A stretch of DNA of 64,000 bases, from IMG/VR virus record IMGVR_UViG_3300031707_000001, positions 62,001 to 126,000 of that record; one strand, given 5' to 3'. The translations under genes and the position numbers were made by a program. Below the pieces are notes generated by a model, which worked only from the letters and a program-made list of their open reading frames with translations, ran no database searches and was not told where the DNA came from. Below are positions 1 to 64,000 of the stretch, piece by piece; positions within the stretch are counted from its first letter, which is position 1; the number at the start of each line of letters is the position of its first letter. The stretch comes from a virus.

Positions 1-2
1 TT

Positions 3-308
3 CAACAGGCAAAGGTGCTGGAAATGATCAAGCACCAGCAGGAAGTCTATAGCTGGCAGTTCATGTTCCTCGGTGCGAATATTGACGCCATCAAGGTTGC
101 CGCAAGCATCGGCATCAACGTAAAGTCAGCCATGACGTTTGCAGCCAATCATGTCGGCACGTCATCAGCTTATGCTGGCGTATCCCGCTGCCTGACCTCC
201 TACCGTTCGGGTGATATGCAGAATCTGGAGTTTGACAAGCAAAGCTACGATGATCAAGCGAATGCTGGCGCCAATGCTAAACTCAAAGGCAAGAAAACAA
301 CAGCATGA
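3..308 (+). CDS. VWA-like phage protein, C-terminal part (5' end lies outside the window)
   Basis: The reading frame is open from base 3 to the stop at 306-308, so the start lies upstream of the window. The visible 101 residues contain WQFMFLGANIDAIKVAASIG followed by a GTSSAYAGVS stretch. This matches the C-terminal end that I associate with phage von Willebrand factor A (VWA) proteins of the FLGANxDA type. The metal-binding MIDAS part would lie upstream and cannot be checked. A GTG at 15 could serve as a start, but nothing like a ribosome site precedes it. The stop overlaps the next start (ATGA), which suggests one operon. Family assignment is moderately sure and the biological role is unknown. 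Confidence 0.65.
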   Translation, partial: QQAKVLEMIKHQQEVYSWQFMFLGANIDAIKVAASIGINVKSAMTFAANHVGTSSAYAGVSRCLTSYRSGDMQNLEFDKQSYDDQANAGANAKLKGKKTTA

Positions 309-514
309 GTGATATCCAAATACGAGGATCGAGTTGGCAGGAAGTGCCGGACAAAGATGTCCGGCACGTCTGGCAGTGTCGCAATGACGATTGCGACGAA
401 CAACCCAGCGTAAACGTTATGCCTGACTATTACCAGGAAAGCGGTACGCCAATGTGCACAGAGTGTAACAAGCATATGCAATACGTTCGAACAGAAGTAC
501 GGAGGAAAGTATGA
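305..514 (+). CDS. Small zinc-ribbon-like hypothetical protein
   Basis: A 69-residue protein whose start overlaps the previous stop (ATGA). It has two Cys pairs, CRNDDC near residue 26 and CTEC near residue 51, spaced as in a zinc ribbon. No catalytic motif is visible. It sits in a run of overlapping small genes and is probably co-translated with its neighbours. The function is not recognised. Confidence 0.6.
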   Translation: MSDIQIRGSSWQEVPDKDVRHVWQCRNDDCDEQPSVNVMPDYYQESGTPMCTECNKHMQYVRTEVRRKV

Positions 515-819
515 CCAGTTGGGAACGACTCGTATCACAGACAACGTCAGGTCGGTGGTTGCTCACAATTACAGCGGGCATATGCTTGCTGGCGATGACA
601 GCAGCTGATTGCTGGTATGTATGGGTAGGCAAGTTTGCTGCAAACAGTCCCCTGCCCTTCAGCGTTGAAGCCCTGTTGACCATTATCACGGCCGTCTTCA
701 TGGCCTACTTCGGCAAGGAAGGCCAAGCTGGATCTACCAGCAGTAATGGGAATAGCAACGGCAATGGGAATGGCAATGGGAACGGGGATCCCAAACTTCT
801 GACCCAGCACCAGCCATGA
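511..819 (+). CDS. Two-helix membrane protein, possible holin
   Basis: A 102-residue protein with two hydrophobic segments, at about residues 17-36 and 50-66 (ALLTIITAVFMAYFG). A low-complexity tail rich in Ser, Asn and Gly follows, encoded by a small AATGGC-type microsatellite near 745-786. Small two-helix proteins of this layout are often phage holins, but the topology alone is not proof, and the SleB-like hydrolase lies 14 kb away. The start overlaps the preceding stop. The call as a membrane protein is firm and the call as a holin is speculative. Confidence 0.5.
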   Translation: MTSWERLVSQTTSGRWLLTITAGICLLAMTAADCWYVWVGKFAANSPLPFSVEALLTIITAVFMAYFGKEGQAGSTSSNGNSNGNGNGNGNGDPKLLTQHQP

Positions 820-1040
820 AAGCCTATCTGGCGATCGGTAACAACGAGCTTGAGCATATGCCTAAGCTAAAGAAGACCGAGGAATGTCCATCCTGTGGTA
901 AGAGCCACAGGGTGGATTTCGGTAAAGACAAGGATGGCGACCCGACCGACCTAGGTTTTGTAAAGTGTCCCAAAAGCAAGAAAGCATACTTGGTCGCTAT
1001 TGCCGGGAAACGTATTCCGAACAAGAAGGGCAAGCTGTGA
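816..1040 (+). CDS. Small Cys-containing hypothetical protein
   Basis: A 74-residue protein starting inside the previous stop codon (ATGA). A CPSCGKSH motif near residues 24-31 and a later Cys at FVKCP resemble a half zinc ribbon. An internal ATG at 858 would give a shorter protein beginning MPKLKKTEE, so the start is not certain. The lysine-rich C-terminus suggests nucleic-acid contact, but this is inference. No family is recognised. Confidence 0.55.
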   Translation: MKAYLAIGNNELEHMPKLKKTEECPSCGKSHRVDFGKDKDGDPTDLGFVKCPKSKKAYLVAIAGKRIPNKKGKL

Positions 1041-1345
1041 GCGAAAAGCCCTTTTGCATCCACTTTAACGATCGTCGAAAGGTCCTTGAACGTTTGCCTA
1101 AAGACGCCATAGTCTTGGACAATCGCAGGGATTCCTGGATGATCGTACGCTTGCCCGGGATGACATGGGATCAAGCCCGGGACTATTTCAAAGATGATGC
1201 CTTGATTGGTATCTGCGAACAGAAGGAGTATTTGGCAAATGAAAAAGCAGAAGTCGAAGTCGAACCCCACAAAGTCGACGCCGTGTTGGATGCCCATGGG
1301 GGCGGAGATAAAGGACCATGCGGAAAACGTGGCTGTGTCGTATGA
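1037..1345 (+). CDS. Hypothetical protein with GTG start
   Basis: The likely start is GTG at 1037, overlapping the TGA of the previous gene and preceded by the purine-rich AAGAAGGGCAAG. This gives 102 residues beginning VSEKPFCIHF. The body contains DSWMIVRLPGMTWDQARDYF, which looks like a compact alpha/beta domain. The C-terminus ends in a Cys-rich CGKRGC segment. A longer in-frame start at 965 would overlap the upstream gene heavily and is less likely. No function is recognised. Confidence 0.5.
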   Translation: MSEKPFCIHFNDRRKVLERLPKDAIVLDNRRDSWMIVRLPGMTWDQARDYFKDDALIGICEQKEYLANEKAEVEVEPHKVDAVLDAHGGGDKGPCGKRGCVV

Positions 1346-1637
1346 TGTTTTCCGTGGCTTCTATTCCCGGTTTCGCAGGAAAGCTGGACTTCCTCCAGCA
1401 CGCAAGGATGCCTATGAAATGACTACCGCCCTGGCCGATAAGCTGGGACGGCTTTGTCGAATCGTCAAGCATCTGGAGCGCAAAGATCCACTCAAGAATT
1501 CCACAGCGATGATGGAAGAATGCGTGGCTGGAATGGTTGTCTATCTGGAGATGTTGGCCCAGCGGTACAAGCTCGACTTGATGTCAGGGTTTGCCCGTGA
1601 GCTGATGAAGGCCGTAGTCCAGCACGGAAATAAATAA
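1296..1637 (+). CDS. MazG-like nucleotide pyrophosphohydrolase-family protein
   Basis: Taken from ATG 1296 the protein has 113 residues. The segment ADKLGRLCRIVKHLERKDPL, then a Glu pair (MEECV), then VVYLEMLAQRYKLDL, follows the helix-helix pattern of MazG-like/DUF550-type phage proteins, which hydrolyse nucleoside triphosphates. The metal-binding Glu and Asp positions are only partly clear, so activity is uncertain. The gene overlaps the previous one by about 50 bases. An ATG at 1290 is an alternative start. Two tRNA genes follow directly. Confidence 0.5.
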   Translation: MGAEIKDHAENVAVSYDVFRGFYSRFRRKAGLPPARKDAYEMTTALADKLGRLCRIVKHLERKDPLKNSTAMMEECVAGMVVYLEMLAQRYKLDLMSGFARELMKAVVQHGNK

Positions 1638-1642
1638 ACATT

Positions 1643-1760
1643 GGCAGGGTAGCTCAGTTGGTAGAGCACGTAATCGTACAGTTTGTATGAACTGGCTACA
1701 GCAACCAAAATTACCCTTATAAGGTCGTGGTCGTGGGTTCGAATCCCACCCCTGCCACCA
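1643..1760 (+). tRNA. tRNA-Ile(UAU) with a 42-nt insert in the anticodon stem
   Basis: Acceptor stem GGCAGGG (1643-1649) pairs with CCCTGCC (1750-1756), followed by A and an encoded CCA. The D arm is GCTC/GAGC (1652-1655/1664-1667) and the T arm GTGGG-TTCGAAT-CCCAC (1733-1749). The gene is 118 nt long, about 42 nt over normal. Removing 1671-1712 leaves a 5-bp anticodon stem CGACC/GGTCG, a normal loop CTTATAA with U33, anticodon TAT and a 5-nt variable loop. The junction is unambiguous at the sequence level. The insert is therefore either an intron that must be removed or a replacement that makes this a non-decoding RNA. Confidence 0.85.
1671..1712 (+). other. Intron-like RNA element inside the tRNA-Ile anticodon stem
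   Basis: The insert has a hairpin CAGTT/AACTG (1679-1683/1690-1694) preceded by GTA and followed by CTACAGCAACCAAA. An outer helix GTAAT/ATTAC (1670-1674/1710-1714) spans both exon-intron borders. The same core recurs in the next tRNA and in the array at 2055-2510. It is too small for a group I or II intron and lacks an archaeal bulge-helix-bulge layout. Confidence 0.75.
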
Positions 1761-1762
1761 AT

Positions 1763-1874
1763 CGGATCGGAGTGTAACGGTAGCACAGCGGTAAATATGT
1801 ACAGATTGTATAATCTGTCTACAGCCATCAAAATGGAACCGCAGGACCAGGTTCAATTCCTGGCGATCCGACCA
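1763..1874 (+). tRNA. Second interrupted tRNA, probably tRNA-Pro(UGG)
   Basis: Acceptor CGGATCG (1763-1769) pairs with CGATCCG (1864-1870), then A and CCA. The D arm is GTGT/GCAC (1772-1775/1783-1786), the T arm CCAGG-TTCAATT-CCTGG (1847-1863) and the anticodon stem GCGGT/ACCGC (1788-1792/1838-1842). The loop region is 45 nt instead of 7 and carries the same element as the first tRNA. C1-G72 with A73 and a TGG at 1834-1836 favour proline. However, no simple excision gives a loop with U33, so the anticodon and splice points are uncertain. Confidence 0.7.
1793..1837 (+). other. Intron-like RNA element in the anticodon loop of the second tRNA
   Basis: The hairpin ACAGATT-GTAT-AATCTGT (1801-1818) is preceded by GT and followed by CTACAGCCATCAAA (1819-1832), the same arrangement as in the first tRNA. 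About 38 of these 45 nt would have to leave to restore a 7-nt loop. An AAAT repeat at both ends makes the exact junction ambiguous. Confidence 0.7.
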
Positions 1875-1876
1875 TT

Positions 1877-1914
1877 CTTAATTTCAGGTGCAAGTGCGTT
1901 ATAATACATGTAGG
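1877..1914 (+). promoter_or_regulatory. Promoter of the CTTAAT-N17-TATAAN family (copy 1)
   Basis: The -35 element is CTTAAT (1877-1882), the spacer is 17 bp and the -10 element is TATAAT (1900-1905), followed by ACATGTAGG to 1914. The same sites and spacing recur at 10384, 16282 and 16729. Transcription would start near 1912-1914 and meet a terminator at 1989-2016. Confidence 0.8.
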
Positions 1915-2016
1915 AAATAATACTCTCGCCGACCCGGCAGATGAAATCACAAATACAGCTGCCACGGTTTTCGGCAGAGCATCCTACAGAAGAACAGCCG
2001 ATAGGCGTTCTTCTTT
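1915..2016 (+). ncRNA. Candidate short RNA (about 100 nt) between promoter and terminator
   Basis: The promoter at 1877-1914 and the terminator at 1989-2016 bracket about 100 nt. A small frame (ATG 1941, 27 codons, ending past the hairpin) has no ribosome binding site, so a non-coding RNA is more likely. CCGGCAG and two later CTGCC/GGCAG segments could pair internally. Its function is unknown. Confidence 0.45.
1989..2016 (+). terminator. Rho-independent terminator
   Basis: The stem GAAGAAC-A-GCC pairs with GGC-GTTCTTC across a GATA loop, with one bulged A. TTT and a pyrimidine-rich run follow. Confidence 0.65.
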
Positions 2017-2060
2017 CCTATTGACTATCCTAGTACCTACGTGGTACTGTTTCTCCTCAA

Positions 2061-2109
2061 AGGCTGTCTACAGCAGACAATCTACACGTAAGTATAGAGT
2101 GTACAGCCT
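2061..2109 (+). ncRNA. RNA element A of the array
   Basis: P1 AGGCTGT (2061-2067) pairs with ACAGCCT (2103-2109). The core strand is CTACAGCAGACAA (2068-2080) and the inner helix is TCTA/TAGA (2081-2084/2095-2098). Confidence 0.6.
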
Positions 2110-2131
2110 GTTCTCCGATTTTGATGCGTAA

Positions 2132-2208
2132 GGGTGGATACTGCAAACAAATATCTGGGTAACCAGAATAAATGAAACATGACCGGTGCTTGAAACACTG
2201 GTCCACCC
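2132..2208 (+). ncRNA. Divergent element B of the array, two-hairpin form
   Basis: The outer helix GGGTGGA (2132-2138) pairs with TCCACCC (2202-2208). Inside are CTGG-GTAA-CCAG, a GNRA-type tetraloop hairpin, and CCGGTG/CACTGG. An ACTGCAAACAAAT strand near 2140 resembles the core of the other elements. Confidence 0.45.
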
Positions 2209-2291
2209 GAGGGTACCTCCGGGTGAGTGGGTACCTCCTGGCCACAGCCATAGGCAATCCTGTGGGACCACTCTGTGCATCGATACTTTTA

Positions 2292-2344
2292 AGGGTGTCT
2301 GCAGCAACCAATATAGCCTGAAAAGCTAACCATCTGTACACCCT
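2292..2344 (+). ncRNA. RNA element C of the array
   Basis: P1 AGGGTGT (2292-2298) pairs with ACACCCT (2338-2344). The core is CTGCAGCAACCAAT (2299-2312) and the inner helix is TAGC/GCTA (2314-2317/2325-2328). The P1 change relative to elements A and E is compensatory. Confidence 0.6.
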
Positions 2345-2357
2345 GTTTATGAGCGTA

Positions 2358-2413
2358 AGGATAACTACCGCAACCTAAAAAATTTGCCTTCAACGCAAAC
2401 CAATGCGTATCCT
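2358..2413 (+). ncRNA. RNA element D of the array
   Basis: P1 AGGATA (2358-2363) pairs with TATCCT (2408-2413). The core CTACCGCAACCTAAA has one change from the usual CAGC, and the inner helix is TTTG/CAAA (2383-2386/2396-2399). The 3' side is longer than in the other copies. Confidence 0.5.
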
Positions 2414-2439
2414 GTGCTCACCCTCTATTTTTCATTTTA

Positions 2440-2493
2440 AGGCTGTCTGCAGCAACTCAAAATATCATACCATTCGCATGATATGTACAGCCT
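2440..2493 (+). ncRNA. RNA element E of the array
   Basis: P1 AGGCTGT (2440-2446) pairs with ACAGCCT (2487-2493). The core is CTGCAGCAACTCAAA (2447-2461) and the inner helix ATATCAT/ATGATAT (2462-2468/2478-2484) is perfect. This is the clearest copy. Confidence 0.65.
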
Positions 2494-2544
2494 GTTTATT
2501 TTGTCCACAATACATCAACCTAAACCTAAGGAAGGAGTTGGCCG

Positions 2545-4149
2545 ATGATCAGAGGACACAATAAGGATGTGCTCTACGAGCACACGTTAGACCATGCCCT
2601 GGAATTCTTCAGCAAGGCCGGCAGCTTATACGTCATGGGACCACGGGGTCGTAAGCCCTTTGAGCCCTATGGCGGCGAGCATGCTGAAACGTCTGCGCTG
2701 GCATTGTTCCAGGCCGTTTGGGCCGTCAACTACAGGGAAGCACACCTCGATGCTATGCGGCTGTTGTTCTGGCTGCGTGACTGTCGGGGAGGGGCGGGTA
2801 ACCGTTCCGGCTTCCGTTCTTGTCTTCACTGGCTGGCAACCGATGCCGGTCCGGAGGCCAGGGAGTGGTTGAAGCTAAACCTGTCTCGGATTCCCGAGCA
2901 TGGTCGTATGGATGATCTTGAATGCCTGTTTGGTACGCCTCTGGAACCGGAGGCTGCCAAGCTATGGGCAGCAGGCATCAAAGCAGCCGATCACTACGCC
3001 TTGAAATGGGCCAAGCGGAACATGCGTCCGCTGCAGAAGGTCCTGGGCGTGAACGAAGCCGGTCTGAGAAAGCTTTTGTCAAAGCCGGAGAGAAAGACAG
3101 TTGAGCAGCACATGTGCTCCAACTTGTCCATTTGTCCACATTGCAAGAAACTGACCCACTGGTCAAAGCCATCAACAAAGAACACAGGTAACCCGTGGGA
3201 TCGAGCAGGTGAAGGCACGTTGGCTACCGATCTTTATGCGTGTTCCGAATGCGGGACTATGCAACGAGGGCCAATCAAGTGGGAGCCGATCGAGTACAAA
3301 GCTGTGCCGTCCAAGGCCATGAAGGCATATGCAAAAGCATTTGCCAAGCACGACCCGGAAGGATTTACAGGCTTCAAGGATAAGCTGAAGAAGGGTGAGA
3401 CCAAGGTTAATGCTTCAGTCCTGTTTCCACACGACTGCAAGCATGGGGTTGACAACGGTGATCCCGAAATCGCCGATGCCCAGTTCGATGCTTTGCCCGA
3501 CTACATGGGCAAGACCAACCAGCGCATCATGTGCCTGGTGGATACTTCAGGCAGTATGAGCGCTGCCGTCGCAGGCGGTACAGTCATGCGGATCGACGTG
3601 TCGGTTTCGCTTGGCTTGTATTGCAGTGACCGATTGGGCAAAGAGAATCCACTGTACCGGAAGTATATGGAGTTCTCCTCCAATCCATCCTTCAAGGATT
3701 GGAAAGGCAAGAAGTTCTCTGAAGCTTGTCAGGACCAGGATGGGTGGTGTGGCTCGACTAACATCGAAGCCGCATTGGACTTCCTTCTGGCCTTCGCCAA
3801 GAAGCAGAAGATTCAGCCGGAATATATGATCAATACACTGTTGATCCTATCAGATATGCAATTCGATCAGGGTACGGGAGCAGGCAATACCAATCGAACC
3901 GTGGTAGAGAATTGCATGATACGTTGGGCAGACGCAGGTTACGACATACCTAAAATTGTTTACTGGAACCTCGCTGGGTACGCCGGACAGCCGGCAACTT
4001 CCCAGTCTGAGAATATCGGACTCGTGTCTGGTTTCTCGCCTTCTGTTCTGAAGGCGATCTTGGCCGGTGATGATTTTAGTCCTGTCGCTATCATGCGCCG
4101 AGCCCTGGATAAATACCAGGTAACGGCTCCCGCAAATAAGAGCCGATGA
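2545..4149 (+). CDS. DUF2828/TROVE-like protein with C-terminal VWA domain
   Basis: A 534-residue protein. The N-terminal half has WLRDCRGGAGNRSGF near residue 75 and HGRMDDL near residue 117, like the RGGxGxR and GRxDDL signatures of TROVE and DUF2828 proteins. AVPSKAMKAYAKAFAKHD near residue 252 is also DUF2828-like. A zinc ribbon (CPHC...CSEC, residues about 195-235) is inserted between. The C-terminal VWA domain carries a complete MIDAS start, DTSGSM, near residue 332. TROVE proteins (Ro60) are rings that bind Y RNAs and misfolded RNAs. Here a structured RNA array lies directly upstream, so an RNA-binding role is a reasonable inference but not shown. The ribosome site is AAGGAAGGAG. Confidence 0.8.
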   Translation: MIRGHNKDVLYEHTLDHALEFFSKAGSLYVMGPRGRKPFEPYGGEHAETSALALFQAVWAVNYREAHLDAMRLLFWLRDCRGGAGNRSGFRSCLHWLATDAGPEAREWLKLNLSRIPEHGRMDDLECLFGTPLEPEAAKLWAAGIKAADHYALKWAKRNMRPLQKVLGVNEAGLRKLLSKPERKTVEQHMCSNLSICPHCKKLTHWSKPSTKNTGNPWDRAGEGTLATDLYACSECGTMQRGPIKWEPIEYKAVPSKAMKAYAKAFAKHDPEGFTGFKDKLKKGETKVNASVLFPHDCKHGVDNGDPEIADAQFDALPDYMGKTNQRIMCLVDTSGSMSAAVAGGTVMRIDVSVSLGLYCSDRLGKENPLYRKYMEFSSNPSFKDWKGKKFSEACQDQDGWCGSTNIEAALDFLLAFAKKQKIQPEYMINTLLILSDMQFDQGTGAGNTNRTVVENCMIRWADAGYDIPKIVYWNLAGYAGQPATSQSENIGLVSGFSPSVLKAILAGDDFSPVAIMRRALDKYQVTAPANKSR

Positions 4150-4161
4150 TTTGAACCTACC

Positions 4162-4198
4162 GTGTGGCTGGGGGTTTTCCCCAGCCACACTTACTTTG
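4162..4198 (+). terminator. Rho-independent terminator after the VWA gene
   Basis: A 12-bp perfect stem GTGTGGCTGGGG/CCCCAGCCACAC (4162-4173/4179-4190) has a GTTTT loop and is followed by TTACTTTG. Confidence 0.85.
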
Positions 4199-4213
4199 CT
4201 ATTGCATTTTTAT

Positions 4214-4276
4214 GGGTTGCAACCCACCAGCAGCAAGCTGGGTTCCTTTGAGTAGAACATCGAACCGTGCCATAAT
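4214..4276 (+). promoter_or_regulatory. Candidate promoter with upstream palindrome for the RAMP-like gene
   Basis: TTGAGT (4248-4253), a 17-bp spacer and CATAAT (4271-4276) form a plausible sigma70 promoter. A perfect palindrome GGGTTGCAACCC (4214-4225) and a CCAGC/GCTGG hairpin just upstream could be operator sites. Confidence 0.4.
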
Positions 4277-4299
4277 TACAAGGCACAATGAGGTGAACA

Positions 4300-5049
4300 G
4301 TGAGTAAGGAAAGCAAGTTGAGTAGTTTGACGAAGTGGGTAAAGGTCCGGTTGACGTTCATAGAAGACACGTTGGCCACGAATCCGGAAGACAAAGAACT
4401 CCACGATCGGTTCATTTCCAGCAAGGCGCCGGACGGTTCCGAGCGCAAGCTGGAGAACGACAGTCTGGAAGTTCGGGAGAAGATGGGCACAACCATCTTC
4501 CTGCGGGATCCCAAGACCGGTCAGTTCTGGATGGGAAACCATATGCTTAAGGGTTTCCTGAAAGCAGCCGGCGAAGTCTTCCGGGTCACCGAAGAAGAAC
4601 CGGAAGTCGCCGAAGAGAAGAAGCCTGAGGAAAATGGGAAGGACAAGAAGCCCAAGAAGGTGTCCAAGCAATGGGGCAACATCACGGGCAAGATCAACCA
4701 ATTGGTGAAAGTATACCCCAAGCAGATGTTCATCAATAGTCCGGGCGACAAACCCACCACGGCGCCGGATAGCATCTTGCAGAGAAGTCTGCGTGCTCAA
4801 ACCCAACAGGGACCCAGAGTAGCCCTGGCAAAATCCGAAGCCGTCCAAGCGGGATCGTATCTGGACGCCACAATCATGCTCATCGGCGACAAGCCGGTGA
4901 CCATGGCCATGATCAAGGAATGCCTTGACTATGGGCTGGTCCACGGTCTTGGACAGTGGAGAAATGCCGGCTACGGCGCCTTCACATACGAGATCCTGGA
5001 GGAAGGTGAAGGTCTTCCCGAGGAAGCCAGAGCTTTCTTGAAAGCGTAA
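4300..5049 (+). CDS. RAMP (Cas7)-like phage protein
   Basis: A 249-residue protein from GTG 4300, with GAGGTG five bases upstream. MGNHMLKGFLKAAGE near residue 78 resembles the S-x-x-KGxLR segment of Cas7/Csm3-type RAMP proteins. ALAKSEAVQAGSYLDATIML near residue 175 resembles their central strand. GLGQWRNAGYGAF near residue 218 resembles the Gly-rich loop that ends RAMP folds. A charged, Lys/Glu-rich insert (residues about 98-125) separates the parts. RAMP proteins bind RNA as filaments. No CRISPR array or other cas gene is present. Similar GIGxWRxxxG endings occur in phage proteins of unknown role, so the RAMP reading is inference. Confidence 0.55.
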   Translation: MSKESKLSSLTKWVKVRLTFIEDTLATNPEDKELHDRFISSKAPDGSERKLENDSLEVREKMGTTIFLRDPKTGQFWMGNHMLKGFLKAAGEVFRVTEEEPEVAEEKKPEENGKDKKPKKVSKQWGNITGKINQLVKVYPKQMFINSPGDKPTTAPDSILQRSLRAQTQQGPRVALAKSEAVQAGSYLDATIMLIGDKPVTMAMIKECLDYGLVHGLGQWRNAGYGAFTYEILEEGEGLPEEARAFLKA

Positions 5050-5058
5050 CGCTACAAT

Positions 5059-5098
5059 GGGAATAGGGCCAGTCGCCTAGCGTTTGAGCCCTATTCCC
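5059..5098 (+). terminator. Strong hairpin after the RAMP-like gene
   Basis: An 11-bp perfect stem GGGAATAGGGC/GCCCTATTCCC (5059-5069/5088-5098) has an 18-nt loop. A pyrimidine-rich run follows, but there is no real T-tract. It could terminate weakly or act as a processing or stability element at the 5' side of the GT-rich region. Confidence 0.55.
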
Positions 5099-5133
5099 TA
5101 CTCTCCTTGTGCAGTAAAGCCAATTAAGCGAGA

Positions 5134-5940
5134 GTTGTGTACGGTGAGGTTTGGTGATGGTGACGTTGGGTGGCGTTTGGTGCGGTGATGTCCGGTGTCG
5201 GTAAAGTGGGGTAACGTCACGTGCTGTATGAGTAGTGTTCGGTCTTGTCCTGCCACGTCTAGTAACAGTGTTGCGCTGCGTGGTTCGGTCTAGTTACAGT
5301 GGTGTGGGGCGCTCTGTAGTCCAGTACTGTCATGGTTATGTGAAATACTGTCTAGTTAAGGTGGAGTAAAGTCCTGTATCGTCAGGTTCTGGTGATGTGG
5401 AGTTTAGTCCCATATCGTCAGGGTGAGGTATTGCCGAGTGATGTGCGGTGACGTAGTGTCCGGTTTCGTGATGCGTAGGTAATGTCTAGCCCGGCATTGT
5501 CGAGCAATAGTGTTGTGTGGTCCGGTACTGCGTGGTCCGGTATAGGTAATGTATAGCACAGTGATGTGATGCATAGTTTTGGTGGTGTTTGCTAAAGCTA
5601 TGTGCAGTAATGGTGGAGTGCGGTCCAGCCATGTTTCGTGTGGGTCAAGTCAAGCCTTGCCAAGTCTCGTTTCGGTTCCTCATATGTGTAGTGATGCGGC
5701 GTTACGGTGGCGTCATGCCATGCGAGGTGATGTGATGGTAGCGTCAGGCAGCGTAAAGCTGAGTGTTGGTGTCGTAAAGTTCAGCCAAGTCCGTGTAGGG
5801 TTCTGTGCGGTCCTGTTGAGGTGTGGCAAAGCGCTGTTAGGCCATGGTTTGGTTGGGTCTAGTCGAGCGGTGTCACGGTCATGTGAAGCCAGGTCGACTA
5901 CAGTGATGGTGTAGTTGAGTCAAGTGTTGCGCCGTGGTGC
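5134..5940 (+). repeat. Non-coding array of degenerate GTNNN pentamers, about 800 bp
   Basis: Read by eye, nearly the whole stretch divides into 5-base units beginning GT (sometimes GC), for example GTTTG GTGCG GTGAT GTCCG. A 6-base unit appears every few units, usually with an extra G before the next GT. The mean spacing is therefore a little over 5, and the array holds on the order of 150 units. The three other bases vary freely. The + strand is rich in G and T and poor in C. A 5-base period is incompatible with coding, and the open frames inside are chance. The array lies between a hairpin (5059-5098) and a terminator (5944-5975), so a GU-rich RNA is one reading and a protein-binding DNA site is another. 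No known repeat class fits. Confidence 0.85.
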
Positions 5941-5943
5941 TTC

Positions 5944-5975
5944 GGGCTCCCTGCTGTCGGGGAGCCCTTTCTTTT
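5944..5975 (+). terminator. Rho-independent terminator closing the GT-pentamer region
   Basis: The stem GGGCTCC/GGAGCCC (5944-5950/5961-5967) is followed by TTTCTTTT. This suggests that the pentamer array is transcribed on the + strand. Confidence 0.85.
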
Positions 5976-6016
5976 CAAACATTCAACAATTGGTTTTTAA
6001 CTTAGAAAGGAACAGC

Positions 6017-6145
6017 ATGAAGAAAGGATATACGTTGGTTGAAGTAATGATTGCTGTTGTTTTCCTGGCTATAGCGATTGCTGTAGTAATGGGGGCAATA
6101 CAATCAACCGGGTGTGGCCGGTTTATAGGAGATATGCTTCGATGA
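6017..6145 (+). CDS. Prepilin-like micro-protein (42 residues)
   Basis: ATG 6017 follows AGAAAGG at proper distance. The first residues, MKKGYTLVEVMIAVVFLAIA, form a type IV prepilin signature: a short basic leader, Gly as the last leader residue, aromatic +1 and Glu at +5 after cleavage (G|YTLVE), then a hydrophobic helix. Only 14 or so residues follow the helix, so the pilin head domain is missing. Type IV pilins are processed by a host prepilin peptidase in the inner membrane. A phage peptide of this form could enter or block the host pilus or secretion machinery. That role is inferred. The next gene overlaps by ATGA. Confidence 0.65.
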   Translation: MKKGYTLVEVMIAVVFLAIAIAVVMGAIQSTGCGRFIGDMLR

Positions 6146-6339
6146 TTATAATCCAGGATGGTGTATGGAAATCCGAATGTATAGCTGCAATAGATATGGA
6201 AGACTGTTATGTCCATATCTTTCCATTAAACTGTGCCAATGCTGTGCCCTATGCATTTGATACCAAAGATGAAACTGTAAAAGCATACAAGCAGGCAGTA
6301 CAACAATGGAAGTTTGAGTTAGGATTAACCGAGAACTGA
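6142..6339 (+). CDS. Small hypothetical protein
   Basis: A 65-residue protein, MIIIQDGVWKSECIAA..., starting at ATG 6142 inside the stop of the prepilin-like gene. It has no transmembrane segment and no motif that I recognise. Translational coupling to the micro-protein suggests a shared role. Confidence 0.55.
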   Translation: MIIIQDGVWKSECIAAIDMEDCYVHIFPLNCANAVPYAFDTKDETVKAYKQAVQQWKFELGLTEN

Positions 6340-6352
6340 AGGAGTAAACGCT

Positions 6353-6538
6353 ATAAAAACAGCCAAGCATAGCTTCTTGGATAGTAAGGGACGCTGCTGG
6401 ACTGCCTGCTCCGAGTGTGAGCGTGGTGGTAATGGATCTGACACGGACAAGTGTATGTGTGGTTATCACATAAGAAGATTCAATAAACTCGGATGTTTTA
6501 TTGGTATACTGTTAAAAGGAATAAAAGCAAAGGAGTGA
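6353..6538 (+). CDS. Cys-rich small protein with apparent AUA start
   Basis: A 61-codon frame follows GGAG (6341-6344) at 8 bases, but the codon in start position is ATA. No ATG, GTG or TTG lies near that site in frame. The product has CWTACSEC and, about 13 residues on, CMCGYH, a convincing zinc-ribbon layout, which argues that the frame is real. It ends at 6538, just before the ligase start. The alternative is that translation begins elsewhere or that this is a decayed gene. Confidence 0.5.
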   Translation: MKTAKHSFLDSKGRCWTACSECERGGNGSDTDKCMCGYHIRRFNKLGCFIGILLKGIKAKE

Positions 6539-6543
6539 AAGGT

Positions 6544-7701
6544 ATGAATTCATCTAGTATTGCAGGTCAAAGGAAGATATGGCCAACTCTCTACAAGAAA
6601 ACTTCTACTGGGGCTGATCAAGCGTGGACAGTTTCAGTAGTCGGGAACCAGATTATTACGAAGTACGGTCAGGTAGGTGGGAAGATACAAGAGACGCCTC
6701 CGACTACTTGTGAAGGCAAGAATATTGGCAAAGCCAACGAAACTACGGCCGAGGACCAGGCGTTGTCGGAAGCCCAGTCGCTGTGGGAGAAGAAGCTAAA
6801 GAAAGACTACAGTGAATCGTTGGACAAGGCTCGCAAAGGTGAAGCCAGTTCATTGATTGAGGGTGGTATCCTTCCCATGCTTGCGAAGCGCTATGACCAG
6901 GACGGTGAGAAGATCGTATGGCCCGCTGTCTGCCAACCAAAGTTGGATGGCCACAGATGTATTGCCATGGTAGACGACAAAGGCAAGTGCACGTTGTGGA
7001 GCCGTACTCGTAAGCCTATCAAGAGTATGCCTCATATTGTGGACGCTATTGAAAAACTGGGATGTGTTGGTATACTCGACGGTGAGCTGTACAACCACGA
7101 TTATCACAACAAGTTTGAAGAACTATGTCACTTCATACGGTCATCTGAATCGGTTAAAGGATGTGAAATTGTACAGTATCATATATACGATACGATTCCG
7201 TTGCCAGCTAACCAGTCAACGGCAACATTTATTCGTCGTATGGGACAACGTGATATAGTACTACGTAAAGCCGATAAAGACATATTGGTGTCCGTGGAAA
7301 CTATTAGGGTAGAAAACGAAGATGAACTTATGGTAGCCTTTGAAAAGTTTCGCAAGGACGGATATGAAGGCGCCATAATTCGTAACGCAGCCGGGTTGTA
7401 CGTGAACAAGCGCTCTTATGATCTGCAAAAGGTCAAAGAGTTTGAGGATACTGAGTTCAAGGTAGTCGATGTTATCGAAGGCAAGGGTAAACTTGCTGGC
7501 CACGGCATCTTTGTTTGCGAAACCAAAACTGGTATGCAGTTCGAAGCTAAGATGATTGGTGAACTGGAAGCACTGAAGAAATTCTGGAAGGATCCCAAGC
7601 TCGCCATTGGCAAGATGCTGACGGTTCAGTTCCAGGGGTATACAACCAAGAACAAGGTGCCTCGATTCCCGGTGGCGCTTAGGTTCCGTGAGGACATATG
7701 A
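6544..7701 (+). CDS. ATP-dependent DNA ligase with N-terminal WGR-like domain
   Basis: ATG 6544 follows AAGGAGTGAAAGG, giving 385 residues. Residues about 10-90 resemble a WGR domain (KYGQVGGK instead of the strict WGR). The nucleotidyltransferase core has the active-site lysine in KLDGHR near residue 133 and GELY near residue 179, then DGYEGAIIR (motif IV region) and the K-V-K-E motif V segment near residue 300. An OB-fold C-terminus ends in PRFPVALRFRED. It seals nicks in phage DNA using ATP. The WGR part probably contacts DNA or partner proteins. The next gene overlaps by four bases. Confidence 0.88.
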   Translation: MNSSSIAGQRKIWPTLYKKTSTGADQAWTVSVVGNQIITKYGQVGGKIQETPPTTCEGKNIGKANETTAEDQALSEAQSLWEKKLKKDYSESLDKARKGEASSLIEGGILPMLAKRYDQDGEKIVWPAVCQPKLDGHRCIAMVDDKGKCTLWSRTRKPIKSMPHIVDAIEKLGCVGILDGELYNHDYHNKFEELCHFIRSSESVKGCEIVQYHIYDTIPLPANQSTATFIRRMGQRDIVLRKADKDILVSVETIRVENEDELMVAFEKFRKDGYEGAIIRNAAGLYVNKRSYDLQKVKEFEDTEFKVVDVIEGKGKLAGHGIFVCETKTGMQFEAKMIGELEALKKFWKDPKLAIGKMLTVQFQGYTTKNKVPRFPVALRFREDI

Positions 7702-7955
7702 GCAAACAAAAGAAGATACGAGGTTGGCGTCCTTGGAAACCAGAGGAAGCTATAGGTAAACGTATACGTGAGACAGATACAGATTGCCTTCACGTAATTA
7801 CTGATGCAGGTGTTGCAGGTTGCACAGTAGGTGGAGAGATTATTTCTTATACGGACATCTTGGACATGTACGAAAGATTAGACGGCACACGCTGTGGCGT
7901 CTATACGTGGATAAAGATACCTAAAGTAGAGCCTGGCTTGGGAGCCATGTGGTAA
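7698..7955 (+). CDS. Hypothetical protein
   Basis: An 85-residue protein starting in the ligase stop (ATGA). It begins with the basic MSKQKKIRGWRPW and contains CGVYTWIKIP near the end. It has no recognised domain and is probably co-transcribed with the ligase. Confidence 0.6.
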   Translation: MSKQKKIRGWRPWKPEEAIGKRIRETDTDCLHVITDAGVAGCTVGGEIISYTDILDMYERLDGTRCGVYTWIKIPKVEPGLGAMW

Positions 7956-7966
7956 AGGAGTAAAGC

Positions 7967-8236
7967 ATGGGTATGTATGATAACGTCAAGTATGAAGCTC
8001 CCTGCCCAAAGTGTGGGGAGAAGATCACGGCTTGGCAGAGCAAGGCTGGTCCTTGTTCGCTAGCTACCTTGGAGCCCTGGGAAGTGGCTAACTTCTATGC
8101 TCCTTGCCTCAAATGTCATGCATGGATAGATGCCAAGGTAAAAGCAGAGATAGAGCACGTTGTAAAACGCTGTGATGTAACACTGTCGGTGGATGAAGAC
8201 TTCTACCTGAGGAAACAAAATGACCAAAGAACGTAG
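7967..8236 (+). CDS. Zinc-ribbon hypothetical protein
   Basis: An 89-residue protein after AAAGGAG. MGMYDNVKYEAPCPKCGEKI followed by a second pair, CLKCHAW, near residue 46 forms a zinc ribbon. Phage proteins beginning MGMYDxVxxxCPxCG are common, but their role is unknown to me. It overlaps the next gene by 17 bases. Confidence 0.65.
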   Translation: MGMYDNVKYEAPCPKCGEKITAWQSKAGPCSLATLEPWEVANFYAPCLKCHAWIDAKVKAEIEHVVKRCDVTLSVDEDFYLRKQNDQRT

Positions 8237-8687
8237 TAAACAGATATTGGACTACATGGCCAAGCATTCTTCGCCAAAAGATGCCAGGGAAATCATACGC
8301 CGTTGCCAACGGGCCCTGAACAAGCTCTATCAACTTAAAAAGAGATACGATAAGTCTGGTAGATGGAATGCAAAACGTATCGACATTCCTGGTGGTTGTC
8401 CACATTGTCAATATCCCTTTGGAGCAGCCTGTGATGCTTGTCTTTGGACTGTGGCAGTAAATACAATCACAGCTACAAGCACGCATGAACCTTGTACACG
8501 TATTAGGTTCGGAGGATATACTTGGCACGAGGTATTCAACCTAGTAGCACTGAAACCAGATGGCATTAGAATCAACGAAAATTACTTTGATAGATTTTTT
8601 CCAAAGGTGCTGTTTGGAAAAGCTGTGAAGTTCTTACGAGGCCACATCAGATGGGCCAATAGAAAGGATTGGGGAAGTAAACTATGA
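8220..8687 (+). CDS. YWGRK-family Cys-rich protein, paralogue 1
   Basis: 155 residues. The family layout is an N-terminal basic helix with HSSPKDAREIIRRC, a GCPHC pair near residue 59, a CDACLW pair near residue 70, RFGGYTWHEV near residue 99, and a C-terminal KFLRGHIRWANRKDWGSKL. Three paralogues lie at 12478, 13385 and 13858. This copy is the most divergent. The two Cys pairs probably bind zinc. The function is unknown. Confidence 0.7.
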   Translation: MTKERSKQILDYMAKHSSPKDAREIIRRCQRALNKLYQLKKRYDKSGRWNAKRIDIPGGCPHCQYPFGAACDACLWTVAVNTITATSTHEPCTRIRFGGYTWHEVFNLVALKPDGIRINENYFDRFFPKVLFGKAVKFLRGHIRWANRKDWGSKL

Positions 8688-9658
8688 TTGTATTCCACCA
8701 CAACGACCTTGATGGAAGAATGTCTGCAGCGATCATTCATGGATGGGTTGGAATCAAAGATCCTCCTGAGATGGTACATGTAAATGAACACGGAAAAGCT
8801 ATTCTAGGTGCTATGTTCATTGAAATGGACTACGCCAAGCCTATTCCTTGGGATAAGATCAAACCCAACGATCAAGTTTGGATCGTAGACTTCAGTTTCA
8901 GTCCGGAGAACATGAAGAAGCTGTTTGAAATTACCCAGGATGTAACCTGGATCGACCACCACGTAACGGCCATTGAAGAGTTCAAGAATTGGCCCGGTAA
9001 GATCCGTGGTATCAGACAAGGTGGAACAGCTGCCTGTGTGCTGACTTGGAAGTATATCCATTGGTGGACAGCCCGGGGAGAAGGCGAAGAGAACTTTGGC
9101 CTGGGTTGCAAGCCTGGTTTGGAAGTTCCTCGTGCGGTAGCCATGATTGGCGACTACGATGCCTGGCTACATCAAATACCAGATTCAACTGCGTTCTACG
9201 AAGGATGCAAACTGCTCGACAGTACTCCAGGCAGCACTGATATGTGGGAACTGCTGACCGGAGAAGCAGAAGGTGTATTCGGTGATGGAACTCCGCTTCC
9301 CAAGCGAGACGTATGCGGTCCTATCATTGAAAAGGGCAAAGCTGCTATTGCATATCGAGATGCATACTGCAAAGACATGTGCGATTCATATGGCTTTGAA
9401 TCCGAGATCGACGGTATAAAGTGCTGGTTCACGAACATTTACAAGTTCGGATCATTTGGCTTCGCAGACAGGATGAAGAAGTATCCCATCTGTGCGGCCG
9501 GCGTATACAATGGGGAGAGGTGGACCATATCGCTTTACTCAACGACTGTAGACGTATCGGTGGTCTGCAAGAACCACGGCGGTGGAGGCCATACTGGCGC
9601 CGCCGGCTTTGTAACAAAGGACTTTCCCTTTGTAAAGAGTACGTTTGAATGCCTGTAA
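8684..9658 (+). CDS. DHH-family phosphoesterase (oligoribonuclease-like)
   Basis: 324 residues, starting in the previous stop (ATGA). It has HHNDLDGRMSA near residue 5 (motif I), IVDFSF near residue 68 (motif II), WIDHH near residue 89 (DHH motif) and the C-terminal DHHA1 loop GGGGHTGAAGF near residue 302. Proteins of this type (NrnA/NrnB) degrade short RNAs or cyclic dinucleotides with manganese. A phage copy could recycle nanoRNA or destroy signalling nucleotides. All core metal ligands appear present. A terminator follows. Confidence 0.85.
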   Translation: MIVFHHNDLDGRMSAAIIHGWVGIKDPPEMVHVNEHGKAILGAMFIEMDYAKPIPWDKIKPNDQVWIVDFSFSPENMKKLFEITQDVTWIDHHVTAIEEFKNWPGKIRGIRQGGTAACVLTWKYIHWWTARGEGEENFGLGCKPGLEVPRAVAMIGDYDAWLHQIPDSTAFYEGCKLLDSTPGSTDMWELLTGEAEGVFGDGTPLPKRDVCGPIIEKGKAAIAYRDAYCKDMCDSYGFESEIDGIKCWFTNIYKFGSFGFADRMKKYPICAAGVYNGERWTISLYSTTVDVSVVCKNHGGGGHTGAAGFVTKDFPFVKSTFECL

Positions 9659-9667
9659 TGAACATAT

Positions 9668-9706
9668 GGGCCCGGGGATGCTTAACTGTATCCTCGGGCC
9701 CTTAAT
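9668..9706 (+). terminator. Rho-independent terminator after the DHH gene
   Basis: The stem GGGCCCGGGGAT/ATCCTCGGGCCC (9668-9679/9690-9701) has one G-T pair and a 10-nt loop. TTAATA follows. Confidence 0.75.
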
Positions 9707-9727
9707 ACAGAATTGAGGAGCAATACA

Positions 9728-9886
9728 ATGACTGTAGCTGAATTGAAAGATGAACTGGATGCATACCCAGGAGACTGGAAAGTCTTTATAGACTCCAGTG
9801 GATCGGTTGCAACACTCAAGGTAGAAAATACAAAAAAGCCAGGTGATAAAAACGATATCATCATGGAAGAAGATGACGAAGTATGA
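9728..9886 (+). CDS. Small acidic hypothetical protein
   Basis: 52 residues, MTVAELKDELDAYPGDWKVF..., after GAGGAG. The opening resembles many small phage proteins of the TVxELxxxLxxxPxDxxV kind. It has an acidic C-terminus (EEDDEV). The next gene starts in its stop. Confidence 0.6.
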   Translation: MTVAELKDELDAYPGDWKVFIDSSGSVATLKVENTKKPGDKNDIIMEEDDEV

Positions 9887-10095
9887 AAAAGAAAGCTATG
9901 TGGCGGGACCCACAAAAGAAGATCGTGCCAAATCCAGGAAGCGATGAAGCTCTGGGAAAAGGTTGCAAGTGTCCAGTAATGGACAATGAACATGGAAAAG
10001 GATGGATGGGTCAACGAAATCTATTCGTCATGTCTGGTGATTGTCCACTTCACGGCAAGTTGATGGCTAAAGCCAAGCCAGTACGGAGGAATTAG
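9883..10095 (+). CDS. Small basic hypothetical protein
   Basis: 70 residues, Lys-rich, with a CKCPVMDNEHG segment and a later CPLHG, possibly a zinc site. It starts in the preceding stop (ATGA). The function is not recognised. Confidence 0.55.
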   Translation: MKKKAMWRDPQKKIVPNPGSDEALGKGCKCPVMDNEHGKGWMGQRNLFVMSGDCPLHGKLMAKAKPVRRN

Positions 10096-10098
10096 ACG

Positions 10099-10482
10099 AT
10101 GTGTAGAGCACACTATTCAGGACCAGGATTGGTTGAGATAAAGCCATACAAGGAAAGGCTCAAACCCAACGGCAGACCGAATGGAACCTTTGTCATTTCC
10201 ATTGACGATGGTTATGTCGAGTACTCCTACGACCTGCGTCTTCGCAGCGAAAAGTATAGTATAGACTATGAAAAGATTTTCTTCAATGTCAGGGACAAGG
10301 ACGGCCGGTTGCACGAATCCAGTTTCATTAGGATGAATTTTGAATCAGATACGCTTTCGTTTGGAAGCTTAGCCCCCAAAGACCTTAATATTCACCCATA
10401 CCCGGCTATAATACATGTAGGTATTATATCTGTACAACTAACAACCAAAAGGAGACAGTGTTATGAAGATCATCGTTTCTAA
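10099..10482 (+). CDS. Chimeric gene carrying copied pieces of the 44-kb virion gene
   Basis: A 127-residue frame from ATG 10099 after CGGAGGAATTAGACG. Residues up to about 56 are unique. Bases 10266-10338 are identical to 44408-44480, and bases 10339-10368 are identical to 44297-44326, in the same reading sense but in swapped order. The shared peptide is YEKIFFNVRDKDGRLHESSF. After the copied part the frame runs through a promoter (10384-10421) into the next gene, so the C-terminus looks accidental. It may be a gene broken by template switching. Confidence 0.5.
   Translation: MCRAHYSGPGLVEIKPYKERLKPNGRPNGTFVISIDDGYVEYSYDLRLRSEKYSIDYEKIFFNVRDKDGRLHESSFIRMNFESDTLSFGSLAPKDLNIHPYPAIIHVGIISVQLTTKRRQCYEDHRF
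10266..10368 (+). repeat. Dispersed duplication from 44297-44480, pieces permuted
   Basis: 73 bp match 44408-44480 exactly and the next 30 bp match 44297-44326 exactly. In the 44-kb gene the 30-bp piece lies upstream of the 73-bp piece with 81 bases between. Exact identity suggests a recent event. Confidence 0.9.
10384..10421 (+). promoter_or_regulatory. Promoter of the CTTAAT-N17-TATAAN family (copy 2)
   Basis: CTTAAT (10384-10389), a 17-bp spacer and TATAAT (10407-10412), then ACATGTAGG, identical to copy 1 from the -10 on. It drives the 45-codon gene at 10463. Confidence 0.8.
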
Positions 10483-10600
10483 CATGACAGCAGCAGCTTC
10501 GGCATTCTCGGCTCAGACGATTGGGTTGCGGACTACAATGCAAAGTACTGCACGGTTGCCGACGTTCCCGTGGAACCGGTTCCCGTGGTCTAAACGTTAG
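10463..10600 (+). CDS. 45-residue peptide in its own transcription unit
   Basis: ATG 10463 follows AAAGGAGACAGTGTT. The peptide MKIIVSNMTAAASAFSAQTI... is rich in Thr, Ala and Arg and ends PWNRFPWSKR. It lies between the promoter at 10384-10421 and the terminator at 10615-10648, so it is probably made early and alone. It has no known family. Small stand-alone phage peptides are often host take-over factors, which is only a guess here. Confidence 0.5.
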   Translation: MKIIVSNMTAAASAFSAQTIGLRTTMQSTARLPTFPWNRFPWSKR

Positions 10601-10614
10601 GGTTGGAGGTGAAG

Positions 10615-10648
10615 GAACGTCCGGGGACTACAACCCGGGCGTTCTTTT
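10615..10648 (+). terminator. Rho-independent terminator
   Basis: An 11-bp stem GAACGTCCGGG/CCCGGGCGTTC (10615-10625/10634-10644) has an 8-nt loop, then TTTT. Confidence 0.85.
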
Positions 10649-10684
10649 CGCTATCGTAAGTTCAGTAAAGAAAGGAAGGATACT

Positions 10685-11203
10685 ATGAAGGAAAAGATCA
10701 GGCAGCGGTGTTTGGAGCAGGTCGTCAAAACGTGTCAGAGGTTGCGGCCCACAGAACTCTTCGAGAACAAGCAAGAGTTCGAGTTGGCCACGGCCGAACG
10801 AAACATGGCGCTTGAGGCTTGTTTCCCGCACATCACAGTTGAGGCTGTGGCCCGGGCGATCATTCGGGGTGAGCACAGTGTCTGTACAAGCTTGGCCGAC
10901 CACGGTCAATATCGGGATCTGTACGGTACAACGATGATGGTGCTGGAGAACATCTGGCGCAAAGCAACAGACCAGTTTCAAGTGCGTCGGAAGCTGTTCC
11001 TTGAGGAACGTCTAAGGCGCATCAATGCTGCTGAACAGAAGGCCAAGGAAGAAGAGGCTCTTGCAGTGGCAAAGGCCGCCGAAGCTTCCCTGGTAAAGCT
11101 GGTACCTGAAGTGCGGGTGGAGACGCCTGAGGTACTGCCTCCGGAGACAGACAGCGGACTGGGCACCTTGAAGAAGATGTTCAGCTGGATGAGACTGCTG
11201 TAG
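10685..11203 (+). CDS. Hypothetical alpha-helical protein
   Basis: 172 residues from ATG 10685 after AAAGGAAGG. The middle (FLEERLRRINAAEQKAKEEE, residues about 105-124) is a likely coiled coil. A Pro/Glu/Val-rich linker and a hydrophobic C-terminal LKKMFSWMRLL follow. No family is recognised. Confidence 0.6.
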   Translation: MKEKIRQRCLEQVVKTCQRLRPTELFENKQEFELATAERNMALEACFPHITVEAVARAIIRGEHSVCTSLADHGQYRDLYGTTMMVLENIWRKATDQFQVRRKLFLEERLRRINAAEQKAKEEEALAVAKAAEASLVKLVPEVRVETPEVLPPETDSGLGTLKKMFSWMRLL

Positions 11204-11212
11204 GAGGGGCAT

Positions 11213-11449
11213 ATGTGGAAGAGATGCCCAAAGTGTGGTGGACAGCATTGCAACTATGTTGCATGGTGCGCAACATGCATAGAACAAGAAGGGATAAAGG
11301 CACGTAAGCAGAGAGTAAGTACTAGCCTTAGCAAATTCGCTAAGGCTAGACGTGGACTCTTCAATGCCGATATCGAATTGGCTAAGTACGAAAAGGAAAA
11401 GGAAAAAGAGGCGATGGTACGTTACGTTCCAACGTATTCTGGAAACTGA
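11213..11449 (+). CDS. Zinc-ribbon hypothetical protein
   Basis: 78 residues. CPKCGGQHC near residue 5 and CATC near residue 19 form a compact zinc ribbon. A basic helical tail with KYEKEKEKEA follows. The ribosome site is AGGAGG. Its function is unknown. Confidence 0.6.
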   Translation: MWKRCPKCGGQHCNYVAWCATCIEQEGIKARKQRVSTSLSKFAKARRGLFNADIELAKYEKEKEKEAMVRYVPTYSGN

Positions 11450-11464
11450 AAGGAGTCAATGCAG

Positions 11465-11662
11465 ATGAAGACGGGAAAGCCCCAGCACGGTTCAGGAAAG
11501 ACCCGGGGAAACCGGATTAAGCGGCCAGGCCAGTCGTGGCTGGACGCAATAGGGAAGGGGTATAGCAAACCCCAACCGCCGGCCGAACCTGTGGAAGAAG
11601 TCATAGTGGAGGTCGTGGAACTGCAGAAGGTCATCGAACTTCCGAAACAAGAAGGAACATAA
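11465..11662 (+). CDS. Small basic hypothetical protein
   Basis: 65 residues from ATG 11465, chosen because AGGAG (11451-11455) lies nine bases upstream. An ATG at 11459 is too close. The N-terminus is Lys/Arg/Gly-rich (KTGKPQHGSGKTRGNRIKRP) and the C-terminal half is acidic and Val-rich. No family is recognised. Confidence 0.5.
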   Translation: MKTGKPQHGSGKTRGNRIKRPGQSWLDAIGKGYSKPQPPAEPVEEVIVEVVELQKVIELPKQEGT

Positions 11663-11665
11663 ACG

Positions 11666-11797
11666 ATGTCGGTTCCCGGTTGTCGAGGCAAACCGCCAGT
11701 GGCCGTGGATGGGTTCACTCCCATCTGCCCGCCCAAGAAAATAACTGGACTAGTATGCAAAGAGGGACTCCAAATCTTTTCTTTGTGCTGTCTTTAG
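11666..11797 (+). CDS. Possible 43-residue Cys-rich peptide
   Basis: ATG 11666 lies about ten bases after GAAGGA. The product contains five Cys (GCRGK, ICPPKK, VCKEG, LCCL). The evidence is limited to position between two genes and a fair ribosome site. Confidence 0.35.
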   Translation: MSVPGCRGKPPVAVDGFTPICPPKKITGLVCKEGLQIFSLCCL

Positions 11798-11826
11798 TAA
11801 CCGCCTCACTCATTTCAAGGAGGACA

Positions 11827-12102
11827 ATGAAATTGCCGGAGAAGTACCAGAGAGTCATGGTGACAGGTTTGTTTGCGGGTATCTTTTCGTCTCACGTCTG
11901 TGTAGTCAAGGACGCCACGGACGAGGAGATATTGAGGGCTTGCAACAGAGAGGATCCCCGGGCAGCCGGGTTTTCCTGGACCAAAGTAATACGTACGAAG
12001 AAGGACATTCAGGATTTGAAGTTGAACGTGGCCAAAGGATTTCAAGGTATTCCGGTGCCTTGCGTGGAGTGTCCCGATCGGATACACATGGTTGTAAGGT
12101 AG
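11827..12102 (+). CDS. Hypothetical protein of a common phage family
   Basis: 91 residues from ATG 11827, directly after AAGGAGG. The segment ATDEEILRACNREDPRAAGF followed by SWTKVIR is a pattern I know from many small phage proteins of unknown role. A CVEC near the C-terminus may bind metal. A longer frame begins at 11680 but lacks a ribosome site. Confidence 0.65.
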   Translation: MKLPEKYQRVMVTGLFAGIFSSHVCVVKDATDEEILRACNREDPRAAGFSWTKVIRTKKDIQDLKLNVAKGFQGIPVPCVECPDRIHMVVR

Positions 12103-12214
12103 GCATTGAACGAGGTGGAGCGGCGGCTGCAGCGGCAACGTAACAGGGATCGATGTCAATAAGATCCTTTAACAAATACAATGCCGCTGTGGTCGTTCGC
12201 ACAAGGAGGAAACA
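12103..12214 (+). other. Possibly structured leader
   Basis: GGCATTG just after the stop pairs with CAATGCC about 75 nt later, enclosing a GGATC/GATCC hairpin and GC-rich segments. The support is only pairing seen by eye. Confidence 0.3.
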
Positions 12215-12481
12215 ATGACAACAGAAGAGAAGATCCTAGCGCTTGTTGCACACTGGTATGATGTCAAGCAGAGGCAACGTCGTTTGCATACCGTAGACAT
12301 ACCCGCACTAATGCAGCGTATATCAGAATTGAAGCGTTCAGAGGGCGAATACCGGCATCAGTTAAAGGGCCAACTGAAGTCTGTGAAGGAAGATTATCGG
12401 CAGTTGCTTGAGTTGGAAGCGGACATACTGGTGCGGCTGGCAACGGTGATGGAGTTGGGGAAGGAAATCGAAAAGCTATGA
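12215..12481 (+). CDS. Coiled-coil hypothetical protein
   Basis: 88 residues after AAGGAGG, almost wholly helical with heptad-like spacing (LKRSEGEYRHQLKGQLKSVK). The stop overlaps the start of paralogue 2 of the YWGRK family, so the two are probably translated together. Function unknown. Confidence 0.6.
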   Translation: MTTEEKILALVAHWYDVKQRQRRLHTVDIPALMQRISELKRSEGEYRHQLKGQLKSVKEDYRQLLELEADILVRLATVMELGKEIEKL

Positions 12482-13026
12482 AAAGACTCACGTTAACAAG
12501 AGAACAACGTAATGCCAAGGTGCTACGCTATGTGGCCGAGCACAGTCCAAAGACGTGGGCTACAGCTATACGTAAGCGCTTCGAAACCGTGCTTAAAGCG
12601 CTGCGTCGGTACGAAGTTGAGCTCAACTCAATCTGCATAACTTTGTTGGGAAACGTTCGGACTAATCCGAACGGAAAGTACTATGATCAGGATCACTTTA
12701 GTTTGGGATGCCCACACTGCAATGACTTTCAGTGTCAGAGTGAAAATGGCAACTGCTTGTATGTTAAGGCGTGCAAGTTATATGGTATACGCTGTTATAC
12801 CTACGACTGTGCGTCGATTAGGTTTGGCGGGTTTACGTTGGATGATGTATCTGGTAGCGATGTTTCAGTTACATTGGCATCAGATGGTGTAAAAACAAGG
12901 GTCGCCGTATTGGGAACCGAAAGAACGACCCGTGTATTAAAGCAATTAGAGCAGTGCGTGGCGTTTTGCAAGGGTCACATTGCCTGGGCGAACAAACCTT
13001 ACTGGGGGAGGAAGTACAAGAAATGA
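12478..13026 (+). CDS. YWGRK-family Cys-rich protein, paralogue 2
   Basis: 182 residues. It shares with its paralogues RYVAEHSPKTWATAIRKRF near the N-terminus, GCPHC near residue 77, a second Cys pair region (CLYVKAC), RFGGFTLDDV near residue 121 and the C-terminal HIAWANKPYWGRK. The conserved C-terminus and paired Cys suggest a small zinc domain plus a nucleic-acid or protein-binding tail. It overlaps genes on both sides by four bases. Confidence 0.7.
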   Translation: MKRLTLTREQRNAKVLRYVAEHSPKTWATAIRKRFETVLKALRRYEVELNSICITLLGNVRTNPNGKYYDQDHFSLGCPHCNDFQCQSENGNCLYVKACKLYGIRCYTYDCASIRFGGFTLDDVSGSDVSVTLASDGVKTRVAVLGTERTTRVLKQLEQCVAFCKGHIAWANKPYWGRKYKK

Positions 13027-13388
13027 GAAGAATCACGATTAAGGAATACAAGGCCGAACTGAAGAAGCAAGGCGTATCACGCAACAACGTATGCTTCGTC
13101 TGTCCGGCCTGCGGCACGGTGCAGAGCGCCGACGACCTGATCAAGGCAGGCGCCGGCAAAAAGTTCGAGGACGTCAGGAAGTACCTGGGGTTCTCCTGCG
13201 TGGGAAGGTTCACCGGAATGAATCAACCTCCCAAGGTAAAGGGAACCCAGGTAGGGTGTGATTGGACCCTGGGAGGGTTGCTTGGCATTCACCAGTTGGT
13301 GGTGATAACTCCGGACGACGAATCGCATCCCTGCTTTGAGATAGCATCTCCGGAGCAGGCGCAGAAACACTTGGAGGCAAAAACGTGA
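13023..13388 (+). CDS. VVA0879-family phage protein
   Basis: 121 residues from ATG 13023 (ATGA overlap). It contains VCFVCPACGTVQSADDLIKA and KYLGFSCVGRFTG, then CDWTLGGLL and FEIASPEQAQKHLE near the end. This is the pattern of the VVA0879 family, widespread in phages and of unknown function. The Cys pairs probably hold zinc. It is embedded between two paralogues of the YWGRK family. Confidence 0.75.
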   Translation: MRRITIKEYKAELKKQGVSRNNVCFVCPACGTVQSADDLIKAGAGKKFEDVRKYLGFSCVGRFTGMNQPPKVKGTQVGCDWTLGGLLGIHQLVVITPDDESHPCFEIASPEQAQKHLEAKT

Positions 13389-13861
13389 ACAGGTACAAGA
13401 CAGACTGGAAGGTGTTGCGCTACATAGCAGAGCGGTCTCCGAAGCACTTTGCAACGCAGATTCGCAAGCGCAATCAGGGATTGCTGGATGCCTTGAACAA
13501 AAGACGGGATAGATTTATATCGTCCGTTGGATGTCCACACTGTGACGGTGATTGCTGTTCCTGCCTATGGTCGGAAGCGTATAAGCATTATCATTCTGAT
13601 AGGTTGCATATCATCATGAACGCCTGCGTTCTCGTGAACTTTGGTGGGTTGCATATCATGAACGCCTGCGTTCTCGTGAACTTTGGTGGGTACAGCATAC
13701 CCGATGTTCGGCAAGTCGTGAGTTATTGGAGTTTCCAGGAACAGGTTAAATCCATTCACGACAGCAACGTCCGGGAAATCATGAAAGCCAAGGCTTTCCT
13801 GAAAGCCCACATAGCGTGGACCAAAAAGCCCTACTGGGGCAGGAAGGTCAAGCATACATGA
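13385..13861 (+). CDS. YWGRK-family Cys-rich protein, paralogue 3
   Basis: 158 residues from GTG 13385. RYIAERSPKHFATQIRKRN, GCPHCDGDCCSCLW, VNFGGYSI and the end HIAWTKKPYWGRK match the family. An internal in-frame tandem duplication (13603-13689) repeats the peptide MNACVLVNFGG, so this copy carries a recent insertion of 14 residues. Confidence 0.7.
   Translation: MNRYKTDWKVLRYIAERSPKHFATQIRKRNQGLLDALNKRRDRFISSVGCPHCDGDCCSCLWSEAYKHYHSDRLHIIMNACVLVNFGGLHIMNACVLVNFGGYSIPDVRQVVSYWSFQEQVKSIHDSNVREIMKAKAFLKAHIAWTKKPYWGRKVKHT
13603..13689 (+). repeat. In-frame tandem duplication, 45 and 42 bp
   Basis: Bases 13603-13647 and 13648-13689 are the same sequence apart from one extra ATC/CAT triplet in the first copy. 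They lie inside paralogue 3 and keep its frame. Confidence 0.9.
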
Positions 13862-14343
13862 AGCGAAAGACGCACAAGACAGACTGGGCCGTACTTCGAC
13901 GGGTAGCAGAGCGAAGCCCGAAGAGCTTTGCTCTGCGCATACGCAGGCGCAACGTTGGGCTATTGCGAGCCCTGGAGAAGCACAATTGGGTCTTCTCTTC
14001 CCACGTGGGATGTCCGCACTGTGTCGACTGCGAAACTTGCCTTTGGATAGAGGCAATGAAAGCAGTAAAGAACGTCAACGATGGATGTTGCGGAGTGCGT
14101 TTTGGTGGACTACCCCTACGTAGAATACATATGATTGCATATGATTCTACTTCAGAAAAGGTGTACTCACCAAACACCCTGCCCGGAGATCTGTTTCTAC
14201 GATACTTCAACGACGCAGTACGCTTCGTGAAAGCCCACATAGCGTGGACCAAAAAGCCCTACTGGGGCAGGAAGCTCAATAAACCAAAAAGCCCTACTGG
14301 GGCAGGAAGCTCAATAAACCATGAAGAAACTCAACACACGTGA
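13858..14343 (+). CDS. YWGRK-family Cys-rich protein, paralogue 4, with altered C-terminus
   Basis: 161 residues from ATG 13858, overlapping the previous stop (ATGA). RRVAERSPKSFALRIRRRN, GCPHCVDCETCLW, RFGGLPL and HIAWTKKPYWGRK match the family. A 35-bp tandem duplication at 14248-14317 shifts the frame of the second copy, adding a tail that reads KPKSPTGAGSSIN. The extra 20 residues are therefore likely new. The N-termini of paralogues 3 and 4 are very alike, so they duplicated from each other. Confidence 0.7.
   Translation: MKRKTHKTDWAVLRRVAERSPKSFALRIRRRNVGLLRALEKHNWVFSSHVGCPHCVDCETCLWIEAMKAVKNVNDGCCGVRFGGLPLRRIHMIAYDSTSEKVYSPNTLPGDLFLRYFNDAVRFVKAHIAWTKKPYWGRKLNKPKSPTGAGSSINHEETQHT
14248..14317 (+). 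repeat. 35-bp perfect tandem duplication
   Basis: Bases 14248-14282 are repeated exactly at 14283-14317. The unit length is not a multiple of three, so the C-terminus of paralogue 4 is frameshifted relative to its family. Confidence 0.92.
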
Positions 14344-14506
14344 TGCACCTCCAGGGTATATGCCGATCGAGGCAACAACCCAAGCTCAGCGGGACTGCAA
14401 AGGATGTGCATTTTCACGTAGTCGTCGATGTGGAATTGACATGCGCTGTATTGCCGGTGAGCGGAAGGACGGCCGCAGCGTCATTTTCAAAAGTAGGTCA
14501 AAGTGA
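14321..14506 (+). CDS. Small Cys-rich hypothetical protein
   Basis: 61 residues overlapping the end of paralogue 4. It contains DCKGCAFSRSRRCGIDMRC, a four-Cys cluster seen in many small phage proteins of unknown role. The ribosome site is weak (GGAAGC, 14 bases up). Confidence 0.6.
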   Translation: MKKLNTRDAPPGYMPIEATTQAQRDCKGCAFSRSRRCGIDMRCIAGERKDGRSVIFKSRSK

Positions 14507-14697
14507 TTAAAGCAAGACACATAGCTATAGCCGTACTGTCGGCGATATACACGTCGGCCTGGTGGAGTCTGGCAATGTTTGGATTCCCCGGCAAGGAGCA
14601 GAATACTGGAATGATTCCGGTGATAGTCGTAGCGGTACTGGGATCAATAGGTATTCTGTTTTGTTTGGGTACTACGTTCACTATCGAGGGGGAGTAA
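14503..14697 (+). CDS. Two-helix membrane protein
   Basis: 64 residues from GTG 14503 (overlapping TGA). There are two hydrophobic segments, at about residues 7-27 and 38-59. A role in lysis is possible because a cell-wall hydrolase follows at 14906, but nothing in the sequence proves it. Confidence 0.55.
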   Translation: MIKARHIAIAVLSAIYTSAWWSLAMFGFPGKEQNTGMIPVIVVAVLGSIGILFCLGTTFTIEGE

Positions 14698-14781
14698 ACC
14701 AACAAAGTTTGCAGACTGATTCTCAGTCTAACAAATATTTCAGTCAATAGTCCAGACTGGCATATTTGTAGACCCTGCTTG

Positions 14782-14794
14782 TATAAGATGTAGG
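14782..14794 (+). promoter_or_regulatory. Possible promoter -10 with the ATGTAGG downstream motif
   Basis: TATAAG (14782-14787) is directly followed by ATGTAGG as in the promoter family, though one base pair closer than in copies 1-3. The -35 position (GGCATA) does not match CTTAAT, so this is a weak call. Confidence 0.35.
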
Positions 14795-14841
14795 GCCTGA
14801 ACAGGATATGAAACTACACGAAACATAAGCATTTGGGGGCC

Positions 14842-14881
14842 GGCGTGGGGCAAACCCGGGGTGAAACCTGGGTTCCACGCC
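14842..14881 (+). promoter_or_regulatory. Very stable hairpin in the leader of the SleB-like gene
   Basis: The outer stem GGCGTGG/CCACGCC (14842-14848/14875-14881) stacks on the inner stem AACCCGGG/CCTGGGTT (14853-14860/14867-14874) with a one-sided GGCA bulge. There is no T-tract, and the gene starts 24 bases later, so an RNA-level regulatory or stabilising role is more likely than termination. Confidence 0.55.
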
Positions 14882-14905
14882 CACCCTCATGCGTAAGGAG
14901 GATAC

Positions 14906-15613
14906 ATGACAATGATATCAGGGTTTATCACATTTGGACTGCTGATGTTCCTATGCAAAGCACTCAACGATCTGGTATATCACTTCGTTCATAAGCACCG
15001 TGCCAAGAACGGGATATACTGGATGCTGGCCCACGAACCCTGGGTTCGATGGAGCGTAGGCGGGGCTGTGGGATTCCTGGTGGCATTCATTGTGATGACA
15101 GAGTTTCTAAATGCCAGTGCACCAAGGAATTACGTAGTTCCGGAACCGACTGTGGTAACAAAACCTATCAATAACGCTGTGTTTTGTTACAGTAACATGG
15201 AGAATGTTACCCTGCAAGATAATGTTATCGAGCAGGATAAGGCAGAGGCCCGCAAATGGGCAGCATACGCCATATGGTACGAAGCCAGGGGTGAAGGACC
15301 ACAGGGGCGCCTGGCGGTCGCCAGCGTGCTCTGGAACCGCTCTGGTGGCGAGCCTGGGAACATCCTGGGAGTGCTGCAGAACACCAATTGGCTGGGCCGG
15401 CCGGACCTGCTGGATCCATCCAAAGCCGATCCGGAATGTCCAATATACCAGGAATCCAAGGTATTGGCTCAAGATCTGATAGCTGGGACATTTCGGCCGA
15501 TCGGAAGGTGGACCCACTTCTATGCACCGGCGAAGGCAGATCCTCCCTGGAAGTGGCAGTTGAAGGGTAAGAAACAGATTGGAAACCACGTGTTTGGAGT
15601 ACTACCACAATGA
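14906..15613 (+). CDS. SleB-type cell-wall hydrolase with N-terminal membrane segments
   Basis: 235 residues after AAGGAGG. There are hydrophobic segments at about residues 5-25 and 50-70. The catalytic domain is C-terminal: YAIWYEARGEGPQGRLAVAS has the conserved E-A-R-GE of the Hydrolase_2/SleB family, followed by VLWNR and later THFYAP and GNHVFG. SleB-like enzymes cut peptidoglycan glycan strands. The membrane segments suggest a signal-anchor endolysin that reaches the periplasm without a separate holin, which is inference. Confidence 0.85.
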   Translation: MTMISGFITFGLLMFLCKALNDLVYHFVHKHRAKNGIYWMLAHEPWVRWSVGGAVGFLVAFIVMTEFLNASAPRNYVVPEPTVVTKPINNAVFCYSNMENVTLQDNVIEQDKAEARKWAAYAIWYEARGEGPQGRLAVASVLWNRSGGEPGNILGVLQNTNWLGRPDLLDPSKADPECPIYQESKVLAQDLIAGTFRPIGRWTHFYAPAKADPPWKWQLKGKKQIGNHVFGVLPQ

Positions 15614-16014
15614 GCAAGCTAGTTGAATATGTCATGACACATGCGGTGCGGGGAGCCTGCAATTGTGGGCGTTGCATTGATGCCCCAACCAATCCCAAGG
15701 AAGAACAACCTACCGGTCACGTGGTGGACCTGACGTTCTTCAAGGTAGCAGCAAGTGGGGGAGATAAAGAAAAGCTGCTGGAGTTGGTGAAAGATGAATA
15801 CCCGCACTACCTGGATGGCAAAGAGCACGGCTACATGGAGATCGGCGCCGAGCTTGGTGACCAGGGTACGGCCCTGATGCTGATCGGGCTGGGGCACGTA
15901 TTGGGAGCGTGGAGAGCCTTGTCCCCGGATACGATGATGCCCAAATTAGCAACAGAGTTGAAACAACAAATGGCTGGTACGGGGATGGTTGCCATGCGTA
16001 CCAAAAACGTGTGA
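15610..16014 (+). CDS. Hypothetical protein of a widespread phage family
   Basis: 134 residues, start overlapping the hydrolase stop. GACNCGRCIDAPTNPKEEQP followed by a hydrophobic VVDLTFFKVA, and then EIGAELGDQGTALMLIGLGH, forms a pattern common to many phage proteins of unknown role. The CxCGxC cluster is strictly kept. Confidence 0.7.
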   Translation: MSKLVEYVMTHAVRGACNCGRCIDAPTNPKEEQPTGHVVDLTFFKVAASGGDKEKLLELVKDEYPHYLDGKEHGYMEIGAELGDQGTALMLIGLGHVLGAWRALSPDTMMPKLATELKQQMAGTGMVAMRTKNV

Positions 16015-16024
16015 CGAGGGTACT

Positions 16025-16219
16025 ATGTACAAAGAACCGTTAGCATCAGCACGGACAAACCGTGCCATGGAGCAACGAATCAAACAGAAGATAGAAGCTA
16101 CAGCAGAGAAGATTGCTAATCCGAACTTGAGCGACGAGAAGTTTAATGCAGCACTCTTGGATCTGTGTACGCTCAACAGAATGCGTGACAGTCACAAGGC
16201 TGAAGCGGAAACGAAGTAA
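16025..16219 (+). CDS. Small helical hypothetical protein
   Basis: 64 residues from ATG 16025, with GAGGG upstream. It is rich in Ala, Lys and Glu, with likely helices throughout. Function unknown. A terminator follows 26 bases later. Confidence 0.5.
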   Translation: MYKEPLASARTNRAMEQRIKQKIEATAEKIANPNLSDEKFNAALLDLCTLNRMRDSHKAEAETK

Positions 16220-16245
16220 TTGCATGTTTCCTCCTGTTGTGTTGT

Positions 16246-16272
16246 GGGCCCTCCCGTGAGGGCCCATTCTTT
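16246..16272 (+). terminator. Rho-independent terminator
   Basis: GGGCCCTC/GAGGGCCC (16246-16253/16258-16265) has a CCGT loop, then ATTCTTT. Confidence 0.85.
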
Positions 16273-16281
16273 AGCTATTGC

Positions 16282-16320
16282 CTTAATATTGGATCATATT
16301 CGGCTATAAATATATGTAGG
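16282..16320 (+). promoter_or_regulatory. Promoter of the CTTAAT-N17-TATAAN family (copy 3)
   Basis: CTTAAT (16282-16287), a 17-bp spacer and TATAAA (16305-16310), then TATATGTAGG. GCTATTG precedes the -35, as it also does at copy 4. Confidence 0.8.
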
Positions 16321-16379
16321 AACCTACATTCATAACGATTGCAGGATAGACCTACAAGCCGATCGAAGGAGGACTGTTG

Positions 16380-16643
16380 ATGGAAACGTTGTTTATGGGG
16401 AAGATCTTTTCGTGTCAGCGGTGTGGCAAGGTAAGCGTGCTGGCGCTCAAGCAAGAAGACGCCCTGTGCGTAGCCTGCAGGTACCGCAACGGTGGCAACA
16501 TAGCCGAGGATCGGGAACCGTACACTCGGGACCTGATCAGCTCTATGTGCCGGCCGGATGGCACGAAGCTGATAGATGCTTTTGCGTGGCAACAAGGCCA
16601 GGCGGATCATCTTACAGCCAGAGACTGCAGCCAGGACAACTGA
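16380..16643 (+). CDS. Small zinc-ribbon protein in its own transcription unit
   Basis: 87 residues from ATG 16380 after AAGGAGGA. CQRCGKV near residue 12 and CVACRYRNGG near residue 29 form a zinc ribbon. It stands alone between promoter 16282-16320 and terminator 16699-16719. Function unknown. Confidence 0.65.
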   Translation: METLFMGKIFSCQRCGKVSVLALKQEDALCVACRYRNGGNIAEDREPYTRDLISSMCRPDGTKLIDAFAWQQGQADHLTARDCSQDN

Positions 16644-16698
16644 CTGGGCTGCCGGGTTTGGCCAGCACCTGAGAACAGAAGCTGGATGCGAAACCAAA

Positions 16699-16719
16699 GG
16701 GGCGCCTGCCCCTTCTTTT
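16699..16719 (+). terminator. Rho-independent terminator
   Basis: GGGGC-GCCT-GCCCC (16699-16712) is followed by TTCTTTT. Confidence 0.75.
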
Positions 16720-16728
16720 AGCTATTGT

Positions 16729-16767
16729 CTTAATATCCATCCATACTCAGTTATAAGTATCTGTACA
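16729..16767 (+). promoter_or_regulatory. Promoter of the CTTAAT-N17-TATAAN family (copy 4)
   Basis: CTTAAT (16729-16734), a 17-bp spacer and TATAAG (16752-16757), followed by TATCTGTACAG. It lies upstream of a long gene-free, highly structured stretch. Confidence 0.78.
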
Positions 16768-16769
16768 GT

Positions 16770-17230
16770 ACAATATATTGTGTTTCATACACATTCCTGG
16801 GAGCCGACTATGAGACTTTGAATATGCTGATTGATATCTAACTAGTGTTTCCGGGGCAGCTGAAACTGCTTACACTGTTCAAACCGGAGTCGTCACCTGA
16901 TGGTCTGGAAAACCAAGTGGTGAGCCTGAGGAAGCAGAGCCTCGATTGATTTGTGATGTCTAATAGTTAGGTTTGCTGTTGGCGAGCTATGGAACCGCTG
17001 CTGAGACCGGCCTGGTATATCTGCATGGCACATGCAGTAATCACTTGCCTACAAAGTAAGTGAGGACGCCACTGCTGTCGGGGGTAAGCATGGATACCGC
17101 TATGGATCATAGGACGTAGTGCCTAAACCGTTTGTAGCAATACGAACGAGGTACGCTGTACTGCTAATCCTATGAGTTGAAGTAGCAGGACCCGGCCTGG
17201 TGTGAATCCGGGGCAGCAAATCTTAAACAT
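16770..17230 (+). ncRNA. Candidate large structured non-coding RNA (about 460 nt)
   Basis: No credible gene lies here, and a promoter sits just upstream. CTAACTA pairs with TAGTTAG about 130 nt away and encloses several hairpins (GCAG/CTGC, TCACC/GGTGA, GAGG/CCTC). Downstream are CTGCATG-GCA-CATGCAG, CACTT/AAGTG, an 8-bp CGTTTGTA/TACGAACG capped by a GCAA tetraloop, and CTGCTA/TAGCAG. The word CCGGGGCAGC occurs near both ends. The density of hairpins resembles ornate phage RNAs such as GOLLD or ROOL, but I do not recognise a known class. No clear terminator separates it from the gene at 17251, so it could also be a very long leader. Confidence 0.6.
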
Positions 17231-17250
17231 CTAAAGAAAGGAAAGAACGT

Positions 17251-17697
17251 ATGAACGAGGAATTCAAACCTGTATTCACATGTCCCGTGTGTGAGAAACA
17301 CAACCTGGAATATGAACACGATTACGTTGTTGTTATCCAGAAGAAGGAATCCGTATTTTGCAACTGTTATCGTAAAGAGAAGGTTGCTGCCACTCGCCAG
17401 GGTTCGTGCAGGGTTAAGGTATCCGAAAGCGGACACATCACGCCTACGCTGACATTGACCATGGACAAACGATCAAACGGGAAAGCTACAAAGATCGTAT
17501 GGTCCAAACCCAAAGTCTTCTGTTCCTGCTTCGGAAAGGAAGAGAACCCCGATTGGACTCTTACGCAAGAAGTGCCTACCCAAGACGTAGCGAGCCAGTA
17601 TTGGTGTGTGGGGTGTGCTGATTGCAAGGAGCAGATTCCGTTTGCCTGGGAATGTACTCCGAGCGACGGTCCTCGTCAGATTCGACTTCTGATCTAA
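17251..17697 (+). CDS. Hypothetical protein with several Cys pairs
   Basis: 148 residues after AAAGAAAGGAAAG. The Cys pairs CPVC (residue 11), CNC (37), CSC (89) and CVGCADC (125) suggest one or two zinc sites. It has no known family. It follows the structured RNA directly and might be controlled by it. Confidence 0.6.
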   Translation: MNEEFKPVFTCPVCEKHNLEYEHDYVVVIQKKESVFCNCYRKEKVAATRQGSCRVKVSESGHITPTLTLTMDKRSNGKATKIVWSKPKVFCSCFGKEENPDWTLTQEVPTQDVASQYWCVGCADCKEQIPFAWECTPSDGPRQIRLLI

Positions 17698-17724
17698 TTC
17701 CTAGTGTTTTAGCCCAAGCGGGGT

Positions 17725-17789
17725 GGGCGGGATGAGTAATCATCCGATCGGCTGGGGAGGCACGGCGGCCCCCTAACCCTGTACCGCCC
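17725..17789 (+). promoter_or_regulatory. Structured leader RNA
   Basis: The outer pairing GGGCGG/CCGCCC (17725-17730/17784-17789) encloses GGATGA-GTAA-TCATCC, a hairpin with a GNRA tetraloop, and GC-rich segments. The gene at 17812 starts 22 bases later. The outer and inner stems share one base, so a small rearrangement is needed. Confidence 0.4.
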
Positions 17790-17811
17790 GTGGGTGTAGA
17801 AAGGAGCGTCC

Positions 17812-17994
17812 ATGAGCCAATGGACCAAAGAGCAAATCCTCAACCGTGTACGTTACGGTGGAGAAGACCCGGCCGAGCTGGGTCGTGCGGGTGGAAGGTC
17901 AACTGCCCGAAAGTGGAAGAAGGACCACCGCTATCGTTTGGTGGCGGAACGGCACAGCGATAAAGAAATACAGGGTATGCCCTGGAACAAGTAA
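17812..17994 (+). CDS. Small basic hypothetical protein
   Basis: 60 residues after AAAGGAG. It contains PAELGRAGGRSTARKWKKDH, a basic stretch that may bind nucleic acid. It has no family that I can name. Confidence 0.55.
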   Translation: MSQWTKEQILNRVRYGGEDPAELGRAGGRSTARKWKKDHRYRLVAERHSDKEIQGMPWNK

Positions 17995-18005
17995 GGAGTA
18001 CGCAT

Positions 18006-18335
18006 ATGACGACGGAACAGAAAAAGAGTCTCGAAGAGCGGATAGCGGCACTCGAAGCGAAGACTGAGGCCATGCCGGACCTGAGCAACGAAACCTTCCT
18101 GCAGACATTGGACAGCCATCTGCGGGTAGCCGTTGCCGAGATGGTGCACAACCATATCGAGAAGATCACCGACAAGCAGGCCGAAAGCATCGTCCTTCGG
18201 GGTCTGAAGAGCCTGGGCAAGGAGATCGTGCTCCTGCCGTTCGAGATCGGTAAGCAGTTCTACCTGGGCTGCCGGGACCTCGTGACCAAGAAGGCGCCGA
18301 AGGTTCAGCCCACCGTCGAACCAGCAAAGGCGTAA
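18006..18335 (+). CDS. Helical hypothetical protein
   Basis: 109 residues after AAGGAG. The first 25 residues look like a short coiled coil (SLEERIAALEAKTEAM). A hydrophobic helix IVLLPFEIGKQFYLG near residue 74 and a Lys/Pro/Ala tail follow. A terminator comes 22 bases downstream. Function unknown. Confidence 0.55.
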   Translation: MTTEQKKSLEERIAALEAKTEAMPDLSNETFLQTLDSHLRVAVAEMVHNHIEKITDKQAESIVLRGLKSLGKEIVLLPFEIGKQFYLGCRDLVTKKAPKVQPTVEPAKA

Positions 18336-18357
18336 GTGGAGTTCAAGCGATAAACGA

Positions 18358-18385
18358 GAAGACGTCCCATGTGGGCGTCTTCTTT
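18358..18385 (+). terminator. Rho-independent terminator
   Basis: A 10-bp stem GAAGACGTCC/GGGCGTCTTC (18358-18367/18373-18382) with one T-G pair has a CATGT loop, then TTT. Confidence 0.75.
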
Positions 18386-18397
18386 AGATAGGAGCCG

Positions 18398-19024
18398 ATG
18401 AAGCAACGAATTTATTTATCTGTGGATCTGGACTACTGGTGTGCTGGACTTGCTCTTTGGAGCGGTGCTATACGCACAATGCAGAAGCTGATAAAGCTTG
18501 GCAAGCCGATCATTATGGTGGCTGATCATGGAACCATGATAGAGCACATCAACAGTCATCCAGCCGATTGTCTGATTAACGTTGATGCTCACAGCGACAT
18601 CTGGGGCTACGACAGTGTAAGAAGGATCGGAAACAGCGTTGATTGCAGCAACTGGGTCAATGCGGTATCGTGGCAAAAAGGCAAAGAGTATATCTGGTTT
18701 CATCCACACAAGACTGGCGTATGGGATGAGGGATTTTGCCATGGAGAAGATCCAAATCCGTTTAGGAAAAAGAACAGGCCTAAGTATGCGTGGAAAGAAG
18801 CGCACTATCAACGTGGATTTCCTACACAGAAACAAATTGATGCTGCAATTGCTGTAGGTATAGCCATTAGCGAGGATTGGTTGGACAACGCCGATCAGGT
18901 GGAAGCAGCCATAAGATTTGCCTTAAAGCACAACATTAAGTTGCCAGACCTGTACAACCTTGGCCGGTATGAACAGAATCTAAACCAAAAACTATTGGAG
19001 AAAGCGAAGGAGAAGCTATCGTGA
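18398..19024 (+). CDS. Arginase-fold UPF0489-like protein
   Basis: 208 residues. VDLDYW near residue 9 and INVDAHSD near residue 60 match the metal-binding DxD and DAHxD motifs of the arginase/UPF0489 fold, and VADHGTMIEHI near residue 42 fits the intervening strand. UPF0489 relatives include peptide arginases that turn Arg into ornithine. The metal ligands appear present, so an enzyme is likely, but the substrate is unknown. The next gene overlaps by four bases. Confidence 0.6.
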   Translation: MKQRIYLSVDLDYWCAGLALWSGAIRTMQKLIKLGKPIIMVADHGTMIEHINSHPADCLINVDAHSDIWGYDSVRRIGNSVDCSNWVNAVSWQKGKEYIWFHPHKTGVWDEGFCHGEDPNPFRKKNRPKYAWKEAHYQRGFPTQKQIDAAIAVGIAISEDWLDNADQVEAAIRFALKHNIKLPDLYNLGRYEQNLNQKLLEKAKEKLS

Positions 19025-19575
19025 TAACAGACCAGGAGATATTGGACGAAGGAAAACGCATCTTTGAGGTGCTGGGACAGAAGGTAGGAACATACAAGGA
19101 GTTCCCATCTTCTATGATTTTATTCCGCCAGGGCGGAGAAAGAATTCGAGTTCCGATTGACCATTTTGCCGGCGAGTTTGGGCAAGATCCCGGGACCATT
19201 GTAAAGACATTGCTTCCGCTTCTGCGTAAGGACAAGCAGTTGATGGGAATGCTGTTCTTTTCAGAGGGCTGGTCTCTCAAAGGAAATATCAAGCAAGTGG
19301 TAGACATGTCATCGGAGGCGAAAGAAGACCTAGAAAAGGTTATGCGTGGAGAGATGAGCGTCTCGGACTCACAGTTCAAGCAAGAATGCCTGATGGTCAA
19401 CGTCGAGACTCGCAGTGGACGAAGGCTCCATTTCATGCGTGAGATTGTTCACGATCAGAATGGAAAGCGTAGCATGGGTGAAGAACAGATATGTTTTTCT
19501 GAGAAAGACCATATGACAGGAAAAACAATTGGATTCTTTGAAGATCCGCCGCCCATGCCAACGAGGTTTGCATGA
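19021..19575 (+). CDS. Hypothetical protein
   Basis: 184 residues from GTG 19021, overlapping the previous stop. It contains ILFRQGGERIRVPIDHF and LFFSEGWSLKG, which look like an alpha/beta fold resembling small phage proteins that monitor other gene products. I cannot name the family. It overlaps the next gene by four bases. Confidence 0.6.
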   Translation: MITDQEILDEGKRIFEVLGQKVGTYKEFPSSMILFRQGGERIRVPIDHFAGEFGQDPGTIVKTLLPLLRKDKQLMGMLFFSEGWSLKGNIKQVVDMSSEAKEDLEKVMRGEMSVSDSQFKQECLMVNVETRSGRRLHFMREIVHDQNGKRSMGEEQICFSEKDHMTGKTIGFFEDPPPMPTRFA

Positions 19576-19865
19576 CCGGTAAAATGTACCTGGTTCGGCG
19601 GACTGACACAGGGGAGTATTTTCGACAGTTATCTTCTGGTTATCTTAAGGACTGGGCTGTGGATGATCCTCGGCGTAAGAACTGGACGCTGGACATTGAG
19701 AAGGCCAAGCCATATTCCTTGAATGGTGCCATTAGCGTGGCGAGTAATCAGAGAAACGACTGCAGTGTTGAAGTCGTAAGGTTAAAGATAACCGTAGATG
19801 AGGTTGTCAGAACATGGAATAAAGGAATACAGAATGACAAAGTGGAAGCCAAGCAAAAGCGATAA
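19572..19865 (+). CDS. Hypothetical protein
   Basis: 97 residues starting in the previous stop (ATGA). It begins MTGKMYLVRRTDTGEYFRQL and has WTLDIEKAKPYSLNGA near residue 38. Proteins of this kind, about 60-100 residues with a YLVR strand, occur in many phages. Function unknown. The basic C-terminus overlaps the next gene. Confidence 0.55.
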   Translation: MTGKMYLVRRTDTGEYFRQLSSGYLKDWAVDDPRRKNWTLDIEKAKPYSLNGAISVASNQRNDCSVEVVRLKITVDEVVRTWNKGIQNDKVEAKQKR

Positions 19866-20076
19866 GAAGTGGATGGAAGACGTTGCCGGATCGCTCCGTG
19901 ACGGTGGCATGTGGGCGGTACCGGCAAACGGATCGTTGTGGTGTGTCCACAAGAATGATAAGGCGGTAAACGTCGTATGTCGTGGACTTGACGACGAACT
20001 GACGGAGAGAATTGTCGTGGCTTTCAAGGCCATTGGATATCAGGTGAAAGACTGTCCTCAACTACAAGAATCTTGA
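19834..20076 (+). CDS. Small hypothetical protein
   Basis: 80 residues from ATG 19834 after AAAGGA. It contains SLRDGGMWAVPANGSLWCVH and ELTERIVVAFKAIGYQVKDC, a compact alpha/beta pattern. It is the last gene before a terminator. Confidence 0.55.
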   Translation: MTKWKPSKSDKKWMEDVAGSLRDGGMWAVPANGSLWCVHKNDKAVNVVCRGLDDELTERIVVAFKAIGYQVKDCPQLQES

Positions 20077-20086
20077 GAAGTCTTTA

Positions 20087-20112
20087 GGCGCCCCTTCGGA
20101 GGTGCCTTTTTT
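20087..20112 (+). terminator. Rho-independent terminator ending the accessory region
   Basis: GGCGCC pairs with GGTGCC (20087-20092/20101-20106) around a CCTTCGG-like loop and is followed by six T. Confidence 0.85.
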
Positions 20113-20125
20113 ACCTATTGCAGGA

Positions 20126-20160
20126 TTGACATACCTGGACGTATTAGGGTAACTTATACT
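20126..20160 (+). promoter_or_regulatory. Candidate promoter for the head-gene block
   Basis: A perfect TTGACA (20126-20131) is followed by TAACTT at 18 bp or TATACT at 23 bp, so the -10 assignment is open. GCTGTAG follows. It is the only clear promoter-like site before the gene at 20197. Confidence 0.35.
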
Positions 20161-20196
20161 GTGCTGTAGAGTAACTATTAAACAAGGAGCTTTGCC

Positions 20197-20652
20197 ATGG
20201 AACTCATTCCTGCATCGGTCGATGAGATTGCTGTATTCAAACTTTCCGCCGTTGAAACCTACAAGAAGGCTGGTGTGGATCCCAAGAAAGCAGCTGCTCT
20301 GTTCGAGAAGACAATGGGCAAGCTGGCTGGGGAGCTTGGGTTGGTTACAGAAAAGAAAGCTATCGATCTTGCTCCGGTAGCATCTATAGCAGACGACGTA
20401 GCTACGCTTATTGCAACTCAGATGGGTAAGACCAGAAAGCAGGCCAAGGACAAAGTAGGCGGTCTTGCAGCTAAGATTGCTGAAGTAATCGCATCCAAGC
20501 GGGCCCAGGCCGCAACACCTCCGCAGCCGCCTACCGGGATTACAGCACCATCACAACAACCCATATCCAAACAAAATGTAATGGGCGGCACGGGCATCAC
20601 TGCACCTGCAGCTCCAAAGGCGCCAGCAGCTGCAATGCCCAAGCAGCAGTAA
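20197..20652 (+). CDS. Probable virion-associated protein, helical with Pro/Ala tail
   Basis: 151 residues after AAGGAG. The N-terminal part has TYKKAGVDPKKAAALFEKTM, a weak form of the GVDPE motif seen in many genes of the head block. From residue 105 on it is a low-complexity Pro/Ala/Gln tail. It is the first gene of the structural operon. Role unknown. Confidence 0.55.
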   Translation: MELIPASVDEIAVFKLSAVETYKKAGVDPKKAAALFEKTMGKLAGELGLVTEKKAIDLAPVASIADDVATLIATQMGKTRKQAKDKVGGLAAKIAEVIASKRAQAATPPQPPTGITAPSQQPISKQNVMGGTGITAPAAPKAPAAAMPKQQ

Positions 20653-20686
20653 CCGAATACAAACAACGAACAACGCAGAGGACGGT

Positions 20687-21202
20687 ATGCGAATAACAAA
20701 CATCCTACCGTGTCCTTCGTACCTTTCCTATGCAGGAACAGGTCCTGGAGGGCGCACACTAAATCCTGGAGAGGCTAGTCCTGTACTTCCGTTCAAAACA
20801 CTGTTAGTGGATCAGCTTTGGAAAGATCTACACAGCGACAAGATCCGGATTCGTCTGGACAAGGGCGACAAGGATTTTATATCGGATATGACAGCCGAGG
20901 ACATTCGTCCTATTGTTGTGAAGAAGATCCCTGTTCCTCCACCCAAGCCAAAGCCACTACCTCGTCCGTCTAATCCGGCGCCGAAAGCTGCTCAGCCTAA
21001 GAATCAAGCAATCAAGAAAGCGTACAAGCCTATTGATGCTATTACAGCCGAAAAGATCAGAAGTGGAGAAGTAAGCATAAAGGATTTGCAGATGCAGAAC
21101 GTTATCAATACCACACCGACGACATCGAGCATACCGTTGACTGATCCTGCGCAGAAAGCTACGCTTAAGGAAATACAAGCGCATATGCACGGGAGCATAT
21201 AA
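20687..21202 (+). CDS. Hypothetical head-block protein
   Basis: 171 residues. The N-terminal half reads as a small beta-rich domain (ITNILPCPSYLSYAGTGPGG). A Pro/Lys-rich linker (KKIPVPPPKPKPLPRP) and a helical tail follow. The next start overlaps the stop (TAATG). Confidence 0.55.
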   Translation: MRITNILPCPSYLSYAGTGPGGRTLNPGEASPVLPFKTLLVDQLWKDLHSDKIRIRLDKGDKDFISDMTAEDIRPIVVKKIPVPPPKPKPLPRPSNPAPKAAQPKNQAIKKAYKPIDAITAEKIRSGEVSIKDLQMQNVINTTPTTSSIPLTDPAQKATLKEIQAHMHGSI

Positions 21203-21966
21203 TGCCAAAAGTAAAAGCATTCAGATCTGGATACGCCAAAGATGTCATGCCCAGTCGTGTGGAAGCGGAAGAGCAGGCCGGGCTGGCGGTGCCTGTGGCA
21301 TCCGAAAACGGAGCACAGGCGGGGATAGTATCCCCAACCCTGAGAATATACGGTAAAGCGAACTACAAAGCTGTAACTCTAAGAGAAGCGGAGATGAATA
21401 TGGCAAAACGAACACGAGGCGAAATGCCCCCAATCAAGGGTGGCTTGGATGACGACGATACTATGAAGTTCCCCGAGAGCAAGCGGGGTCAGAATAAAAT
21501 AACAGTGGGCAGGCCTGGGTTTGATCCATTGGGGGAAGTACCTGACCCTCAGCCTGGCGACCTGACAGCTGAGGAGCAAGCATTGGGTAGGGAACAACAG
21601 ATGGTGGTAGGCAGGGTTGTGCCTTTGGTGCAGGATCCTGGTGTGGTTACGTCTGCAGGTCCGCTTCAGACGTTTGTGACGGAAACACCTGAGCAGATCT
21701 ACCTGAGGCAGCGTGGCAGGGTTACGCTTGAGATGAATGATGGAACCATGTCCGTGGCTTGTATTGATGTGAAAGAGTCGCAGTATGGAATCACAATCTT
21801 ATTGCCATTGGCTACTGAAGGTGCTACATTTATTCCCAAGCCTGGGTCCGAGATTACAGTGGCCAGCGGATCAAATCGCTGGAAATGTTACTTCCCCGGC
21901 ACGTACTTCGAACTACCCGAACTATCACTGATTGGTCTGGTATTCGTAAAGGCCGAGGAGAAGTAA
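21202..21966 (+). CDS. Hypothetical head-block protein
   Basis: 254 residues. The first 130 residues are charged and low in order. The C-terminal third (IYLRQRGRVTLEMNDGTMSV onward, ending WKCYFPGTYFELPELSLIGL) is beta-rich and could be a small barrel. Its position upstream of the portal suggests a head or packaging role, but no terminase motif is present. Confidence 0.55.
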   Translation: MPKVKAFRSGYAKDVMPSRVEAEEQAGLAVPVASENGAQAGIVSPTLRIYGKANYKAVTLREAEMNMAKRTRGEMPPIKGGLDDDDTMKFPESKRGQNKITVGRPGFDPLGEVPDPQPGDLTAEEQALGREQQMVVGRVVPLVQDPGVVTSAGPLQTFVTETPEQIYLRQRGRVTLEMNDGTMSVACIDVKESQYGITILLPLATEGATFIPKPGSEITVASGSNRWKCYFPGTYFELPELSLIGLVFVKAEEK

Positions 21967-21968
21967 CT

Positions 21969-22166
21969 ATGGCTATACAAGATGACATCAGGTTTCTTGC
22001 CAAGGAACATGGCGCCGACAATCTCACCGACGAACAGGTGACAGAACTACAAAAGAAGCTCGGCTGTGCTATAATTGACCAGTGGCTTGACAACTCACAG
22101 TTGTCAAGTATGCCTCCAATTCAAACTCCGGAGAATTCCCATGATGGAAAAGCGAAACGTGGTTGA
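21969..22166 (+). CDS. Small hypothetical protein
   Basis: 65 residues from ATG 21969, two bases after the previous stop. It has an acidic helical region (GADNLTDEQVTELQKKLG). It overlaps the next gene by 26 bases. Confidence 0.5.
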   Translation: MAIQDDIRFLAKEHGADNLTDEQVTELQKKLGCAIIDQWLDNSQLSSMPPIQTPENSHDGKAKRG

Positions 22167-22311
22167 AGAACTTCGAACGCCCAAACAAGAACTGGAACGC
22201 CCTGATGAAGACTGGGACAAGCAGGCTGCTGACAAGTTTGTTCCCGTGATCAAGGTTGAGCCCAAACCAGTCGTACCTGAAACTCCGAAGGGAAGCGTGA
22301 CAAATGGGTGA
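22141..22311 (+). CDS. Small acidic hypothetical protein
   Basis: 56 residues from ATG 22141, chosen because GGAG lies seven bases upstream. Highly charged, with a Pro-rich end. It overlaps the portal start by eight bases, so the two are probably translated together. Confidence 0.5.
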   Translation: MMEKRNVVEELRTPKQELERPDEDWDKQAADKFVPVIKVEPKPVVPETPKGSVTNG

Positions 22312-24295
22312 TTCACAAAGTCTATTTCCTTTTCCATATGAAGCTCCATCGGGTAGTCGCTCAGGGGCAAACAAATACCCCGATCCCTTTTGCGACATTG
22401 CCAGCACGTACGTTCCCCGGGACCTGAACATCATCTTTGAATGGATGGAGTATTTGTATCTGACCATGGGTACCTTCCGCACGGCCGCTCGCCGTGTAGT
22501 CCGCTATTTCCTTACCGAGATAGTTCTGGAAGGAGAATCAGATGCAGAACGTGATAAGTACGAAAAGTTCCTTCACGACGACTTAAACCTCATGAACAGT
22601 CTTGCCAATATTGGCGACGACTACATGGTTTATGGCAACGTATTTGTATCCATTTACTTTCCCTTTGATCGTTGGCTGATCTGTCCGCATTGCGGCATGG
22701 AATACCACTGCAAGACAGTAGACTACAAGTTCAACCTGGCCGACGGCAAGTTCAGCGGTAACTGTATCAAGTGTCACAAGGAACAGGTAGAATTCAAGCG
22801 TGAGGATCGCCGCTCACCCGATCGCAGCCGTGTACGTATCATTCGTTGGAACCCAAAGTTTATGCGTCTGCGTCATCATCCGATCAGCGGCAAGATCGAC
22901 TACTTCCTGGAAATGGAGCCGCTGTTCGTCAACCGCTTGCGTGCCGGCGAGAAGTTCTACATCGACGAGACACCGTGGTCCATGATCGAAGCCTGTCGCA
23001 CCAGCGCCAAGGATGCAGGCCGTGTACTGTTCAAGTTCCGAGACGATGCCATATTCCACTTCCGTGATGCTACCCTGTCTGGTATGGCGCCTACAGGCCC
23101 TCGTGGATGGGCTATTCCGCCTATGATGCCCAACTTCCGCTTGGCCTACTACATTCAATTGTTGCGCCGGTACGATGAAGCTATTGCATTGGACTTCATC
23201 ATGCCGTTCCGTGTGATCTACCCTGATCTGAACAAGGACAAGCAGGGAAGCGATCCGCTATCACTTATGAGCATGGGCAACTTCATTGGCCACATGACTC
23301 AGATGATCGAGAACAAGCGGCGCAACATTACGGATATTCAGATTGCGCCGTTTCCTATTGGCTACCAGATGTTGGGCGGCGAAGCCAAGGAGTTGGCGCC
23401 CAAGGATAGCATTGCCCAGGCTATTGACGAGCTTCTTAATGCCATGGGTTTCCCGGCTGAACTGTACCGGGGCAGCTTGTCCATACAGGCATTTCCAGTT
23501 GCGCTTCGACTGTTTGAAAAGAGCTGGGGCGCACTGGTGGATGGCATGAACGACTTCGTACGGTGGCTGCTTGAGCGTTTGTCCAGACACTTCATGTGGG
23601 GTCCGGTCACCGGGGAACTGCGCAGCGTAACGCTGGCAGATGACATTGAACGTAAGGCATTGGCTTTGCAGGCAGCAGCAGGAATGGATATCTCCAAGGC
23701 CACGGCTTACCGTCCGTTGGGTATCGACTATCTGGAAGAGCAGCGGCGTGTGGTCGAAGAGCAGGAAGAGATCATGAAGCTCCAGCAGGAAGCTATGGAG
23801 CGTCAACAGGCATCGCAGGGAGCGCCTCCAGGCGGTGGTGGCGGTGGACAGCCAGACCAAAGCGGTGGTGGTGGTGCTACTACGCAGCCTGGTGCAACTC
23901 CTGGCGACGTATACGAGCAGGGCAAGGCATTGGCACAGCAGCTATTGCTGCAGACTCCGCCTACAGCCCGTCGTGGCCAGTTGGTACAGATCAAGCATAC
24001 AAACCCAACGCTGCATGCTATCGTGTTGCAGGAGATGAACAACATGCGTCAGCAGTTTGCTTCCCAAGGACAGCAGGCCATGATGCAGCAAGCCGGTGCC
24101 AAGATGGCATCAGCCATAGACAAGCAGCTTGACAAGGTGCCTAGCCCATTCCTGATTGGCATATTGATTAGTGATCAGATATGCGATTATACCCGTAAGG
24201 ATTTGTCGAAGATAGCCATGGACGTAAAATATGGGGTGCCGTATGCCAAGGAAGCATTCCACTTCATATTCGAAAAAGTGAGAGGGCTGACGTGA
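22304..24295 (+). CDS. Portal protein (putative) with a zinc-ribbon insert
   Basis: 663 residues. The opening DIASTYVPRDLNIIFEWMEY, the alpha/beta middle with YFLEMEPLFVNRL, and PIGYQMLGGEAKELAPKDSI followed by AMGFPAELYRGSL fit phage portals: a wing, a stem and a clip with long helices, then a Gln/Gly-rich C-terminus. A four-Cys zinc ribbon (CPHCGMEYHC and CIKCHKE, residues about 126-170) is inserted in the first third, which is unusual. Size and place at the head of the morphogenesis genes agree. Portals form the 12-subunit DNA entry ring. Confidence 0.75.
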   Translation: MGDSQSLFPFPYEAPSGSRSGANKYPDPFCDIASTYVPRDLNIIFEWMEYLYLTMGTFRTAARRVVRYFLTEIVLEGESDAERDKYEKFLHDDLNLMNSLANIGDDYMVYGNVFVSIYFPFDRWLICPHCGMEYHCKTVDYKFNLADGKFSGNCIKCHKEQVEFKREDRRSPDRSRVRIIRWNPKFMRLRHHPISGKIDYFLEMEPLFVNRLRAGEKFYIDETPWSMIEACRTSAKDAGRVLFKFRDDAIFHFRDATLSGMAPTGPRGWAIPPMMPNFRLAYYIQLLRRYDEAIALDFIMPFRVIYPDLNKDKQGSDPLSLMSMGNFIGHMTQMIENKRRNITDIQIAPFPIGYQMLGGEAKELAPKDSIAQAIDELLNAMGFPAELYRGSLSIQAFPVALRLFEKSWGALVDGMNDFVRWLLERLSRHFMWGPVTGELRSVTLADDIERKALALQAAAGMDISKATAYRPLGIDYLEEQRRVVEEQEEIMKLQQEAMERQQASQGAPPGGGGGGQPDQSGGGGATTQPGATPGDVYEQGKALAQQLLLQTPPTARRGQLVQIKHTNPTLHAIVLQEMNNMRQQFASQGQQAMMQQAGAKMASAIDKQLDKVPSPFLIGILISDQICDYTRKDLSKIAMDVKYGVPYAKEAFHFIFEKVRGLT

Positions 24296-25002
24296 ACAAA
24301 ATAGCAAGTTTTCGTTTAGATGCAGATTCTGCCTTGGTAAAGCTGTTAGACCAATTTTCGGCGAATCGGGCAGCGGCAAAAGCAAAGTCTGTCTATGACA
24401 ATGTAATGAAAGCTAAGGCTGTTCAAGACGCTGCAAGACAAGCTAAGGCCATTGAATCATCAGCAAAATCTAGAGTTGCAATGATAGCTCGGGCTATTCG
24501 AGAGGCCAACGAAAAGCTTCATCCTCAGGGAAATATCGGTTCTCAGGAATTAACTAAAGCGGTACCTGCAGTGCTTCCTTCAGAGAGTTTAGAAAAAGAG
24601 CGTATTGCTGCATTGCGTCGGGCTTATGCTGCCAAGACTCCAAGGAAGGAATTCAAACCTATTCCGACAACGTATCCGGTGAATCATGTTGTGGATACTT
24701 TCAAGCATATTGTAGGTACGCCACCGACTCCCACCGTACAGTTACCACCGGGAAAGAAGCCGCCGTTGGGTGATCTGCAAAGTTTGTTGATTACACCTAA
24801 GCAGGGAAGTGTAACACCTTACGAACAAGGTTTCATTACTAAAACGGCTGCGCTTCCACCTGAGGTTCGCTCAAGGCTGATGGTTTGGTTGCGTAAGATG
24901 TTTGGAATGGATAATACATCGCAGGCGCCCGGGGCTACACCTTTGGGATTGCCTGACGTTTCATCCGGATACGATCGTGTGTCGGCTATGCCTGTAAAAT
25001 AA
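24292..25002 (+). CDS. Probable virion protein with a GFI motif
   Basis: 236 residues from GTG 24292, overlapping the portal stop. It is Ala/Lys-rich and helical at the start (ANRAAAKAKSVYDNVMKAKA). Near residue 180 it has YEQGFITKTAALPPEV, one form of the motif shared by proteins of this block. Function unknown. Confidence 0.55.
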   Translation: MNKIASFRLDADSALVKLLDQFSANRAAAKAKSVYDNVMKAKAVQDAARQAKAIESSAKSRVAMIARAIREANEKLHPQGNIGSQELTKAVPAVLPSESLEKERIAALRRAYAAKTPRKEFKPIPTTYPVNHVVDTFKHIVGTPPTPTVQLPPGKKPPLGDLQSLLITPKQGSVTPYEQGFITKTAALPPEVRSRLMVWLRKMFGMDNTSQAPGATPLGLPDVSSGYDRVSAMPVK

Positions 25003-25012
25003 GGAGCTTACC

Positions 25013-25456
25013 ATGATAATGGTTCTTGGACAGAATCCGCTAGGACATGTGATCCACATGATATCTGGGCCTGAAACTGATTTGTTCCAGGACATCCATG
25101 GAGCAAAGATAATGGATCTGACGGAGCTTATCAAAAGCTTTCAATTAGCAGATCATCTGTTTATGAGCTATACTCGATGCAAGTCTGAGCCTATGACAGA
25201 GGCCATGCTCAAGGCAGCCAACATTCCATACACAAGTTCTTTCAGCGGTATATCTGAAGCTATGCAGGTTGTCGGTGAGCAAAAGAAAGCAGAATCCAAA
25301 ATAGTTCACGAGACAAAGAGTAAGACCAAGTGCCAATACTGCAGTCGTGAAATTGAACTGTTGCCCGTACCGGGATTCAAGATTTGTGCCGTGTGCGCAC
25401 AGATAGAATTGGGACAACTGAAGACCAAGAAAGTAAAGGATACTTCGCATGCATAA
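25013..25456 (+). CDS. Hypothetical protein with C-terminal zinc ribbon
   Basis: 147 residues after AAGGAG. CQYCSREIELLPVPGFKICA followed by VC (residues about 104-125) gives a CxxC-CxxC ribbon. The N-terminal 90 residues show no motif. It overlaps the next gene by eight bases. Confidence 0.55.
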   Translation: MIMVLGQNPLGHVIHMISGPETDLFQDIHGAKIMDLTELIKSFQLADHLFMSYTRCKSEPMTEAMLKAANIPYTSSFSGISEAMQVVGEQKKAESKIVHETKSKTKCQYCSREIELLPVPGFKICAVCAQIELGQLKTKKVKDTSHA

Positions 25457-26747
25457 GCAGGGACAGTATGCTCCGGTACCGCTACCACCCAACCCATTGA
25501 CCAATACTAATCCATTAACTACAGGGTTGCAGGTTGGAGCATTGGGTGCTGCGGCCGGTATGGGTTGGGCTGCCATCCATCGCTCTATTCGAATGAATGC
25601 AGGTAACAATACACCTGTTGCTGTGGTAAAACCACTTATCGTAGGTGCTTTAATAGGATCAGCACTTGGCACAGCTGCAGGGATGGCGGGAAGTGGACGA
25701 ATCGGACCTACGAGGGAACCAACTTGGGAAGGCGTGGAAGAAGACATCATGAACAAAGCATCCAAATACTCCGGACTGAATACTATCGTTGAGAAGCGGG
25801 CAATGACCAAATATGGACTGGGGCCAATCGGTACAGCAGCAGACATTGGAACGTACTTCATTCCCGGTGTAGGTCAAGCACGTATGGGATGGGATGCCGT
25901 GCGTAGTTTTGGAGGATCTTTGGGTTCGTTGTTTAAGGGACAGTTTCGACAGGCAGGCGGCAAACTGCTATCTGGATTGGGTAGCACAGCCATGCTTGGT
26001 GCCTCATTGATTCCTGGTGGACAGCTGTTGACTGGTGCCGGTAAAGCATTGCGTGCAGGGAAAGCTGTAGCTGCAGCAGGCAAAGCAGCAAAACCAGCAT
26101 TTGGATTAGCGGAGCGCATGGGCCGAGTATTTGGTCCACGTGTAGGCGAAGGAGCCATAAGTGGAATGGAACAAGCCGGCGAAGGCATGAAGAATCTGTT
26201 AACCAAGGGGCAGCGCACAGCTGCGGGTTGGGGTTCCGTGCCATTAGCAGTTGGTGGATCTTTGGCTGAAGGATCGCCGACGCAGCAAATGTCTTCTGTG
26301 CCTGGTGCTATGACTCAGGCCCTTGCTTCAAACCGTTGGGGTAGGCGTCCAATACAAATGCCGGAAATGGAAATGCCTGAGATCTTTCGAAAGCGCTCCC
26401 AAGACTACTCTTCGCTGATGTATAACCCGGCGATTGGAAGCCGTACGCTTACGGATTTGTACATGGCCATTAGGGCTGATGCTGGGTTGGAGCCTATGGA
26501 CAAAGGCGAACTAGTAAACCAGATCAAGGCCATGACCGGATACGCCAACGAAAGTACTCCTTTGTCGGCCCTTATGATTAAGGGTCTTGGGGGCACGATT
26601 GGGTGGCTAATTTCAAAGTATTTTGGCATGGGGCCTGTTGGACAGGTTCTATCGGCAATTGGAGGATTCGGTTTGGGTACGGTGATAAATAACCAGTTGA
26701 ACAAGCCGCCTGATCAATACCCGGGTTATCGGACGTTTGGAAATTAA
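25449..26747 (+). CDS. Gly/Ala-rich protein with glycine-zipper segments, probable internal virion protein
   Basis: 432 residues. There are several hydrophobic glycine-zipper stretches: GALGAAAGMGWAA near residue 33, LIVGALIGSALGTAAGMAGS near 62, and GQVLSAIGGFGLGTVI near 400. Proteins with such segments that lie between portal and capsid genes are candidates for internal proteins ejected into the host envelope. No enzyme motif is visible. Its 3' end is covered on the other strand by the HNH gene. Confidence 0.55.
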   Translation: MHKQGQYAPVPLPPNPLTNTNPLTTGLQVGALGAAAGMGWAAIHRSIRMNAGNNTPVAVVKPLIVGALIGSALGTAAGMAGSGRIGPTREPTWEGVEEDIMNKASKYSGLNTIVEKRAMTKYGLGPIGTAADIGTYFIPGVGQARMGWDAVRSFGGSLGSLFKGQFRQAGGKLLSGLGSTAMLGASLIPGGQLLTGAGKALRAGKAVAAAGKAAKPAFGLAERMGRVFGPRVGEGAISGMEQAGEGMKNLLTKGQRTAAGWGSVPLAVGGSLAEGSPTQQMSSVPGAMTQALASNRWGRRPIQMPEMEMPEIFRKRSQDYSSLMYNPAIGSRTLTDLYMAIRADAGLEPMDKGELVNQIKAMTGYANESTPLSALMIKGLGGTIGWLISKYFGMGPVGQVLSAIGGFGLGTVINNQLNKPPDQYPGYRTFGN

Positions 26748-27327
26748 GATAGGTAAACGTACCATCTTTGGCCAATAGGTGTTCAATATCATGACAGTTG
26801 GGACATACTACTTCGATGTTGTTTGGATCACTGTTTGCGTGGTTATGATCTTTGTGGTGGCGTTTCAATATTTCCGGATATTTATTGAATCCACAGCGTT
26901 CGCATTTAAGCATTTTACTTCTAGGCATGACATCGGAAGGACGAATTGGTTTTGGGGGTTCGTGCGCCCAGCGATACTGATCTGCACAACGCCTAGAGCA
27001 AAATTGTCTAGTTGGTTTGTGGCTTCGATTTACAAACGATTTTTGACATTGAATGCAAATCCATATTTTTATGGGTTTTTTAGGTTTGCAGGCGCAGGCT
27101 CTAGAACAGAACTTGGAAGTTGGAAGTCGTCCAATGAAAATCTTTCCACAACGCAGGCATGCCTTTGGCTTACGAGGTTGTTTCCAACAACTAAAAGAAC
27201 AGTATTTGGAATGTTTTCTACCGATAAATTCAGATCCACACTTCAGGCATATTTTTACGTATTTAACTCGTGGTTTGGTTTTCGTGGTCATATTTGTAGA
27301 CTTGCTATTTGAAAGATGTTTGTGCAT
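26578..27327 (-). CDS. HNH homing-type endonuclease with zinc-finger repeats (copy 1)
   Basis: On the minus strand, against all neighbours. Four CxxC...CSxxC repeats (for example CLKCGSEF...CSFSC) precede the HNH core: CERCGFNKYPEILKRHHKDH, then NIEVVCPNCH. ATG 27327 is taken as the start, and 27291 is possible by comparison with copy 2. After HLLAKDG the C-terminus runs about 55 residues antisense into the end of the gene at 25449. This suggests that it inserted right after that gene and lost its own stop. It is a free-standing selfish nuclease. Neighbouring genes are intact, so there is no intron around it. Confidence 0.8.
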   Translation of the reverse strand: MHKHLSNSKSTNMTTKTKPRVKYVKICLKCGSEFIGRKHSKYCSFSCWKQPRKPKACLRCGKIFIGRLPTSKFCSRACACKPKKPIKIWICIQCQKSFVNRSHKPTRQFCSRRCADQYRWAHEPPKPIRPSDVMPRSKMLKCERCGFNKYPEILKRHHKDHNHANSDPNNIEVVCPNCHDIEHLLAKDGTFTYLNFQTSDNPGIDQAACSTGYLSPYPNRILQLPIEPVQQAPCQNTLKLATQSCPQDP

Positions 27328-27397
27328 ACTATGTATCAAGTTACCGTTAAAAGAGTAGTATATTTCTGTTGACTAGTAAAGATAAAAGGGCGTAGTT

Positions 27398-27787
27398 ATG
27401 CTACCGAACATGACAAACGAGGAAGCTTATATGCAGGGATTCAACCATCGGTGTGGTGGAATGGGCGTCGATCCACGTAAACTCCTGGCCAAGTACGGAG
27501 CCCTGGCGCCGATCGGAGATCCGGCACAGCAGCAGATAAGTGGAAATTCGTCGTTGTTGGCAGCCGGAGGTATTTCGAATGCCACACAGGAAGCTATGAA
27601 GCCCGAGCTGTTGAAGAAGCAGTTGCCTGAAATATATCCCCAAGTCAAGATGCCCAAGATTGCCGACCACATCGAGAAACTGAAGAGAGACAGGCTTCTC
27701 AAGGACAGAAAGCCGGAGAGTCAAACTCCTGCAAATTCTATTGCACGTAAATCAATTGGAATGGCCGCAGGGCCCTATGGAACGTAA
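27398..27787 (+). CDS. Head-block protein with GFN/GVDP motif
   Basis: 129 residues. EEAYMQGFNHRCGGMGVDPR at residues 7-26 is a clear copy of the recurrent motif. The rest is low in hydrophobic residues and probably extended. Function unknown. Confidence 0.55.
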   Translation: MLPNMTNEEAYMQGFNHRCGGMGVDPRKLLAKYGALAPIGDPAQQQISGNSSLLAAGGISNATQEAMKPELLKKQLPEIYPQVKMPKIADHIEKLKRDRLLKDRKPESQTPANSIARKSIGMAAGPYGT

Positions 27788-27796
27788 GGAGATACC

Positions 27797-28309
27797 ATGA
27801 TCAAGTTAGCACAGTTGGAAGCTGCGTTGTCGAAGGTTAAGGGCGAAGTTAAAATCAAGAAGAGTTCAGCCAACTCTTTTTACCTGCAAGGTTTCATCCA
27901 GAAGTGTGCTGAAGCAGGTATGGATGCGGGACAGATCAAGCAGGCACTCGTTGACAAATTGATTAATGCGGGCCGACAGGTGGGAAAATATTTTGGTGGT
28001 TTGAAACATCAGTTTCGAGCAGGCAGGGATTATAACAAACTTTGGGGTAAAGATACTTGGGGAAAACAAGGTCCTTTCCGACCAAAAGATTTACCGGATG
28101 TAGCATACGGAGCTGGACACAAATATGACCAAATGCTTCAGAGTCCTGTCGGACAAGCTGTTGGATCAGCAGCCCACGGAGTCAGAGAAAATATGTCCCC
28201 ACTGATCCAATGGATAAAGCAGCATCCTATCTATGCTGGAGGTGTTGGTGTAGGTACCGCTGGAGCCGGCGCTGGACTACAAGCAGGTATTGGTGAAATG
28301 GGGGAATAA
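27797..28309 (+). CDS. Head-block protein with GFI motif and C-terminal glycine zipper
   Basis: 170 residues. FYLQGFIQKCAEAGMDAGQI near residue 27 is the motif. The end (GGVGVGTAGAGAGLQAG) is a glycine-zipper helix. It may be one of several internal proteins. The stop overlaps the next start. Confidence 0.55.
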   Translation: MIKLAQLEAALSKVKGEVKIKKSSANSFYLQGFIQKCAEAGMDAGQIKQALVDKLINAGRQVGKYFGGLKHQFRAGRDYNKLWGKDTWGKQGPFRPKDLPDVAYGAGHKYDQMLQSPVGQAVGSAAHGVRENMSPLIQWIKQHPIYAGGVGVGTAGAGAGLQAGIGEMGE

Positions 28310-29634
28310 TGCCTCAGCCACCATCATATAGGAAAGCAGACGAACCCGGTAAGAACTGTGGTACGTGTAAGTACTTCTATCGGTTGGCCAACAATTGCCG
28401 CCGGTACAACTCTAAAGCGTTTGCCAGCATGGTATGCAGGACTTGGAAAGCAGGAATGCAGAAAGGTGCAGAGATGAAAGAATACTTTGAGACGTTGAGC
28501 AATACTGATCTTTCTTTCCAGGAAGGCTTCATTAAGGAATGCGTTGAGCGTGGAGTAGACCCGGAAGAGATGCTGAAAGTTGCACAGTTTTCTATAACAC
28601 CATCTCCAGGTTGGACGACACCCGTTGGTTCAAATCGAGGTGCTTTAGCTAATGCAGGAAGTGCATGGACAGCTCCTGGCCGAGCTTTAGGCCGTGGATT
28701 TCAAAGAATGAATCCACTCGGTTCGATGCGTTCTCAAGCAGCCGTTTATAACCAACCTATGCCTGGAGCAGGCTTTTCACAAGCAGCGGGATCAACAGCT
28801 GCAGGAACCAGTTCAGCTGATTTAAGAGGTATTCGGCGTAACGTTCAAGCAGGGAAGGCATCTCAGCTGGAACGTGGAATGTATTCTAATGTTCAACGTC
28901 AGGCTCCCGCAGTACCCGGCAAAGCAGCGCCAGCTCCAATTAACCCAACTAATCCACGAGGGGGTATGACTGCTCCAACTGCTGTTGCAGCAAAATCTTT
29001 GTCGCCTACAGCCATACCTGCACCAGCCGTGGCAAAGACGCCAGCTCCAGTTGTTGCTCCAACGCCAGCTGCAGTACCTACGGCACAAGCAGCGCCGGCA
29101 CAGCGAACTACAGGCGTATTCCAAGGTAATACTCCGTGGAGTCCTGGCCAATCGTTTACTCCGAAAAATTTGGGTACATCGCCAGCAGGTGGCGGCTACG
29201 CATATGGTACACGCCCAACTGCTGCACCGATGGCTGCACCACAACAACCTACCCAAACTCCTGCCGTTGCACAAGCAGCACAGCCAAAGCCAGGTCTGAC
29301 GTACCCGGCCGGCCATCTGGTCAATCAAGGAAAGAGTTTTCGTAAGCTGAGTCAGACCCTTGACGTAGACTATCTACGTAAGACGGCCGAGAAGCTTTGG
29401 GGAAAGAAAGCACAGGCTATTGATCCTATAAGAAATGGTGTATACGCAAACCCAAAGGCTATGGCAGTGTGGGGACAAGTGCCTCCGCAGGAACAGCAAA
29501 TGCAAAGCGCAAAGATGCCCGTAGAAGGAAAGCCCAATATGGTCGGTAGCGGAACAGCACCCGCACAGCAATTCAAAGCACAGCTTGCACAGGCAGGACA
29601 GAAGCCTACGCAACTTGACACCCCAACGTACTAA
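28309..29634 (+). CDS. Head-block protein: Cys cluster, GFI motif and Pro/Ala/Gln-rich rod
   Basis: 441 residues. CGTCKYFYRLANNCRRY with a later VCRTW (residues about 13-45) is a four-Cys cluster. LSFQEGFIKECVERGVDPEE near residue 66 is the recurrent motif. The remainder (residues about 110-440) is dominated by Ala, Pro, Gln and Thr and is probably extended or disordered. It may be an internal or fibre-like virion part. The function is not recognised. Confidence 0.55.
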   Translation: MPQPPSYRKADEPGKNCGTCKYFYRLANNCRRYNSKAFASMVCRTWKAGMQKGAEMKEYFETLSNTDLSFQEGFIKECVERGVDPEEMLKVAQFSITPSPGWTTPVGSNRGALANAGSAWTAPGRALGRGFQRMNPLGSMRSQAAVYNQPMPGAGFSQAAGSTAAGTSSADLRGIRRNVQAGKASQLERGMYSNVQRQAPAVPGKAAPAPINPTNPRGGMTAPTAVAAKSLSPTAIPAPAVAKTPAPVVAPTPAAVPTAQAAPAQRTTGVFQGNTPWSPGQSFTPKNLGTSPAGGGYAYGTRPTAAPMAAPQQPTQTPAVAQAAQPKPGLTYPAGHLVNQGKSFRKLSQTLDVDYLRKTAEKLWGKKAQAIDPIRNGVYANPKAMAVWGQVPPQEQQMQSAKMPVEGKPNMVGSGTAPAQQFKAQLAQAGQKPTQLDTPTY

Positions 29635-29643
29635 GGAGACAGC

Positions 29644-30294
29644 ATGAAATTTGATAAGATGACAACTCGACAGTTGGACTACGTGGAAGGCTTCATTAAG
29701 AAGTGTGTTGCGCTGGGGGTGGACCCGGAAGTTGCAATAAAGAGTGCTGCTACCCCATACGATATCCCGGGTATGCCATGGGCAAACAATATGAGTGGCT
29801 CGTCTTCTTTGGAGACGGCACCAACATTTTCACAACAGCTGGGAAGAGGTTGGGGAAACGCAATGTCTTCATTGGGTAAAAGAATGGCCAAGCCGGATGT
29901 AAGCGGAAGCGTTGAAGGTTCTGGATGGGATCCACGTACCTGGGGAAGACGTTTGGGAAGAGGAATGTATAATTTATCCGAAGAGGGACGATTCCTGGAA
30001 GGTGCCAGAAATCCCACAGAACAGAAGAGCATGTTCAACATTGCTGGGCAGCAGGGTGCTGAATCTGGAACCCGGGCCGTAAGACAGATGTCAGATCTGG
30101 CAAGACGCCAGAAGGAATACGAGAGAACCACGGGCGGATTGTCCGGCCGTCAGTTCGTAAAAGGATCGCCCTATGCTCTTGGCCAGCCCAAGGCGCAATA
30201 TGGTGGCAAATTGCAACAGTACGAACCGCCAAAGAGAGTTGAACCGCCCAAGCTGCCATCCAAGCGTACGCCTGGGGCGCCTGTAGCGTTTTAA
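29644..30294 (+). CDS. Head-block protein with GFI/GVDPE motif
   Basis: 216 residues after AAGGAG. LDYVEGFIKKCVALGVDPEV at residues 10-29 is the best match to the motif consensus. The rest is Gly/Arg-rich and polar. Function unknown. Confidence 0.55.
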   Translation: MKFDKMTTRQLDYVEGFIKKCVALGVDPEVAIKSAATPYDIPGMPWANNMSGSSSLETAPTFSQQLGRGWGNAMSSLGKRMAKPDVSGSVEGSGWDPRTWGRRLGRGMYNLSEEGRFLEGARNPTEQKSMFNIAGQQGAESGTRAVRQMSDLARRQKEYERTTGGLSGRQFVKGSPYALGQPKAQYGGKLQQYEPPKRVEPPKLPSKRTPGAPVAF

Positions 30295-30308
30295 CCAAGG
30301 AGACACAA

Positions 30309-30827
30309 ATGAAGTTAGCAGAAATGAGCAATATGGACCTGGCCTACATCGAAGGATTCATTGAGAAGTGTGCTGCACACAAAGTGGATCCAGAACTGTT
30401 CTTGGAAGCATTGATGAGAAAATCGGCACAGGTTGAAGTACAGAAGCCTATGCCTGGTGGATCAGATACAGGACCCGCACAGTCTCCAGCCAAAGATCCG
30501 TCTACATACGTGCCATCTAACAAAGGTATTGGACGGAAAGTCAGCAAAGTTATAACGCTTCCCAAGTTGGGCGCCGCCGAGGAAGACGGACCTGATTATG
30601 AAGGTAGACGTCGGAAGACAATCGTAGGACTTGGTGCCGGACTTGGTGCAATTCCGGGAGGAATGGCGGGTGCTGCAGCAGGCGGCCGTCATCCTGGAAC
30701 TGGCGCACTTGTAGGTGCTGGAGTCGGAGCAGGATTGGGCGGAGGTGCAGCAATGATCTACAACGCAATCCGGAACTCTCTTGGATTCAGTGCTATGGGT
30801 ATGCCAGTCACAGAACAGAAGAAGTAA
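30309..30827 (+). CDS. Head-block protein with GFI motif and glycine zippers
   Basis: 172 residues after AAGGAG. LAYIEGFIEKCAAHKVDPEL at residues 11-30 is the motif. Two glycine-zipper segments lie in the C-terminal half (GLGAGLGAIPGGMAGAAAGG and VGAGVGAGLGGGAA), which could span a membrane. The layout, a tag-like N-terminus plus membrane-active tail, suits an ejected protein. Confidence 0.55.
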   Translation: MKLAEMSNMDLAYIEGFIEKCAAHKVDPELFLEALMRKSAQVEVQKPMPGGSDTGPAQSPAKDPSTYVPSNKGIGRKVSKVITLPKLGAAEEDGPDYEGRRRKTIVGLGAGLGAIPGGMAGAAAGGRHPGTGALVGAGVGAGLGGGAAMIYNAIRNSLGFSAMGMPVTEQKK

Positions 30828-30829
30828 CT

Positions 30830-31174
30830 ATGAACAAACCAGCATACATTTCATTGTTGACCCCCGAGGAACGTGCCGCATCTGTAAAGATGGGTGCTAT
30901 GCTGAAGTGCTCTGAACTAGGCATCAAGCAATCGGCCGTATCAGACGTAATCAATCCCACTAATGCTATGAAAGCCGTGGCTGTTGCCAGTTTGCTTACT
31001 GGCGTGCCCTTGGGCGTTGCCGCTCACATTATCGGGCGTCGGCTTACCGGTGTTGAGAATCGTGAGAAAGAGATGCAAGAGAAAATCAAATACTATCGAA
31101 ATGCAACACGTGGCCTGGAGACGGGTTTGGAAGCACCGGCCCGAGAAGATACGACTGAGAGCAGCGCTACGTAG
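30830..31174 (+). CDS. Small head-block protein with one hydrophobic segment
   Basis: 114 residues, two bases after the previous stop. MGAMLKCSELGIKQSAVSD near residue 22 may be a degenerate form of the GFI motif. AVAVASLLTGVPLGVAAHII near residue 48 is a likely membrane helix. A short charged helix follows. Confidence 0.5.
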   Translation: MNKPAYISLLTPEERAASVKMGAMLKCSELGIKQSAVSDVINPTNAMKAVAVASLLTGVPLGVAAHIIGRRLTGVENREKEMQEKIKYYRNATRGLETGLEAPAREDTTESSAT

Positions 31175-31197
31175 TTCCGAACACGAAGAGGTGAACC

Positions 31198-31563
31198 ATG
31201 CTCGCAGGAATGGGCGGTCCGTCAATGTTCGAAAACCTTATGCCGAATCTCGAACCTACGGCAAAGGACATGGAAGACCAGGCGAAAGAGATTCAGTATC
31301 AGCGTACGATAAAGCTGACTGGCGCATACGTAAAGACGTACGACACTGGTAACGCAGACGAGGCCAAGAAATATGCCAAACTTCTGGAGGAAATATTTCA
31401 TGGTATTCAGGCTCGCACCCATGTTATCATTCATAATGATAGACAGTTTGTAAGCACCGACGGGAATCCTCGATGGATTGCCCACATCGAATGGTTGGAA
31501 TTTGAACTGAAGGTAAAGCCAAACCCAGCGGTTGGCAAAGCCAAGGAGAATAGCGATGTATAA
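31198..31563 (+). CDS. Hypothetical head-block protein
   Basis: 121 residues. It contains GNADEAKKYAKLLEEIFHGI and a beta-rich segment around THVIIHNDRQFV. No family is recognised. It overlaps the next gene by eight bases. Confidence 0.55.
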   Translation: MLAGMGGPSMFENLMPNLEPTAKDMEDQAKEIQYQRTIKLTGAYVKTYDTGNADEAKKYAKLLEEIFHGIQARTHVIIHNDRQFVSTDGNPRWIAHIEWLEFELKVKPNPAVGKAKENSDV

Positions 31564-32992
31564 GCAGTCTGTAGATTGGCCAACTGTGGGACGTTATGCT
31601 ACTGGCGGACTGGTGACAGGAGCTGGTACGGCAGCATTGTTGAATCTCATGCGTTACATCCACGAGATGTATAGGGAAAAGAAGGAGCAAGAGGTTCCTG
31701 CAGAAACCAGTGAGAATACGATCGTCGTAAATTTACCAAGGAAGGTTGCCGAAATTAACCCGAGCAAGACGACTACAATGACCAAGACGCTTACCGGGCT
31801 GGGAAAACCTGCAATGCAGCCACGCCGCCACTCAGGTCAGCTGGGACCCAGTACAGTTTCGAATACAAACAGTGCTATGAAGCTGGCAGCTGGATGGCCC
31901 ACACTCACGTTGTCGGCTGTTGCTGCGCTTGGCGGTGGTACATTGGGCGCCATGCTGGTCAATAAGATCTATCAGAATCGTCGCATGAGTCAATTGGAAG
32001 ATGAACTGAATGCAACACAACAGCAATACCTGTCCAGCCTGCCAATGAAAGGTGCTGAGTTCCTGGGAGGTATGTTCGATCTTCCCGCAAAGATGGCTGA
32101 CAGCGATGGTAGTGTATTCGGCTTTGTAAACTATCCGTTGGCAACTATGGCCTTATTGGGTCTGCTGGGAACAGGTGGATCAGCCTACATCACCAAGCGT
32201 GTGCTGGATGAGAAACTGCGTGCGGCTTCGGAAGAGGGTTTGGAACTGCCTAAGGTCAAGCGTATTGTATTTCGATCACAACCGGGGACTGAACCGGCTA
32301 AGCAGGCTTCGGCCGAAGACATTGAGTGCGTAAAAGCAGCTGTAGGCGTCATGTTGGACCGGCTGGACAGTACGACAAAAGTACTGAATATGCCCTATGT
32401 CAAATTGGCTATGGACAAGGCCAATACCAGCGCCATGATGCTGATGAAGGAGGCTAGCGATATTGATACGCTGATGGCACACCTGCAAAGCAATCCAGAA
32501 CTGCGCAAGATGATCATACGTGCGGGTATGGAATCGCATCCTATGCTTAAGCATTTCAAGTGGGCATATGGTCTTCCTGGGGTTCAGGGAATGGCTGACA
32601 AGGCGCTCTACGGTCGTGTTGGACAGGCACTCAATCCTCAAATGCAGAACAGTGCTAGAGCTATTGGTGGCAGCGAAGGCCATACCAACATGGCGGAAGC
32701 CCGGGCAGAGGGCAGTGAGAAGCAGGCCGACCTGGCTGGCAGTGCATTGGCAGGCATGGTGGGTTCAGCCATCTCCGGTCAGAATGCCCGCAAGGAACTG
32801 GTCAGTGCTTTAGCTGAAGCTGAAAAGTCCATTGAAACAGAACGTCAGCGAAAGAAGAGACTTCCGCCGGCGGAAACTGCCGCACAAGTACAACTTGAAG
32901 CCAAAGATCCTGCCGCACAGGCTTACCTGGATGCCAACAAGCAGAAGGTGATGAAGGTCCTCCAAGGTCTGGCAGCTGCCGGCAAGATATAG
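31556..32992 (+). CDS. Membrane-segment-rich probable internal virion protein
   Basis: 478 residues from ATG 31556 after AAGGAG. There are at least three hydrophobic segments: GGLVTGAGTAALLNLM, LTLSAVAALGGGTLGAMLV, and NYPLATMALLGLLGTGGSAY. A further GSALAGMVGSAISG lies near residue 400. The middle is helical. It lies directly before the RNA polymerase gene with only nine bases between. A role as an ejected, envelope-crossing protein that accompanies the polymerase is inference. Confidence 0.55.
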   Translation: MYKQSVDWPTVGRYATGGLVTGAGTAALLNLMRYIHEMYREKKEQEVPAETSENTIVVNLPRKVAEINPSKTTTMTKTLTGLGKPAMQPRRHSGQLGPSTVSNTNSAMKLAAGWPTLTLSAVAALGGGTLGAMLVNKIYQNRRMSQLEDELNATQQQYLSSLPMKGAEFLGGMFDLPAKMADSDGSVFGFVNYPLATMALLGLLGTGGSAYITKRVLDEKLRAASEEGLELPKVKRIVFRSQPGTEPAKQASAEDIECVKAAVGVMLDRLDSTTKVLNMPYVKLAMDKANTSAMMLMKEASDIDTLMAHLQSNPELRKMIIRAGMESHPMLKHFKWAYGLPGVQGMADKALYGRVGQALNPQMQNSARAIGGSEGHTNMAEARAEGSEKQADLAGSALAGMVGSAISGQNARKELVSALAEAEKSIETERQRKKRLPPAETAAQVQLEAKDPAAQAYLDANKQKVMKVLQGLAAAGKI

Positions 32993-33001
32993 GGAGGATC
33001 C

Positions 33002-36000
33002 ATGCCTCAGCTTCCGGAAAATCTCCGTGAGTTCGACGATACGGATAAGACCAGGGAACTCATTTACTCCAACGTAATGGATTCGCTGCAGAAGCGTTTT
33101 CCTATTGAGGACAACGAGTATCGTTTGGAACTATCCGGCCTGAAGTATTCTGGTCCTCAGCACTTTTCCCTTGACCAACAGAAACAAGCCCTGATGAAGG
33201 ATCGGCACTTGCACACTCCGATTACAGGGAAGTGGCGCTTGATGGACAAGGCCAACAATGCTGTACTTGGCGAGAAGGAAGACGTTGTAATGAACGTCCC
33301 GTACTACACGCCACGGGGAACATTCATCTTCAATGGCAACGAGTACAGTACAGTCAATCAGTCCCGTTTGAAGCCTGGTGCCTATACTCGTAAGCGTAAG
33401 ACGGGCGAAGTGGAAACGCAATTCAACGTACGGCCTGGGACCGGCCGGCCGTTCCATTTGCGTCTGGAACCAGAAACGGGTATCTTCCGCATCAGCGTTG
33501 AACAATCGAACATTCCTCTCTATACCCTGTTGAATACACTGGGCGTATCTGATAAGGAACTCATGCAGGCATGGGGTCCAGAGATGCTTGAAGCCAATAT
33601 CAAGAAGCAAGATAAGCGGGCCCTTCCAAAGATGTACGAACGTTTTTCGGGGTATAAGTACGATCCCAATGCCCGGGAAGACCAGATGAAGCAGTACATC
33701 AACGAGGCTTTGGCAAAGTTTGAATTGGACCCGGACGTCATGGCTCGTACGCTTGGCATTCGTGACACGAAGAACGTTACGCCACAGGCTCTTATTAGAG
33801 CCACGCAGAAGATGTTGAATGTATCCAAAGGCACAGAGGAGCCAGACGATCGTGATGCTCCAATGTACAGCAACATCTACAGCGTTGAAGATTTACTTCA
33901 GGAGCGCATAGACAAGGATGCCGGAAGACTGGCCAAGACATTACTGTATAAAGCACGTCGTACAAAGAACTTAGACCATGTACGTCGTGGGGCACTAGAT
34001 CCATACATCATGGGACAGAACGGGTTCCTTCTGGCCTCTCGATTGACAATGCCGTTGGAAGAAACCAATCCGCTGCATACGCTGGAGCAATCCGCCCGCA
34101 TTACCAAGTTGGGACAGGGCGGTATAAGCTCTGCCGAATCCATTACTGATGCAGCCCGGGACGTGAACAATGGGCAGTTTGGATTCGTTGACCCGATCAC
34201 TGGACCAGAGCACATCAACGTGGGTATTGACGTGCGTGCCGCTTACAAGAGTTTCAAGGGCAAAGACAAACAGATCTATGGGGAGTTCAGACATCCTGGA
34301 AGCGGAAAGATGTTCTACCTAAGACCTGAAGACGTAGCAGACAAAGCCGTGGCGTTTCCTGGCGAAATGAAGAAGCCAGGAGATACGGCTGTCGTTATGC
34401 AAAACGGGAAAATCAAACGAGTTGCGAAGCCAGAGGTTGACTTTGAGGTTCCATCCTTTGGTCACATGATGTCTTCGCATACGAACATGAATCCTATGCC
34501 AACAGCCGTCCTTCCTGGTCGGCAATTCTATGGCGCAAAATTCTGGAGTCAGTATCTGCCTATGGTAGACGGGGAAACCCCGTTGGTGGATTCTTTAACG
34601 CCAGAAGGCAAACAGACATTCGGTGAATACTACGGACGTAAGGTAGGAGCGCTGAATTCGAAGGTTGCGGGAACTGTAGCGAAAATCACAGATAACAGCA
34701 TTACCGTTGTTGGTGATGATGGTCAAAAACACGTTACTGAATTGGTGAAGGACTTCCCGTTTAACCGACTGACCGGGATCAGTTATTTCCCGGCCGTGAA
34801 GCCTGGAGACAGGGTGAATGTAGGTGATATGGTAGCTCACTCCAACTTCACGGACTCCAAGACGGGAGGGATTAACATGGGCCGCAACCTGAAGACCCTG
34901 ATGATGCCGGCCCGAGGTATGTCTTACGAAGATGCATATGTTATCAGCGAATCGGCCTCAAAGAAAATGACAACGGAGCGACTATATGGATTCGACCAGG
35001 AAAGCAGACAGGGCGTCGATATTGGAAAGAACAAGTTCATTTCAACCTTTGCCCAGAAATTCACCAAGGACCAGGTGTCCAACATTGACGACGAAGGCGT
35101 GGTCAAGCCCGGCACCGTTGTCAGCAAGGGCGATCCTCTCATCCTCGCTGTTGGACCTAAACTCCTTACCTCCGCCGACGCACAACTGGGCAAGCTGCAT
35201 AAAGTGCTGCGAAACGCCTTTACCGACAAATCCGTGATATGGGAATCCAACTATCCTGGTACAGTTACAGATGTGGCTATGACCGGGCATGGTGCCCGTG
35301 TGAACGTAAAGAGCATTCCGCCCGTTCAAGTCGGCGACAAGTTGTCCACACGGTTTGGACTGAAGGGTGTGGTTGGCCGTATTCTACCGGACGATCAGAT
35401 GCCCCGGGATCTGGTAACCAATGACCCCTATGATATGCTGCTCAATCCTATGGGCGTGCTGTCCCGTGTGGCGCCAAATCAGATCATTGAAATGAATCTG
35501 GCCAAGATTGCCAAGAAGACCGGCCAGCCTATTCGTTTACCCCAGGAGCCTCCTCCAGAAGGTTGGGCTGCTTGGGCCAAGAAGCAAATGGATGCAGCTG
35601 GCATCAAGGAAGACAATGACATCTTCGATCCAGTTACGGGAAAGACCATTAAGGGCGTATCAGATGGGTTTGTGTATACAGCGGCATTCCACCACTTGGC
35701 GGAAAAGAAGCTGTCTGCCCGTGGAGAGTCGGGTGCCTATACAATCGACGAACAGCCAGCCAAGGGTGGATTCGAAGGCGCCAAGCGATTCAGCCAGATG
35801 GACGTGAATGCTACGCTGGCACACGGTGCGCCCGAAGTCATTCGGGACGTACAGTTGATTCGTGGTACCAAGAATGAAGAGTTCTGGAAGGCCCTGAAGT
35901 TGGGCCGGCCACTACCCGAACCAACAGTTCCTTTTATCTATGACAAGTTCCTCAATACGCTTCGAGCAGGTGGCGTCAACGTGCAGGAAAAGGGGGACAT

Positions 36001-37393
36001 AGTATCGCTCATGCCTATGACCGATGCTGACGTAGATAGCTTGTCTAAAGGCAAACTGGAGAGCAAGCGTCCATTCGATATGGTAACGCCTGACTTTGAA
36101 CCTATACCTGGTGGGCTGTTCGACATGGGCAAGACAGGTGGCATGAACGGCAATCGCTGGACCCATATCGATCTTGTTGAACCTTTGCCCAACCCTGTGA
36201 TGGAGGAGCCTATTCGCCGAATACTTGGCTTGAAGGTACAGGAACTCAGGGATGTAGTTTCCGGCAAAGCATCCATCAATGGCTTGGCCGGTGGACGTGG
36301 ACTGCAGGAAGCCCTAAAGAATATAGACATTGATGCTGCCATTGAAGAGCACAAGGACAAGGTCAAGTCGCTGCGTGGATCCAACCGTGACAATTCCGTA
36401 AAGGTATTGGGATATTTGTCAGCAGCGAAGAAGCAGGGTGTGCATCCTTCAGCCTGGATGATCACCAAGGTACCCGTACTTCCACCTAAGTTTCGACCCG
36501 TATCACGTATGGGCGACGTTGCATTGATTACCGATCTAAATGAGCTATATGCCTCAGTCATGGAAGTAAACAATAACATCCGTGACATGCGCAAGGTATT
36601 GCCGGAGAGTGAGACAGCAGAACAGAAAGAGTTGCTATATGATGCAGTCTCGGCCGCATTTGGTTTGGGCGATCCCATTACTACAGAAGGTAAGTCCAAG
36701 CGTTTGAAGGGCGCCATTCGTCAGATTATTGGGGCCAGCCCAAAGTCTGGAATGTTCCAATCCCGGGTTATCTCTAAGACTGTAAGCGATGTAGGGCGTG
36801 GCGTAGTAACGCCCGATCCTAATCTGGATATGGACAGCATTGGCATTCCAGAGGATTCAGCGTGGAGTCTCTATAAAGACTTTGTAATGCGCCGACTGGT
36901 ACGTCGGGGTTATCCGTCCGTACGATCGTTGGAACTGATTGAGAAGAAAGATCCAGTTGCCAAGGAAATGTTGGAAGCTGAAATGGCTAGCCGGCCTGTA
37001 TTGGTGGACCGGGCCCCAACGTGGCACAAGTTCAATCTGTTGGCTATGTATCCACACATTTCGGACGGCAATACTATCCGTGTATCGCCACTGGTGACCA
37101 AGGGATTCAACATGGACTTCGACGGCGACCAGGCCAACTTCCACGTTCCCGTGAGCGATAAAGCTGTTGAACAAGCCAAGAACAAAATGCTACCATCACG
37201 CAATTTGTTCAGCTTGACCGATTTGAAATCGGTACGTCACTCTCCATCCATGGAGATGACATTGGGTCTATATTGGCTGACCCGGGAAAAGACAGGTAAG
37301 GCACCGTTGCGGTTTGCTTCGCTTACAGATGCTAAGAAAGCATACCACGAAGGCAAGATTGGGTTGAACGATCCGATCACAATAGGAGCATAA
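33002..37393 (+). CDS. RNA polymerase: beta fused to the N-terminal half of beta-prime
   Basis: 1463 residues after AGGGAGG. Beta features: PYYTPRGTFIFNGNEYSTVN near residue 99 (the GTFxINGxE region), GMSYEDAYVISES near 640, and GDKLSTRFGLKGVVG near 778 with both active-centre lysines. LNPMGVLSRVAPNQIIE follows. Near residue 1024 the beta-prime part begins (PGGLFDMGKTGG, then HIDLVEPLPNPVM), without the N-terminal zinc domain. KVPVLPPKFRPV and the catalytic NMDFDGDQA near residue 1370 are intact. The protein ends in the region corresponding to just before the TTVGRALL segment of bacterial beta-prime. No alpha, omega or sigma gene is in the window. It is likely active together with the product at 39746. 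Confidence 0.93.
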   Translation: MPQLPENLREFDDTDKTRELIYSNVMDSLQKRFPIEDNEYRLELSGLKYSGPQHFSLDQQKQALMKDRHLHTPITGKWRLMDKANNAVLGEKEDVVMNVPYYTPRGTFIFNGNEYSTVNQSRLKPGAYTRKRKTGEVETQFNVRPGTGRPFHLRLEPETGIFRISVEQSNIPLYTLLNTLGVSDKELMQAWGPEMLEANIKKQDKRALPKMYERFSGYKYDPNAREDQMKQYINEALAKFELDPDVMARTLGIRDTKNVTPQALIRATQKMLNVSKGTEEPDDRDAPMYSNIYSVEDLLQERIDKDAGRLAKTLLYKARRTKNLDHVRRGALDPYIMGQNGFLLASRLTMPLEETNPLHTLEQSARITKLGQGGISSAESITDAARDVNNGQFGFVDPITGPEHINVGIDVRAAYKSFKGKDKQIYGEFRHPGSGKMFYLRPEDVADKAVAFPGEMKKPGDTAVVMQNGKIKRVAKPEVDFEVPSFGHMMSSHTNMNPMPTAVLPGRQFYGAKFWSQYLPMVDGETPLVDSLTPEGKQTFGEYYGRKVGALNSKVAGTVAKITDNSITVVGDDGQKHVTELVKDFPFNRLTGISYFPAVKPGDRVNVGDMVAHSNFTDSKTGGINMGRNLKTLMMPARGMSYEDAYVISESASKKMTTERLYGFDQESRQGVDIGKNKFISTFAQKFTKDQVSNIDDEGVVKPGTVVSKGDPLILAVGPKLLTSADAQLGKLHKVLRNAFTDKSVIWESNYPGTVTDVAMTGHGARVNVKSIPPVQVGDKLSTRFGLKGVVGRILPDDQMPRDLVTNDPYDMLLNPMGVLSRVAPNQIIEMNLAKIAKKTGQPIRLPQEPPPEGWAAWAKKQMDAAGIKEDNDIFDPVTGKTIKGVSDGFVYTAAFHHLAEKKLSARGESGAYTIDEQPAKGGFEGAKRFSQMDVNATLAHGAPEVIRDVQLIRGTKNEEFWKALKLGRPLPEPTVPFIYDKFLNTLRAGGVNVQEKGDIVSLMPMTDADVDSLSKGKLESKRPFDMVTPDFEPIPGGLFDMGKTGGMNGNRWTHIDLVEPLPNPVMEEPIRRILGLKVQELRDVVSGKASINGLAGGRGLQEALKNIDIDAAIEEHKDKVKSLRGSNRDNSVKVLGYLSAAKKQGVHPSAWMITKVPVLPPKFRPVSRMGDVALITDLNELYASVMEVNNNIRDMRKVLPESETAEQKELLYDAVSAAFGLGDPITTEGKSKRLKGAIRQIIGASPKSGMFQSRVISKTVSDVGRGVVTPDPNLDMDSIGIPEDSAWSLYKDFVMRRLVRRGYPSVRSLELIEKKDPVAKEMLEAEMASRPVLVDRAPTWHKFNLLAMYPHISDGNTIRVSPLVTKGFNMDFDGDQANFHVPVSDKAVEQAKNKMLPSRNLFSLTDLKSVRHSPSMEMTLGLYWLTREKTGKAPLRFASLTDAKKAYHEGKIGLNDPITIGA

Positions 37394-37394
37394 C

Positions 37395-37610
37395 ATGACG
37401 GTAAAGCAAGCATACTTGTGTGGGTTTATTGAGAAACTGGCTGCTCCCCTGCTTGGCCTGGGATCATCTGATCCCCGGTTGATAAAGCAGATTGCAGATC
37501 AGCTACGTACGCTTATGCGAACCAACCCGATTGTTCCTCGTCCGGCATTACATCCAGCATACGCACAATTGGAGAACAAATACAGACCCGTCAAACTTTC
37601 GGACAGGTAA
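37395..37610 (+). CDS. Small protein with GFIEK motif, between the polymerase halves
   Basis: 71 residues, starting two bases after the polymerase stop. AYLCGFIEKLAAPLLGLGSS at residues 6-25 is a variant of the recurrent motif. The rest is Arg/Pro-rich. Its presence here suggests that the polymerase genes belong to the same virion module. Confidence 0.55.
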   Translation: MTVKQAYLCGFIEKLAAPLLGLGSSDPRLIKQIADQLRTLMRTNPIVPRPALHPAYAQLENKYRPVKLSDR

Positions 37611-38057
37611 GTGAAATTCATAACTACGAACATGTGCACGGCCCGGCAGTACTGCCTGGTGTGCCGGCAGAAAGACGAAGGACGTGAATGGCGGACGCTG
37701 ATAGGTCGCATTTACGAAACGGAAGGTATTGACTTTCCTTGTCCAAATGGAATGCCGTGGATTGAACAAGGACAGACATTCGATCCGTTTGCCGTCGAGG
37801 TAAAGCCCCAGATTCAGTTGCCGATGGACTACGGAAACCTGGGTGACCTGGTTAGAAAACACGCAATCGAACTGAAAAAGCTGTTGCCTGATAGCCGGCT
37901 GAATGTAGCTTTGGATGAAGTCATAGCCTCCGAGAATAGTGGTACCTGTACCGGTTGCGTGAGGGGAAAGATGTTGCGGAAACTAGGTGAATTCGTGCGG
38001 ACGTTGCCTGAAGAAGAGAAGTTGGTTATCAGCAAGATAGTTGCCTATAAACCATAA
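37611..38057 (+). CDS. Hypothetical Cys-containing protein
   Basis: 148 residues from GTG 37611, immediately after the previous stop. It has Cys pairs (CLVC near residue 15, CTGC near 113) and a C-terminal helical part (LRKLGEFVRTLPEEEKLVIS). It has no known family. The next start overlaps the stop (TAATG). Confidence 0.5.
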   Translation: MKFITTNMCTARQYCLVCRQKDEGREWRTLIGRIYETEGIDFPCPNGMPWIEQGQTFDPFAVEVKPQIQLPMDYGNLGDLVRKHAIELKKLLPDSRLNVALDEVIASENSGTCTGCVRGKMLRKLGEFVRTLPEEEKLVISKIVAYKP

Positions 38058-38305
38058 TGAGGCATACAATGTGTAAGTGTGGCGTAAACAAGCTGTGCTT
38101 GGTGCCGATAGATGCCCGGGATTCACATATTAAGCTTGCGTATTGGACACTAAAGGGTATAGATGCCTGCATAGCCGATAAGGTGAATGCATTGAACAGA
38201 GCAGGCAAGCTTACACGGTGTTCCTGTTGTGGGCACGGAAAGGTATCCGGAAGTATAATGCTGCACGACAACACGGTCATCTCAACAGGTATGGCTAAAG
38301 TTTAG
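38057..38305 (+). CDS. Small Cys-rich hypothetical protein
   Basis: 82 residues from ATG 38057, with 38069 as an alternative. CKCGVNKLC near residue 6 and CSCCGHGKVSG near residue 55 suggest a zinc site. Function unknown. Confidence 0.5.
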   Translation: MRHTMCKCGVNKLCLVPIDARDSHIKLAYWTLKGIDACIADKVNALNRAGKLTRCSCCGHGKVSGSIMLHDNTVISTGMAKV

Positions 38306-38337
38306 CCTTGTAGCTGAATATACGTTTGAAGTATAGT
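38293..38337 (+). promoter_or_regulatory. Palindrome and possible promoter
   Basis: GGCTAAA-G-TTTAGCC (38293-38307) is a perfect inverted repeat overlapping the end of the previous gene. TTGTAG (38308-38313), an 18-bp spacer and TATAGT (38332-38337) could be a promoter for the gene at 38361. Confidence 0.35.
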
Positions 38338-38360
38338 ATTGTTGAAAAAGGAGAAGCTGA

Positions 38361-38945
38361 ATGAATAATGTAAATCGTTTGGACCGAACTCTGCTGGAAG
38401 AAGTCAAGAAAGCTTTTGTATCTATGCCTGGCGGTGCTGATCCCTCCATGGGTGCTGGACCTGTAGCTGGTGGCGGAATGCTTACCCAGGCACAAGCTTC
38501 TCCAATGGGCGGAACTCCGCCTATGGATCCTTCCATGATGGGTGGTGCTGGCGGCGGTGGGGCACCTATGGACCCCTCAATGGCCGGCGGTGGAGCACCT
38601 ATGGATCCTTCCATGATGGGTGGCGCTGGTGGACCTCCACCTGATGCTGGTGGTGGAATGCCTCCTCCAGATGCAGGAGCTATGCCGCCTGATGCAGGCG
38701 CAATGCCTCCTCCTCAAAGTCAGATCACAATGTCTGTTCCTGATCTCATTAGTTTGATACAAGCTCTGGGCCCGGCCGGAGCCAAAGCGAAAACACCCAA
38801 AGCCGAAGGCGGAGGCGCTGCCCCAGCCGCTGGTGGCGGTAATACATCAGGACTTGAAGCCAAGATCGATCAGTTGACTCAGATGTTGGCTGGACTTGGC
38901 GGACCTGCTGCTGGTGGATCTGCTGGTGGTGCTCCGGCACAATAA
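38361..38945 (+). CDS. Low-complexity Gly/Pro/Met/Ala-rich protein
   Basis: 194 residues after AAAGGAG. Imperfect repeats of the MDPSMMGGAGG type and PPPDAGAMPP blocks fill residues about 24-115. A helix ISLIQALGPAGAKAK and a C-terminal coiled helix LEAKIDQLTQMLAGLGG follow. It is probably a flexible virion or scaffold-like protein. Function unknown. Confidence 0.55.
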   Translation: MNNVNRLDRTLLEEVKKAFVSMPGGADPSMGAGPVAGGGMLTQAQASPMGGTPPMDPSMMGGAGGGGAPMDPSMAGGGAPMDPSMMGGAGGPPPDAGGGMPPPDAGAMPPDAGAMPPPQSQITMSVPDLISLIQALGPAGAKAKTPKAEGGGAAPAAGGGNTSGLEAKIDQLTQMLAGLGGPAAGGSAGGAPAQ

Positions 38946-39205
38946 TGTCCGAACTAGGAAAAAGCCGAATAGTCGTTCGTGGGTCGAATATTCTCAAGCC
39001 GCCGTTGTTAGAGACTTCGGATGCCAGCATCATAGAATTCTACGACGGCTACAACGAATTGATGGCACTATTGGTGCGGGTGCTTTCAACTAATGCTTGG
39101 GGATTGGTAACCAAGAACGATCCAGACTGGAACGAAACCAAGATCCGTTACGGCTACATGAACGTATCGAAACCCTTTGGTGAAGTTATACGCACAGGAC
39201 TGTGA
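38945..39205 (+). CDS. Hypothetical protein
   Basis: 86 residues, start overlapping the previous stop (TAATG). It contains IIEFYDGYNELMALLVRVLS and WNETKIRYGY. It has no motif that I recognise. Confidence 0.55.
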   Translation: MSELGKSRIVVRGSNILKPPLLETSDASIIEFYDGYNELMALLVRVLSTNAWGLVTKNDPDWNETKIRYGYMNVSKPFGEVIRTGL

Positions 39206-39215
39206 GGTAATACTT

Positions 39216-39746
39216 ATGGACAACCCACAATTGGGATTTACCCAAAGGCTCGATGTTGAATTGAAATCTTGTAGTATGCCATCGCACGATCCTCGAAGAG
39301 GTTCAACGGAAGAATTGATTCGTGACATGCATAGGATCCTCACAGGCAACGGAGACTTCAACCACGGTTTGATCTTCAAGGTGGCGTCTGCCAATACCAA
39401 CCTGGGAATGCTACAGGAAAGTGTAAATGGTATGTCAACCAAACTAGATGGTCAGATTACAAAATGTCTGGCGATACAGAATGCCCACGCACTTGAGGCG
39501 GCAGAGAGGACGACAGTAGCCAAGGTAGGAAGAGCCATATGGGAAAACAAGTCCTTGATTTTTGTGATTGTTCTTGGAGCTTTAGTATACTGGGGAACTA
39601 TTACCAAACAGGCAGCGGCGGGCATTGGAGAAGAAAAGCTGGCGAAGTTGGTTGATGCTCGAATAGAGAAAATTCTTCCCGGCGGCACTTCGTTATTGCC
39701 ATCCAAACAGCAACCCAATCCAACCAAACAAATCAAGACACCTTGA
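39216..39746 (+). CDS. Helical protein with one transmembrane segment
   Basis: 176 residues from ATG 39216 after GAGGTAATACTT. A long helix-rich region is followed by SLIFVIVLGALVYWGTI (residues about 116-132) and a polar tail. It is a type of small membrane-anchored coil often seen in phage virion modules. Its stop overlaps the start of the beta-prime C-terminal gene. Confidence 0.55.
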   Translation: MDNPQLGFTQRLDVELKSCSMPSHDPRRGSTEELIRDMHRILTGNGDFNHGLIFKVASANTNLGMLQESVNGMSTKLDGQITKCLAIQNAHALEAAERTTVAKVGRAIWENKSLIFVIVLGALVYWGTITKQAAAGIGEEKLAKLVDARIEKILPGGTSLLPSKQQPNPTKQIKTP

Positions 39747-41602
39747 TGAAGCCTACCACCCTCGGACAAATCCTAGTCAATGACGCTCTTCCAGAAAAGT
39801 TCAGGAACTATGATCGTGTCCTGACCAAGGCAGAAGCAGATACGTTATTGACACAGATAGCCAAGGAAGTTCCCGATCAGTACAAGCATATTTCGTGGGA
39901 ACTTGTACAATTGGGAAAGGAAGCTGCTTTCACAGAAGGAAGCACACTCAAACTATCCGATCTACAGCCTGTATTCGACAAGACTGATCTACTCAAGCAT
40001 GTTGAACAGCAGGAGAAAAAGATCAAAGCCAGCAAAAGCATGACCGAGGAAGAAAAGCAGCAAGCCCTGGAAACAGTTTATACAGAAGTGCAGAAACTTA
40101 TCGTGGATCAAACATATGATTCGGCTTTAGCCAACAACAATCCGTTTGCCATTCAAGTAAAGTCAAAAGCTCGTGGTAACAAGTCGCAGTTGACGGCACT
40201 ACTGTCAACCCCATCTGTCTATCAGGATGCACAGGAACGCACCATACCGGTATTCATTCGTCGGAGCTATTCCGAAGGACTCGATCCTCACGAATACTGG
40301 GCATCTACATATGGCGCCCGCAAGGCCATTATCGCCACCAAGTTTGCAACCCGGGATGCTGGTGCGTTGGGTAAGCAGCTGGGAGTAGCTGTATCCAACT
40401 TGGTTGTGACTCAAGACGATTGTGGTACACCAGCCGGCATTCCGGTACCTACGGACGATAAAGACAATGTCGGAGCAGTTTTGTCCAGGAATACTGGACG
40501 CTATCCAGCCGGAACTGTAATTACCAAAGAAGTCTTAGCCGATTTGAAGCAGAAGAAAATGGACGAGATTGTTGTGCGTTCACCTATGACCTGTAGTTTG
40601 GCGGAAGGCGTTTGCAAACGGTGTGCCGGCTTACGGGAAGATGGAAACTTCCCACCAATCGGTTATCATCTGGGATTGAATGCTTCATCGGCTTTAGCTG
40701 AACGTATTGCACAGGCATCTCTTAATCAGAAGCATACAGGTGGACAACGTGATCCCAAAGGACACATCGTTTATGCTGGATTCGATGTGATTAACAACCT
40801 GGCCCAGGTTCCAAAGAATTTCCCAAATCGTGCTACAGTTGCAGAACACGAAGGTACAGTCGATAAGATTGAGGAAGCGCCACAGGGTGGTTGGAACGTA
40901 ATCATTGATAACAACGCCCACTACGTTCCGGCCGATCGGCCATTGCTTGTGAAGGAAGGTGACAAAGTAGAGCAAGGCGATACGCTTTCCGAAGGTATTG
41001 TCAATCCCGCTGATGCGGTACGTTTGAAGGGTATAGGAGAAGGCAGACGCTATTTTGCTGAGCGGTTTACCAAAGCTTTCAGGGAATCAGACTTTGAAGT
41101 CAACCGAAGAAACGTTGAAGCTGTAGCCAGGGCATCCATCGATCATGTAAGCGTAGACGATCCAGAAGGCGTCGGTGACTTCCTGCCCGGAGACATCATT
41201 TCGTATAGCGGGGTTGCACATTCTTATCGTCCTCGTGCAGATGCCCAGCAGTTGGATCCAGCCAAAGCCAAAGGTATGTATCTGGAACAGCCCGCATTAC
41301 ACTATACGATTGGTACACGGCTTACAGGTAAAATGGCTGAGGCATTAAAGAAGCACGGAGTGGGTAGTGTAATCGTACATCCACAGCCTGCAGGGTTCAG
41401 TTCTACCATGGTTGGTGTAACCAAGGTTCCGGCGTATACAGACGACTGGATGGCCAGATTGGGCTCTACATACTTGGAATCCCGCCTACTTGAAGATGTT
41501 CAACGTGGTGCAAAATCCAACGTGCACGGGCTAGAACCGTTGCCTGGTATTGCGAAAGGTGTTGAATTCGGTCAGCCGAAAGGTTCAAAATTTACTTACT
41601 AG
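39746..41602 (+). CDS. RNA polymerase: C-terminal half of beta-prime
   Basis: 618 residues from ATG 39746 (TGATG overlap). It begins TTLGQILVNDALP, matching the TTVGRALL region of bacterial beta-prime. SKARGNKSQLTAL, then SEGLDPHEYWASTYGARKAI near residue 175 (bridge helix), DDCGT near 225, and CSLAEGVCKRC near 285 complete the four-Cys zinc site. ASLNQKHTGG near residue 322 corresponds to the trigger-loop region. With the 33002 product it would make a full beta/beta-prime core. Six unrelated small genes separate the two halves. Confidence 0.92.
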   Translation: MKPTTLGQILVNDALPEKFRNYDRVLTKAEADTLLTQIAKEVPDQYKHISWELVQLGKEAAFTEGSTLKLSDLQPVFDKTDLLKHVEQQEKKIKASKSMTEEEKQQALETVYTEVQKLIVDQTYDSALANNNPFAIQVKSKARGNKSQLTALLSTPSVYQDAQERTIPVFIRRSYSEGLDPHEYWASTYGARKAIIATKFATRDAGALGKQLGVAVSNLVVTQDDCGTPAGIPVPTDDKDNVGAVLSRNTGRYPAGTVITKEVLADLKQKKMDEIVVRSPMTCSLAEGVCKRCAGLREDGNFPPIGYHLGLNASSALAERIAQASLNQKHTGGQRDPKGHIVYAGFDVINNLAQVPKNFPNRATVAEHEGTVDKIEEAPQGGWNVIIDNNAHYVPADRPLLVKEGDKVEQGDTLSEGIVNPADAVRLKGIGEGRRYFAERFTKAFRESDFEVNRRNVEAVARASIDHVSVDDPEGVGDFLPGDIISYSGVAHSYRPRADAQQLDPAKAKGMYLEQPALHYTIGTRLTGKMAEALKKHGVGSVIVHPQPAGFSSTMVGVTKVPAYTDDWMARLGSTYLESRLLEDVQRGAKSNVHGLEPLPGIAKGVEFGQPKGSKFTY

Positions 41603-41605
41603 TGC

Positions 41606-41635
41606 TTGCAAATGGCTAGAAGCTTATGATATAAA
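41606..41635 (+). promoter_or_regulatory. Candidate promoter
   Basis: TTGCAA (41606-41611), an 18-bp spacer and TATAAA (41630-41635) lie just after the polymerase stop and 45 bases before the next start. Confidence 0.4.
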
Positions 41636-41679
41636 TAGAGTTGGCATATAGCTTGGATCAGAACAAGGAGCACCGTAAC

Positions 41680-44025
41680 ATGTCAAAGTTTACTTCGTTG
41701 CTAGCGAATCTGCCCGTCGGACTTACCAAGAACGCCGATATTGAAAGTCCAGATGAGGTACAACTGGAACAAGATTTTGCACGTCTGGCCTATACATTCC
41801 TCAAGGACCGGGCTGCAGGTTTGATTCCATATCTGTTGGGATTTGAAGTCGTCGAACGTGAAGAGGACGGATCGAAGGCCGTAGGAATGTTTGGTTTCAA
41901 GATCGGTAAGGACTATTACTACGTGCCGGCTTTCTTCGTGAACAACCAGATCAAAGGCATGGATCTGCTATTTTCGAAGAGCACTAATATGTTCGTGCCG
42001 CTTCGTGAGCCGTGGATCAACCACATCATCAATCGGCAGACCATTCAGTTGGGCGGACCTATTTCTGAGCCAGAGCCTCTTCTTCGCCGGCAGTTTGAGC
42101 GTCCCCGTTTCGACTTCCTGGCCACACCACCTACGTTTCCTACAGGTATTCCAAAGGCATCAGAAGTCAAGTCAGCTGAAGCTATCCAAGCTGGGTTCAG
42201 TGCTTGGAATGACTTGCAGCAAGCTATTATAGATTCCGTCGAAAAAGATGCCGAGTTTCAGAAGGCGTGGGCAGGTGCTATTGCTCGTCTGGAGGGCACA
42301 CCGCTACCGTTCGAAAAGACGGCCGAAGGAAGCCGGTTGATCGATTGGATTGAAAAGAAGGGTGGAGTAAAAGCCGTCAACGTATTGTTCAAGACGATCA
42401 CAGAGAATCCAGGATTTGCCAAAGCAGCGTTGACGTTCTATCCCAATATTGAATCCTTGTTCGTAACGAAGTTTGCTGCTGAACTGGCGCCAGTGAAACA
42501 AGCTGCGAAGATTACAGTGATCACTGAAAAGACTGATTGGGTAGACGGTAAGGAAAAGAAACGCTTGGTGCGGGACGGGTTTACTATCCACGATACACGG
42601 GAACCTTCGGAGAAGTCCGAGACCTACGAGGTGGATTATGTCAAACGCTTCACAGCTCCAGATAAACCGGGTTTGTACAACGTGCTGCTACGTAACGGTG
42701 GGACGACACAGGCTTGGGTCTTCATGCCCTCTGCAGCGGCAAAGAACAAGTATTTGCTCGTTGTCGATACCGACGCCAAGAACTACTTCATGGCCGAACC
42801 CGGAGCACTATTTGTCCGAGATTCAGACATTATCGAAGGTCCCAATGCTTACTCAAAGGCCATAGATTTGTCTGATATGAAGATTGGGCACAAGTACATT
42901 ATGATCAATGCCCACGGGGAAGCATCTGTGCCAGTTGAAATCCGAAGCATCGTTGCTGAAGACGGTAAACGCATAAAGATGCACGTATACCATTTGAGTG
43001 GACCAAAGTATGAACGCCCAACTTACGGGCACGACTTCTCCACGCTGAAGACACACAGCAATATGGAACTGCAGAACGGGCCTGGCATTTGTGATCGGGA
43101 CTACATCCAGTTGGCTGACTATGAAGGCCGCAACTTGGCACAGGCTGGCCGTGATACAATCATTGTTCCAAGCAATTGGAAAGCATTGGAGATTCAGCCG
43201 GGCAACAAGGACATGGAAAGTTATGAGGCCAAGAACGTACAGGAAGACATGTTCCAGCCTGGCTCACAAACTGACGTAATGGATGCTTTGGCAAAGAACG
43301 CCTTCCACAAGGTTACGGTTGGATCCGATGACAAACTAGAGTATTACATCCAGATGGACGATAGCTTCGTGGACGGTAAGCCCATGAACTATAAGACAGC
43401 CATGGTTCGACTCGTATCCAAGTATGGCCTGGGTGTGGATGATTCAGAAACCATGCTCAAGGAAGCCAAGGATAACTTCAAGTCCAAGCGTCTCGTCAAG
43501 TTTGCACAGAGCCCAATGGTTGGTGTATACATGCCTCCAGAACAGCCTGTGACATATGGAATAGACGAGTTCAGTGGCGTAACAGAACAGCCGGCGCAGA
43601 ATCAGTTTATGCATGGCCAGATGACCGGCGTAGTTCCTCCACAGAACACAATGCGTCCTGGGTTCAACATTGGTGGTGAAACAGCCATGGACCTACAGGC
43701 AGCAGGGTTAGGCCAGGAAGCCGCAGGCGCCGGGCAGAAACAAGTATTCGACCACTCTACAATCGGGGGGCTGTCCAAGGTCTACGATTCCGGTGCAGTG
43801 ATTGATTCCTATGTTCCGGAACTGATGAAGTCCTTGGACCGTTTGGGACGTATCCTGTTCTTGTTCTATTGGAAGAACGAAGAGTTTACAGAACGCTATG
43901 GCAACGAAGACATGGCGGAAATGGAAGATACCATTCGGGGCGTGTTCAAGAGCTTTGGCGACCTGGTACTGCAGCTTCGTGAGAAGACCATTGGTTCCGA
44001 GGAATCAACGAACACGATCATATAA
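41680..44025 (+). CDS. Large structural protein of unknown role
   Basis: 781 residues from ATG 41680 after AAGGAG (41665-41670). The first 120 residues read as a globular domain (AGLIPYLLGFEVVEREEDGS). The middle is beta-rich with several HxYHLSGPKYERP-like strands, and the C-terminal 120 residues are helical (SYVPELMKSLDRLGRILFLF). Length and place between polymerase and capsid genes suggest a virion protein. The stop overlaps the next start by one base. Confidence 0.6.
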   Translation: MSKFTSLLANLPVGLTKNADIESPDEVQLEQDFARLAYTFLKDRAAGLIPYLLGFEVVEREEDGSKAVGMFGFKIGKDYYYVPAFFVNNQIKGMDLLFSKSTNMFVPLREPWINHIINRQTIQLGGPISEPEPLLRRQFERPRFDFLATPPTFPTGIPKASEVKSAEAIQAGFSAWNDLQQAIIDSVEKDAEFQKAWAGAIARLEGTPLPFEKTAEGSRLIDWIEKKGGVKAVNVLFKTITENPGFAKAALTFYPNIESLFVTKFAAELAPVKQAAKITVITEKTDWVDGKEKKRLVRDGFTIHDTREPSEKSETYEVDYVKRFTAPDKPGLYNVLLRNGGTTQAWVFMPSAAAKNKYLLVVDTDAKNYFMAEPGALFVRDSDIIEGPNAYSKAIDLSDMKIGHKYIMINAHGEASVPVEIRSIVAEDGKRIKMHVYHLSGPKYERPTYGHDFSTLKTHSNMELQNGPGICDRDYIQLADYEGRNLAQAGRDTIIVPSNWKALEIQPGNKDMESYEAKNVQEDMFQPGSQTDVMDALAKNAFHKVTVGSDDKLEYYIQMDDSFVDGKPMNYKTAMVRLVSKYGLGVDDSETMLKEAKDNFKSKRLVKFAQSPMVGVYMPPEQPVTYGIDEFSGVTEQPAQNQFMHGQMTGVVPPQNTMRPGFNIGGETAMDLQAAGLGQEAAGAGQKQVFDHSTIGGLSKVYDSGAVIDSYVPELMKSLDRLGRILFLFYWKNEEFTERYGNEDMAEMEDTIRGVFKSFGDLVLQLREKTIGSEESTNTII

Positions 44026-45014
44026 TGGAAATAGGTACTAAAACCGACAATGTTGTGGTTTGGACCCCATACGATGCGCTGTATCCGCAATTCGATTCAA
44101 GTTGGCGACATGGCGTGGCAAAAGGCATGGTCGACCATTCGAATTGGATATGTGCACTCCCAGAAATTGGTAAAGATCCTTGGGTCAGGGATCTCAAGGA
44201 CTATTTGGCTCAGTGTCGTAAATGGGGGCCTGATAGTTGTTTGGATAAAAGACTTTGGCCTTACCGCTATGTTATGGCCTGGCATGATCCAGGAAATTTG
44301 AATCAGATACGCTTTCGTTTGGAAGCGTTGTTGCTGACTGGAGCACCGTTCGATGTTATCAGCATGGACCTATCAGGTGGAGAATTGCCACCACAGCTAT
44401 TTCAGCTCTATGAAAAGATTTTCTTCAATGTCAGGGACAAGGACGGCCGGTTGCACGAATCCAGTTTCATTAGGATGAATGCGGCGCTGCCTGGAGGCCA
44501 GGCGTTGGATCGGAATACCCCGGCTGATGTGCTGTGGAAGTACATTGGCATGCGTTACGGGTATACCGGGTTGGTGTGGTACTGGGGAATGCCCAATCCA
44601 CACGGTAAATTGGAACACGATACGTTGATTATGGACGAGTTATGGCGTACAGCCCAGGCTATCATGATGGAAAGCGTGTTGCGACGAACCATAAATAACT
44701 TTGACCTGAACCACAATTTAGGCCAATATATAGATTATCAGCGTATGAGACACGAAACCGGAAAATCGACCGCAAAAGAAAATCAGGCCGAACTTGTTCT
44801 GTTGCAAGTCCTGCAGAAGTTTGCGCCCACTATGTTGGCAGCAAGCACCGAAATTGATAAGCAGCACGAGCGCACGGAGGCTATACGTAATCGACTGGCT
44901 GCCCAGGCGAATGTGGCGCAGCAGGTCATACCTGATTTTGGTAAGGATGTCGGGATGATTGGAATTGACAATTACATCAAACAGCACTTCAAAGAGGCTG
45001 ATCCGCAGAAGTAA
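44025..45014 (+). CDS. Hypothetical virion-block protein, source of the 10.3-kb duplication
   Basis: 329 residues. It contains WRHGVAKGMVDHSNWICALP and YEKIFFNVRDKDGRLHESSF near residue 128, and a helical C-terminus. Bases 44297-44326 and 44408-44480 are copied, in swapped order, into the gene at 10099. No family is recognised. Confidence 0.6.
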   Translation: MEIGTKTDNVVVWTPYDALYPQFDSSWRHGVAKGMVDHSNWICALPEIGKDPWVRDLKDYLAQCRKWGPDSCLDKRLWPYRYVMAWHDPGNLNQIRFRLEALLLTGAPFDVISMDLSGGELPPQLFQLYEKIFFNVRDKDGRLHESSFIRMNAALPGGQALDRNTPADVLWKYIGMRYGYTGLVWYWGMPNPHGKLEHDTLIMDELWRTAQAIMMESVLRRTINNFDLNHNLGQYIDYQRMRHETGKSTAKENQAELVLLQVLQKFAPTMLAASTEIDKQHERTEAIRNRLAAQANVAQQVIPDFGKDVGMIGIDNYIKQHFKEADPQK

Positions 45015-45025
45015 GGAGCAAACTC

Positions 45026-46495
45026 ATGCCAGTACCAACGTTCAAAGAATCATTGATGAATGCACTGCATTCGTCGGTTCGTTATTTCAATGAAGGGGTA
45101 GATCCGAACCGGGCCGTTATCAAAGCGGCACAGGATTTTGATTTCAATCCTGATCAGACTACTCGTTTGGTGGAAACGTTCAACACAGCCCGTACGATCT
45201 ATCATTATAAGAGTGCTGCCGATCGTACACTGCCATTCAGCATTGCTGACTCTGCAGTAGTAATTCCTGCCATTTTCGAGACGAAGAAAACAGCAGAAAA
45301 ACCGTCTCAATCTACGCACGATTATTCGGGATATGAAATTCCTGAAGCCGATTATCGTGACAGTACGATGATCAAGGCTTCCGTTGGTGTGAATGATGTT
45401 GATATCCCTGCACCTCGTGAATATCTCGATACCAACCTGAACTCACAGGGCATTCGAGCCATGGAGATGATCCGGACACAGCGCAAACTGGCGGAAGCAG
45501 CCCGTGATGAATCTAGGGTCCATGCTACCAAGGCAGCCACAATTTTCACAGCCGTGGCTAATGAACTGTCCCGGGGCTACGAAGAACAATGCCAGGATAA
45601 GTACAACCGTCTGGTTGGCGGTTACCAGAAATATGCATCCAAAGACATGGTAGAGTTCTGGAACCCAGTATTGACCAAGCTGGGTGAATTCATGCCCAAG
45701 TGGATGGTCAAAGGCGCCGAGGCCGTAAAAGAGGAAACGGTATATGATGATCGTGATCTTACGGCGTATACGGACTTGTTGAAAGAAGCCAAGGGGCTTA
45801 TGGAGATCGAAGCTGAAATGTTGGCCGTGGCCAGTGTCCTGGAAAAGGAAGCTTCTGATTTCGAACGGGAATGGATGGAAGCAATTGCTCCCGTTCTGCC
45901 AAAGGTGACTAAGAAGGAGGCCGCCTCCCTCACGGATTTTATTGATTCTCGTCTGCTGAAGGCGGCAGACGAGACTGTTTCTACCGAACGTGATACCCAA
46001 AGTTGGTTGACGGGTGAACCGGTCAAGATCAAGACGCAGAAGACGACAGGTAAGCCCAGTGATTCCGTGGTAGGCAAGGCAATGACTGAAGCTGTTACTG
46101 AACCTGTATCCGGTATGGTAGGCACGGGCATTGATTCTGCTTTGCGGAGTATAGTGATGGCGCCCTCCAAGAAACAGAATGTACAGTTGTCTGAACGTCT
46201 AAAGAACGTGCAGCGCCAGCTCATACTTGAAGATTTGATGACCAATGATCCAGTATTGAGCGAAGAGAATCCCGAGACCGTATCACAGGCGTATTCAGCT
46301 GTGCTGAACATGGCGCCGGAGCTGTCTGCCAATAAGGAAATTGTGCGGGCCATTCTTCGCCAGGCCGTTCATTCCGTGGCTATCAGCCCATTCGAAGCTG
46401 AGACCTGGACCAAGCTGGAACAGAATATTCGCAACATAGCCGGGAAGACAGATGTTCGTGGCCGGCCGATAGAAACTGGGGGAGAACGCAAATGA
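45026..46495 (+). CDS. Helical virion-block protein
   Basis: 489 residues after AAGGAG. YFNEGVDPNRAVIKAAQDF near residue 16 keeps the GVDP part of the recurrent motif. Long charged helices follow (residues about 140-310), then LTDFIDSRLLKAADET and a C-terminal helical domain. Function unknown. It overlaps the next gene by four bases. Confidence 0.55.
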   Translation: MPVPTFKESLMNALHSSVRYFNEGVDPNRAVIKAAQDFDFNPDQTTRLVETFNTARTIYHYKSAADRTLPFSIADSAVVIPAIFETKKTAEKPSQSTHDYSGYEIPEADYRDSTMIKASVGVNDVDIPAPREYLDTNLNSQGIRAMEMIRTQRKLAEAARDESRVHATKAATIFTAVANELSRGYEEQCQDKYNRLVGGYQKYASKDMVEFWNPVLTKLGEFMPKWMVKGAEAVKEETVYDDRDLTAYTDLLKEAKGLMEIEAEMLAVASVLEKEASDFEREWMEAIAPVLPKVTKKEAASLTDFIDSRLLKAADETVSTERDTQSWLTGEPVKIKTQKTTGKPSDSVVGKAMTEAVTEPVSGMVGTGIDSALRSIVMAPSKKQNVQLSERLKNVQRQLILEDLMTNDPVLSEENPETVSQAYSAVLNMAPELSANKEIVRAILRQAVHSVAISPFEAETWTKLEQNIRNIAGKTDVRGRPIETGGERK

Positions 46496-46851
46496 AGATT
46501 CGCACCTTTTACAGACTTGAAAACGATGTTTACTCCGTGAGTATCTATACTCAGGATTGGAGTGAGGGAGATAAGAATTTGATGCAGGAGTTTGGTGAAC
46601 CTCAGATCGATCTTGGTGGTACCTTTGGTACAGGACCTAACACCTTCACATTACCCAATCGTTTGGCAAGTATTCTTACCAACAGCCCGTTTACCCAGAA
46701 TTTTGATTCTCGTGATTATCCGACAACTCCGACAGCCGAGGATTGTGCTAATACGTGGGCGACAACAATTGCATCCAGATTAGCGTCTGCTGTTACAACT
46801 CTTCGTGCCAACGTTGACGACTATAGTCGGGAAACTGTGGAGACAGTCTGA
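46492..46851 (+). CDS. Hypothetical protein
   Basis: 119 residues starting in the previous stop (ATGA). FGEPQIDLGGTFGTGPNTF and a Ser/Thr-rich C-terminal part suggest a small beta domain. Its position just upstream of head maturation genes suggests a virion or assembly role. Confidence 0.55.
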   Translation: MKIRTFYRLENDVYSVSIYTQDWSEGDKNLMQEFGEPQIDLGGTFGTGPNTFTLPNRLASILTNSPFTQNFDSRDYPTTPTAEDCANTWATTIASRLASAVTTLRANVDDYSRETVETV

Positions 46852-47762
46852 TGAAAGAAAAATCTGCTCAAGACTTCATGGAATCTATGCGCCGTGGCGT
46901 ATCGCAGGTTCCTGGTATGGCTTCCCAGGCTGGCGGGGCCATAAAGGATTGGTACAAGAATTTGAATCCAGATGCCCGCAATGCTGTCATGCGTGGTTTG
47001 ATGGGTGCTGGCATTGGTGCGGGGGTGACAGGCGGACTTTCTGCTTTGTCCCCACACGATCCCGAAGAAAAACGGCCTATAATGGGCCCGGCATTGATAG
47101 GTGCTTTGATGGGCGGCGGCGCCGCAGCCGGCATACCTTATGGCTTGAAACTACTGGCCAATAAGGCGCAGTTGCCTGGGGAAGAAAGCCGTCCGCTTGG
47201 GGCAAACATACTCGAAAAAGCAACAGGGCCTATTTTTACCCATCCTGCAACAACAGCCGGAGCCGCACTCGGAGGTGGAGCTCTTTATGCAGCCGGAAGA
47301 AAAGTCAAAGGTGAAAAACCAGGAACATACGTTCAGAGTGAATTGGGAAGAACGTGGGAATCAACTAAGGCACCTGTTGTTTCCAAACCTTCAATAGTCG
47401 AGTTGGCAAATAAGCTTAAGACTATGTATCACGGGGAAAAGGGGGAATTGGAAACTATGTGGGAATTGGCTTCTCGTTCCCCATCCGAATTGTTATCGTT
47501 GACTGTGCACGAAGATCCTACAATAAGAAATGTTGCCAAAACTATACTGTCGAATAAGGCTAAGCAATTGGCAAATCCTCAGACCTATACATCAGCGGCT
47601 AGGAAAGCACCCGGACAAATAACTCGGGGAGCGTTGGATTTGACTCGACGAATTAGGGATACCTGGAGGGCTAAGCCCGCAGGTAGAGCGTCCATGTTGG
47701 CGATTCCTGGAGGTATGGCCGCAGGAGCACTTCTGGATAGATATCTCAAAGGAGAATACTAA
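46851..47762 (+). CDS. Glycine-zipper membrane-type virion-block protein
   Basis: 303 residues, start overlapping the previous stop by one base. There are three Gly/Ala hydrophobic segments: GLMGAGIGAGVTGGLSAL near residue 45, ALIGALMGGGAAAGIPYG near 82, and AGAALGGGALYAAG near 137. The C-terminal half is basic and helical. It resembles the proteins at 25449 and 31556 in style rather than sequence. Confidence 0.55.
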   Translation: MKEKSAQDFMESMRRGVSQVPGMASQAGGAIKDWYKNLNPDARNAVMRGLMGAGIGAGVTGGLSALSPHDPEEKRPIMGPALIGALMGGGAAAGIPYGLKLLANKAQLPGEESRPLGANILEKATGPIFTHPATTAGAALGGGALYAAGRKVKGEKPGTYVQSELGRTWESTKAPVVSKPSIVELANKLKTMYHGEKGELETMWELASRSPSELLSLTVHEDPTIRNVAKTILSNKAKQLANPQTYTSAARKAPGQITRGALDLTRRIRDTWRAKPAGRASMLAIPGGMAAGALLDRYLKGEY

Positions 47763-49183
47763 TGATTAAGTTGATTTACTCATCGGCGTTTGACACAACC
47801 GTGGACGTTGGTATGCGGTTGATTGAGGATCCTAGACAACTTAGCAAGTCTGCTTCAACAGTGTTTGATTGTGACTATGATACGATAAAGCCCGATAAGG
47901 ATCACCTGGGGATTCATTTGGTGGCCTTGGGTGACTTCGAGCACTATGGTATCAATCGCAATGGGGACGGATTCCCGAAAGCAGCATGCGCTAAGTATCA
48001 CGATACGTTTGTAAAGAATGGCGCTCTTTTCCGTCATCACCGCAATAAGGATCGTGAAGCCCGTTTGGGACAAGTCGTAAAGTCAGCTTACAATGAGCCA
48101 ATGGGACGCATCGAATTGTTCATTCATGCACATAAGGAAAAGGCTCGTGATGAATTGCAGAAGCTGGCGACTGAGGGTGATATCCCATTCAGCATGGCTT
48201 GCAAAGTAGCTTTTGATCGGTGTACAGTATGTAACACACTTCGGAAATCCTCAAAAGATCCAGATCAGTGCGAACACGTACTCATGAATTTAGGTAAGGT
48301 GGCCGACGACGGCAAAGTGACTGGCACCCAAAACGATGAACCTAACTTCTTTGACATCAGTTTCGTAACACGGCCGGCTGACCGGATTGCGTGGCATCTA
48401 AAGGCCGCATCCAACGAGATCATTGATTCAGTAAAACTGGCAGAAGCAGAAGGAATCTGGGTGCCAGATCACCTCGTCATTGTATCCCCGGAAGCACAGG
48501 ACAAGTTGGAACTGTTGAAGAAGTTGGCTGAGGAAGAACTCCACTATAAAGGCAGGGTTTGTGGTTGGATTGGTGCCACTGCCCGTCAACGCTACGATTG
48601 GGAGCTTCGAAAGGCAGCATCAACTCCAATGGATGACAAGTTGATTGAGGAATTACGTAAGCATGAACCCAAAGACGTCTTTTACAAATTGGCGTCAAAG
48701 GGCATCATCATGGATGTACGTTCTTTCTTTAAGTATGCCATGGGTTTGGATTTTGGTGATATCGCCGGATATGTGGATCAGGTACAGAAGCGAGCAGGAG
48801 GCGTATATACCCGAATGGTTGAATCCGGCCGTTGTCAGGAAGCATGCAACGATCGATTATTCGATGTTGATGTTTCTACCGGCGGTAACGACGTGCCGTC
48901 TATTACGACCAAAATAGCAGAGGAACTTACATTAGTTGGTCCTTGTATGGAACAACGCATTATCGAAACAACGATTAAGTATGGTGAAGAATTCAAACCA
49001 CAGATAGTGGTTGACACGAAACACGAAATAGAGTCTAATGATACTTTGACGGTAGATGCATTGGCTGAAAAATATGCTGCCTACAAATTGGCAGCCATTC
49101 AGGCCGTGCGAGCTATCAATAAGAATACTGATACGGATGCGCTGATTGCGATTGCGGCAGCGCAGAACTTGTTCACTAACTAA
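47762..49183 (+). CDS. Putative prohead maturation protease
   Basis: 473 residues. INRNGDGFPKAAC near residue 61, FRHHRNKD near 85 and PFSMACKVAF near 142 give the NxNGDxF, His and Ser landmarks of phage prohead proteases, followed by FFDISFVTRPAD. The long C-terminal part (residues about 220-473) may serve as an internal assembly domain. The gene lies directly before the scaffold-like and capsid genes, as expected. CTVCN and CEHVL form an unusual Cys pair set in the protease domain. Confidence 0.65.
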   Translation: MIKLIYSSAFDTTVDVGMRLIEDPRQLSKSASTVFDCDYDTIKPDKDHLGIHLVALGDFEHYGINRNGDGFPKAACAKYHDTFVKNGALFRHHRNKDREARLGQVVKSAYNEPMGRIELFIHAHKEKARDELQKLATEGDIPFSMACKVAFDRCTVCNTLRKSSKDPDQCEHVLMNLGKVADDGKVTGTQNDEPNFFDISFVTRPADRIAWHLKAASNEIIDSVKLAEAEGIWVPDHLVIVSPEAQDKLELLKKLAEEELHYKGRVCGWIGATARQRYDWELRKAASTPMDDKLIEELRKHEPKDVFYKLASKGIIMDVRSFFKYAMGLDFGDIAGYVDQVQKRAGGVYTRMVESGRCQEACNDRLFDVDVSTGGNDVPSITTKIAEELTLVGPCMEQRIIETTIKYGEEFKPQIVVDTKHEIESNDTLTVDALAEKYAAYKLAAIQAVRAINKNTDTDALIAIAAAQNLFTN

Positions 49184-49196
49184 CGGAGATAGATCC

Positions 49197-50645
49197 ATGT
49201 CAACAATGCAGGAAATTCTCGCTTCTACACGTAAACTTATCGAAGTCAAGAAAGCAGAGTTCAATAGTACTCTGAAGAAGGCTGACGATAAGGCACTGAA
49301 CAACACAGGGGCGGGCGATGATAGCCCAATCACTCGTGGTCATGCGTTGGATGCTACGCAGTCAGCGCTTGAACCTACAAAGAAGCCCTTGATTACTTCT
49401 GATGCTATGACAGCACAGCCTCCTTCGGACGGTAAAGGCACAAAGGCTGATCTGAAGGGCAAGAACGAAGGCAACGTGACAGACCGTGCTGACAAGTTGG
49501 AAGCCGGCGATGCCGTTCTGGAGCCTAAGAAAGAGCCCTTGATTACATCAGATGCAAAGGCCGATCCCGAAGCAGGAGCCTCGGGTCAGACAGCAAAGCA
49601 AGCCACAGCAAAGTTGGCCAATGAGATCCTGAAGGACATTCGGGAATATCAGCAGAAGCAAGCTGCGCCGAAGGCTAAGCAGGACGTGAAAGCGGATGCA
49701 AAAGTAGCTTCGACGAAGAAAGCTGATCCAGATCCGGACCCCGATCCAGATCCCGATCCAGATCCGGACCCTGATCCCGATCCAGATCCGGACCCTGATC
49801 CAGGCAAGGGAAAGAAAGGCAAGAAGGTTGTAAAAGAGGAAGATAAGAAGGAAGCTTCTGGTCCTCAGCTTGAGTTGACAACTGACGTGTTGGCCAAGAT
49901 TGCCTCGATCGTACTTTCTTCTGAAGAAGGTGCACAGTTTGTGGAAGGCCAGCTTGCCAAGGCAGCCGGTGCAGAAGCTGCACAGGAGACTTTGGCTTTT
50001 TTGGCAGAACAGTCCGAACTGGCTGAAAAACAGGCTGCTTTCGAGCAGGGTCAGGCGGACGCCGAAGCATTGATTCAGCAAGCGCTGTATCAGGCCGGTC
50101 GGGAAGCGGGCCAAAAAGAAGCAGCGGCAGCTCAACAGAATAAGTTGATGGCGGGTCTGGGACAGAAAGTTGCCCAGGCAGGCATCGATGAAATGATGGG
50201 CGCTGGTGCTGCTCCTATGGAAGGTGGCGCTGGTGGAGCCGGCGGACCGGATGTTGGCGCCGCAGAACTAGCTGGTGGAGCTGGTGGAGCTGGTGGCGTT
50301 GGTGGAGCCGGCGAAGCTGGTGGGGAAATCACAGAAGAAGATCTGATGATGGCTCTTCAAGCATTGGTGCAGGAAGGCACAATTCAGCCCGAGGAAGCTC
50401 AGGCGGTTGTGGAGGCCTTGACGGGCGGCGGAGCGGGTGGTGAAGCGGCAGGAGCAGCTCCTGCAGCAGCCCCTGAGGCAGCTCCTGCGGAAGCACCAGC
50501 TGCAGTAGGTGGTGCAGAACACGAGGCATCTGAAACTCCTGAAAAGGAAAAGAAAGAAGAGAAGGAATCTTCTGAAAAGTCAGTTGAGAAGAAAGCCGCT
50601 GCTCTTCTGGATGCCATCCGTCAGGTCCGTGCAAGTCGTAAGTAA
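49197..50645 (+). CDS. Scaffold-like acidic protein with Asp-Pro repeat
   Basis: 482 residues from ATG 49197 after GGAGAT. EPTKKPLITSDA near residue 60 and EPKKEPLITSDA near 108 are an internal duplication. Around residue 178 about 14 Asp-Pro dipeptides follow one another, coded by GATCCAGATCC-like hexamers (49728-49803). Ala/Gln/Glu helices and a Gly/Ala region follow. Composition and place between protease and capsid genes fit a head scaffold. The Asp-Pro rod is unusual, and Asp-Pro bonds are acid-labile. Confidence 0.6.
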   Translation: MSTMQEILASTRKLIEVKKAEFNSTLKKADDKALNNTGAGDDSPITRGHALDATQSALEPTKKPLITSDAMTAQPPSDGKGTKADLKGKNEGNVTDRADKLEAGDAVLEPKKEPLITSDAKADPEAGASGQTAKQATAKLANEILKDIREYQQKQAAPKAKQDVKADAKVASTKKADPDPDPDPDPDPDPDPDPDPDPDPDPGKGKKGKKVVKEEDKKEASGPQLELTTDVLAKIASIVLSSEEGAQFVEGQLAKAAGAEAAQETLAFLAEQSELAEKQAAFEQGQADAEALIQQALYQAGREAGQKEAAAAQQNKLMAGLGQKVAQAGIDEMMGAGAAPMEGGAGGAGGPDVGAAELAGGAGGAGGVGGAGEAGGEITEEDLMMALQALVQEGTIQPEEAQAVVEALTGGGAGGEAAGAAPAAAPEAAPAEAPAAVGGAEHEASETPEKEKKEEKESSEKSVEKKAAALLDAIRQVRASRK

Positions 50646-50677
50646 TTGATAGGTCCTACTTAAAGGAGGGCCTAGCT

Positions 50678-51049
50678 ATGGACCAGGATACAAAGGCCAT
50701 TATGACAAAGGTAGCTGCGTACATCGAAAGTACGCAACCTTTGCTTGACAAACAGAACGAAACGAGAGACAATTTTCTTAAAAGGGCACACCAGGTAGCT
50801 GGTGTCCTGGCGAACAGGGGGCTAATCTCCCACGATGCCATCGAGGCATTCGTCGAGAAAGTAGCCTCTGACGAAGGTGAAAACGAGGTCTGGAAACTGG
50901 TGGAAGTGCTGGCCAGCGCAGTAAGACCCGACGAGTTCGGGGCAGTTGCAAAGGTAGCGGCTTCCGGTAAGATCACGGATCCTTTTGAGAGGCTTGTACT
51001 CTTTGGGGATGCGAGAGCTGAAACCAGAGTTTCAGGTATGGTAGACTAA
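50678..51049 (+). CDS. Small helical head-block protein
   Basis: 123 residues after AAAGGAGGG. It is mostly helical (LKRAHQVAGVLANRGLISHD). It lies between scaffold and decoration candidates and may be a head assembly protein. No family is recognised. Confidence 0.55.
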   Translation: MDQDTKAIMTKVAAYIESTQPLLDKQNETRDNFLKRAHQVAGVLANRGLISHDAIEAFVEKVASDEGENEVWKLVEVLASAVRPDEFGAVAKVAASGKITDPFERLVLFGDARAETRVSGMVD

Positions 51050-51067
51050 CAACTAAGGAGCAAAACC

Positions 51068-51598
51068 ATGGGATGGTTTAATGTACTGAAGGGTGCGTAT
51101 CCCACTTTGCAGCAGATCGACAAGACCTTGGATGTCGGTGCTCGCACGGTAGGAATTGTGCGTGGCTCTCTCATGTATCAAGCCTCCACCAACGTATGGG
51201 CGCTCGCCGGTGCGGGAGACGATTCGGATGCTGAAAAGTATCTGTATTTCGCTCTCCAAGCACAGACAGACCTGGTAGCAGGTATGGCGGGTACCATCGG
51301 ACAGGGTGTGGCTGGTGGCGTAGCCCGGGTAACGGGCCTCGCAGTGGGAATGCCATTCGAGTTCGAAACAGATCAGTTCGTAATGCCGGCTTCGTATTAC
51401 ATCGGTCAGTTGCTGACCGTGGCGAATGGCGGCAAACTGGCCGATCACTCATCGGGGAAGAATTGCGTGGCGCAGGTCACGAAGGCTGTATTCTCCCGTT
51501 ACGTCAACGATGCAGTGGCGGTTACAGGTTGGAGAACTGGTGCCAATGTAAACGTGCTTACAGCACGTACACTTTGGATTCCTAAATTGGTGGCGTAA
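51068..51598 (+). CDS. Candidate head decoration protein
   Basis: 176 residues after AAGGAG. It is rich in Gly, Ala and Val, with beta-type stretches (GTIGQGVAGGVARVTGLAVG). It is directly upstream of the major capsid gene, the usual place of decoration proteins. Sequence alone does not prove the role. Confidence 0.5.
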   Translation: MGWFNVLKGAYPTLQQIDKTLDVGARTVGIVRGSLMYQASTNVWALAGAGDDSDAEKYLYFALQAQTDLVAGMAGTIGQGVAGGVARVTGLAVGMPFEFETDQFVMPASYYIGQLLTVANGGKLADHSSGKNCVAQVTKAVFSRYVNDAVAVTGWRTGANVNVLTARTLWIPKLVA

Positions 51599-51622
51599 GC
51601 CTCTAAAAGGAGTATAGATACA

Positions 51623-52576
51623 ATGGATACACAGAATGTACCAGTATCAGTCATCAATGCGAGAATCCTGGAGCACCTGGATCGTGATGAGGTAAAGAAG
51701 GCTCAGGACGCTGCTACGGATTACACCCGTATGCAAGTCCGTGAAGAGTCTTTTGCCTTCAAGATTCTTCCGCCTGAAAAGGCGACAGACGACATGCTCG
51801 ATAGAGATATCGACGAACGTCTGCGTATCATCTGGGAAAAAGAACCAGACAACCCACCTTCTAAGTGGGTGCCTCTGCAAACGATTCCGGACGGTGAATA
51901 TATCACGGGAAGCCGTTATATCATTCCGTTCGCTCGTGTTCTGACTCCCAAGTTCGTAAAGGACATCGATGAGTTGCGTACTTATCGGTTGGACATCCGC
52001 AAGATTCTGACCGACAACTCGATCAAGGACGCTTTGGCCGAGATCGACAGCAAGTTCATCGCCACGGTCAACTCGATCGTACGGAATACGATGAGTGGTG
52101 GAGCTGGATCGCCTCAGAAAGAGACGAAAAAGGTCCAGTGGATCGACGTGACGGATCCGTTGAATCGTCAGTCCTTTGCGGAAGCAAAGAAAATGCTGCC
52201 TCGTGGCAACGCTAACGGCAAGTACCGTCTGCGCAACTACATCGCTCTGATGAACGATGTAACCGCACAGGACTGGCTGAAGCTTGACAGGTTGGCAGTC
52301 GGCGGTGATCTGGCCCAGGACTTCTTCAAGAACGGTCTGACAACAGATACGTTCTTCGGCGTGAAGGCAATCTTCACGATCAAGGATAACCTGGTTCCAG
52401 ATAACTACGTGTACTTCTTCGCAGCACCGGAATTTCTGGGCAAGTGCTTCTACTTGACAGACTGGACGATGTTCATGAAGAAGGAAGCGTATTTCATCGA
52501 AATGTTCAGCTACTGGCTGGGCGGATTTGCATTCGGTAACATCGCAGGATGTGCCCTTTGCCGGTTCAATCAGTAA
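51623..52576 (+). CDS. Major capsid protein (putative)
   Basis: 317 residues after AAAGGAG. A helical N-terminus (ILEHLDRDEVKKAQDAATDY), a central region with FAFKILPPEKATDDML, and KWVPLQTIPDGEYITGSRYI suggest an HK97-like N-arm and body. Order after protease and scaffold, good ribosome site and a strong terminator right after it support the call. There is no obvious cleavage site at the N-terminus. Confidence 0.7.
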   Translation: MDTQNVPVSVINARILEHLDRDEVKKAQDAATDYTRMQVREESFAFKILPPEKATDDMLDRDIDERLRIIWEKEPDNPPSKWVPLQTIPDGEYITGSRYIIPFARVLTPKFVKDIDELRTYRLDIRKILTDNSIKDALAEIDSKFIATVNSIVRNTMSGGAGSPQKETKKVQWIDVTDPLNRQSFAEAKKMLPRGNANGKYRLRNYIALMNDVTAQDWLKLDRLAVGGDLAQDFFKNGLTTDTFFGVKAIFTIKDNLVPDNYVYFFAAPEFLGKCFYLTDWTMFMKKEAYFIEMFSYWLGGFAFGNIAGCALCRFNQ

Positions 52577-52595
52577 GTACTGGATTCGGTGAAGT

Positions 52596-53306
52596 TCAAA
52601 CACGAATATATCGGGGAGCCAGGACAGCCTGGCTCCCCTTTTTAATCGAAAGCCATGCTTTGAACTTTCCATCCTTCGCTAGAAGGTGATCGATGCTATG
52701 ACAGTTAGGGCAAACAACTTCTATGTTTATTGGATCGTTGTTGCTATGGTTTCGATCTTTATGATGTCGTTCCAAAATTTCAGGATATTTGTCAAAACCG
52801 CAACGGTCACATTCGATCATTTGTGTTCGAGGAACCGTTTTGGCAGGATCTGTTTTTCGAATATACCCTACGAACCGGTGAAGAGATCCACAACGCCGAG
52901 AACAGTATCTATGGGTTTTTCTGGAAGTTGTAAATATCTTATTACAGTATTCACACGTTTTTGTTATGAGTGGTTTTCGCAAGCGTTGAGTTCGGCATTC
53001 TTGACTACAACAGAATTGTTTCGAACTACTAGGAACAGTTGCGAATTGTTTACCACAAACAATACAGTTCTTTGTTATTTTCGTAAGTATCTTTCCACGT
53101 CTGGAAGCAAAACTTGGCCGGGCACAGGCAATAGAACAGAACTTGTTCTTAGATGTAAATTCCTTGTTGCATGTCGGACACCTTTTAGTTATGATGTTCT
53201 TGCGCTTGAAAAGGCCGGCGCACTTTCGTGAACAGGCTCGTTTGTGAGGATGCTTGGAATCCACAAACGGAAGATGACAGGTGATACATAGTTTAGTAGT
53301 TTTCAT
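52596..53306 (-). CDS. HNH homing-type endonuclease with zinc-finger repeats (copy 2)
   Basis: 236 residues on the minus strand. Four CxxC...CSxxC repeats (CITCHLPF, CPTCNKEF, CIVCGKQF, CEYCNKIF) are followed by the HNH core CDRCGFDKYPEILERHHKDR and NIEVVCPNCHSIDHLLAKDG. It is very close to copy 1 in the HNH part and differs more in the fingers. It sits between the capsid terminator and the next gene. The last residues read through the terminator hairpin in antisense. Confidence 0.85.
   Translation of the reverse strand: MKTTKLCITCHLPFVDSKHPHKRACSRKCAGLFKRKNIITKRCPTCNKEFTSKNKFCSIACARPSFASRRGKILTKITKNCIVCGKQFATVPSSSKQFCCSQECRTQRLRKPLITKTCEYCNKIFTTSRKTHRYCSRRCGSLHRFVGYIRKTDPAKTVPRTQMIECDRCGFDKYPEILERHHKDRNHSNNDPINIEVVCPNCHSIDHLLAKDGKFKAWLSIKKGSQAVLAPRYIRV
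52613..52643 (+). terminator. Strong terminator after the capsid gene
   Basis: An 11-bp perfect stem GGGGAGCCAGG/CCTGGCTCCCC (52613-52623/52628-52638) has an ACAG loop, then TTTTT. Confidence 0.92.
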
Positions 53307-53323
53307 GATAGGAGATTACCAGT

Positions 53324-53941
53324 ATGCCACTAACAAGTAAAGGTAAAAAGATACTTTCTGCTATGGAGCGCCCGGAATCTGAGGGCGGCTATGGTACTAA
53401 GAAGGGTAAGGAAGTATTCTACGCTTCGCAGAACAAGGGCACCATCGAAGGTACGCACAAGACCAGTGAAGTACACAGCCCACAATGGCTTGAAGGATTT
53501 ACCAAAGCCGCCAACGATTTAGGTCTGACAGATCCGGATCAGGTTGTAGCACTATTGAAGACAGCACAGCGTTTGCACTTCATGCATACGCATCCTGATG
53601 CTTTTGACGCCGGCTATACAGCTGAGATGACAAAGAAGGGAATGAACAAAGAAGCCGGTCCTTGGGGTGCTATGAAGACTTTGGGTCTTTTGGGCGCCGG
53701 CGCAGCGGGCATGGTGGGAGCACAGGCCGCAGGACGTAACATGGGCATACGGCCATTCAATCGTCAGCTTTGGACAGTCGAAGATTTTCAAAATGCTGCA
53801 AAAGAATATCAGGACATTGCCGGCCGAGTACGTCCGCATACGAGTCCGTTTGGAATGATGGGGCAGCAGGGTATGTACGGTGGCCCGAATCGCATGGGTT
53901 ATTTCTCTCCGACCGGCGGCTACTACACCAGTCCATACTAA
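53324..53941 (+). CDS. Virion-block protein with GTKKGKEVFYASQNKG-type N-terminus and GFT motif
   Basis: 205 residues after AGGAG. YGTKKGKEVFYASQNKGTI near residue 23 is a short module that I know from many phage proteins. SPQWLEGFTKAANDLGLTDP near residue 50 is a form of the recurrent GFI motif. GLLGAGAAGMVGAQAAG near residue 122 is a glycine zipper. It ends in Gly/Tyr-rich sequence. Function unknown. Confidence 0.6.
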   Translation: MPLTSKGKKILSAMERPESEGGYGTKKGKEVFYASQNKGTIEGTHKTSEVHSPQWLEGFTKAANDLGLTDPDQVVALLKTAQRLHFMHTHPDAFDAGYTAEMTKKGMNKEAGPWGAMKTLGLLGAGAAGMVGAQAAGRNMGIRPFNRQLWTVEDFQNAAKEYQDIAGRVRPHTSPFGMMGQQGMYGGPNRMGYFSPTGGYYTSPY

Positions 53942-53955
53942 GCTAAGGTGCAGTC

Positions 53956-54402
53956 ATGGCAGAGCCAGTACCTCTCGGTAACAAGGGGTACATTACCGAG
54001 CTGGATATTCGAATCTGGCTTAGGGATAATGACCCCGATGCCAACAATCTAATCAAGGACTATGAATTTTCGCCCGAGGAAATTCGTACAGCAATGACCT
54101 TGGTTGTAGATCGTTGGAACGATACTCCGCCACACTTAGTCAATCACAACTTTACCATCAATACATTTCCCTATCGCAGTGCGTTTATTCGGGGTACTGC
54201 CGCCAATTTGTTGTTCATTGCTGCCAATCGCTTTCGTAGAAATTCACTGAAGTACAACGTGCCCGGGGGTGTAGTGGCTGATCAAGAGAAGTATCAGGAA
54301 TACGATTCAGCCGGCGAAAGACTGTGGCAGGATTATACACAGTGGATATTCAGCGAAAAGCGGTCGATTAACATGGAAGAAGGATTTGCAGTGGTTCACT
54401 GA
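53956..54402 (+). CDS. Candidate neck or head-completion protein
   Basis: 148 residues, helical. SPEEIRTAMTLVVDRWNDTP and SAFIRGTAANLLFIAANRFR suggest the compact helical fold of head-tail connector proteins. It is placed right after the capsid module and before tail genes. The role comes mainly from position. Confidence 0.55.
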   Translation: MAEPVPLGNKGYITELDIRIWLRDNDPDANNLIKDYEFSPEEIRTAMTLVVDRWNDTPPHLVNHNFTINTFPYRSAFIRGTAANLLFIAANRFRRNSLKYNVPGGVVADQEKYQEYDSAGERLWQDYTQWIFSEKRSINMEEGFAVVH

Positions 54403-55220
54403 TGAACGACGTGTTCACACAATTCCAAATCCTTCCGGGGTATGCTACCGGTTTTACGTTCACGTGGGCAATTACTCAGTCTCTTACCGATCCATTACCC
54501 TGGAAGTTCTACATTGACGAAGGTCCCTCAAGCGTGGGTCCATGGGACACTATTTCTCCTGCTTTAACCAATCTCTATTCCTGGTTCGACGGCAAGAAGA
54601 GAGTCGTCAACAAGGATCCTGTCCTGTACTTCAGGATAAGACTACAAACACCGAAAAACGAATACATATCCTTCATCAAAACACCGTACGCTGACGTGAC
54701 CCGTCGTGAATACCTTATTGTTCAAGACATCATGCGGCGAGAACTTCTGCAACAAAAAGACATGGCGGCCGTTCCAGGTAAGCTATGGATCAGGGCGACG
54801 TTTGGTCCAAAGTGTCCGTACTGCAAAGATCCGGTGACTGGTGAGGTAACATCGTCGAACTGCAAGTATTGCTTGGGTGTGGGCCGGCTGCCGCCCTTTA
54901 ATGGTCCTTATGACATGTGGGTTACATTCTCGCCCACACAACGAAACTTGGAATTGAAACCGGACGGCACCGGCCTTGCCCAACCTTACACCTGGTACCT
55001 GCGCATCATTGGAACTGTGCTTGCAAAAGATAATGACATCGTTATTGATACTCGATCCGATAAACGGTATATTGTTGATGGGGTAAATAACGAATTGGAG
55101 ATTCGGCGTGTACCTGTGATTCAAATGGCACATGCACGAGAGTTACCGGTAAGTGATCCTCTGTATCGTTTGGGAACCTCTGCACAAAGCGAGGAAGGTT
55201 GCGTTTTAGATAATGTCTGA
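54402..55220 (+). CDS. Candidate neck protein with CxxC pairs
   Basis: 272 residues, start overlapping the previous stop by one base. CPYCKDPVTGEVTSSNCKYC (residues about 146-165) is a zinc ribbon, followed by LGVGRLPPFNGPY. Phage neck or adaptor proteins with this kind of C4 module occur in large myoviruses. The rest is beta-rich. Confidence 0.55.
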   Translation: MNDVFTQFQILPGYATGFTFTWAITQSLTDPLPWKFYIDEGPSSVGPWDTISPALTNLYSWFDGKKRVVNKDPVLYFRIRLQTPKNEYISFIKTPYADVTRREYLIVQDIMRRELLQQKDMAAVPGKLWIRATFGPKCPYCKDPVTGEVTSSNCKYCLGVGRLPPFNGPYDMWVTFSPTQRNLELKPDGTGLAQPYTWYLRIIGTVLAKDNDIVIDTRSDKRYIVDGVNNELEIRRVPVIQMAHARELPVSDPLYRLGTSAQSEEGCVLDNV

Positions 55221-55914
55221 TCCAACTGCCAGATTAGCATCCAATACCCCGTTGCCCGTCAAAGACGAACGGCTGATGCCAGAGGGTATTTCGGAAAAGG
55301 TAGATATGCTATGTCATATCCGGAAGACACCCGTTGTATTGTATGGTATCTTCCTAGAATTGACTCGACAGTTTTACTCCAATGCCGCTAATCTATCCAA
55401 CGACGTTTGCGCTACCTGGGACCCCGATCCAGCCAAGACTCAAATATGGCTTGATACAGAATACAATTGGGACGAGGCGGTAGTAGAATTTCGTCCAGCA
55501 ATCTATATCAAGTTGGGGCCTATAACCTATGCCTCGATTACCGGAAGGCATGACAGCCTTTACAGCATTGATCTTGAGCAAGGCGAATATCATTTTACAC
55601 GAAGTGGAACAGGCACTGCCATGTGGGTTCACGTTGCCACAACTAAATCCGAAGCCGTAACGCTTTCAGGCACAACATTGGACTACTTGGATGCGTTTTC
55701 CAAAATCATCAAGGAAGATTTCAAATTTCAAACGTTTGAACTCGTCCAGATGGGTAGTTTGGAGACAGAAAAGGAGTCCAGAGAGAGATACAGAAGTACG
55801 GTAACAATGTCGTTTTCATTCCAAGATGCCTGGTCCTTGAAGCTGGAAAGTCCGAAGTTAAAGAGAATAGTCTTTAACGCTGGACAAGCTTTGTTGGATC
55901 GTGGTATATTGTGA
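55213..55914 (+). CDS. Candidate tail terminator or neck protein
   Basis: 233 residues, overlapping the previous gene by eight bases. The mixed alpha/beta pattern (DMLCHIRKTPVVLYGIFLEL) and the place just before the sheath gene suggest tail completion. No certain family. Confidence 0.5.
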   Translation: MSDPTARLASNTPLPVKDERLMPEGISEKVDMLCHIRKTPVVLYGIFLELTRQFYSNAANLSNDVCATWDPDPAKTQIWLDTEYNWDEAVVEFRPAIYIKLGPITYASITGRHDSLYSIDLEQGEYHFTRSGTGTAMWVHVATTKSEAVTLSGTTLDYLDAFSKIIKEDFKFQTFELVQMGSLETEKESRERYRSTVTMSFSFQDAWSLKLESPKLKRIVFNAGQALLDRGIL

Positions 55915-55954
55915 TGATTGAATGTTGAAAATTAACTCGTAAAGGAGTATTGAA

Positions 55955-58900
55955 ATGCCATACGTTCTACCACAAGTTCAGGTATTCCAGGAATTCCGTG
56001 TTCTTCCCTCTGTCGTGGTGAGGAACCTTAACGCCTTTGTGTTTGGCCCGCACTATCAGCTGTTCCGCTATGAAGAAGCAGCTGAGAAAGCATTGATCGG
56101 CCTGGGGGCATACGACAAGAGCAACGACACGGATTATTCTTATCCAAATTTGCCAAGTGGATCAACCGTTGATCAAAGCTACGTAAAGCTCTACATGGAA
56201 AACGTGTGGGCGCAGTACGCAGCCATTTCGGCAAGCAGCGCCAATCCCCTTAACGTAGTCAGCACAGCTGAGCTGAACAAGCTGCGTGCTGCACCCGTAA
56301 TCGGGGCATGCGTAGTTGGCACCAACGGCGGATCACCCATTGCGGGTGTAAATCCCGTTTCTGGTGGGTATCTTCGGGCTGGCGTCACAGCCGCAGAAGA
56401 CTACTATATGTGGCCTTACGGAGGTTGGGATGGCGGAGCCAGTGCATGGTCGGCTTCCAAGTTGGTTATGGCTGTGGACAGTGCCGCTCAGCAAGGCCGC
56501 ATGAAGTTCCTGACCAACACGGGCGCCAATGGCACATTCGTTGTTACAGGCAATGCTACGATGCCTCATTGGGATATTGGCCCGGCCGGCATTCGTCTTC
56601 AAATGGTAGCAGGTGTCGACAACGACATCCACGCTCCGGTTAAAGTCACTTTCGGTGATGGCGCCGGCAACGAATTGCTTGTTGAATTGGACGAGAGCAA
56701 GATGGCCACGCTAATTAACTGGGCCATCGATCTGCAGAAGCCAGTAAAGATCATAATCAACCTGGCAGCAGGAACAACGTCTATAGTTTGGGAAGCAGTT
56801 GCAGGCAGCAAAACGCTGACCGTTAATCTGAAGCCGGCAGACGCAACAACGTTGAACGGTTTGAAATCGGCGTTGGAAGGTATCAGCACTGTTGCTACCT
56901 ACTTCAACATCACGTTGACTGGTTCAGGCACGGGTGTTGTTAGTACAGCTGTAGATCAGGTTGGTACGGACATTTCGGCCGCAACGACTACGTTACTGCG
57001 TGATTCGTTCCGTATTCACGTCACGCCGAATCCTTACGTGTTCAAGACGGCAAACGGAGTCAATCACTCCGTACAGTTCTTCAACCGTGATGTGCAGGTC
57101 GGCGATCGGGTACGCTATACAGTAACGGACGGCAGTTCGGTGGTTCATACCGGTACAACCAAGGTTGTAGGGTTTGAAGCCGATCCGGCACTGGCCTATC
57201 TGGGCGATCCTACTCCAAAAGATACGAATGCAGCATCACAGGCTGCTGACGATCTTTCTGCAGTGGTTGCTTCGCTCGTTCCAGCAGCAGGCAATGCCCG
57301 CACAATGGATAACACAGGTGCAGGCGTTATTGCATTGGATGGTACAATCCAGCAATACCCGGTCGATTTGAAGAACGGTGTATTGAGCGAGAGCGTTACG
57401 ATCACGATTACCAAGGACGGTCTGAAGGACGTTGCTGAAGCCACGGTTGAAAGCGCCAGCGGAAACTATGTTCGTACAGGCGTAAAGATCGAAACTGGAG
57501 TCGGTGGCGATGATGGCGAAATCTACGTCGGACAGAATATGGTTGTGCGTTTCGTCCAGGGCGGAACCGATCCGGATGCAATATTCCAGGTTGGTGACGT
57601 CTATACGCTTGATCCCAAAGTCAAGGGCGGATACACGGTAATTGATAACCGCTTTGTGGTCAAAGGTGGCGCATATGCGGGTCCGATCGATACTACCTAT
57701 GTAGTTGAAGTCGTTCGTGGTGGAGTATTCAACCGGACAGTCAACGTGATTAAGGGTCTGCAGGACCCCTATCCCGCTGTAGCGGTGCTCAGTGCCAGCG
57801 TAAACTGGGATGATTGGTTGGGTGGTGATGTGGACGACGAATACGTATTGGTCTGCACATCAGCCGGTGACATTGCCAGTGCACAGTTCCACCTTAGCTC
57901 GCAGTTGGGCGAGTTGGAATCTGGCATCGTATTCGGTGTAGCAGCGACGGACATTGCCTTGGGTGATAAAGGCTTGATGGCACAGTTCGATGTTGATGAT
58001 ACCTTTTCAGTAGGCGACTACTGGATCATCAAGGTAAACGGCTGCCGTCCCCAGGTTAAGATATTCGATACGGCCGGCGTGGACACTGGTGGTTATTTCA
58101 CAGTGGAAGCCGGTGGTGTATTGGATCTGGGCGGATACGGCGGAACCATAACGTTCGAGGCAAACCTGAACGAATTGGGTGGTTTTGCTCCGGATGGTGG
58201 TCTGGTTGTCGGAGACGTATTCTACGTCGAAGCGGTTGCAGCAACTGACGGAGCAATCCGGACGTTGGTGCTTGCAGACGATCTGCCTTCAGAAGCAATC
58301 CCGGGTATCGACTCGGCAACAGATATGACCAATACAGCGCCCGATAAGTTTGGTTCGTGGTTGTATCTCGTACAGGCAACCACGGCGATCGAGTCTGAAC
58401 GTATTCAGTCTCCGCCAGATTACAACTGGTTGGCTGATGCTGGTGGCATAACCGTCTATAAGAACCTGCAAGTTCAGGATTCTTCTTGGACGAATTTGCT
58501 TGGCGAGATGATGTGGATGAATGTCTACAGTGCTGATATGTACGTTGAGTACAGAGCATTGCTGTCAACCTACACAGATACGCTGCATTTCATTGCAGAC
58601 ATCGCCAACGTGCCAACAGAGTTGGGCACCGTATCTCCGGATAATCCGTTGTCACAGGGTGTGTATAACGCTCTAAGCAACAGCGGAAACCGTGGCGTAT
58701 GGTACATGGGTGTTCCAAGCGTTGACCTGGCTGGTTTCAGCACGGTGCTGGATCGGGCCTCGTTGACTGATGAGGTTTATAACTTCGCTCCGTTAACACG
58801 AGATATGCAGATTCTCGATGCTGTAGAAGCGCACGTCAACGACATGAGTTCGGAATCGAACAAGCGTTGGCGTATTGCCTTCGTTGGTACAGATATGCCA

Positions 58901-59893
58901 ACGATTCATGCGGTCTACAACAAAGCGGACAATCCGGTCAACAAGGAATTCTATGCTTTGGTCAGCGATGATCCAAGCGTTCCTGGTACCCAATACACAG
59001 TGGTAACGTTCGTTCCGGCTTCTGGTGAAAGTTCGCCTTACACGAACTGCTTGGCAGACGTGAAGGCTGGTGACAAGGTCCGGATCAACTTTGCTACCGA
59101 TGCATGGGGTACAGCCAGCTATGAGGAATACACGGTGGCTTCAGTTTCGTCCAATACGCAACTGAAGTTGACAACGGGCCTCGCAGCCCCGGTGATCGTG
59201 GCAACAAAGATTGAAGTATGGCATCCATACAGCGTGGCTGAAATGGCTACAGCTGTGGCAGCCATCTCGTCTGGGTTTGCCAACCGCCGCATGTATCACG
59301 TCTTCCCGTCTCGCTTGGGCGCCTTTGGTGTCCAGGAGACAGCGGAATTCGGAGCAGCAGCAATTGCAGGGCTATGCAGTTCAGTGGCTCCGCAGCAGGG
59401 TCTAACGAATATCGAAGTAAACGGATTCGATGATCTGCCGATGGTGTACAGCATGTTCAATCGTGCTCAGCTTAATGAAATGGCTGGAGCAGGTACGTTG
59501 ATTATCATGCAGGACATCGCTGGTGGTACAATCTACGTCCGTCATCAGGTGTCGACGAAGGCCGCAGATGAAGACCTGAATACGACAGAACTGAGCATAA
59601 CAAAGAATCTGGACAGTATCAGTTACTTCTTTGACACTCGGTTGAAGCCGTATATCGGCCGGTTTAACATCACTCAGGCGTTGATCGATGTTATCGAAAC
59701 AGAGATTAACGATGGTTTGATGTACCTCGGCTCGCTCACGAGCGTGGGCTTGCTTGGGCCGCAGATCGTTCTGAACGGCACGTCGATCAGAAGTATTCAA
59801 CAGCATCCGGTGTTGCTGGATCACCTGATCGCATATGTGGACGTGGTACTGCCTTATCCGTTGAACGTGATGGAACTGCATTTGGTTGTATAA
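55955..59893 (+). CDS. Contractile tail sheath protein, unusually long
   Basis: 1312 residues after AAAGGAG. The C-terminal part (residues about 930-1312) is sheath-like, with WRIAFVGTDMP, FANRRMYHVFPSRLG, FNRAQLNEMAGAGTLII and a final NVMELHLVV strand that would join subunits. The N-terminus (VLPQVQVFQEFRVLPSVVVR) also fits. Between them lie roughly 600-700 residues of repeated beta-domain character. Most sheaths I know of are about 400-750 residues, so extra surface domains are likely. It makes the virus a myovirus. Confidence 0.8.
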   Translation: MPYVLPQVQVFQEFRVLPSVVVRNLNAFVFGPHYQLFRYEEAAEKALIGLGAYDKSNDTDYSYPNLPSGSTVDQSYVKLYMENVWAQYAAISASSANPLNVVSTAELNKLRAAPVIGACVVGTNGGSPIAGVNPVSGGYLRAGVTAAEDYYMWPYGGWDGGASAWSASKLVMAVDSAAQQGRMKFLTNTGANGTFVVTGNATMPHWDIGPAGIRLQMVAGVDNDIHAPVKVTFGDGAGNELLVELDESKMATLINWAIDLQKPVKIIINLAAGTTSIVWEAVAGSKTLTVNLKPADATTLNGLKSALEGISTVATYFNITLTGSGTGVVSTAVDQVGTDISAATTTLLRDSFRIHVTPNPYVFKTANGVNHSVQFFNRDVQVGDRVRYTVTDGSSVVHTGTTKVVGFEADPALAYLGDPTPKDTNAASQAADDLSAVVASLVPAAGNARTMDNTGAGVIALDGTIQQYPVDLKNGVLSESVTITITKDGLKDVAEATVESASGNYVRTGVKIETGVGGDDGEIYVGQNMVVRFVQGGTDPDAIFQVGDVYTLDPKVKGGYTVIDNRFVVKGGAYAGPIDTTYVVEVVRGGVFNRTVNVIKGLQDPYPAVAVLSASVNWDDWLGGDVDDEYVLVCTSAGDIASAQFHLSSQLGELESGIVFGVAATDIALGDKGLMAQFDVDDTFSVGDYWIIKVNGCRPQVKIFDTAGVDTGGYFTVEAGGVLDLGGYGGTITFEANLNELGGFAPDGGLVVGDVFYVEAVAATDGAIRTLVLADDLPSEAIPGIDSATDMTNTAPDKFGSWLYLVQATTAIESERIQSPPDYNWLADAGGITVYKNLQVQDSSWTNLLGEMMWMNVYSADMYVEYRALLSTYTDTLHFIADIANVPTELGTVSPDNPLSQGVYNALSNSGNRGVWYMGVPSVDLAGFSTVLDRASLTDEVYNFAPLTRDMQILDAVEAHVNDMSSESNKRWRIAFVGTDMPTIHAVYNKADNPVNKEFYALVSDDPSVPGTQYTVVTFVPASGESSPYTNCLADVKAGDKVRINFATDAWGTASYEEYTVASVSSNTQLKLTTGLAAPVIVATKIEVWHPYSVAEMATAVAAISSGFANRRMYHVFPSRLGAFGVQETAEFGAAAIAGLCSSVAPQQGLTNIEVNGFDDLPMVYSMFNRAQLNEMAGAGTLIIMQDIAGGTIYVRHQVSTKAADEDLNTTELSITKNLDSISYFFDTRLKPYIGRFNITQALIDVIETEINDGLMYLGSLTSVGLLGPQIVLNGTSIRSIQQHPVLLDHLIAYVDVVLPYPLNVMELHLVV

Positions 59894-59901
59894 TGATTTG
59901 T

Positions 59902-59929
59902 GGTGGCGGGGGTATATGCCTCCGCCACC
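59902..59929 (+). promoter_or_regulatory. Hairpin between sheath and tube genes
   Basis: GGTGGCGGGGG/CCTCCGCCACC (59902-59912/59919-59929) has a TATATG loop. No T-tract follows, so it may shield or process the mRNA between two highly expressed genes rather than end transcription. Confidence 0.5.
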
Positions 59930-59947
59930 CAATTAAGGAGAACTGAA

Positions 59948-60538
59948 ATGGCTGGACTAGGAAATGATATCTTTGGATATAAGAGACAGCCGAAGCCTTC
60001 TGGCGTATTCTCGTCTGAAGACTCCGTGTTGATCATCGGCGGCGGTAATAACCAATCAACGGACGTGAGTGCCAAGAACAAGCTGGGCTACCTTGTACAG
60101 AACTGGAACGTCAGTTATGCACAACAGGTCCAGGAACTGTTTGAACTTGGTTCGAACACCTTGTATTGGGCAAAGGGTCGCCCGGTTGGACAGGGGGCCC
60201 TGGGACGTGTACTGGGAGGCCAGGACGCTGAAGGATCAGGCGAAACCGACAGAGCCGGATTCATGCCACAGGAAGCTTACGACATTTGCGACGGTGGTGC
60301 AACAATGACGTTGCAGGCTCGTGGCGGCGCTTGCGAAACACCGATCAAATCTACGGATGGTGTACCTGTAGTTCAGGGTGGCCTGAAGAAGGGTATTGAG
60401 ATCACCATGTCGGGTGTAGTCGTAACAAGTATTGGATTCACGATGCAGGTTGGCGACGTCCGATTGTGGGAAAATATCACATGGCGTTTTGCCTTCATGA
60501 ATCTCAAGAGCAAGAACAATCTGCATCCGCAGACTTAA
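59948..60538 (+). CDS. Tail tube protein (putative)
   Basis: 196 residues from ATG 59948 after AAGGAG. It is beta-rich with EDSVLIIGGGNN near residue 24 and GGLKKGIEITMSGVVVTSIG near 140. Size, place right after the sheath and a strong terminator after it fit the tube. It has no motif that alone would prove it. Confidence 0.65.
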   Translation: MAGLGNDIFGYKRQPKPSGVFSSEDSVLIIGGGNNQSTDVSAKNKLGYLVQNWNVSYAQQVQELFELGSNTLYWAKGRPVGQGALGRVLGGQDAEGSGETDRAGFMPQEAYDICDGGATMTLQARGGACETPIKSTDGVPVVQGGLKKGIEITMSGVVVTSIGFTMQVGDVRLWENITWRFAFMNLKSKNNLHPQT

Positions 60539-60598
60539 TGTTTGGCTGATTACAGCATAGCTGGGGCCGAAATACGAAATCGTCCGTTTGAGCACTAA

Positions 60599-60636
60599 CC
60601 CCAGCCTGGATACTTTCTAGGCTGGGGTTTTTCTTT
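60599..60636 (+). terminator. Strong terminator after the tube gene
   Basis: CCCCAGCCT/AGGCTGGGG (60599-60607/60619-60627) has an 11-nt loop, then TTTTTCTTT. Confidence 0.92.
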
Positions 60637-60649
60637 GGAGCCCGTATCG

Positions 60650-63124
60650 ATGTGGTACGTAGATACATATCTTCGAGACTTAACTAATTCTCTGCCTCGT
60701 ACTGCCCGTGGCGGCAACCAATCTGAAAATATTGCCGCCCAGTCACAACATGAAGTGCTTTCGACCTATCCGGGGCAGTTGTTTTCCGGCGTAGTTACCC
60801 GAGCAGGTGCCGGCACATACGACGTAGCAGTGATGGTTTCCAAAGATGGAAAACCGATTGGCTGCAACGTTGTTTGCAGTACGGTTTCATATCTGCAAGG
60901 CACCTCAGACTGTCATCTTCCAACTGAAGGTTCGGAAGTTATCGTATTCAAGAGTTTCGAGAATACGGGGTACGGTGTGATTATAGGTACTGTACCGCCA
61001 TCAGATAAACTGTCACCTTTGAGCGCAGACAACAAGATGCCGCAAAGCTATGTGCATTTGTGGGATTGTGAACCGGGTGCCGGCGGAGGGACGGAAGCCG
61101 CATATGTTGTTCCGTTTCAAGATGCTAAGAATCCCGGATCTGTTAATGCCCACGCTGGACGGCCAAATGACATACTTCCAGGCAACCAGGCCTGGATTAA
61201 CGAGCAGGGCGTGGGGATGGCCGTCCTGAACCTCATATTGAGCCTTAAAGGCTCCGACAGGGCCCGAATAGACCTGTCCTGCCTGGATGATACCATAAGG
61301 CTTATATCGGGCTATTATAGGCATATACACGCCCAGGGAGAGGACCAGGTCTATAATGACGGAGGCCGGCTGACCCGGGAAGTGTACGGAACGTCAAATC
61401 AGTGGGAAAAATACGGGCAATCCAGTTTGGGACCCAACCTGTGGGCATATCAGAAAGACGATCCGGCATTCCTCGGAACCGCCCGGGAAGCCGTATGGGA
61501 GTCGGTAGCAGCACAGCCTTTGGCGTCCAAAAAACGTTTCCAGATCTTTACAGGTTACTTAGGCGATCTAATCAACCTGTTTATAGCTACACCTGATCCT
61601 ACCGTTAAGCAAGAGACCCAGGATAACGATTCTATGGATCAGGGCCTCATGCACACGCATATAGACGAGACAGGTAGAATGCAGGTTCGAAGTGCGTCTG
61701 GGATATCCATTGAGCGTTGCGATCGTATTCCGGTGCCCAAGAAAAAGCACGAACCGTGGGATCCGGAAGGCGACAAGATGGAGGATATAGATAAGGTTGA
61801 GGCAAAAGGTCCGTATGTCTTTACCAAGGATTATCCTGGGGCCCGGGCCTTACAAATGCAGAATGCCCGGGCCTGGCGCAACAAGCAGGCCTACCAGCGA
61901 CTGCATGAGCAGGCACAATCTTCCGGTCGTAAGGATTTCTATTTGCCGGAAGAAAAGGAGATGCGAACTCCCGACGATCTGGTTGACGAGGCCAATCAGG
62001 TTACGGCCGACTTCAGTAAGAATGCCAATCGCAAGGCGTATATCAATGTCGAGGACGATGGCAGTATTATCATGCGGGATGCTTGGGGCTCTGAGATCAT
62101 CATGGGCTATGGTGGTATTACCATCAACTGTGCCGGCAACATTATGATTCGAAGTGGACAGAGTACGGTAGTATTGGCCGGAAAAGACTTCATTGGCAAA
62201 GCTAAGAATTGCATGGACCTGTCAGCGACAGACAAGGATGTACGTATCAAGGCCGAGAACAATATGCAGATTCATGGCAAGGGTGTATTGGTGGAAAGTA
62301 CAGCTACGGTTGAATCTGCAGCAGCTGACAACCCTACTGGAGTTATTTTGAAGGCCAAAGATTCTCGTATCCTGGCAATCGGTAAGAAGGTGCATCTTGC
62401 CGGTAAGGAATCTGTGCTTGTTGACGGGAAAGACGATCAAGGCAAGATGCAAGGTAATATGTATGTGGCAGTGAAAGAATTCAATGTCATAGCTACAGAG
62501 ATGGCAAACGTTATAGCGGGCAAGGAAGCCGGGTTGCTTATGACGCCTCGTTCTGCCGCTCTCGCTGGCGGAGATGCTTCCCTTGTTGGTGGTGCCAACG
62601 TTGCCGTATTGCATGGTGCAAAGGCGTGGGTTCCTTTGTACGAAGCAGATATGACTAGTAATTTCTATGCGATCTTAGCACAATATTTCGTCACCATATA
62701 CAACATCTATATCACAGGAAACGGCTGGCTTGATCCGTTCAATCCTAGTAACCGGTACAACGTGGAGTTTTTGTTCCGTTCATCTTCAGAATATGGTACA
62801 TTACAAGCAATGACGTTGGAAGGCGCCAGTGAGTTTCATGTCTATCAGGCTACGTGGACTTGCTTGGCTAACCAACACCAATCGATGCTTTCAGGTGTTA
62901 CGGTTGTACCATGGAAAGAAAATAGTGTGAACGATACATATCCGTGGCCGGGTGCGGATATCTATGACAGAGAATCAGGATATGTAAAAGTCGATCCTGA
63001 ATCCAATAAGTCAAATATCGAGGATTTTCAAAACGAAATAGCAAAAATACGGAAGGAGGTTGTCAATCAGGTTGACAATCTCAAAGCAGTAGGATTCGAC
63101 GAATACGAAGTCGCACAAACATAA
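60650..63124 (+). CDS. Baseplate spike/hub protein, gp5/VgrG-like
   Basis: 824 residues from ATG 60650, with TTGGAG nine bases up. Residues about 45-115 (YPGQLFSGVVTRAGAGTYDV ... PTEGSEVIVF) resemble the OB-fold of spike proteins. Residues about 460-660 contain a long series of short strands with I-x-A/G-x-N/K patterns (MRDAWGSEIIMGYGGITINC onward), as in the triple beta-helix of membrane-piercing spikes. A C-terminal helix follows. No lysozyme domain is seen. Confidence 0.75.
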   Translation: MWYVDTYLRDLTNSLPRTARGGNQSENIAAQSQHEVLSTYPGQLFSGVVTRAGAGTYDVAVMVSKDGKPIGCNVVCSTVSYLQGTSDCHLPTEGSEVIVFKSFENTGYGVIIGTVPPSDKLSPLSADNKMPQSYVHLWDCEPGAGGGTEAAYVVPFQDAKNPGSVNAHAGRPNDILPGNQAWINEQGVGMAVLNLILSLKGSDRARIDLSCLDDTIRLISGYYRHIHAQGEDQVYNDGGRLTREVYGTSNQWEKYGQSSLGPNLWAYQKDDPAFLGTAREAVWESVAAQPLASKKRFQIFTGYLGDLINLFIATPDPTVKQETQDNDSMDQGLMHTHIDETGRMQVRSASGISIERCDRIPVPKKKHEPWDPEGDKMEDIDKVEAKGPYVFTKDYPGARALQMQNARAWRNKQAYQRLHEQAQSSGRKDFYLPEEKEMRTPDDLVDEANQVTADFSKNANRKAYINVEDDGSIIMRDAWGSEIIMGYGGITINCAGNIMIRSGQSTVVLAGKDFIGKAKNCMDLSATDKDVRIKAENNMQIHGKGVLVESTATVESAAADNPTGVILKAKDSRILAIGKKVHLAGKESVLVDGKDDQGKMQGNMYVAVKEFNVIATEMANVIAGKEAGLLMTPRSAALAGGDASLVGGANVAVLHGAKAWVPLYEADMTSNFYAILAQYFVTIYNIYITGNGWLDPFNPSNRYNVEFLFRSSSEYGTLQAMTLEGASEFHVYQATWTCLANQHQSMLSGVTVVPWKENSVNDTYPWPGADIYDRESGYVKVDPESNKSNIEDFQNEIAKIRKEVVNQVDNLKAVGFDEYEVAQT

Positions 63125-63134
63125 GGAGCAGGTC

Positions 63135-63842
63135 ATGGACCTAAAAGAAAAACTAGCAGAAAGACTGGCACAAGGTGGAGCAATTGGTTCAGCAGACGTG
63201 GCTGAATTTTCCACCCCTGCCAAAGATAAAAAAGAGGTTAGTGGTGATGTTAAAACGCCTCTAACCGAGAATGCCAAAAAGGATCCTATCCTGAAAGCAT
63301 CAAATGATGGCGGAGTTGCCAGGGCGTTGGCGGATGAAGTTTCAACGTCTGCAATTTCCGAACCTGTGGTAATTTCGGACAAGGATAGAGAGGCGTTCTT
63401 GGATGCCTTGGTATCAGGCGCCCGGTTCGAATTGCCTTTCGAACTATTCAGAGGAAAAATCAAAGGACGTTTTCGTTCCCGTACTCAAGCTGAGACAGGG
63501 GCCGTTATATCCTATGTCAGCTATGAATGTAGGAAAGAAAAGGTCATCACAGGTATTGAATATTCCAATCGCCTGCGTAATATGCTGCTAGCAACACAGG
63601 TGAAGGAACTCAATGGTTTGGCATTTCTACCATTGAAGGATCCGCTCTTACGCACTATGGATGGCGAAAAGGCTATTGAACCTGGGTGGTTGGATCAGGT
63701 AACATATTGGGAAAAGCAGGGTGATGGTTTGGTCAACGCAATTTACAAGGAATTGCAAATATTTGAGCGGAAGTATTGGACAATGGTCGACAACGCCGGA
63801 GATCAAAATTTCTGGAATCCCGCAGGATCTACCTCCAAGTAG
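63135..63842 (+). CDS. Tail assembly chaperone (unshifted product)
   Basis: 235 residues after AAGGAG. The helical body (FLDALVSGARFELPFELFRG, then GAVISYVSYECRKEKV) and the end ELQIFERKYWTMVDNAGDQN followed by FWNP resemble chaperones encoded between spike or tube and tape-measure genes. A -1 frameshift signal near the 3' end (63806-63857) allows a longer form. In known tail chaperone pairs the two forms are made at a fixed ratio and coat the tape measure during tail assembly. Confidence 0.75.
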   Translation: MDLKEKLAERLAQGGAIGSADVAEFSTPAKDKKEVSGDVKTPLTENAKKDPILKASNDGGVARALADEVSTSAISEPVVISDKDREAFLDALVSGARFELPFELFRGKIKGRFRSRTQAETGAVISYVSYECRKEKVITGIEYSNRLRNMLLATQVKELNGLAFLPLKDPLLRTMDGEKAIEPGWLDQVTYWEKQGDGLVNAIYKELQIFERKYWTMVDNAGDQNFWNPAGSTSK

Positions 63843-63857
63843 CGACTCTCCTGCGGG
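63806..63857 (+). promoter_or_regulatory. Programmed -1 ribosomal frameshift signal
   Basis: The heptamer A AAT TTC (63806-63812) is in the correct frame for -1 slippage. After a 6-nt spacer a 9-bp perfect stem CCCGCAGGA/TCCTGCGGG (63819-63827/63849-63857) follows. The zero-frame stop TAG (63840-63842) lies in its loop. After -1 slippage the frame stays open to the window end. Confidence 0.85.
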
Positions 63858-64000
63858 CAAGCCATGCTCCATTACAATTTGAGCATAGACACTCAGCATT
63901 GAGTATGCAGCTGAGAATGGACGTACACGAGTCGGTACTGTACCAGGAAGCCGGGCTAAGTTACATGATAGCCCTGGCGGCCTTGCATGCTCATGAAGAT
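63813..64000 (+). CDS. Frameshifted C-terminal extension of the tail chaperone (partial)
   Basis: In the -1 frame the sequence after the slip site is open to the window end, reading LESRRIYLQVATLLRASHAP and later SVLYQEAGLSYMIALAALHA. It has no ribosome site of its own, which fits translation only through the frameshift. The 3' end is outside the window, and a tape-measure gene is expected further on. Confidence 0.7.

Follow-up and report, generated by a model that had tools for sequence, protein, structure and literature searches.

What maintains a base register in phage DNA that encodes no protein, and what might read it? We addressed this question for positions 5134 to 5940 of a 64,000-nt stretch of viral DNA (hereafter the window; IMG/VR record IMGVR_UViG_3300031707_000001), in which a G recurs at nearly every fifth base of one strand. 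The record is that of a large tailed phage, with a tail sheath match within 55955-59893 of the window. The window also encodes a 1463-aa protein matching phage RNA polymerase beta subunit families (33002-37393) and carries a perfect 35-base direct repeat in 2.1 copies at 14248-14321 (ACCAAAAAGCCCTACTGGGGCAGGAAGCTCAATAA). The features around the array are as follows.

2545-4149, upstream of the Cas7-like gene: Ro60-like gene (DUF2828/DUF7788; phrog_850 RNA-binding protein), with relatives in 657 phage records
4162-4190, + strand: intrinsic terminator of the Ro60-like gene, a 13-pair stem followed by a T-rich tail
4248-4276, + strand: promoter-like sequence TTGAGT-17-CATAAT, 9/12, with TG before the second hexamer; a consensus match only
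4300-5049, + strand: gene for the predicted Cas7-like protein, 249 aa, RAMP fold, with a glycine-rich loop GLGQWRNAGYGAF
5059-5098, + strand: RNA hairpin between the Cas7-like gene and the array (z = -3.6; centroid -30.6 kcal/mol for an 89-nt stretch)
5134-5940, + strand: the array, non-coding, about 156 G-H-n-n-n units with a 6-nt unit at about every sixth step
5944-5977, + strand: intrinsic terminator right after the array, a 10-pair GC-rich stem (5944-5967) followed by a T-run, TTTCTTTT

The array is real and non-coding

Analysis of the window confirmed that the array is real and does not encode protein. G stands at the start of each 5-nt step and is followed by T, C or A and almost never by another G, with a mean unit spacing of 5.16 nt, in agreement with the first-pass annotation, which had described GT or GC pentamers with occasional 6-base steps and a mean period just over 5. 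The GT-GT autocorrelation at lag 5 was 74, compared with 26 in dinucleotide shuffles (z = 11), and the Fourier spectrum peaked at 5.16 nt with a GT power of 42.3, above every shuffle (mean 5.5, maximum 13.2), so that the comparison of GT distances and spectra with shuffles, which had been proposed as a check, came out in favour of the pattern. The top autocorrelation lags were 31, 5, 36 and 26, those at 31, 36 and 26 being as strong as lag 5. Segmentation yielded 156 units (130 of 5 nt, 25 of 6 nt and one of 7 nt), with G first in 150 and the second position occupied by T in 127 and C in 29. The GT/GC description held in this window but not as a general rule, which is G-H-n-n-n, because other phages use GC or GA.

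Stop codons are present in all three + frames (19, 9 and 23), indicating that the array is non-coding, as had been claimed. Because the units share just G and the next base, a tandem-repeat finder is nearly blind to the array and detected almost nothing, and no fixed repeat or CRISPR repeat-spacer structure was found in it, which bears out the earlier view that it is neither a simple microsatellite nor a CRISPR array. Rfam covariance models gave no match up to E=1 over 4900-6100, and comparison of the array with the rest of the record returned only the self-match.

The hairpin and terminator that had been described as its boundaries were both recovered at the positions listed. The terminator at 4162-4190 closes the Ro60-like gene, indicating that the gene and array unit downstream is separate, and the Ro60-like gene, considered as a candidate member of that unit, was ruled out by this intervening terminator. 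Promoter-like sites in this stretch were not enriched over shuffles. The unit of gene, hairpin, array and terminator appears self-contained.

The adjacent gene encodes a predicted Cas7-like protein

Searches of the 249-aa product against Pfam, PHROG, PADLOC and NCBIfam gave no assignment above cut-off, including the curated Cas7/RAMP models of Pfam, NCBIfam and PADLOC, and TIGR02582 was not found in G000. A profile of its family matched type VII Cas7 (E=1e-6) and Csm4 (E=3e-5), and Foldseek on an AlphaFold model (pLDDT 83.7) returned type VII Cas7 (E=1e-9) and type III-A Csm3 as the best matches. On these profile and structural matches, the product of 4300-5049 is classed as a predicted stand-alone Cas7-like protein with a Cas7/RAMP fold. 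In an approximate comparison with Csm3, in which an Asp cleaves target RNA, no Asp was invariant among 26-29 family members.

The recurrent neighbours of the gene across loci include a repressor, an integrase, and replication and recombination genes; a CRISPR array, Cas5, Cas10, Cas11 and a nuclease were absent among them. In temperate phages, the Cas7-like gene has the immunity region on one side and the replication/recombination genes on the other, a position suggesting early expression and an accessory anti-host role.

Arrays and Cas7-like genes recur together across phages

A DNA-only pattern made from the array alone and scanned over viral contigs identified 60 loci. A Cas7-like relative was encoded in the fetched piece at 32 of these, usually beside the array, and elsewhere on the contig at 10 of the remaining 28. 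Scanning viral contigs with the single Cas7-like protein found no relative; the protein scan was built from a 7-row alignment subset, the diverse 29-row alignment having no scannable block. This protein-only scan identified 126 loci, comprising 80 in viral contigs and 46 in prokaryote genomes (mostly Clostridia; also Saccharibacteria, Omnitrophota, Verrucomicrobiota and others).

We measured linkage as the power at periods of 5.10-5.22 nt beside the gene, using thresholds of 4.5 and 10. Power exceeded 4.5 at 116 of the 126 protein-found loci and 10 at 102, compared with 0.2% and 0.04%, respectively, of 14,843 control windows more than 3 kb from the gene, the strongest of which are farther-off arrays in L125 and L155; phages gathered through the same gene are not independent samples. 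Fourteen loci were weak in all, five of them cut by a contig end (L098, L120, L128, L181 and L191), and about 8 of the 126 have neither a clear array nor an obvious contig-edge excuse. The signature, which the first-pass annotation had proposed to look for in other phages, therefore recurs with the gene, and the array in the window belongs to a widespread and apparently undescribed phage system.

The arrays begin a few bases after the stop codon or finish just before the gene. This placement, together with the terminator that ends the array in the window, could suit a cis-acting untranslated region, in which coating by the Cas7-like protein would protect the transcript or control termination or translation. 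Large genomes carry additional arrays at least 10 kb from the gene, however, and arrays of 500-3000 nt exceed by far every autoregulatory site known to us. We regard a cis-acting role as doubtful.

Partial second Cas7-like genes, perhaps decayed duplicates, lie beside the full gene at two loci (L051, 2289-2591; L065, 8378-8683). Two identical locus copies about 48 kb apart on one contig (L146 and L147; JAGCAN010000001.1) perhaps reflect a duplicated phage assembly. Hydrogenobaculum phage 1 carries a distant relative of this family, family 1 (L211, 3128-3898), with G-rich intergenic DNA of weak periodicity behind it.

The arrays have a fixed strand, punctuation and rapid turnover

Learned without a prior motif, the unit invariably opened with G; C, T or A came next, and three free bases, rich in A, completed it. 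The invariant G was on the gene-sense strand in every case (160:0 arrays). All 16 opposite-strand detections overlap same-strand arrays, mostly of the GC flavour, as follows from GC reading alike on both strands. At L011, distant arrays lie on the other strand, and the genes flanking them are also on that strand.

The 6-nt units are distinct punctuation. Their consensus is G, Y (95%), R, A (63%), N, G (93%), followed by the next G (GYAANG+G), and the G at position 6 occurred in 93% of them compared with 22% in a synthetic array subjected to the same segmentation. The distance from one punctuation unit to the next was most often 26, 31 or 36 nt. The 6-nt steps were anti-bunched over about six units (variance 0.32 versus 0.88 for shuffled steps), and beyond 6 units the variance grew linearly with distance, with no long-range phase lock, which argues against a rigid DNA helix clock; a global helical clock was ruled out on this ground.

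Phages with genes 80-90% identical mostly had no alignable array sequence in common, and those with genes 92-94% identical had common array blocks that were rearranged and differed by the gain or loss of units, in one case of exactly 31 nt. These sequence comparisons indicate that the free bases change rapidly and the G register is retained, suggesting that the free bases are unlike selected guides and that the register is the feature kept. The second motif base partly tracks genome composition (r about 0.47 with GC3) and was therefore not counted as evidence of co-evolution. Folding of the array RNAs did not differ from that of shuffles in either direction (mean z -0.07), so the candidate feature of reduced RNA structure was not found.

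Exchange and loss of blocks, including the 31-nt one, might also be seen if the periodicity had arisen neutrally from tandem duplication or base composition. Against such an origin, the units have only G and H in common and no sequence, the excess over shuffles is large (z = 11), the punctuation is specific, and both period and linkage recur in unrelated phages, the linkage statistics being strongly contrary. A neutral origin can for practical purposes be set aside.

A second Cas7-like family has arrays of its own

Arrays with a different neighbour protein led to phrog_4652, a divergent Cas7-like family related to family 1 by profile comparison (probability 87.8%, E = 3e-6) and with a predicted Csm3-like fold (pLDDT 71.5; Foldseek E = 4e-5). 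This family is found in phages available in culture, among them the Felix O1 group (Felixounavirus), mycobacteriophages, Gordonia phages, Pseudomonas LESphi2 and others. Intergenic GGYNN arrays lie beside phrog_4652 in Saal, Ecliptus and Cy-LDV1 (period 4.90-4.92, power 13-24); their odd step is a 4-nt GGCA unit, which recurs at intervals of about 9-12 pentamers. Across phrog_4652 phages the array periods are 4.9-5.0. Felixounavirus arrays are organized as modules of 12-20 pentamers, each with a leading hairpin that has one of two stem sequences and the same shape. The Felixounavirus Alf5 carries the cassette, with gp091 as its Cas7-like protein, and JH2 and UAB_Phi87 lack it. Gene 43 of Gordonia phage Pipp (QFG09710.1, MAGMARLGLTRPG...; L206, 4662-4931) is an ORF called over a pentamer array, and low-complexity 'hypothetical proteins' of this kind may serve as array markers in other phages. 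A small partner gene, phrog_5926 or phrog_15946, follows the family-2 Cas7-like gene (L205, 6591-7031; L207, 4627-5082); these partner genes were detected in family-1 loci only where family 2 was also present.

These phages also reveal gain and loss. The gene and the array are both absent from three mycobacteriophage relatives. Four Felixounaviruses without the gene anywhere retain one or two array modules. These remnants have the flanking sequences that border the first and the last module in the complete cassette, a layout that recombination between modules would be expected to leave. The remnants are the main misfit to a strict one-to-one dependence of array and gene, and may have other partners or be a deletion scar.

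Persistence of modules without the gene would be expected if the array RNA were a sponge for a host or competing-phage factor, which the Cas7-like protein would process or deliver without being its main binder; further arrays away from the gene in large genomes and the lack of conservation of the free bases are in line with this as well. Yet linkage to a Cas7-like gene is near-universal in two divergent families, the mycobacteriophage relatives that lack the gene also lack the array, and the remnant modules fit deletion by recombination between modules. We consider a sponge unlikely.

The second family also bears on whether the array acts as DNA. If the array were a double-stranded origin, partition site or packaging site to which the Cas7-like protein or some other protein binds, a spacing near half a helical turn (5.17 bp; 2 x 5.16 = 10.3 bp) would be accounted for. 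Replication and recombination genes are found close to many loci, and a gene beside its own site array is a typical replication or partition layout. DNA iterons or a centromere would nevertheless be expected in free orientation, whereas the G strand goes with the gene at 160:0 and follows local transcription at L011. The absence of a long-range phase lock, the 4.9-5.0 period of the homologous phrog_4652 systems, the hairpin-capped modules and the predicted RNA-binding fold of the neighbour protein are likewise contrary, making a DNA site very unlikely. The link to half a DNA helical turn drawn in the first-pass annotation is disfavoured for the same reasons, namely G always on the transcribed strand, no long-range phase and the homologous periods. 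In sum, the strand fixity of G, the terminator and hairpin, and the hairpin-capped modules favour function at the RNA level, as judged from sequence.

A model for assembly on the array RNA

We think it likely that subunits of the Cas7-like protein line up along the array RNA, about one per pentamer, to form a ribonucleoprotein, whose RNA binding, stoichiometry, form and role we infer. The array would be transcribed with, or next to, the Cas7-like gene, and its RNA would be the assembly platform, the invariant G being read in a base-specific pocket of the protein and the other bases remaining largely free. In the window, roughly 155 subunits would be arranged over 807 nt. The GYAANG units that precede the next G would split the array into segments of 26, 31 or 36 nt, a job that in phrog_4652 relatives would fall to GGCA every 9-12 pentamers or to hairpins capping modules of 12-20 pentamers. 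The resulting ribonucleoprotein would be of Cas7 type but have no CRISPR, guide or nuclease; it would form early in infection and, in temperate phages, often be encoded in the early region. Its role is most likely host takeover or counter-defence, perhaps as a decoy or titrating assembly, which is a guess from gene position. Support for assembly on array RNA comes from the two-way linkage, the strand, the predicted Cas7 fold, the register, the punctuation and the second family with its own arrays.

Comparison with known systems

In known Cas7 proteins, contacts with RNA recur at 6-nt intervals and are for the most part not sequence-specific; these proteins form helical assemblies of identical subunits on RNA. 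The phage system differs in having a dedicated RNA with a G about every 5 nt, and its 5.16-nt spacing, which is a spacing of sequence and not a footprint, counts against assembly on the array RNA when set beside this 6-nt, sequence-independent footprint. Type III and VII Cas7 proteins (Csm3, type VII Cas7) and type IV-B Csf2 have the same fold as the predicted phage models, and Csf2 with Cas11 assembles on non-CRISPR RNA (type IV-B; PMC7937560). In contrast to CRISPR effectors, the phage system has no other Cas genes among its recurrent neighbours, and its gene is carried by phages.

TRAP binds (G/U)AG RNA repeats at 5-nt spacing, 11 in a row. Short RNA motifs at 5-nt spacing are common to both systems, and the family-2 segments of 9-12 pentamers are similar in size. 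The phage motif is G-H-n-n-n or GGYNN, however, the arrays are much longer, and the partner has a predicted Cas7 fold rather than a TRAP fold; TRAP-type (G/U)AG triplets with 2-nt spacers were not found in the array, whose unit is G-H-A/r-n-n with positions largely free. The idea of an RNA scaffold or RNA coating, raised in the first-pass annotation, thus gained an adjacent gene of predicted Cas7 fold and a recurrent pairing, but the spacing, made up of 5-nt units interrupted by punctuation units, matches neither TRAP, with its plain 5 nt, nor Cas7, with its 6 nt.

Racr RNAs, solitary CRISPR repeat units that act as RNA anti-CRISPRs, mimic one CRISPR repeat and use host Cas proteins. Here too a phage RNA would be handled by a Cas7-type protein, but one that the phage itself supplies. 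Host type III CRISPR was considered as a target and rejected, since none of the 34 host genomes searched had a Csm3-type Cas7 match over the family cut-off. ToxI repeats of the type III toxin-antitoxin system ToxIN are folded pseudoknots of fixed sequence. They resemble the phage system in placing an RNA repeat array beside a protein gene, whereas the phage array has neither a fixed repeat nor excess structure (fold z about 0). To our knowledge, the dedicated periodic RNA of the Cas7-like system has no counterpart.

The first-pass annotation had placed the array in no described class, and this held: the system is unnamed in the open-access literature and family libraries searched. We found no description of arrays with Cas7 in a literature search of a largely open-access library.

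Implications for phage biology

The pairing of a Cas7-like gene with an array of one G per five bases points to an assembly of RNA and protein in which phages put CRISPR parts to use in the absence of CRISPR itself. We see an even chance that it is a Cas7 backbone domesticated by phages for guide-free, sequence-specific coating of RNA at one G per pentamer, in which a genome-encoded template sets length and segmentation, and which acts against host defence or physiology in phages of several bacterial phyla, temperate and lytic ones as well as very large ones. If true, hundreds of phage records would contain a Cas7-type ribonucleoprotein system that lies outside CRISPR, with bearing on the evolution of the Cas7 backbone, on the use of long non-coding RNA by phages and on the purpose of unannotated intergenic arrays. 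Carriers of the system that are amenable to laboratory work include Felix O1-group phages of E. coli as well as mycobacteriophages, and the function of the cassette could be tested directly in natural Felixounavirus pairs of which one member has it and the other does not.

Follow-up and report, generated by a model that had tools for sequence, protein, structure and literature searches.

Illegitimate recombination in phage genomes leaves non-homologous joints that survive at gene boundaries. Short templated insertions have been well studied in animal, yeast and cancer genomes. MMBIR, FoSTeS and polymerase theta end joining, described mainly in eukaryotes, produce short exact ectopic copies of neighbouring pieces at one insertion site while the donor is kept (compare PMC8421209 and PMC11724301). 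In cattle color-sidedness, KIT translocations of hundreds of kilobases carry segments in swapped order, as when a circle opens at another point (PMC3927395). The locus described here shares with the templated processes the short exact copies, the neighbouring pieces, the single insertion site and the retained donor, but it lies in a dsDNA phage and its junctions lack perfect microhomology. Relative to illegitimate phage recombination, it differs in being pieced together from a gene of the phage itself, whose donor copy has stayed in place; relative to the KIT case, it involves only 103 bp, and a circle is only hypothetical. A literature search of limited extent found no comparable report from a phage.

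The DNA analyzed (the window, 64,000 nucleotides) comprises bases 62001–126000 of a 210,732-bp virus record and encodes multisubunit RNA polymerase subunits, as part of a large dsDNA phage. By RNA polymerase, Salmonella phage Arash and Vibrio phages (about 30% identity) are the closest named relatives, and window positions 1–24000 gave no megablast match among phage records. The features of the two loci concerned are the following.

10099–10265, plus strand: native 5′ portion of the gene that received the block; 56 aa when the flanks are joined, then TAG at once
10266–10338, plus strand: patch B, exact copy of 44408–44480, donor's frame kept (YEKIFFNVRDKDGRLHESSFIRMN)
10339–10368, plus strand: patch A, exact copy of 44297–44326, in a frame that differs from the donor's
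10369–10482, plus strand: run-on tail of the present 127-aa ORF, which crosses a promoter-like site and enters the next ORF; probably not native coding sequence
10385–10412, plus strand: sigma-70-like promoter match TTAATA-16-TATAAT, 10/12; such matches are near chance density here
10463–10600, plus strand: small ORF that follows (45 aa, MKIIVSNMT...), into which the run-on tail extends
44025–45014, plus strand: donor gene, 329 aa, synteny conserved in G002, G001 and L004
44297–44326, plus strand: donor segment A, by string comparison
44408–44480, plus strand: donor segment B, by string comparison

String comparison shows that patch B is identical to its donor at 73/73 positions and patch A at 30/30, both on the same strand, and that the 103-bp block at 10266–10368 carries the segments in the order B then A, swapped relative to the A...B order at 44 kb. 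These are the 73-bp and 30-bp copies in swapped order reported by the first-pass annotation. A search of the whole 210,732-bp record finds the A and B sequences nowhere beyond the 10-kb and 44-kb loci. When dispersed repeats are defined as copies of at least 26 bp lying more than 3 kb apart, A and B are the only ones in the record, apart from the 127-bp overlap of its ends; the search for other patchworks that the annotation had proposed thus gave no further dispersed patch of at least 26 bp. The matches expected by chance number about 4e-13 for a 30-mer and 5e-39 for a 73-mer, and a chance origin is excluded. Since the copies are exact, the copying event is probably recent, as the annotation had also proposed. 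Exact 24-mer scans of viral and genome collections returned no second copy and no other isolate.

The record is a metagenome-derived contig, which raises the question of whether a chimeric molecule from library preparation or amplification, or an assembly error, placed the block there. The contig ends overlap by exactly 127 bp, as do those of the relative G002, and the contig closes on this overlap; end repeats of assembler k-mer length are a trace of a circular template according to the CheckV authors (PMC8116208). The assembler k was presumably 127 here. If so, one word spans the 103-bp block together with flank, and the 73-bp and 30-bp repeats fall short of the length at which contigs could be misjoined, making repeat-driven misassembly unlikely. 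In addition, the B|A joint offers no perfect repeat for misjoining, a chimeric read should lose to the normal path, and similar patches occur in a second record, G001. An artifact is therefore unlikely in our judgment.

The direction of copying follows from the donor gene. Its orthologues in G002, G001 and L004 (35%, 25% and 18% identity, respectively) lie directly or closely downstream of one shared gene in all three of these other phage lineages; the C-terminus of that upstream gene is LDRLGRILFLFYWKNEEF in the window and is very similar in the other phages. The peptide encoded by segment B reads YEKIFFNVRDKDG, YERLYFNIRLDDG, YEKLFYHCRAADG and YEKIFFNV--SDR in the donor and its orthologues, and counterparts of the segment A peptide (RFRLEALLLT, KFKLEPLLLT and the like) precede it in all orthologues. 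Because the orthologues natively carry A...B in frame, the 44-kb copy is ancestral and the 10-kb block derived, in agreement with the first-pass assignment of the 44-kb gene as the source; copying from 10 kb to 44 kb is ruled out on the same grounds. The predicted structure of the donor protein is mostly helical, with low confidence (mean pLDDT 53).

At the recipient site, the block begins within codon 56 of the ORF at 10099–10482. With 10265 joined directly to 10369, the flanks read MCRAHYSG...KYSID and then an immediate in-frame TAG. The block therefore probably sits at the stop codon of a 56-aa ancestor that it lengthened to 127 aa; a random join would place a stop in the next codon with a chance of about 0.035, a value that is supportive rather than proof. 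The 127-aa frame keeps the donor's frame in patch B, reads patch A in a different one, and then continues across the promoter-like site, which starts 16 bp downstream of the block, into the start of the next ORF. Given this path, the last 71 residues are probably accidental. The earlier placement of the copies inside a small gene next to a promoter thus holds for the proximity of the promoter-like site and for the 3′ end of an ORF, but the block probably landed at a stop codon rather than midway in a pre-existing gene.

No credible homologue was found for the 56-aa part. A match to L035/L036 is spurious, lying on the strand opposite a 318-aa ORF, and weak matches to phage head-completion proteins (E 6–9) were discarded. 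With the 127-aa ORF, tblastn gave a weak match (E 0.1 over the collection) in Staphylococcus jumbo phages, to a hypothetical protein encoded next to a virion gene; we take this as chance since the match spans the B|A joint and reads A in the non-donor frame, and since the donor protein itself is unmatched there.

The gene upstream of the recipient is also small (9883–10095). It encodes a 70-aa cysteine-containing protein (KGCKCPVMDNEHGKGWMGQRNLFVMSGDCPLHG) with relatives in 27 viral contigs, at 51–60% identity over about 42 residues, and 10 of these 27 records yielded no relative of the RNA polymerase encoded here. On the other side, 3′ of the 45-aa ORF, a G+C-rich inverted repeat (GAACGTCCGGG ... 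CCCGGGCGTTC) followed by TTTT was seen by eye at 10615–10644; it is terminator-like, though the scanner did not list it. Farther along, an exact 37-bp repeat at 13613–13691 has its copies 42 bp apart, and related 69-nt copies (62–88%) occupy 12964–14327. We read both as local tandem or paralogous duplication.

Fifteen other phage records or contigs were compared with themselves for dispersed patches. G001, which belongs to the same RNA polymerase clade, contains two exact dispersed patches, both inverted.

13731–13793 (L086:13731-13793), 63 bp: inverted copy of 24745–24807 (L087:4745-4807), whose donor lies inside a 157-aa gene
44808–44834 (L088:4808-4834), 27 bp: inverted relative to 28247–28273 (L087:8247-8273), where the other copy lies inside a 503-aa gene

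The start of the 63-bp patch coincides with the final codon and stop of a 268-aa gene. Of its flanking bases, 8/11 match the donor flank, as would be expected if switching used partial homology. The 27-bp patch supplies the C-terminal residues GRDRSSRR of a 492-aa gene, the orthologue of window positions 45026–46495, whose C-terminal tail varies among orthologues. In G001 the positions of the patches point to the direction of copying given here. No patch of at least 26 bp at 98% identity was found in G002, G003, G005 or G006, which indicates that the patching process is rare. Records from outside the clade (G011–G015) contain many dispersed repeats, mostly multicopy or diverged families, and provide no clean base rate.

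Three exact patches in two related phages thus all lie at gene 3′ ends. We read them as products of a rare mutational process that is tolerated mainly at gene ends, a position most likely explained by survival, since a densely packed genome would not keep insertions at other places. A stronger proposal would have recurrent templated insertion operate across the clade, with a mechanism that itself prefers gene ends and pastes short copies of a phage's own genes onto them, thereby extending C-termini and creating new protein tails. We consider this improbable. Three cases that were picked out in hindsight do not allow a stronger conclusion than survival at gene ends.

The first-pass annotation also suggested that the segment might be a deliberate regulatory homology. 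In that case the block would be kept for its function, such as the production of a minus-strand RNA complementary to the mRNA of the 44-kb gene. The exact identity of the copies, a weak minus-strand promoter-like site (10436 to 10408) that points into the block, and the inversion of the 63-bp patch in G001 relative to its donor would all fit such a role. Promoter-like sites, however, occur near chance density, with seven in a 3.1-kb stretch where shuffles predict 3.4 ± 1.5 on both strands, and fold energies are ordinary on the two strands (z +1.6 and −0.7). Searches of Rfam, folding, and comparison with G001 and G002 yielded neither a structured or conserved RNA nor a second copy in relatives; each of these two phages carries its own donor orthologue only once, and different phages have used different donors. 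A functional element is accordingly unlikely, and this part of the annotation found no support.

The junctions bear on how the block was formed. At the B|A joint, 44480 is joined to 44297, exactly as if a single 184-bp stretch (44297–44480) had been linked head to tail, and the 81 bp that separate A from B in the gene are missing from the block. Judging from the arrangement of the pieces, the swapped order would be obtainable by one back-jump of a polymerase, by copying a piece of a transient tandem duplication, or by opening and trimming a small circle. That a simple duplication is unable to swap the order, as the annotation stated, is true of a single-step copy, but one extra joint of this kind suffices. 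None of the three junctions in the window has perfect microhomology (0/3), and B|A has only GAA in common, adjoining a mismatch.

As in templated insertions, the inserted pieces match a template elsewhere exactly, the donor is retained, and more than one piece derives from neighbouring template positions (A and B, 81 bp apart in one gene). With moderate confidence, we favor a recent ectopic templated insertion, in which DNA was copied from the 44-kb gene with a back-jump and placed at 10.3 kb. Repair or replication at the 3′ end of the small gene near 10.3 kb would have turned to copying from the 44-kb gene, with the 73 bp of B copied first. The nascent end would then have jumped back 184 nt on the same template and copied the 30 bp of A, after which the growing end would have rejoined the original site at 10.3 kb. 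The resulting 103-bp insertion would have struck the stop codon of the 56-aa gene, giving the 127-aa reading frame, presumably as a neutral event.

Alternatively, a 184-bp piece of the 44-kb gene may have been circularized, or two short fragments ligated head to tail, with loss of 81 bp and end joining at a site near 10.3 kb where the DNA had broken. A circle of this kind would contain exactly the B|A joint, perfect microhomology is missing from all three junctions, the phage encodes a DNA ligase, and reordering via circular intermediates has been described for the cattle KIT translocations (PMC3927395). Against this, a search of the phage genome revealed no Ku, the pieces, at 73 and 30 bp, are short for capture, the absence of 81 bp from the 184-bp stretch requires a further loss, and the partial flanking homology in G001 (8/11) favors copying. 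We regard fragment capture as the less likely of the two, and we infer back-jump DNA synthesis rather than the joining of fragments or of a small circle. Template switching or end joining, as named in the first-pass annotation, stands as the best class of mechanism.

Besides the ligase, the phage encodes a family-A DNA polymerase and HNH nuclease domains. These proteins could supply the breaks and the synthesis required by the templated insertion that we favor, and may have acted here. We set aside reverse transcription and Ku-dependent joining by phage proteins, as neither a reverse transcriptase nor Ku was found. Outside the window, at G000:C1:199399-202486 (L157, L158), the match to family-A DNA polymerase is split in two, and an HNH domain (202068–202196) lies just ahead of the second part; the gene is probably interrupted by a homing element. 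A further HNH-domain match lies on the minus strand at 26779–26904, overlapping a plus-strand ORF at 26779–27312.

In all likelihood the event adds one more case to a known class of rearrangement; its interest is moderate and stems mainly from G001 showing the same. The three events at 3′ ends suggest that self-copied scraps can provide large phages with new C-terminal tails. Small, orphan-looking phage ORFs could arise by this route, which can be tested. Should the process be only rare background mutation, patchwork orphan ORFs of this type may be accidents.

Follow-up and report, generated by a model that had tools for sequence, protein, structure and literature searches.

A short hairpin-like tag on otherwise unrelated structural-block proteins of an uncultured phage clade may direct them into the capsid

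Why should proteins with little else in common, encoded in the structural block of one phage, carry the same short stretch of sequence? The original prediction read the recurrent motif GFIxKCxxxGVDPE as a docking or packaging tag, for example for loading into the capsid. Here we follow the motif through the window, by which we mean the whole stretch of 64,000 nucleotides analysed, through the jumbo-sized record of 210,732 bases to which it belongs and which encodes its own multi-subunit polymerase, and through related genomes. The tag is a clade signature. A docking role is well supported at the level of sequence, and the reading we favour, with a probability of just under 0.6, is a tag that loads internal or ejected proteins into the capsid. 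Genes are named below by their first nucleotide, and their coordinates are collected in Table 1; the end of the structural block was set at the tail sheath-like gene. The probable protease is assigned through its orthologues: matches to the PHROG 'head maturation protease' come from two of five of them, the best at E 2e-5; its model has a pLDDT of 50, and it has no meaningful sequence match in the PDB.

Table 1. Tagged genes and neighbouring genes of the structural block in the window.
Feature	Coordinates	Strand	Evidence or remark
Portal protein	22304..24295	+	Homologue of Arash gp204 (annotated portal)
Gene behind portal, borderline member	24292..25002	+	A4 profile E 0.0016, partial match
Tagged gene 1, 129 aa	27398..27787	+	Tag codons 27410-27511; A4 profile E 1.5e-5, whole record
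Tagged gene 2, 170 aa	27797..28309	+	Tag codons 27863-27964; A4 profile E 1.2e-5
Tagged gene 3, 441 aa	28309..29634	+	Tag codons 28498-28599; A4 profile E 1.9e-7
Tagged gene 4, 216 aa	29644..30294	+	Tag codons 29662-29763; A4 profile E 5.1e-9
Tagged gene 5, 172 aa	30309..30827	+	Tag codons 30327-30428; A4 profile E 4.0e-9
RNA polymerase beta-type subunit	33002..37393	+	PHROGs; Arash gp206
71-aa gene behind RNAPbeta, doubtful member	37395..37610	+	MTVKQAYLCGFIEKLA at N-terminus; A1 profile E 0.04
Second RNA polymerase subunit	39743..41602	+	PHROGs; Arash gp216
Conserved structural gene	41641..44025	+	Homologous to Arash gp218
Probable prohead (head maturation) protease	47762..49183	+	PHROG matches of orthologues
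Probable scaffold	49146..50645	+	Inferred from composition and position between protease-like gene and MCP
Major capsid protein (MCP)	51623..52576	+	Homologue of Arash gp226 (annotated major capsid protein)
Gene behind MCP, loose member	53324..53941	+	WLEGFxKAAxxxGLTDPDQV form, 53468-53569
Tail sheath-like protein	55955..59893	+	PHROG tail sheath, E 4.5e-8

Five consecutive genes, spanning 27398-30827, encode a module of about 30 residues of the form Y-x2-G-F-x2-K-C-A-E-x-G-V-D-P: YMQGFNHRCGGMGVDPR in 27398, YLQGFIQKCAEAGMDAG in 27797, FQEGFIKECVERGVDPE in 28309, YVEGFIKKCVALGVDPE in 29644 and YIEGFIEKCAAHKVDPE in 30309, with the glycine of GF at residues 14, 32, 73, 16 and 16, respectively. 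The predicted string occurs exactly in the 29644 product, the other four carrying variants of it. In the 28309 product the tag is preceded by a cysteine-rich N-terminal stretch, and the C-terminal half of the 30309 product is Gly-zipper-like (Gly-zipper_YMGG, a weak match at E 0.1). The five members are nevertheless real: the A4 profile, built from 31 tags of which none comes from the window's genome, finds them all in the whole record, together with a partial match in 24292, and these six are its only matches there at E<=10. In a six-frame search of 15 genomes or records, most represented by partial stretches only, 40 forward domains reached at least 12 bits, compared with none in reversed (best 4.9) or shuffled (best 8.8) sequence. 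The column invariance of the later A6 profile is partly a selection effect, its tags having been chosen by a regular expression in which a number of these positions are fixed; the A6 genome searches and those of genomes held out and found by their capsid gene are free of that restriction.

The looser forms fared less well, and the predicted member list proved too generous. The 24292 product is a borderline case, with a form confined to the first helix (VTPYEQGFITKTA) near its C-terminus (codons 24813-24848). The product of 53324 belongs loosely: it is a positional family, with relatives at the same place behind the MCP gene in G002, G008, G001 and G016, and in the whole record it escapes both A4 and A6, the final profile. 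The same two profiles do not match 37395 there either; this doubtful, marginal case (6.4 bits with A4) is matched only by profiles A1, A2 and A3, and A2 included it as an alignment row. We rejected 20197, which lies at noise level (2.5 to 4.8 bits), and 45026, which no profile matches and whose resemblance sits in a separate conserved domain common to phage Arash gp220. HNH-like genes lie directly upstream of 27398 and 53324.

Searched as a DNA pattern in viral contigs, the strict motif occurs in one contig, and the looser Y..GF..KCAE.G in 15 stretches on seven contigs, with none in the reversed control. An alanine form gave three stretches on three contigs. Two of these are the proteins of G014 and G015; the other (L084, 4.7 bits) is apparently chance. 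A chance-like regular-expression match on the minus strand of L009 was dropped. All five stretches with the Y-E form lie in already known contigs. The cysteine form is absent from genome_contigs, in which 84,980 species of bacteria and archaea are represented by a single genome each, and tblastn of one tagged N-terminus against named phages gave no match.

Within the clade, the tag keeps to one kind of neighbourhood. The block from portal to tail sheath contains or adjoins 32 of the 34 tagged genes of five genomes, the two others being at 80.9 kb in G008 and 49.3 kb in G011. Tagged genes adjoin head genes such as those for the portal and MCP, and in relatives the same conserved genes are repeatedly flanked by tagged genes, though with unrelated bodies. 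Such genes occupy the place behind the 41641 homologue in seven of nine genomes, the window's genome not being among the seven. Two of the three distinct genomes found by capsid gene alone carry the tag (G016 with seven matches, G019 with six), and G001 has two matches only, one of them weak. Arash, D181, G003, G005, G006 and G007 possess the core genes too and lack the tag by A6 search, and an all-against-all comparison of their stretches revealed no comparable common N-terminal motif; the tag is therefore not essential to this head type.

What the carriers share is the tag and little else. Among 861 pairs of 42 tagged proteins, 388 match with the tag in place and 3 once it is masked (filtered settings), the three forming one LysM trio; permissive settings gave 384 and 30. 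The predicted independence of the bodies is confirmed by this. The N-terminal bias holds as well, with the tag no more than 15 residues from the chosen start in 31 of the 42, other tags being internal or C-terminal. Tagged proteins are small (median 183 aa) and mostly basic, 37 of 42 having a pI above 8 compared with 9 of 30 other ORFs of the block; Gly-zipper patterns are not enriched (17 of 42 tagged versus 12 of 30 untagged block ORFs). The shared short helix first proposed is helical but appears to be two helices: AlphaFold models residues 1-40 of 29644 as a two-helix hairpin (pLDDT 90.5), and we predict that the tag folds as a helix-turn-helix of about 30 residues. Conservation showed no significant preference for one helix face (p 0.17). 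A PDB profile search matched TALE repeats through 'CQAHGLTPEQVV', which we take as a chance likeness of helix-turn-helix because each repeat contributes about 3 bits, summed over repeats. No consistent prohead-protease site was found behind the tag; [ASLI]xE occurs within 50 residues after it in some proteins, at inconsistent places, and this pattern may not be the clade's cleavage rule.

Taken together, unrelated bodies, a conserved module, near-exclusive location in the structural block, N-terminal bias, recurring positions and genome-specific dialects are best fitted by the docking or packaging tag originally proposed. We envisage a portable hairpin, mostly N-terminal, on a variable repertoire of accessory virion proteins that are small and for the most part basic. 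Its conserved face would be bound by a single receptor on the assembling prohead, be it a core, scaffold, portal or capsid protein, and the carriers would thereby enter the head ahead of DNA packaging; at infection, they would be ejected together with the DNA. Docking itself, the head interior as destination, the prohead receptor and the internal, ejected nature of the cargo are what we infer, and the loading of internal proteins by short N-terminal signals in T4 and P1 counts in favour of capsid loading.

The dialects bear on how such a receptor might work. Tags are more similar within genomes (0.43) than between them (0.28), a difference reached in none of 2,000 permutations of domains of at least 16 bits, although G016 shows no such signal and G000 a slight one. 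This is expected if one receptor fits all tags of a phage, and it could also arise by recent duplication or gene conversion. The probable scaffold encoded between the protease-like and MCP genes of G014 ends in the tag, as does the same protein in G015. In a tentative and rather doubtful variant, the tag would be a scaffold-type hairpin that binds coat or core, and cargo would enter the prohead by scaffold mimicry with a lock-and-key dialect for each phage. The proteins at the same position in G000, G002, G008, G016 and G019 have no tag at their ends.

The tag might instead dock accessory proteins to the tail, neck, baseplate or head exterior, which we consider unlikely. Location in the structural block fits this equally, and unrelated tail spikes have N-terminal regions in common for which baseplate binding is proposed in a paper on Klebsiella phage RaK2 (PMC3622015); however, the tagged genes of the main genomes adjoin those for portal, polymerase and MCP rather than the genes behind the sheath, and the cargo is basic. 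We likewise give little credence to a paralogous N-terminal domain with no common docking role, spread by tandem duplication and gene conversion, its likeness reflecting recent descent. The five tandem copies in the window, the 66% DNA identity of the 29644 and 30309 tag regions over 90 nt and the HNH-like genes, which could promote gene conversion, would suit it. Yet the tags are kept and the bodies are not, the tags sit at different protein ends, and they persist in genomes with polymerases that share 51-68% identity with that of the window. Their codons also vary: shared repeated DNA was rejected as the source of the motif since codons differ, and all four glycine codons are in use at the invariant glycine, so that selection acts on the protein. 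Conserved tags on unrelated bodies, at different ends, with varied codons and across genomes indicate that selection keeps the module.

A tag that binds the phage RNA polymerase, its carriers being polymerase partners or riding with the polymerase into the head, is a still less probable reading. Tagged genes flank the two polymerase genes on either side in G000, G002, G008, G011, G012 and G016, but others lie behind the MCP gene and the 41641 homologue, and the same polymerase genes occur in Arash and D181, which lack the tag. Very improbable is a signal for localisation within the infected cell, such as one for import into a phage nucleus, which the jumbo genome and its own polymerase would allow: restriction to the structural block is unlike a general import signal. 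The phiKZ nuclear shell protein is unmatched in G000, G002, G008, G011 and G019, which says little either way, as the search also missed SPN3US, which has a distant homologue.

If capsid loading is true, the head contents of an uncultured phage clade become predictable from sequence, and any tagged gene would encode cargo that is delivered as infection begins, the stage at which early functions in anti-defence and host takeover are to be expected. The dialects offer a route to the receptor by co-variation, and the tag, short and probably portable, could serve to test the loading of proteins into phage particles; scaffold mimicry, if true, would amount to a natural cargo-loading code readable from sequence.

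Comparison with known systems, as described in the respective papers, places the tag among short modules on several proteins. SHOCT is likewise a very short two-helix domain on many unrelated proteins, but is predominantly C-terminal and widespread in bacteria (PMC3581485); Pfam SHOCT models apparently do not fall on the tag, the one SHOCT-like match among 42 tagged proteins (E 1.6e-5) probably lying outside it, as the other 41 have none. In SPN3US and phiKZ, giant phages with a virion RNA polymerase, a role in bringing ejection proteins into the prohead has been proposed for long head-protein propeptides (PMC5694885, PMC10052503); unlike the tag, these mostly measure 111-254 residues, share no single common tag and are cleaved at AxE, and the tag profile has no sequence match in either phage. 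Closer is the T4 capsid targeting sequence, a short and usually N-terminal module that is common to several internal proteins and Alt and is said to bring them to the prohead core (PMC5694885, PMC7411985). Its length is 10-20 residues and gp21 removes it, whereas the tag has about 30, a predicted hairpin and no cleavage site at a consistent place, is sometimes internal or C-terminal, and has more carriers per genome, with unrelated bodies; A6, which does find its own members elsewhere, has no match at E<=10 in T4 (NC_000866). The P1 genome (NC_005856) gave no profile match either. The N-terminal 30 residues of P1 DarB, equal to the tag in length, are enough to direct a reporter into the capsid, with folding suggested to play a part (PMC9024508); the Dar proteins reportedly lack a consensus, whereas here one consensus recurs on many proteins. 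If capsid loading holds, the tag would join the signals of T4 and P1 as a further kind of address for the head, with a sequence unlike theirs.

The original prediction placed the tag in five consecutive genes (27398, 27797, 28309, 29644 and 30309, named by their start in the window), and a first profile made from window sequences recovered these in the record together with 53324 and, weakly, 37395. To avoid circularity, we built a second profile, A4, from 31 tags that all come from other genomes. Across the whole 210,732-base IMG/VR phage record, of which the window is positions 62001-126000, it again found the five genes (E 4e-9 to 1.5e-5), which bears out this part of the prediction, and partially matched the 24292 product (E 0.0016), with no further match at E≤10. 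When 15 genomes or records, most of them represented by stretches only, were translated in six frames, 40 forward domains scored at least 12 bits, against none at 12 bits in the reversed or shuffled proteins. The looser forms proposed elsewhere fared unevenly: 24292 stands in part, 53324 is a weak relative of the tag with its own orthologues behind the major capsid protein (MCP) gene, 37395 is a doubtful carrier, and 20197 and 45026 are not supported.

The carriers are otherwise unrelated, as had been claimed. Among 42 tagged proteins from nine genomes, counting in the borderline 24292, 37395 and 53324 with the orthologues of 53324, 388 of 861 pairs match under filtered settings and only 3 of 861 after 35 residues covering the tag are masked; these three pairs form one trio, and LysM occurs in three of the 42 proteins. 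Permissive settings give 384 pairs with the tag and 30 without it, the extra masked pairs appearing only with composition filters off and some reflecting loose kinship, such as that of 53324 with its G008 orthologue. The predicted N-terminal preference also holds: no more than 15 residues separate the tag tyrosine from the chosen start in 31 of 42 proteins, and no more than 30 in 34, approximate counts because start codons were chosen by a simple rule, and the remaining tags are internal or C-terminal. Tagged proteins are mostly small (median 183 residues, n=42) and basic, 37/42 having a pI above 8 compared with 9/30 other ORFs of the window's block (p 7e-7) and 25/40 ORFs of window 1-20000 (p 0.0097), a set that includes spurious ORFs. 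Gly-zipper-like patterns, present in 17/42 tagged and 12/30 untagged block ORFs, are therefore no mark of them. Pfam matches comprised the three LysM domains, one SHOCT-like domain and one DUF3008, taken to be in the product of L121 2030-2722 (G013), where an N-terminal domain (residues 1-76) matching PHROGs of unknown function (E 5e-17) precedes the fused tag.

A degenerate DNA pattern for Y..GF..KCAE.G matched 15 stretches in viral contigs, mostly several per contig, and its reversal matched none there; where checkable, the contigs are of the window's clade. Four relatives (G002, G008, G011, G012) have portal, polymerase or other block genes in common with the window, G009 is a near-copy of its phage, one small block gene links G010 to the window, and a non-structural gene alone links G013. 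At E≤0.01, the final tag profile, A6, matched in 10 of 16 records searched (G000, the window's own, 6; G001 2; G002 3; G008 10, from nine genes because one stretch occurs at either end of the contig; G010 4; G011 10; G012 6; G013 1; G014 2; G015 1), and not in the more distant G003, G005, G006, G007, Arash and D181. A search with the MCP only gave six loci, four in previously unseen records; the profile, which had been built without these four, found seven matches in G016, seven in G017 (apparently the same phage) and six in G019, whose number contrasts with zero in G018, a fragment of 42 kb.

Structural block of the window, assigned from homologues in Salmonella phage Arash and from profile matches
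Feature	Position	Basis
Portal	22304-24295	Arash homology/profile
RNA polymerase gene	33002-37393	Arash homology/profile
RNA polymerase gene	39743-41602	Arash homology/profile
Conserved structural gene (41641)	41641-44025	Arash homology/profile
Head protease (probable)	47762-49183	Homology/profile
Scaffold (probable, from position and composition)	49146-50645	
Major capsid protein	51623-52576	Arash homology/profile
Tail sheath	55955-59893	Homology/profile

With block limits in relatives set by homologues of window genes (the G002 block spans the contig ends), 32 of 34 tagged genes in G000, G002, G008, G011 and G012 lie in or beside this block, the two others being in G008 at 80.9 kb and G011 at 49.3 kb. 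Tagged genes return at the same places: after the portal gene, ahead of the beta-type RNA polymerase gene (RNAPbeta), around the gene for the second polymerase subunit, and after both the 41641 homologue and the MCP gene. The position behind the 41641 homologue is occupied in seven of nine genomes seen (G002, G008, G011, G012, G014, G016, G019), directly except in G016, where the tagged gene is second; G000 and G001 have none there.

Several further features were observed. The split of the RNA polymerase looks unusual: after a match to one PHROG, the first gene goes on to match phrog_25354 in its N-terminal part (142-539), and the second gene matches the later part of phrog_25354 (644-1102). 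The G008 portal gene (L080 704-3823) contains an insert that resembles an intein (Pfam Intein_splicing, E 1.7e-6), and the 1799-aa G002 RNAPbeta ORF (L010 9974-15373) one that looks, by eye, like another intein. Two genes on the minus strand, 26578-27339 (-) and 52596-53306 (-), resemble each other and have many Cys pairs; they lie directly upstream of tagged 27398 and tag-like 53324, respectively, and are possible homing endonucleases, one of them weakly matching HNH endonuclease in Pfam (E 0.0026). A 73-base exact duplication (10266-10338 and 44408-44480) gives 24 identical residues (YEKIFFNVRDKDGRLHESSFIRMN) in small ORF 10099-10482 and conserved structural gene 44025-45014. Outside the block lies a paralogous small family (8220-8687, 12478-13026, 13385-13861, 13816-14343; 24-46% identity), of which the 8220 product had no Pfam match.

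Given 36 tags, AlphaFold predicts two helices in the 40-residue segment, residues 8-24 and 28-36 (mean pLDDT 90.5). For 49 tags of at least 16 bits from nine genomes, BLOSUM-normalised similarity is 0.43 within and 0.28 between genomes (0 of 2000 label permutations), and identity 0.45 and 0.33. This dialect effect is strongest in G019 (0.68 versus 0.28), with a recurrent Ala form AFAAGFCKAAEAMGVDPAAL, slight in G000 (0.37 versus 0.34) and absent from G016 (0.31 versus 0.32). Recent duplication or gene conversion would also give dialects; the masked body comparison covers the 42-protein set, which leaves out G016 and G019 proteins. A single receptor that differs from phage to phage would give them too.

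Together, a portable conserved module on unrelated bodies, the location among head genes and the phage-specific dialects point to putative docking on a common virion-assembly partner, and docking of some kind is much more likely than no function. We put the probability that the tag serves head loading at roughly 0.6. In G014 the probable scaffold itself ends in the tag, a possible clue to the docking partner. The listings from full-text searches of open-licence PMC literature on Arash, jumbo-phage ejection proteins, capsid targeting and T-even internal proteins contained no description of the motif. Set against the T4 capsid targeting sequence of internal proteins and the N-terminal packaging signal of P1 DarB, the tag is by sequence a member of neither.
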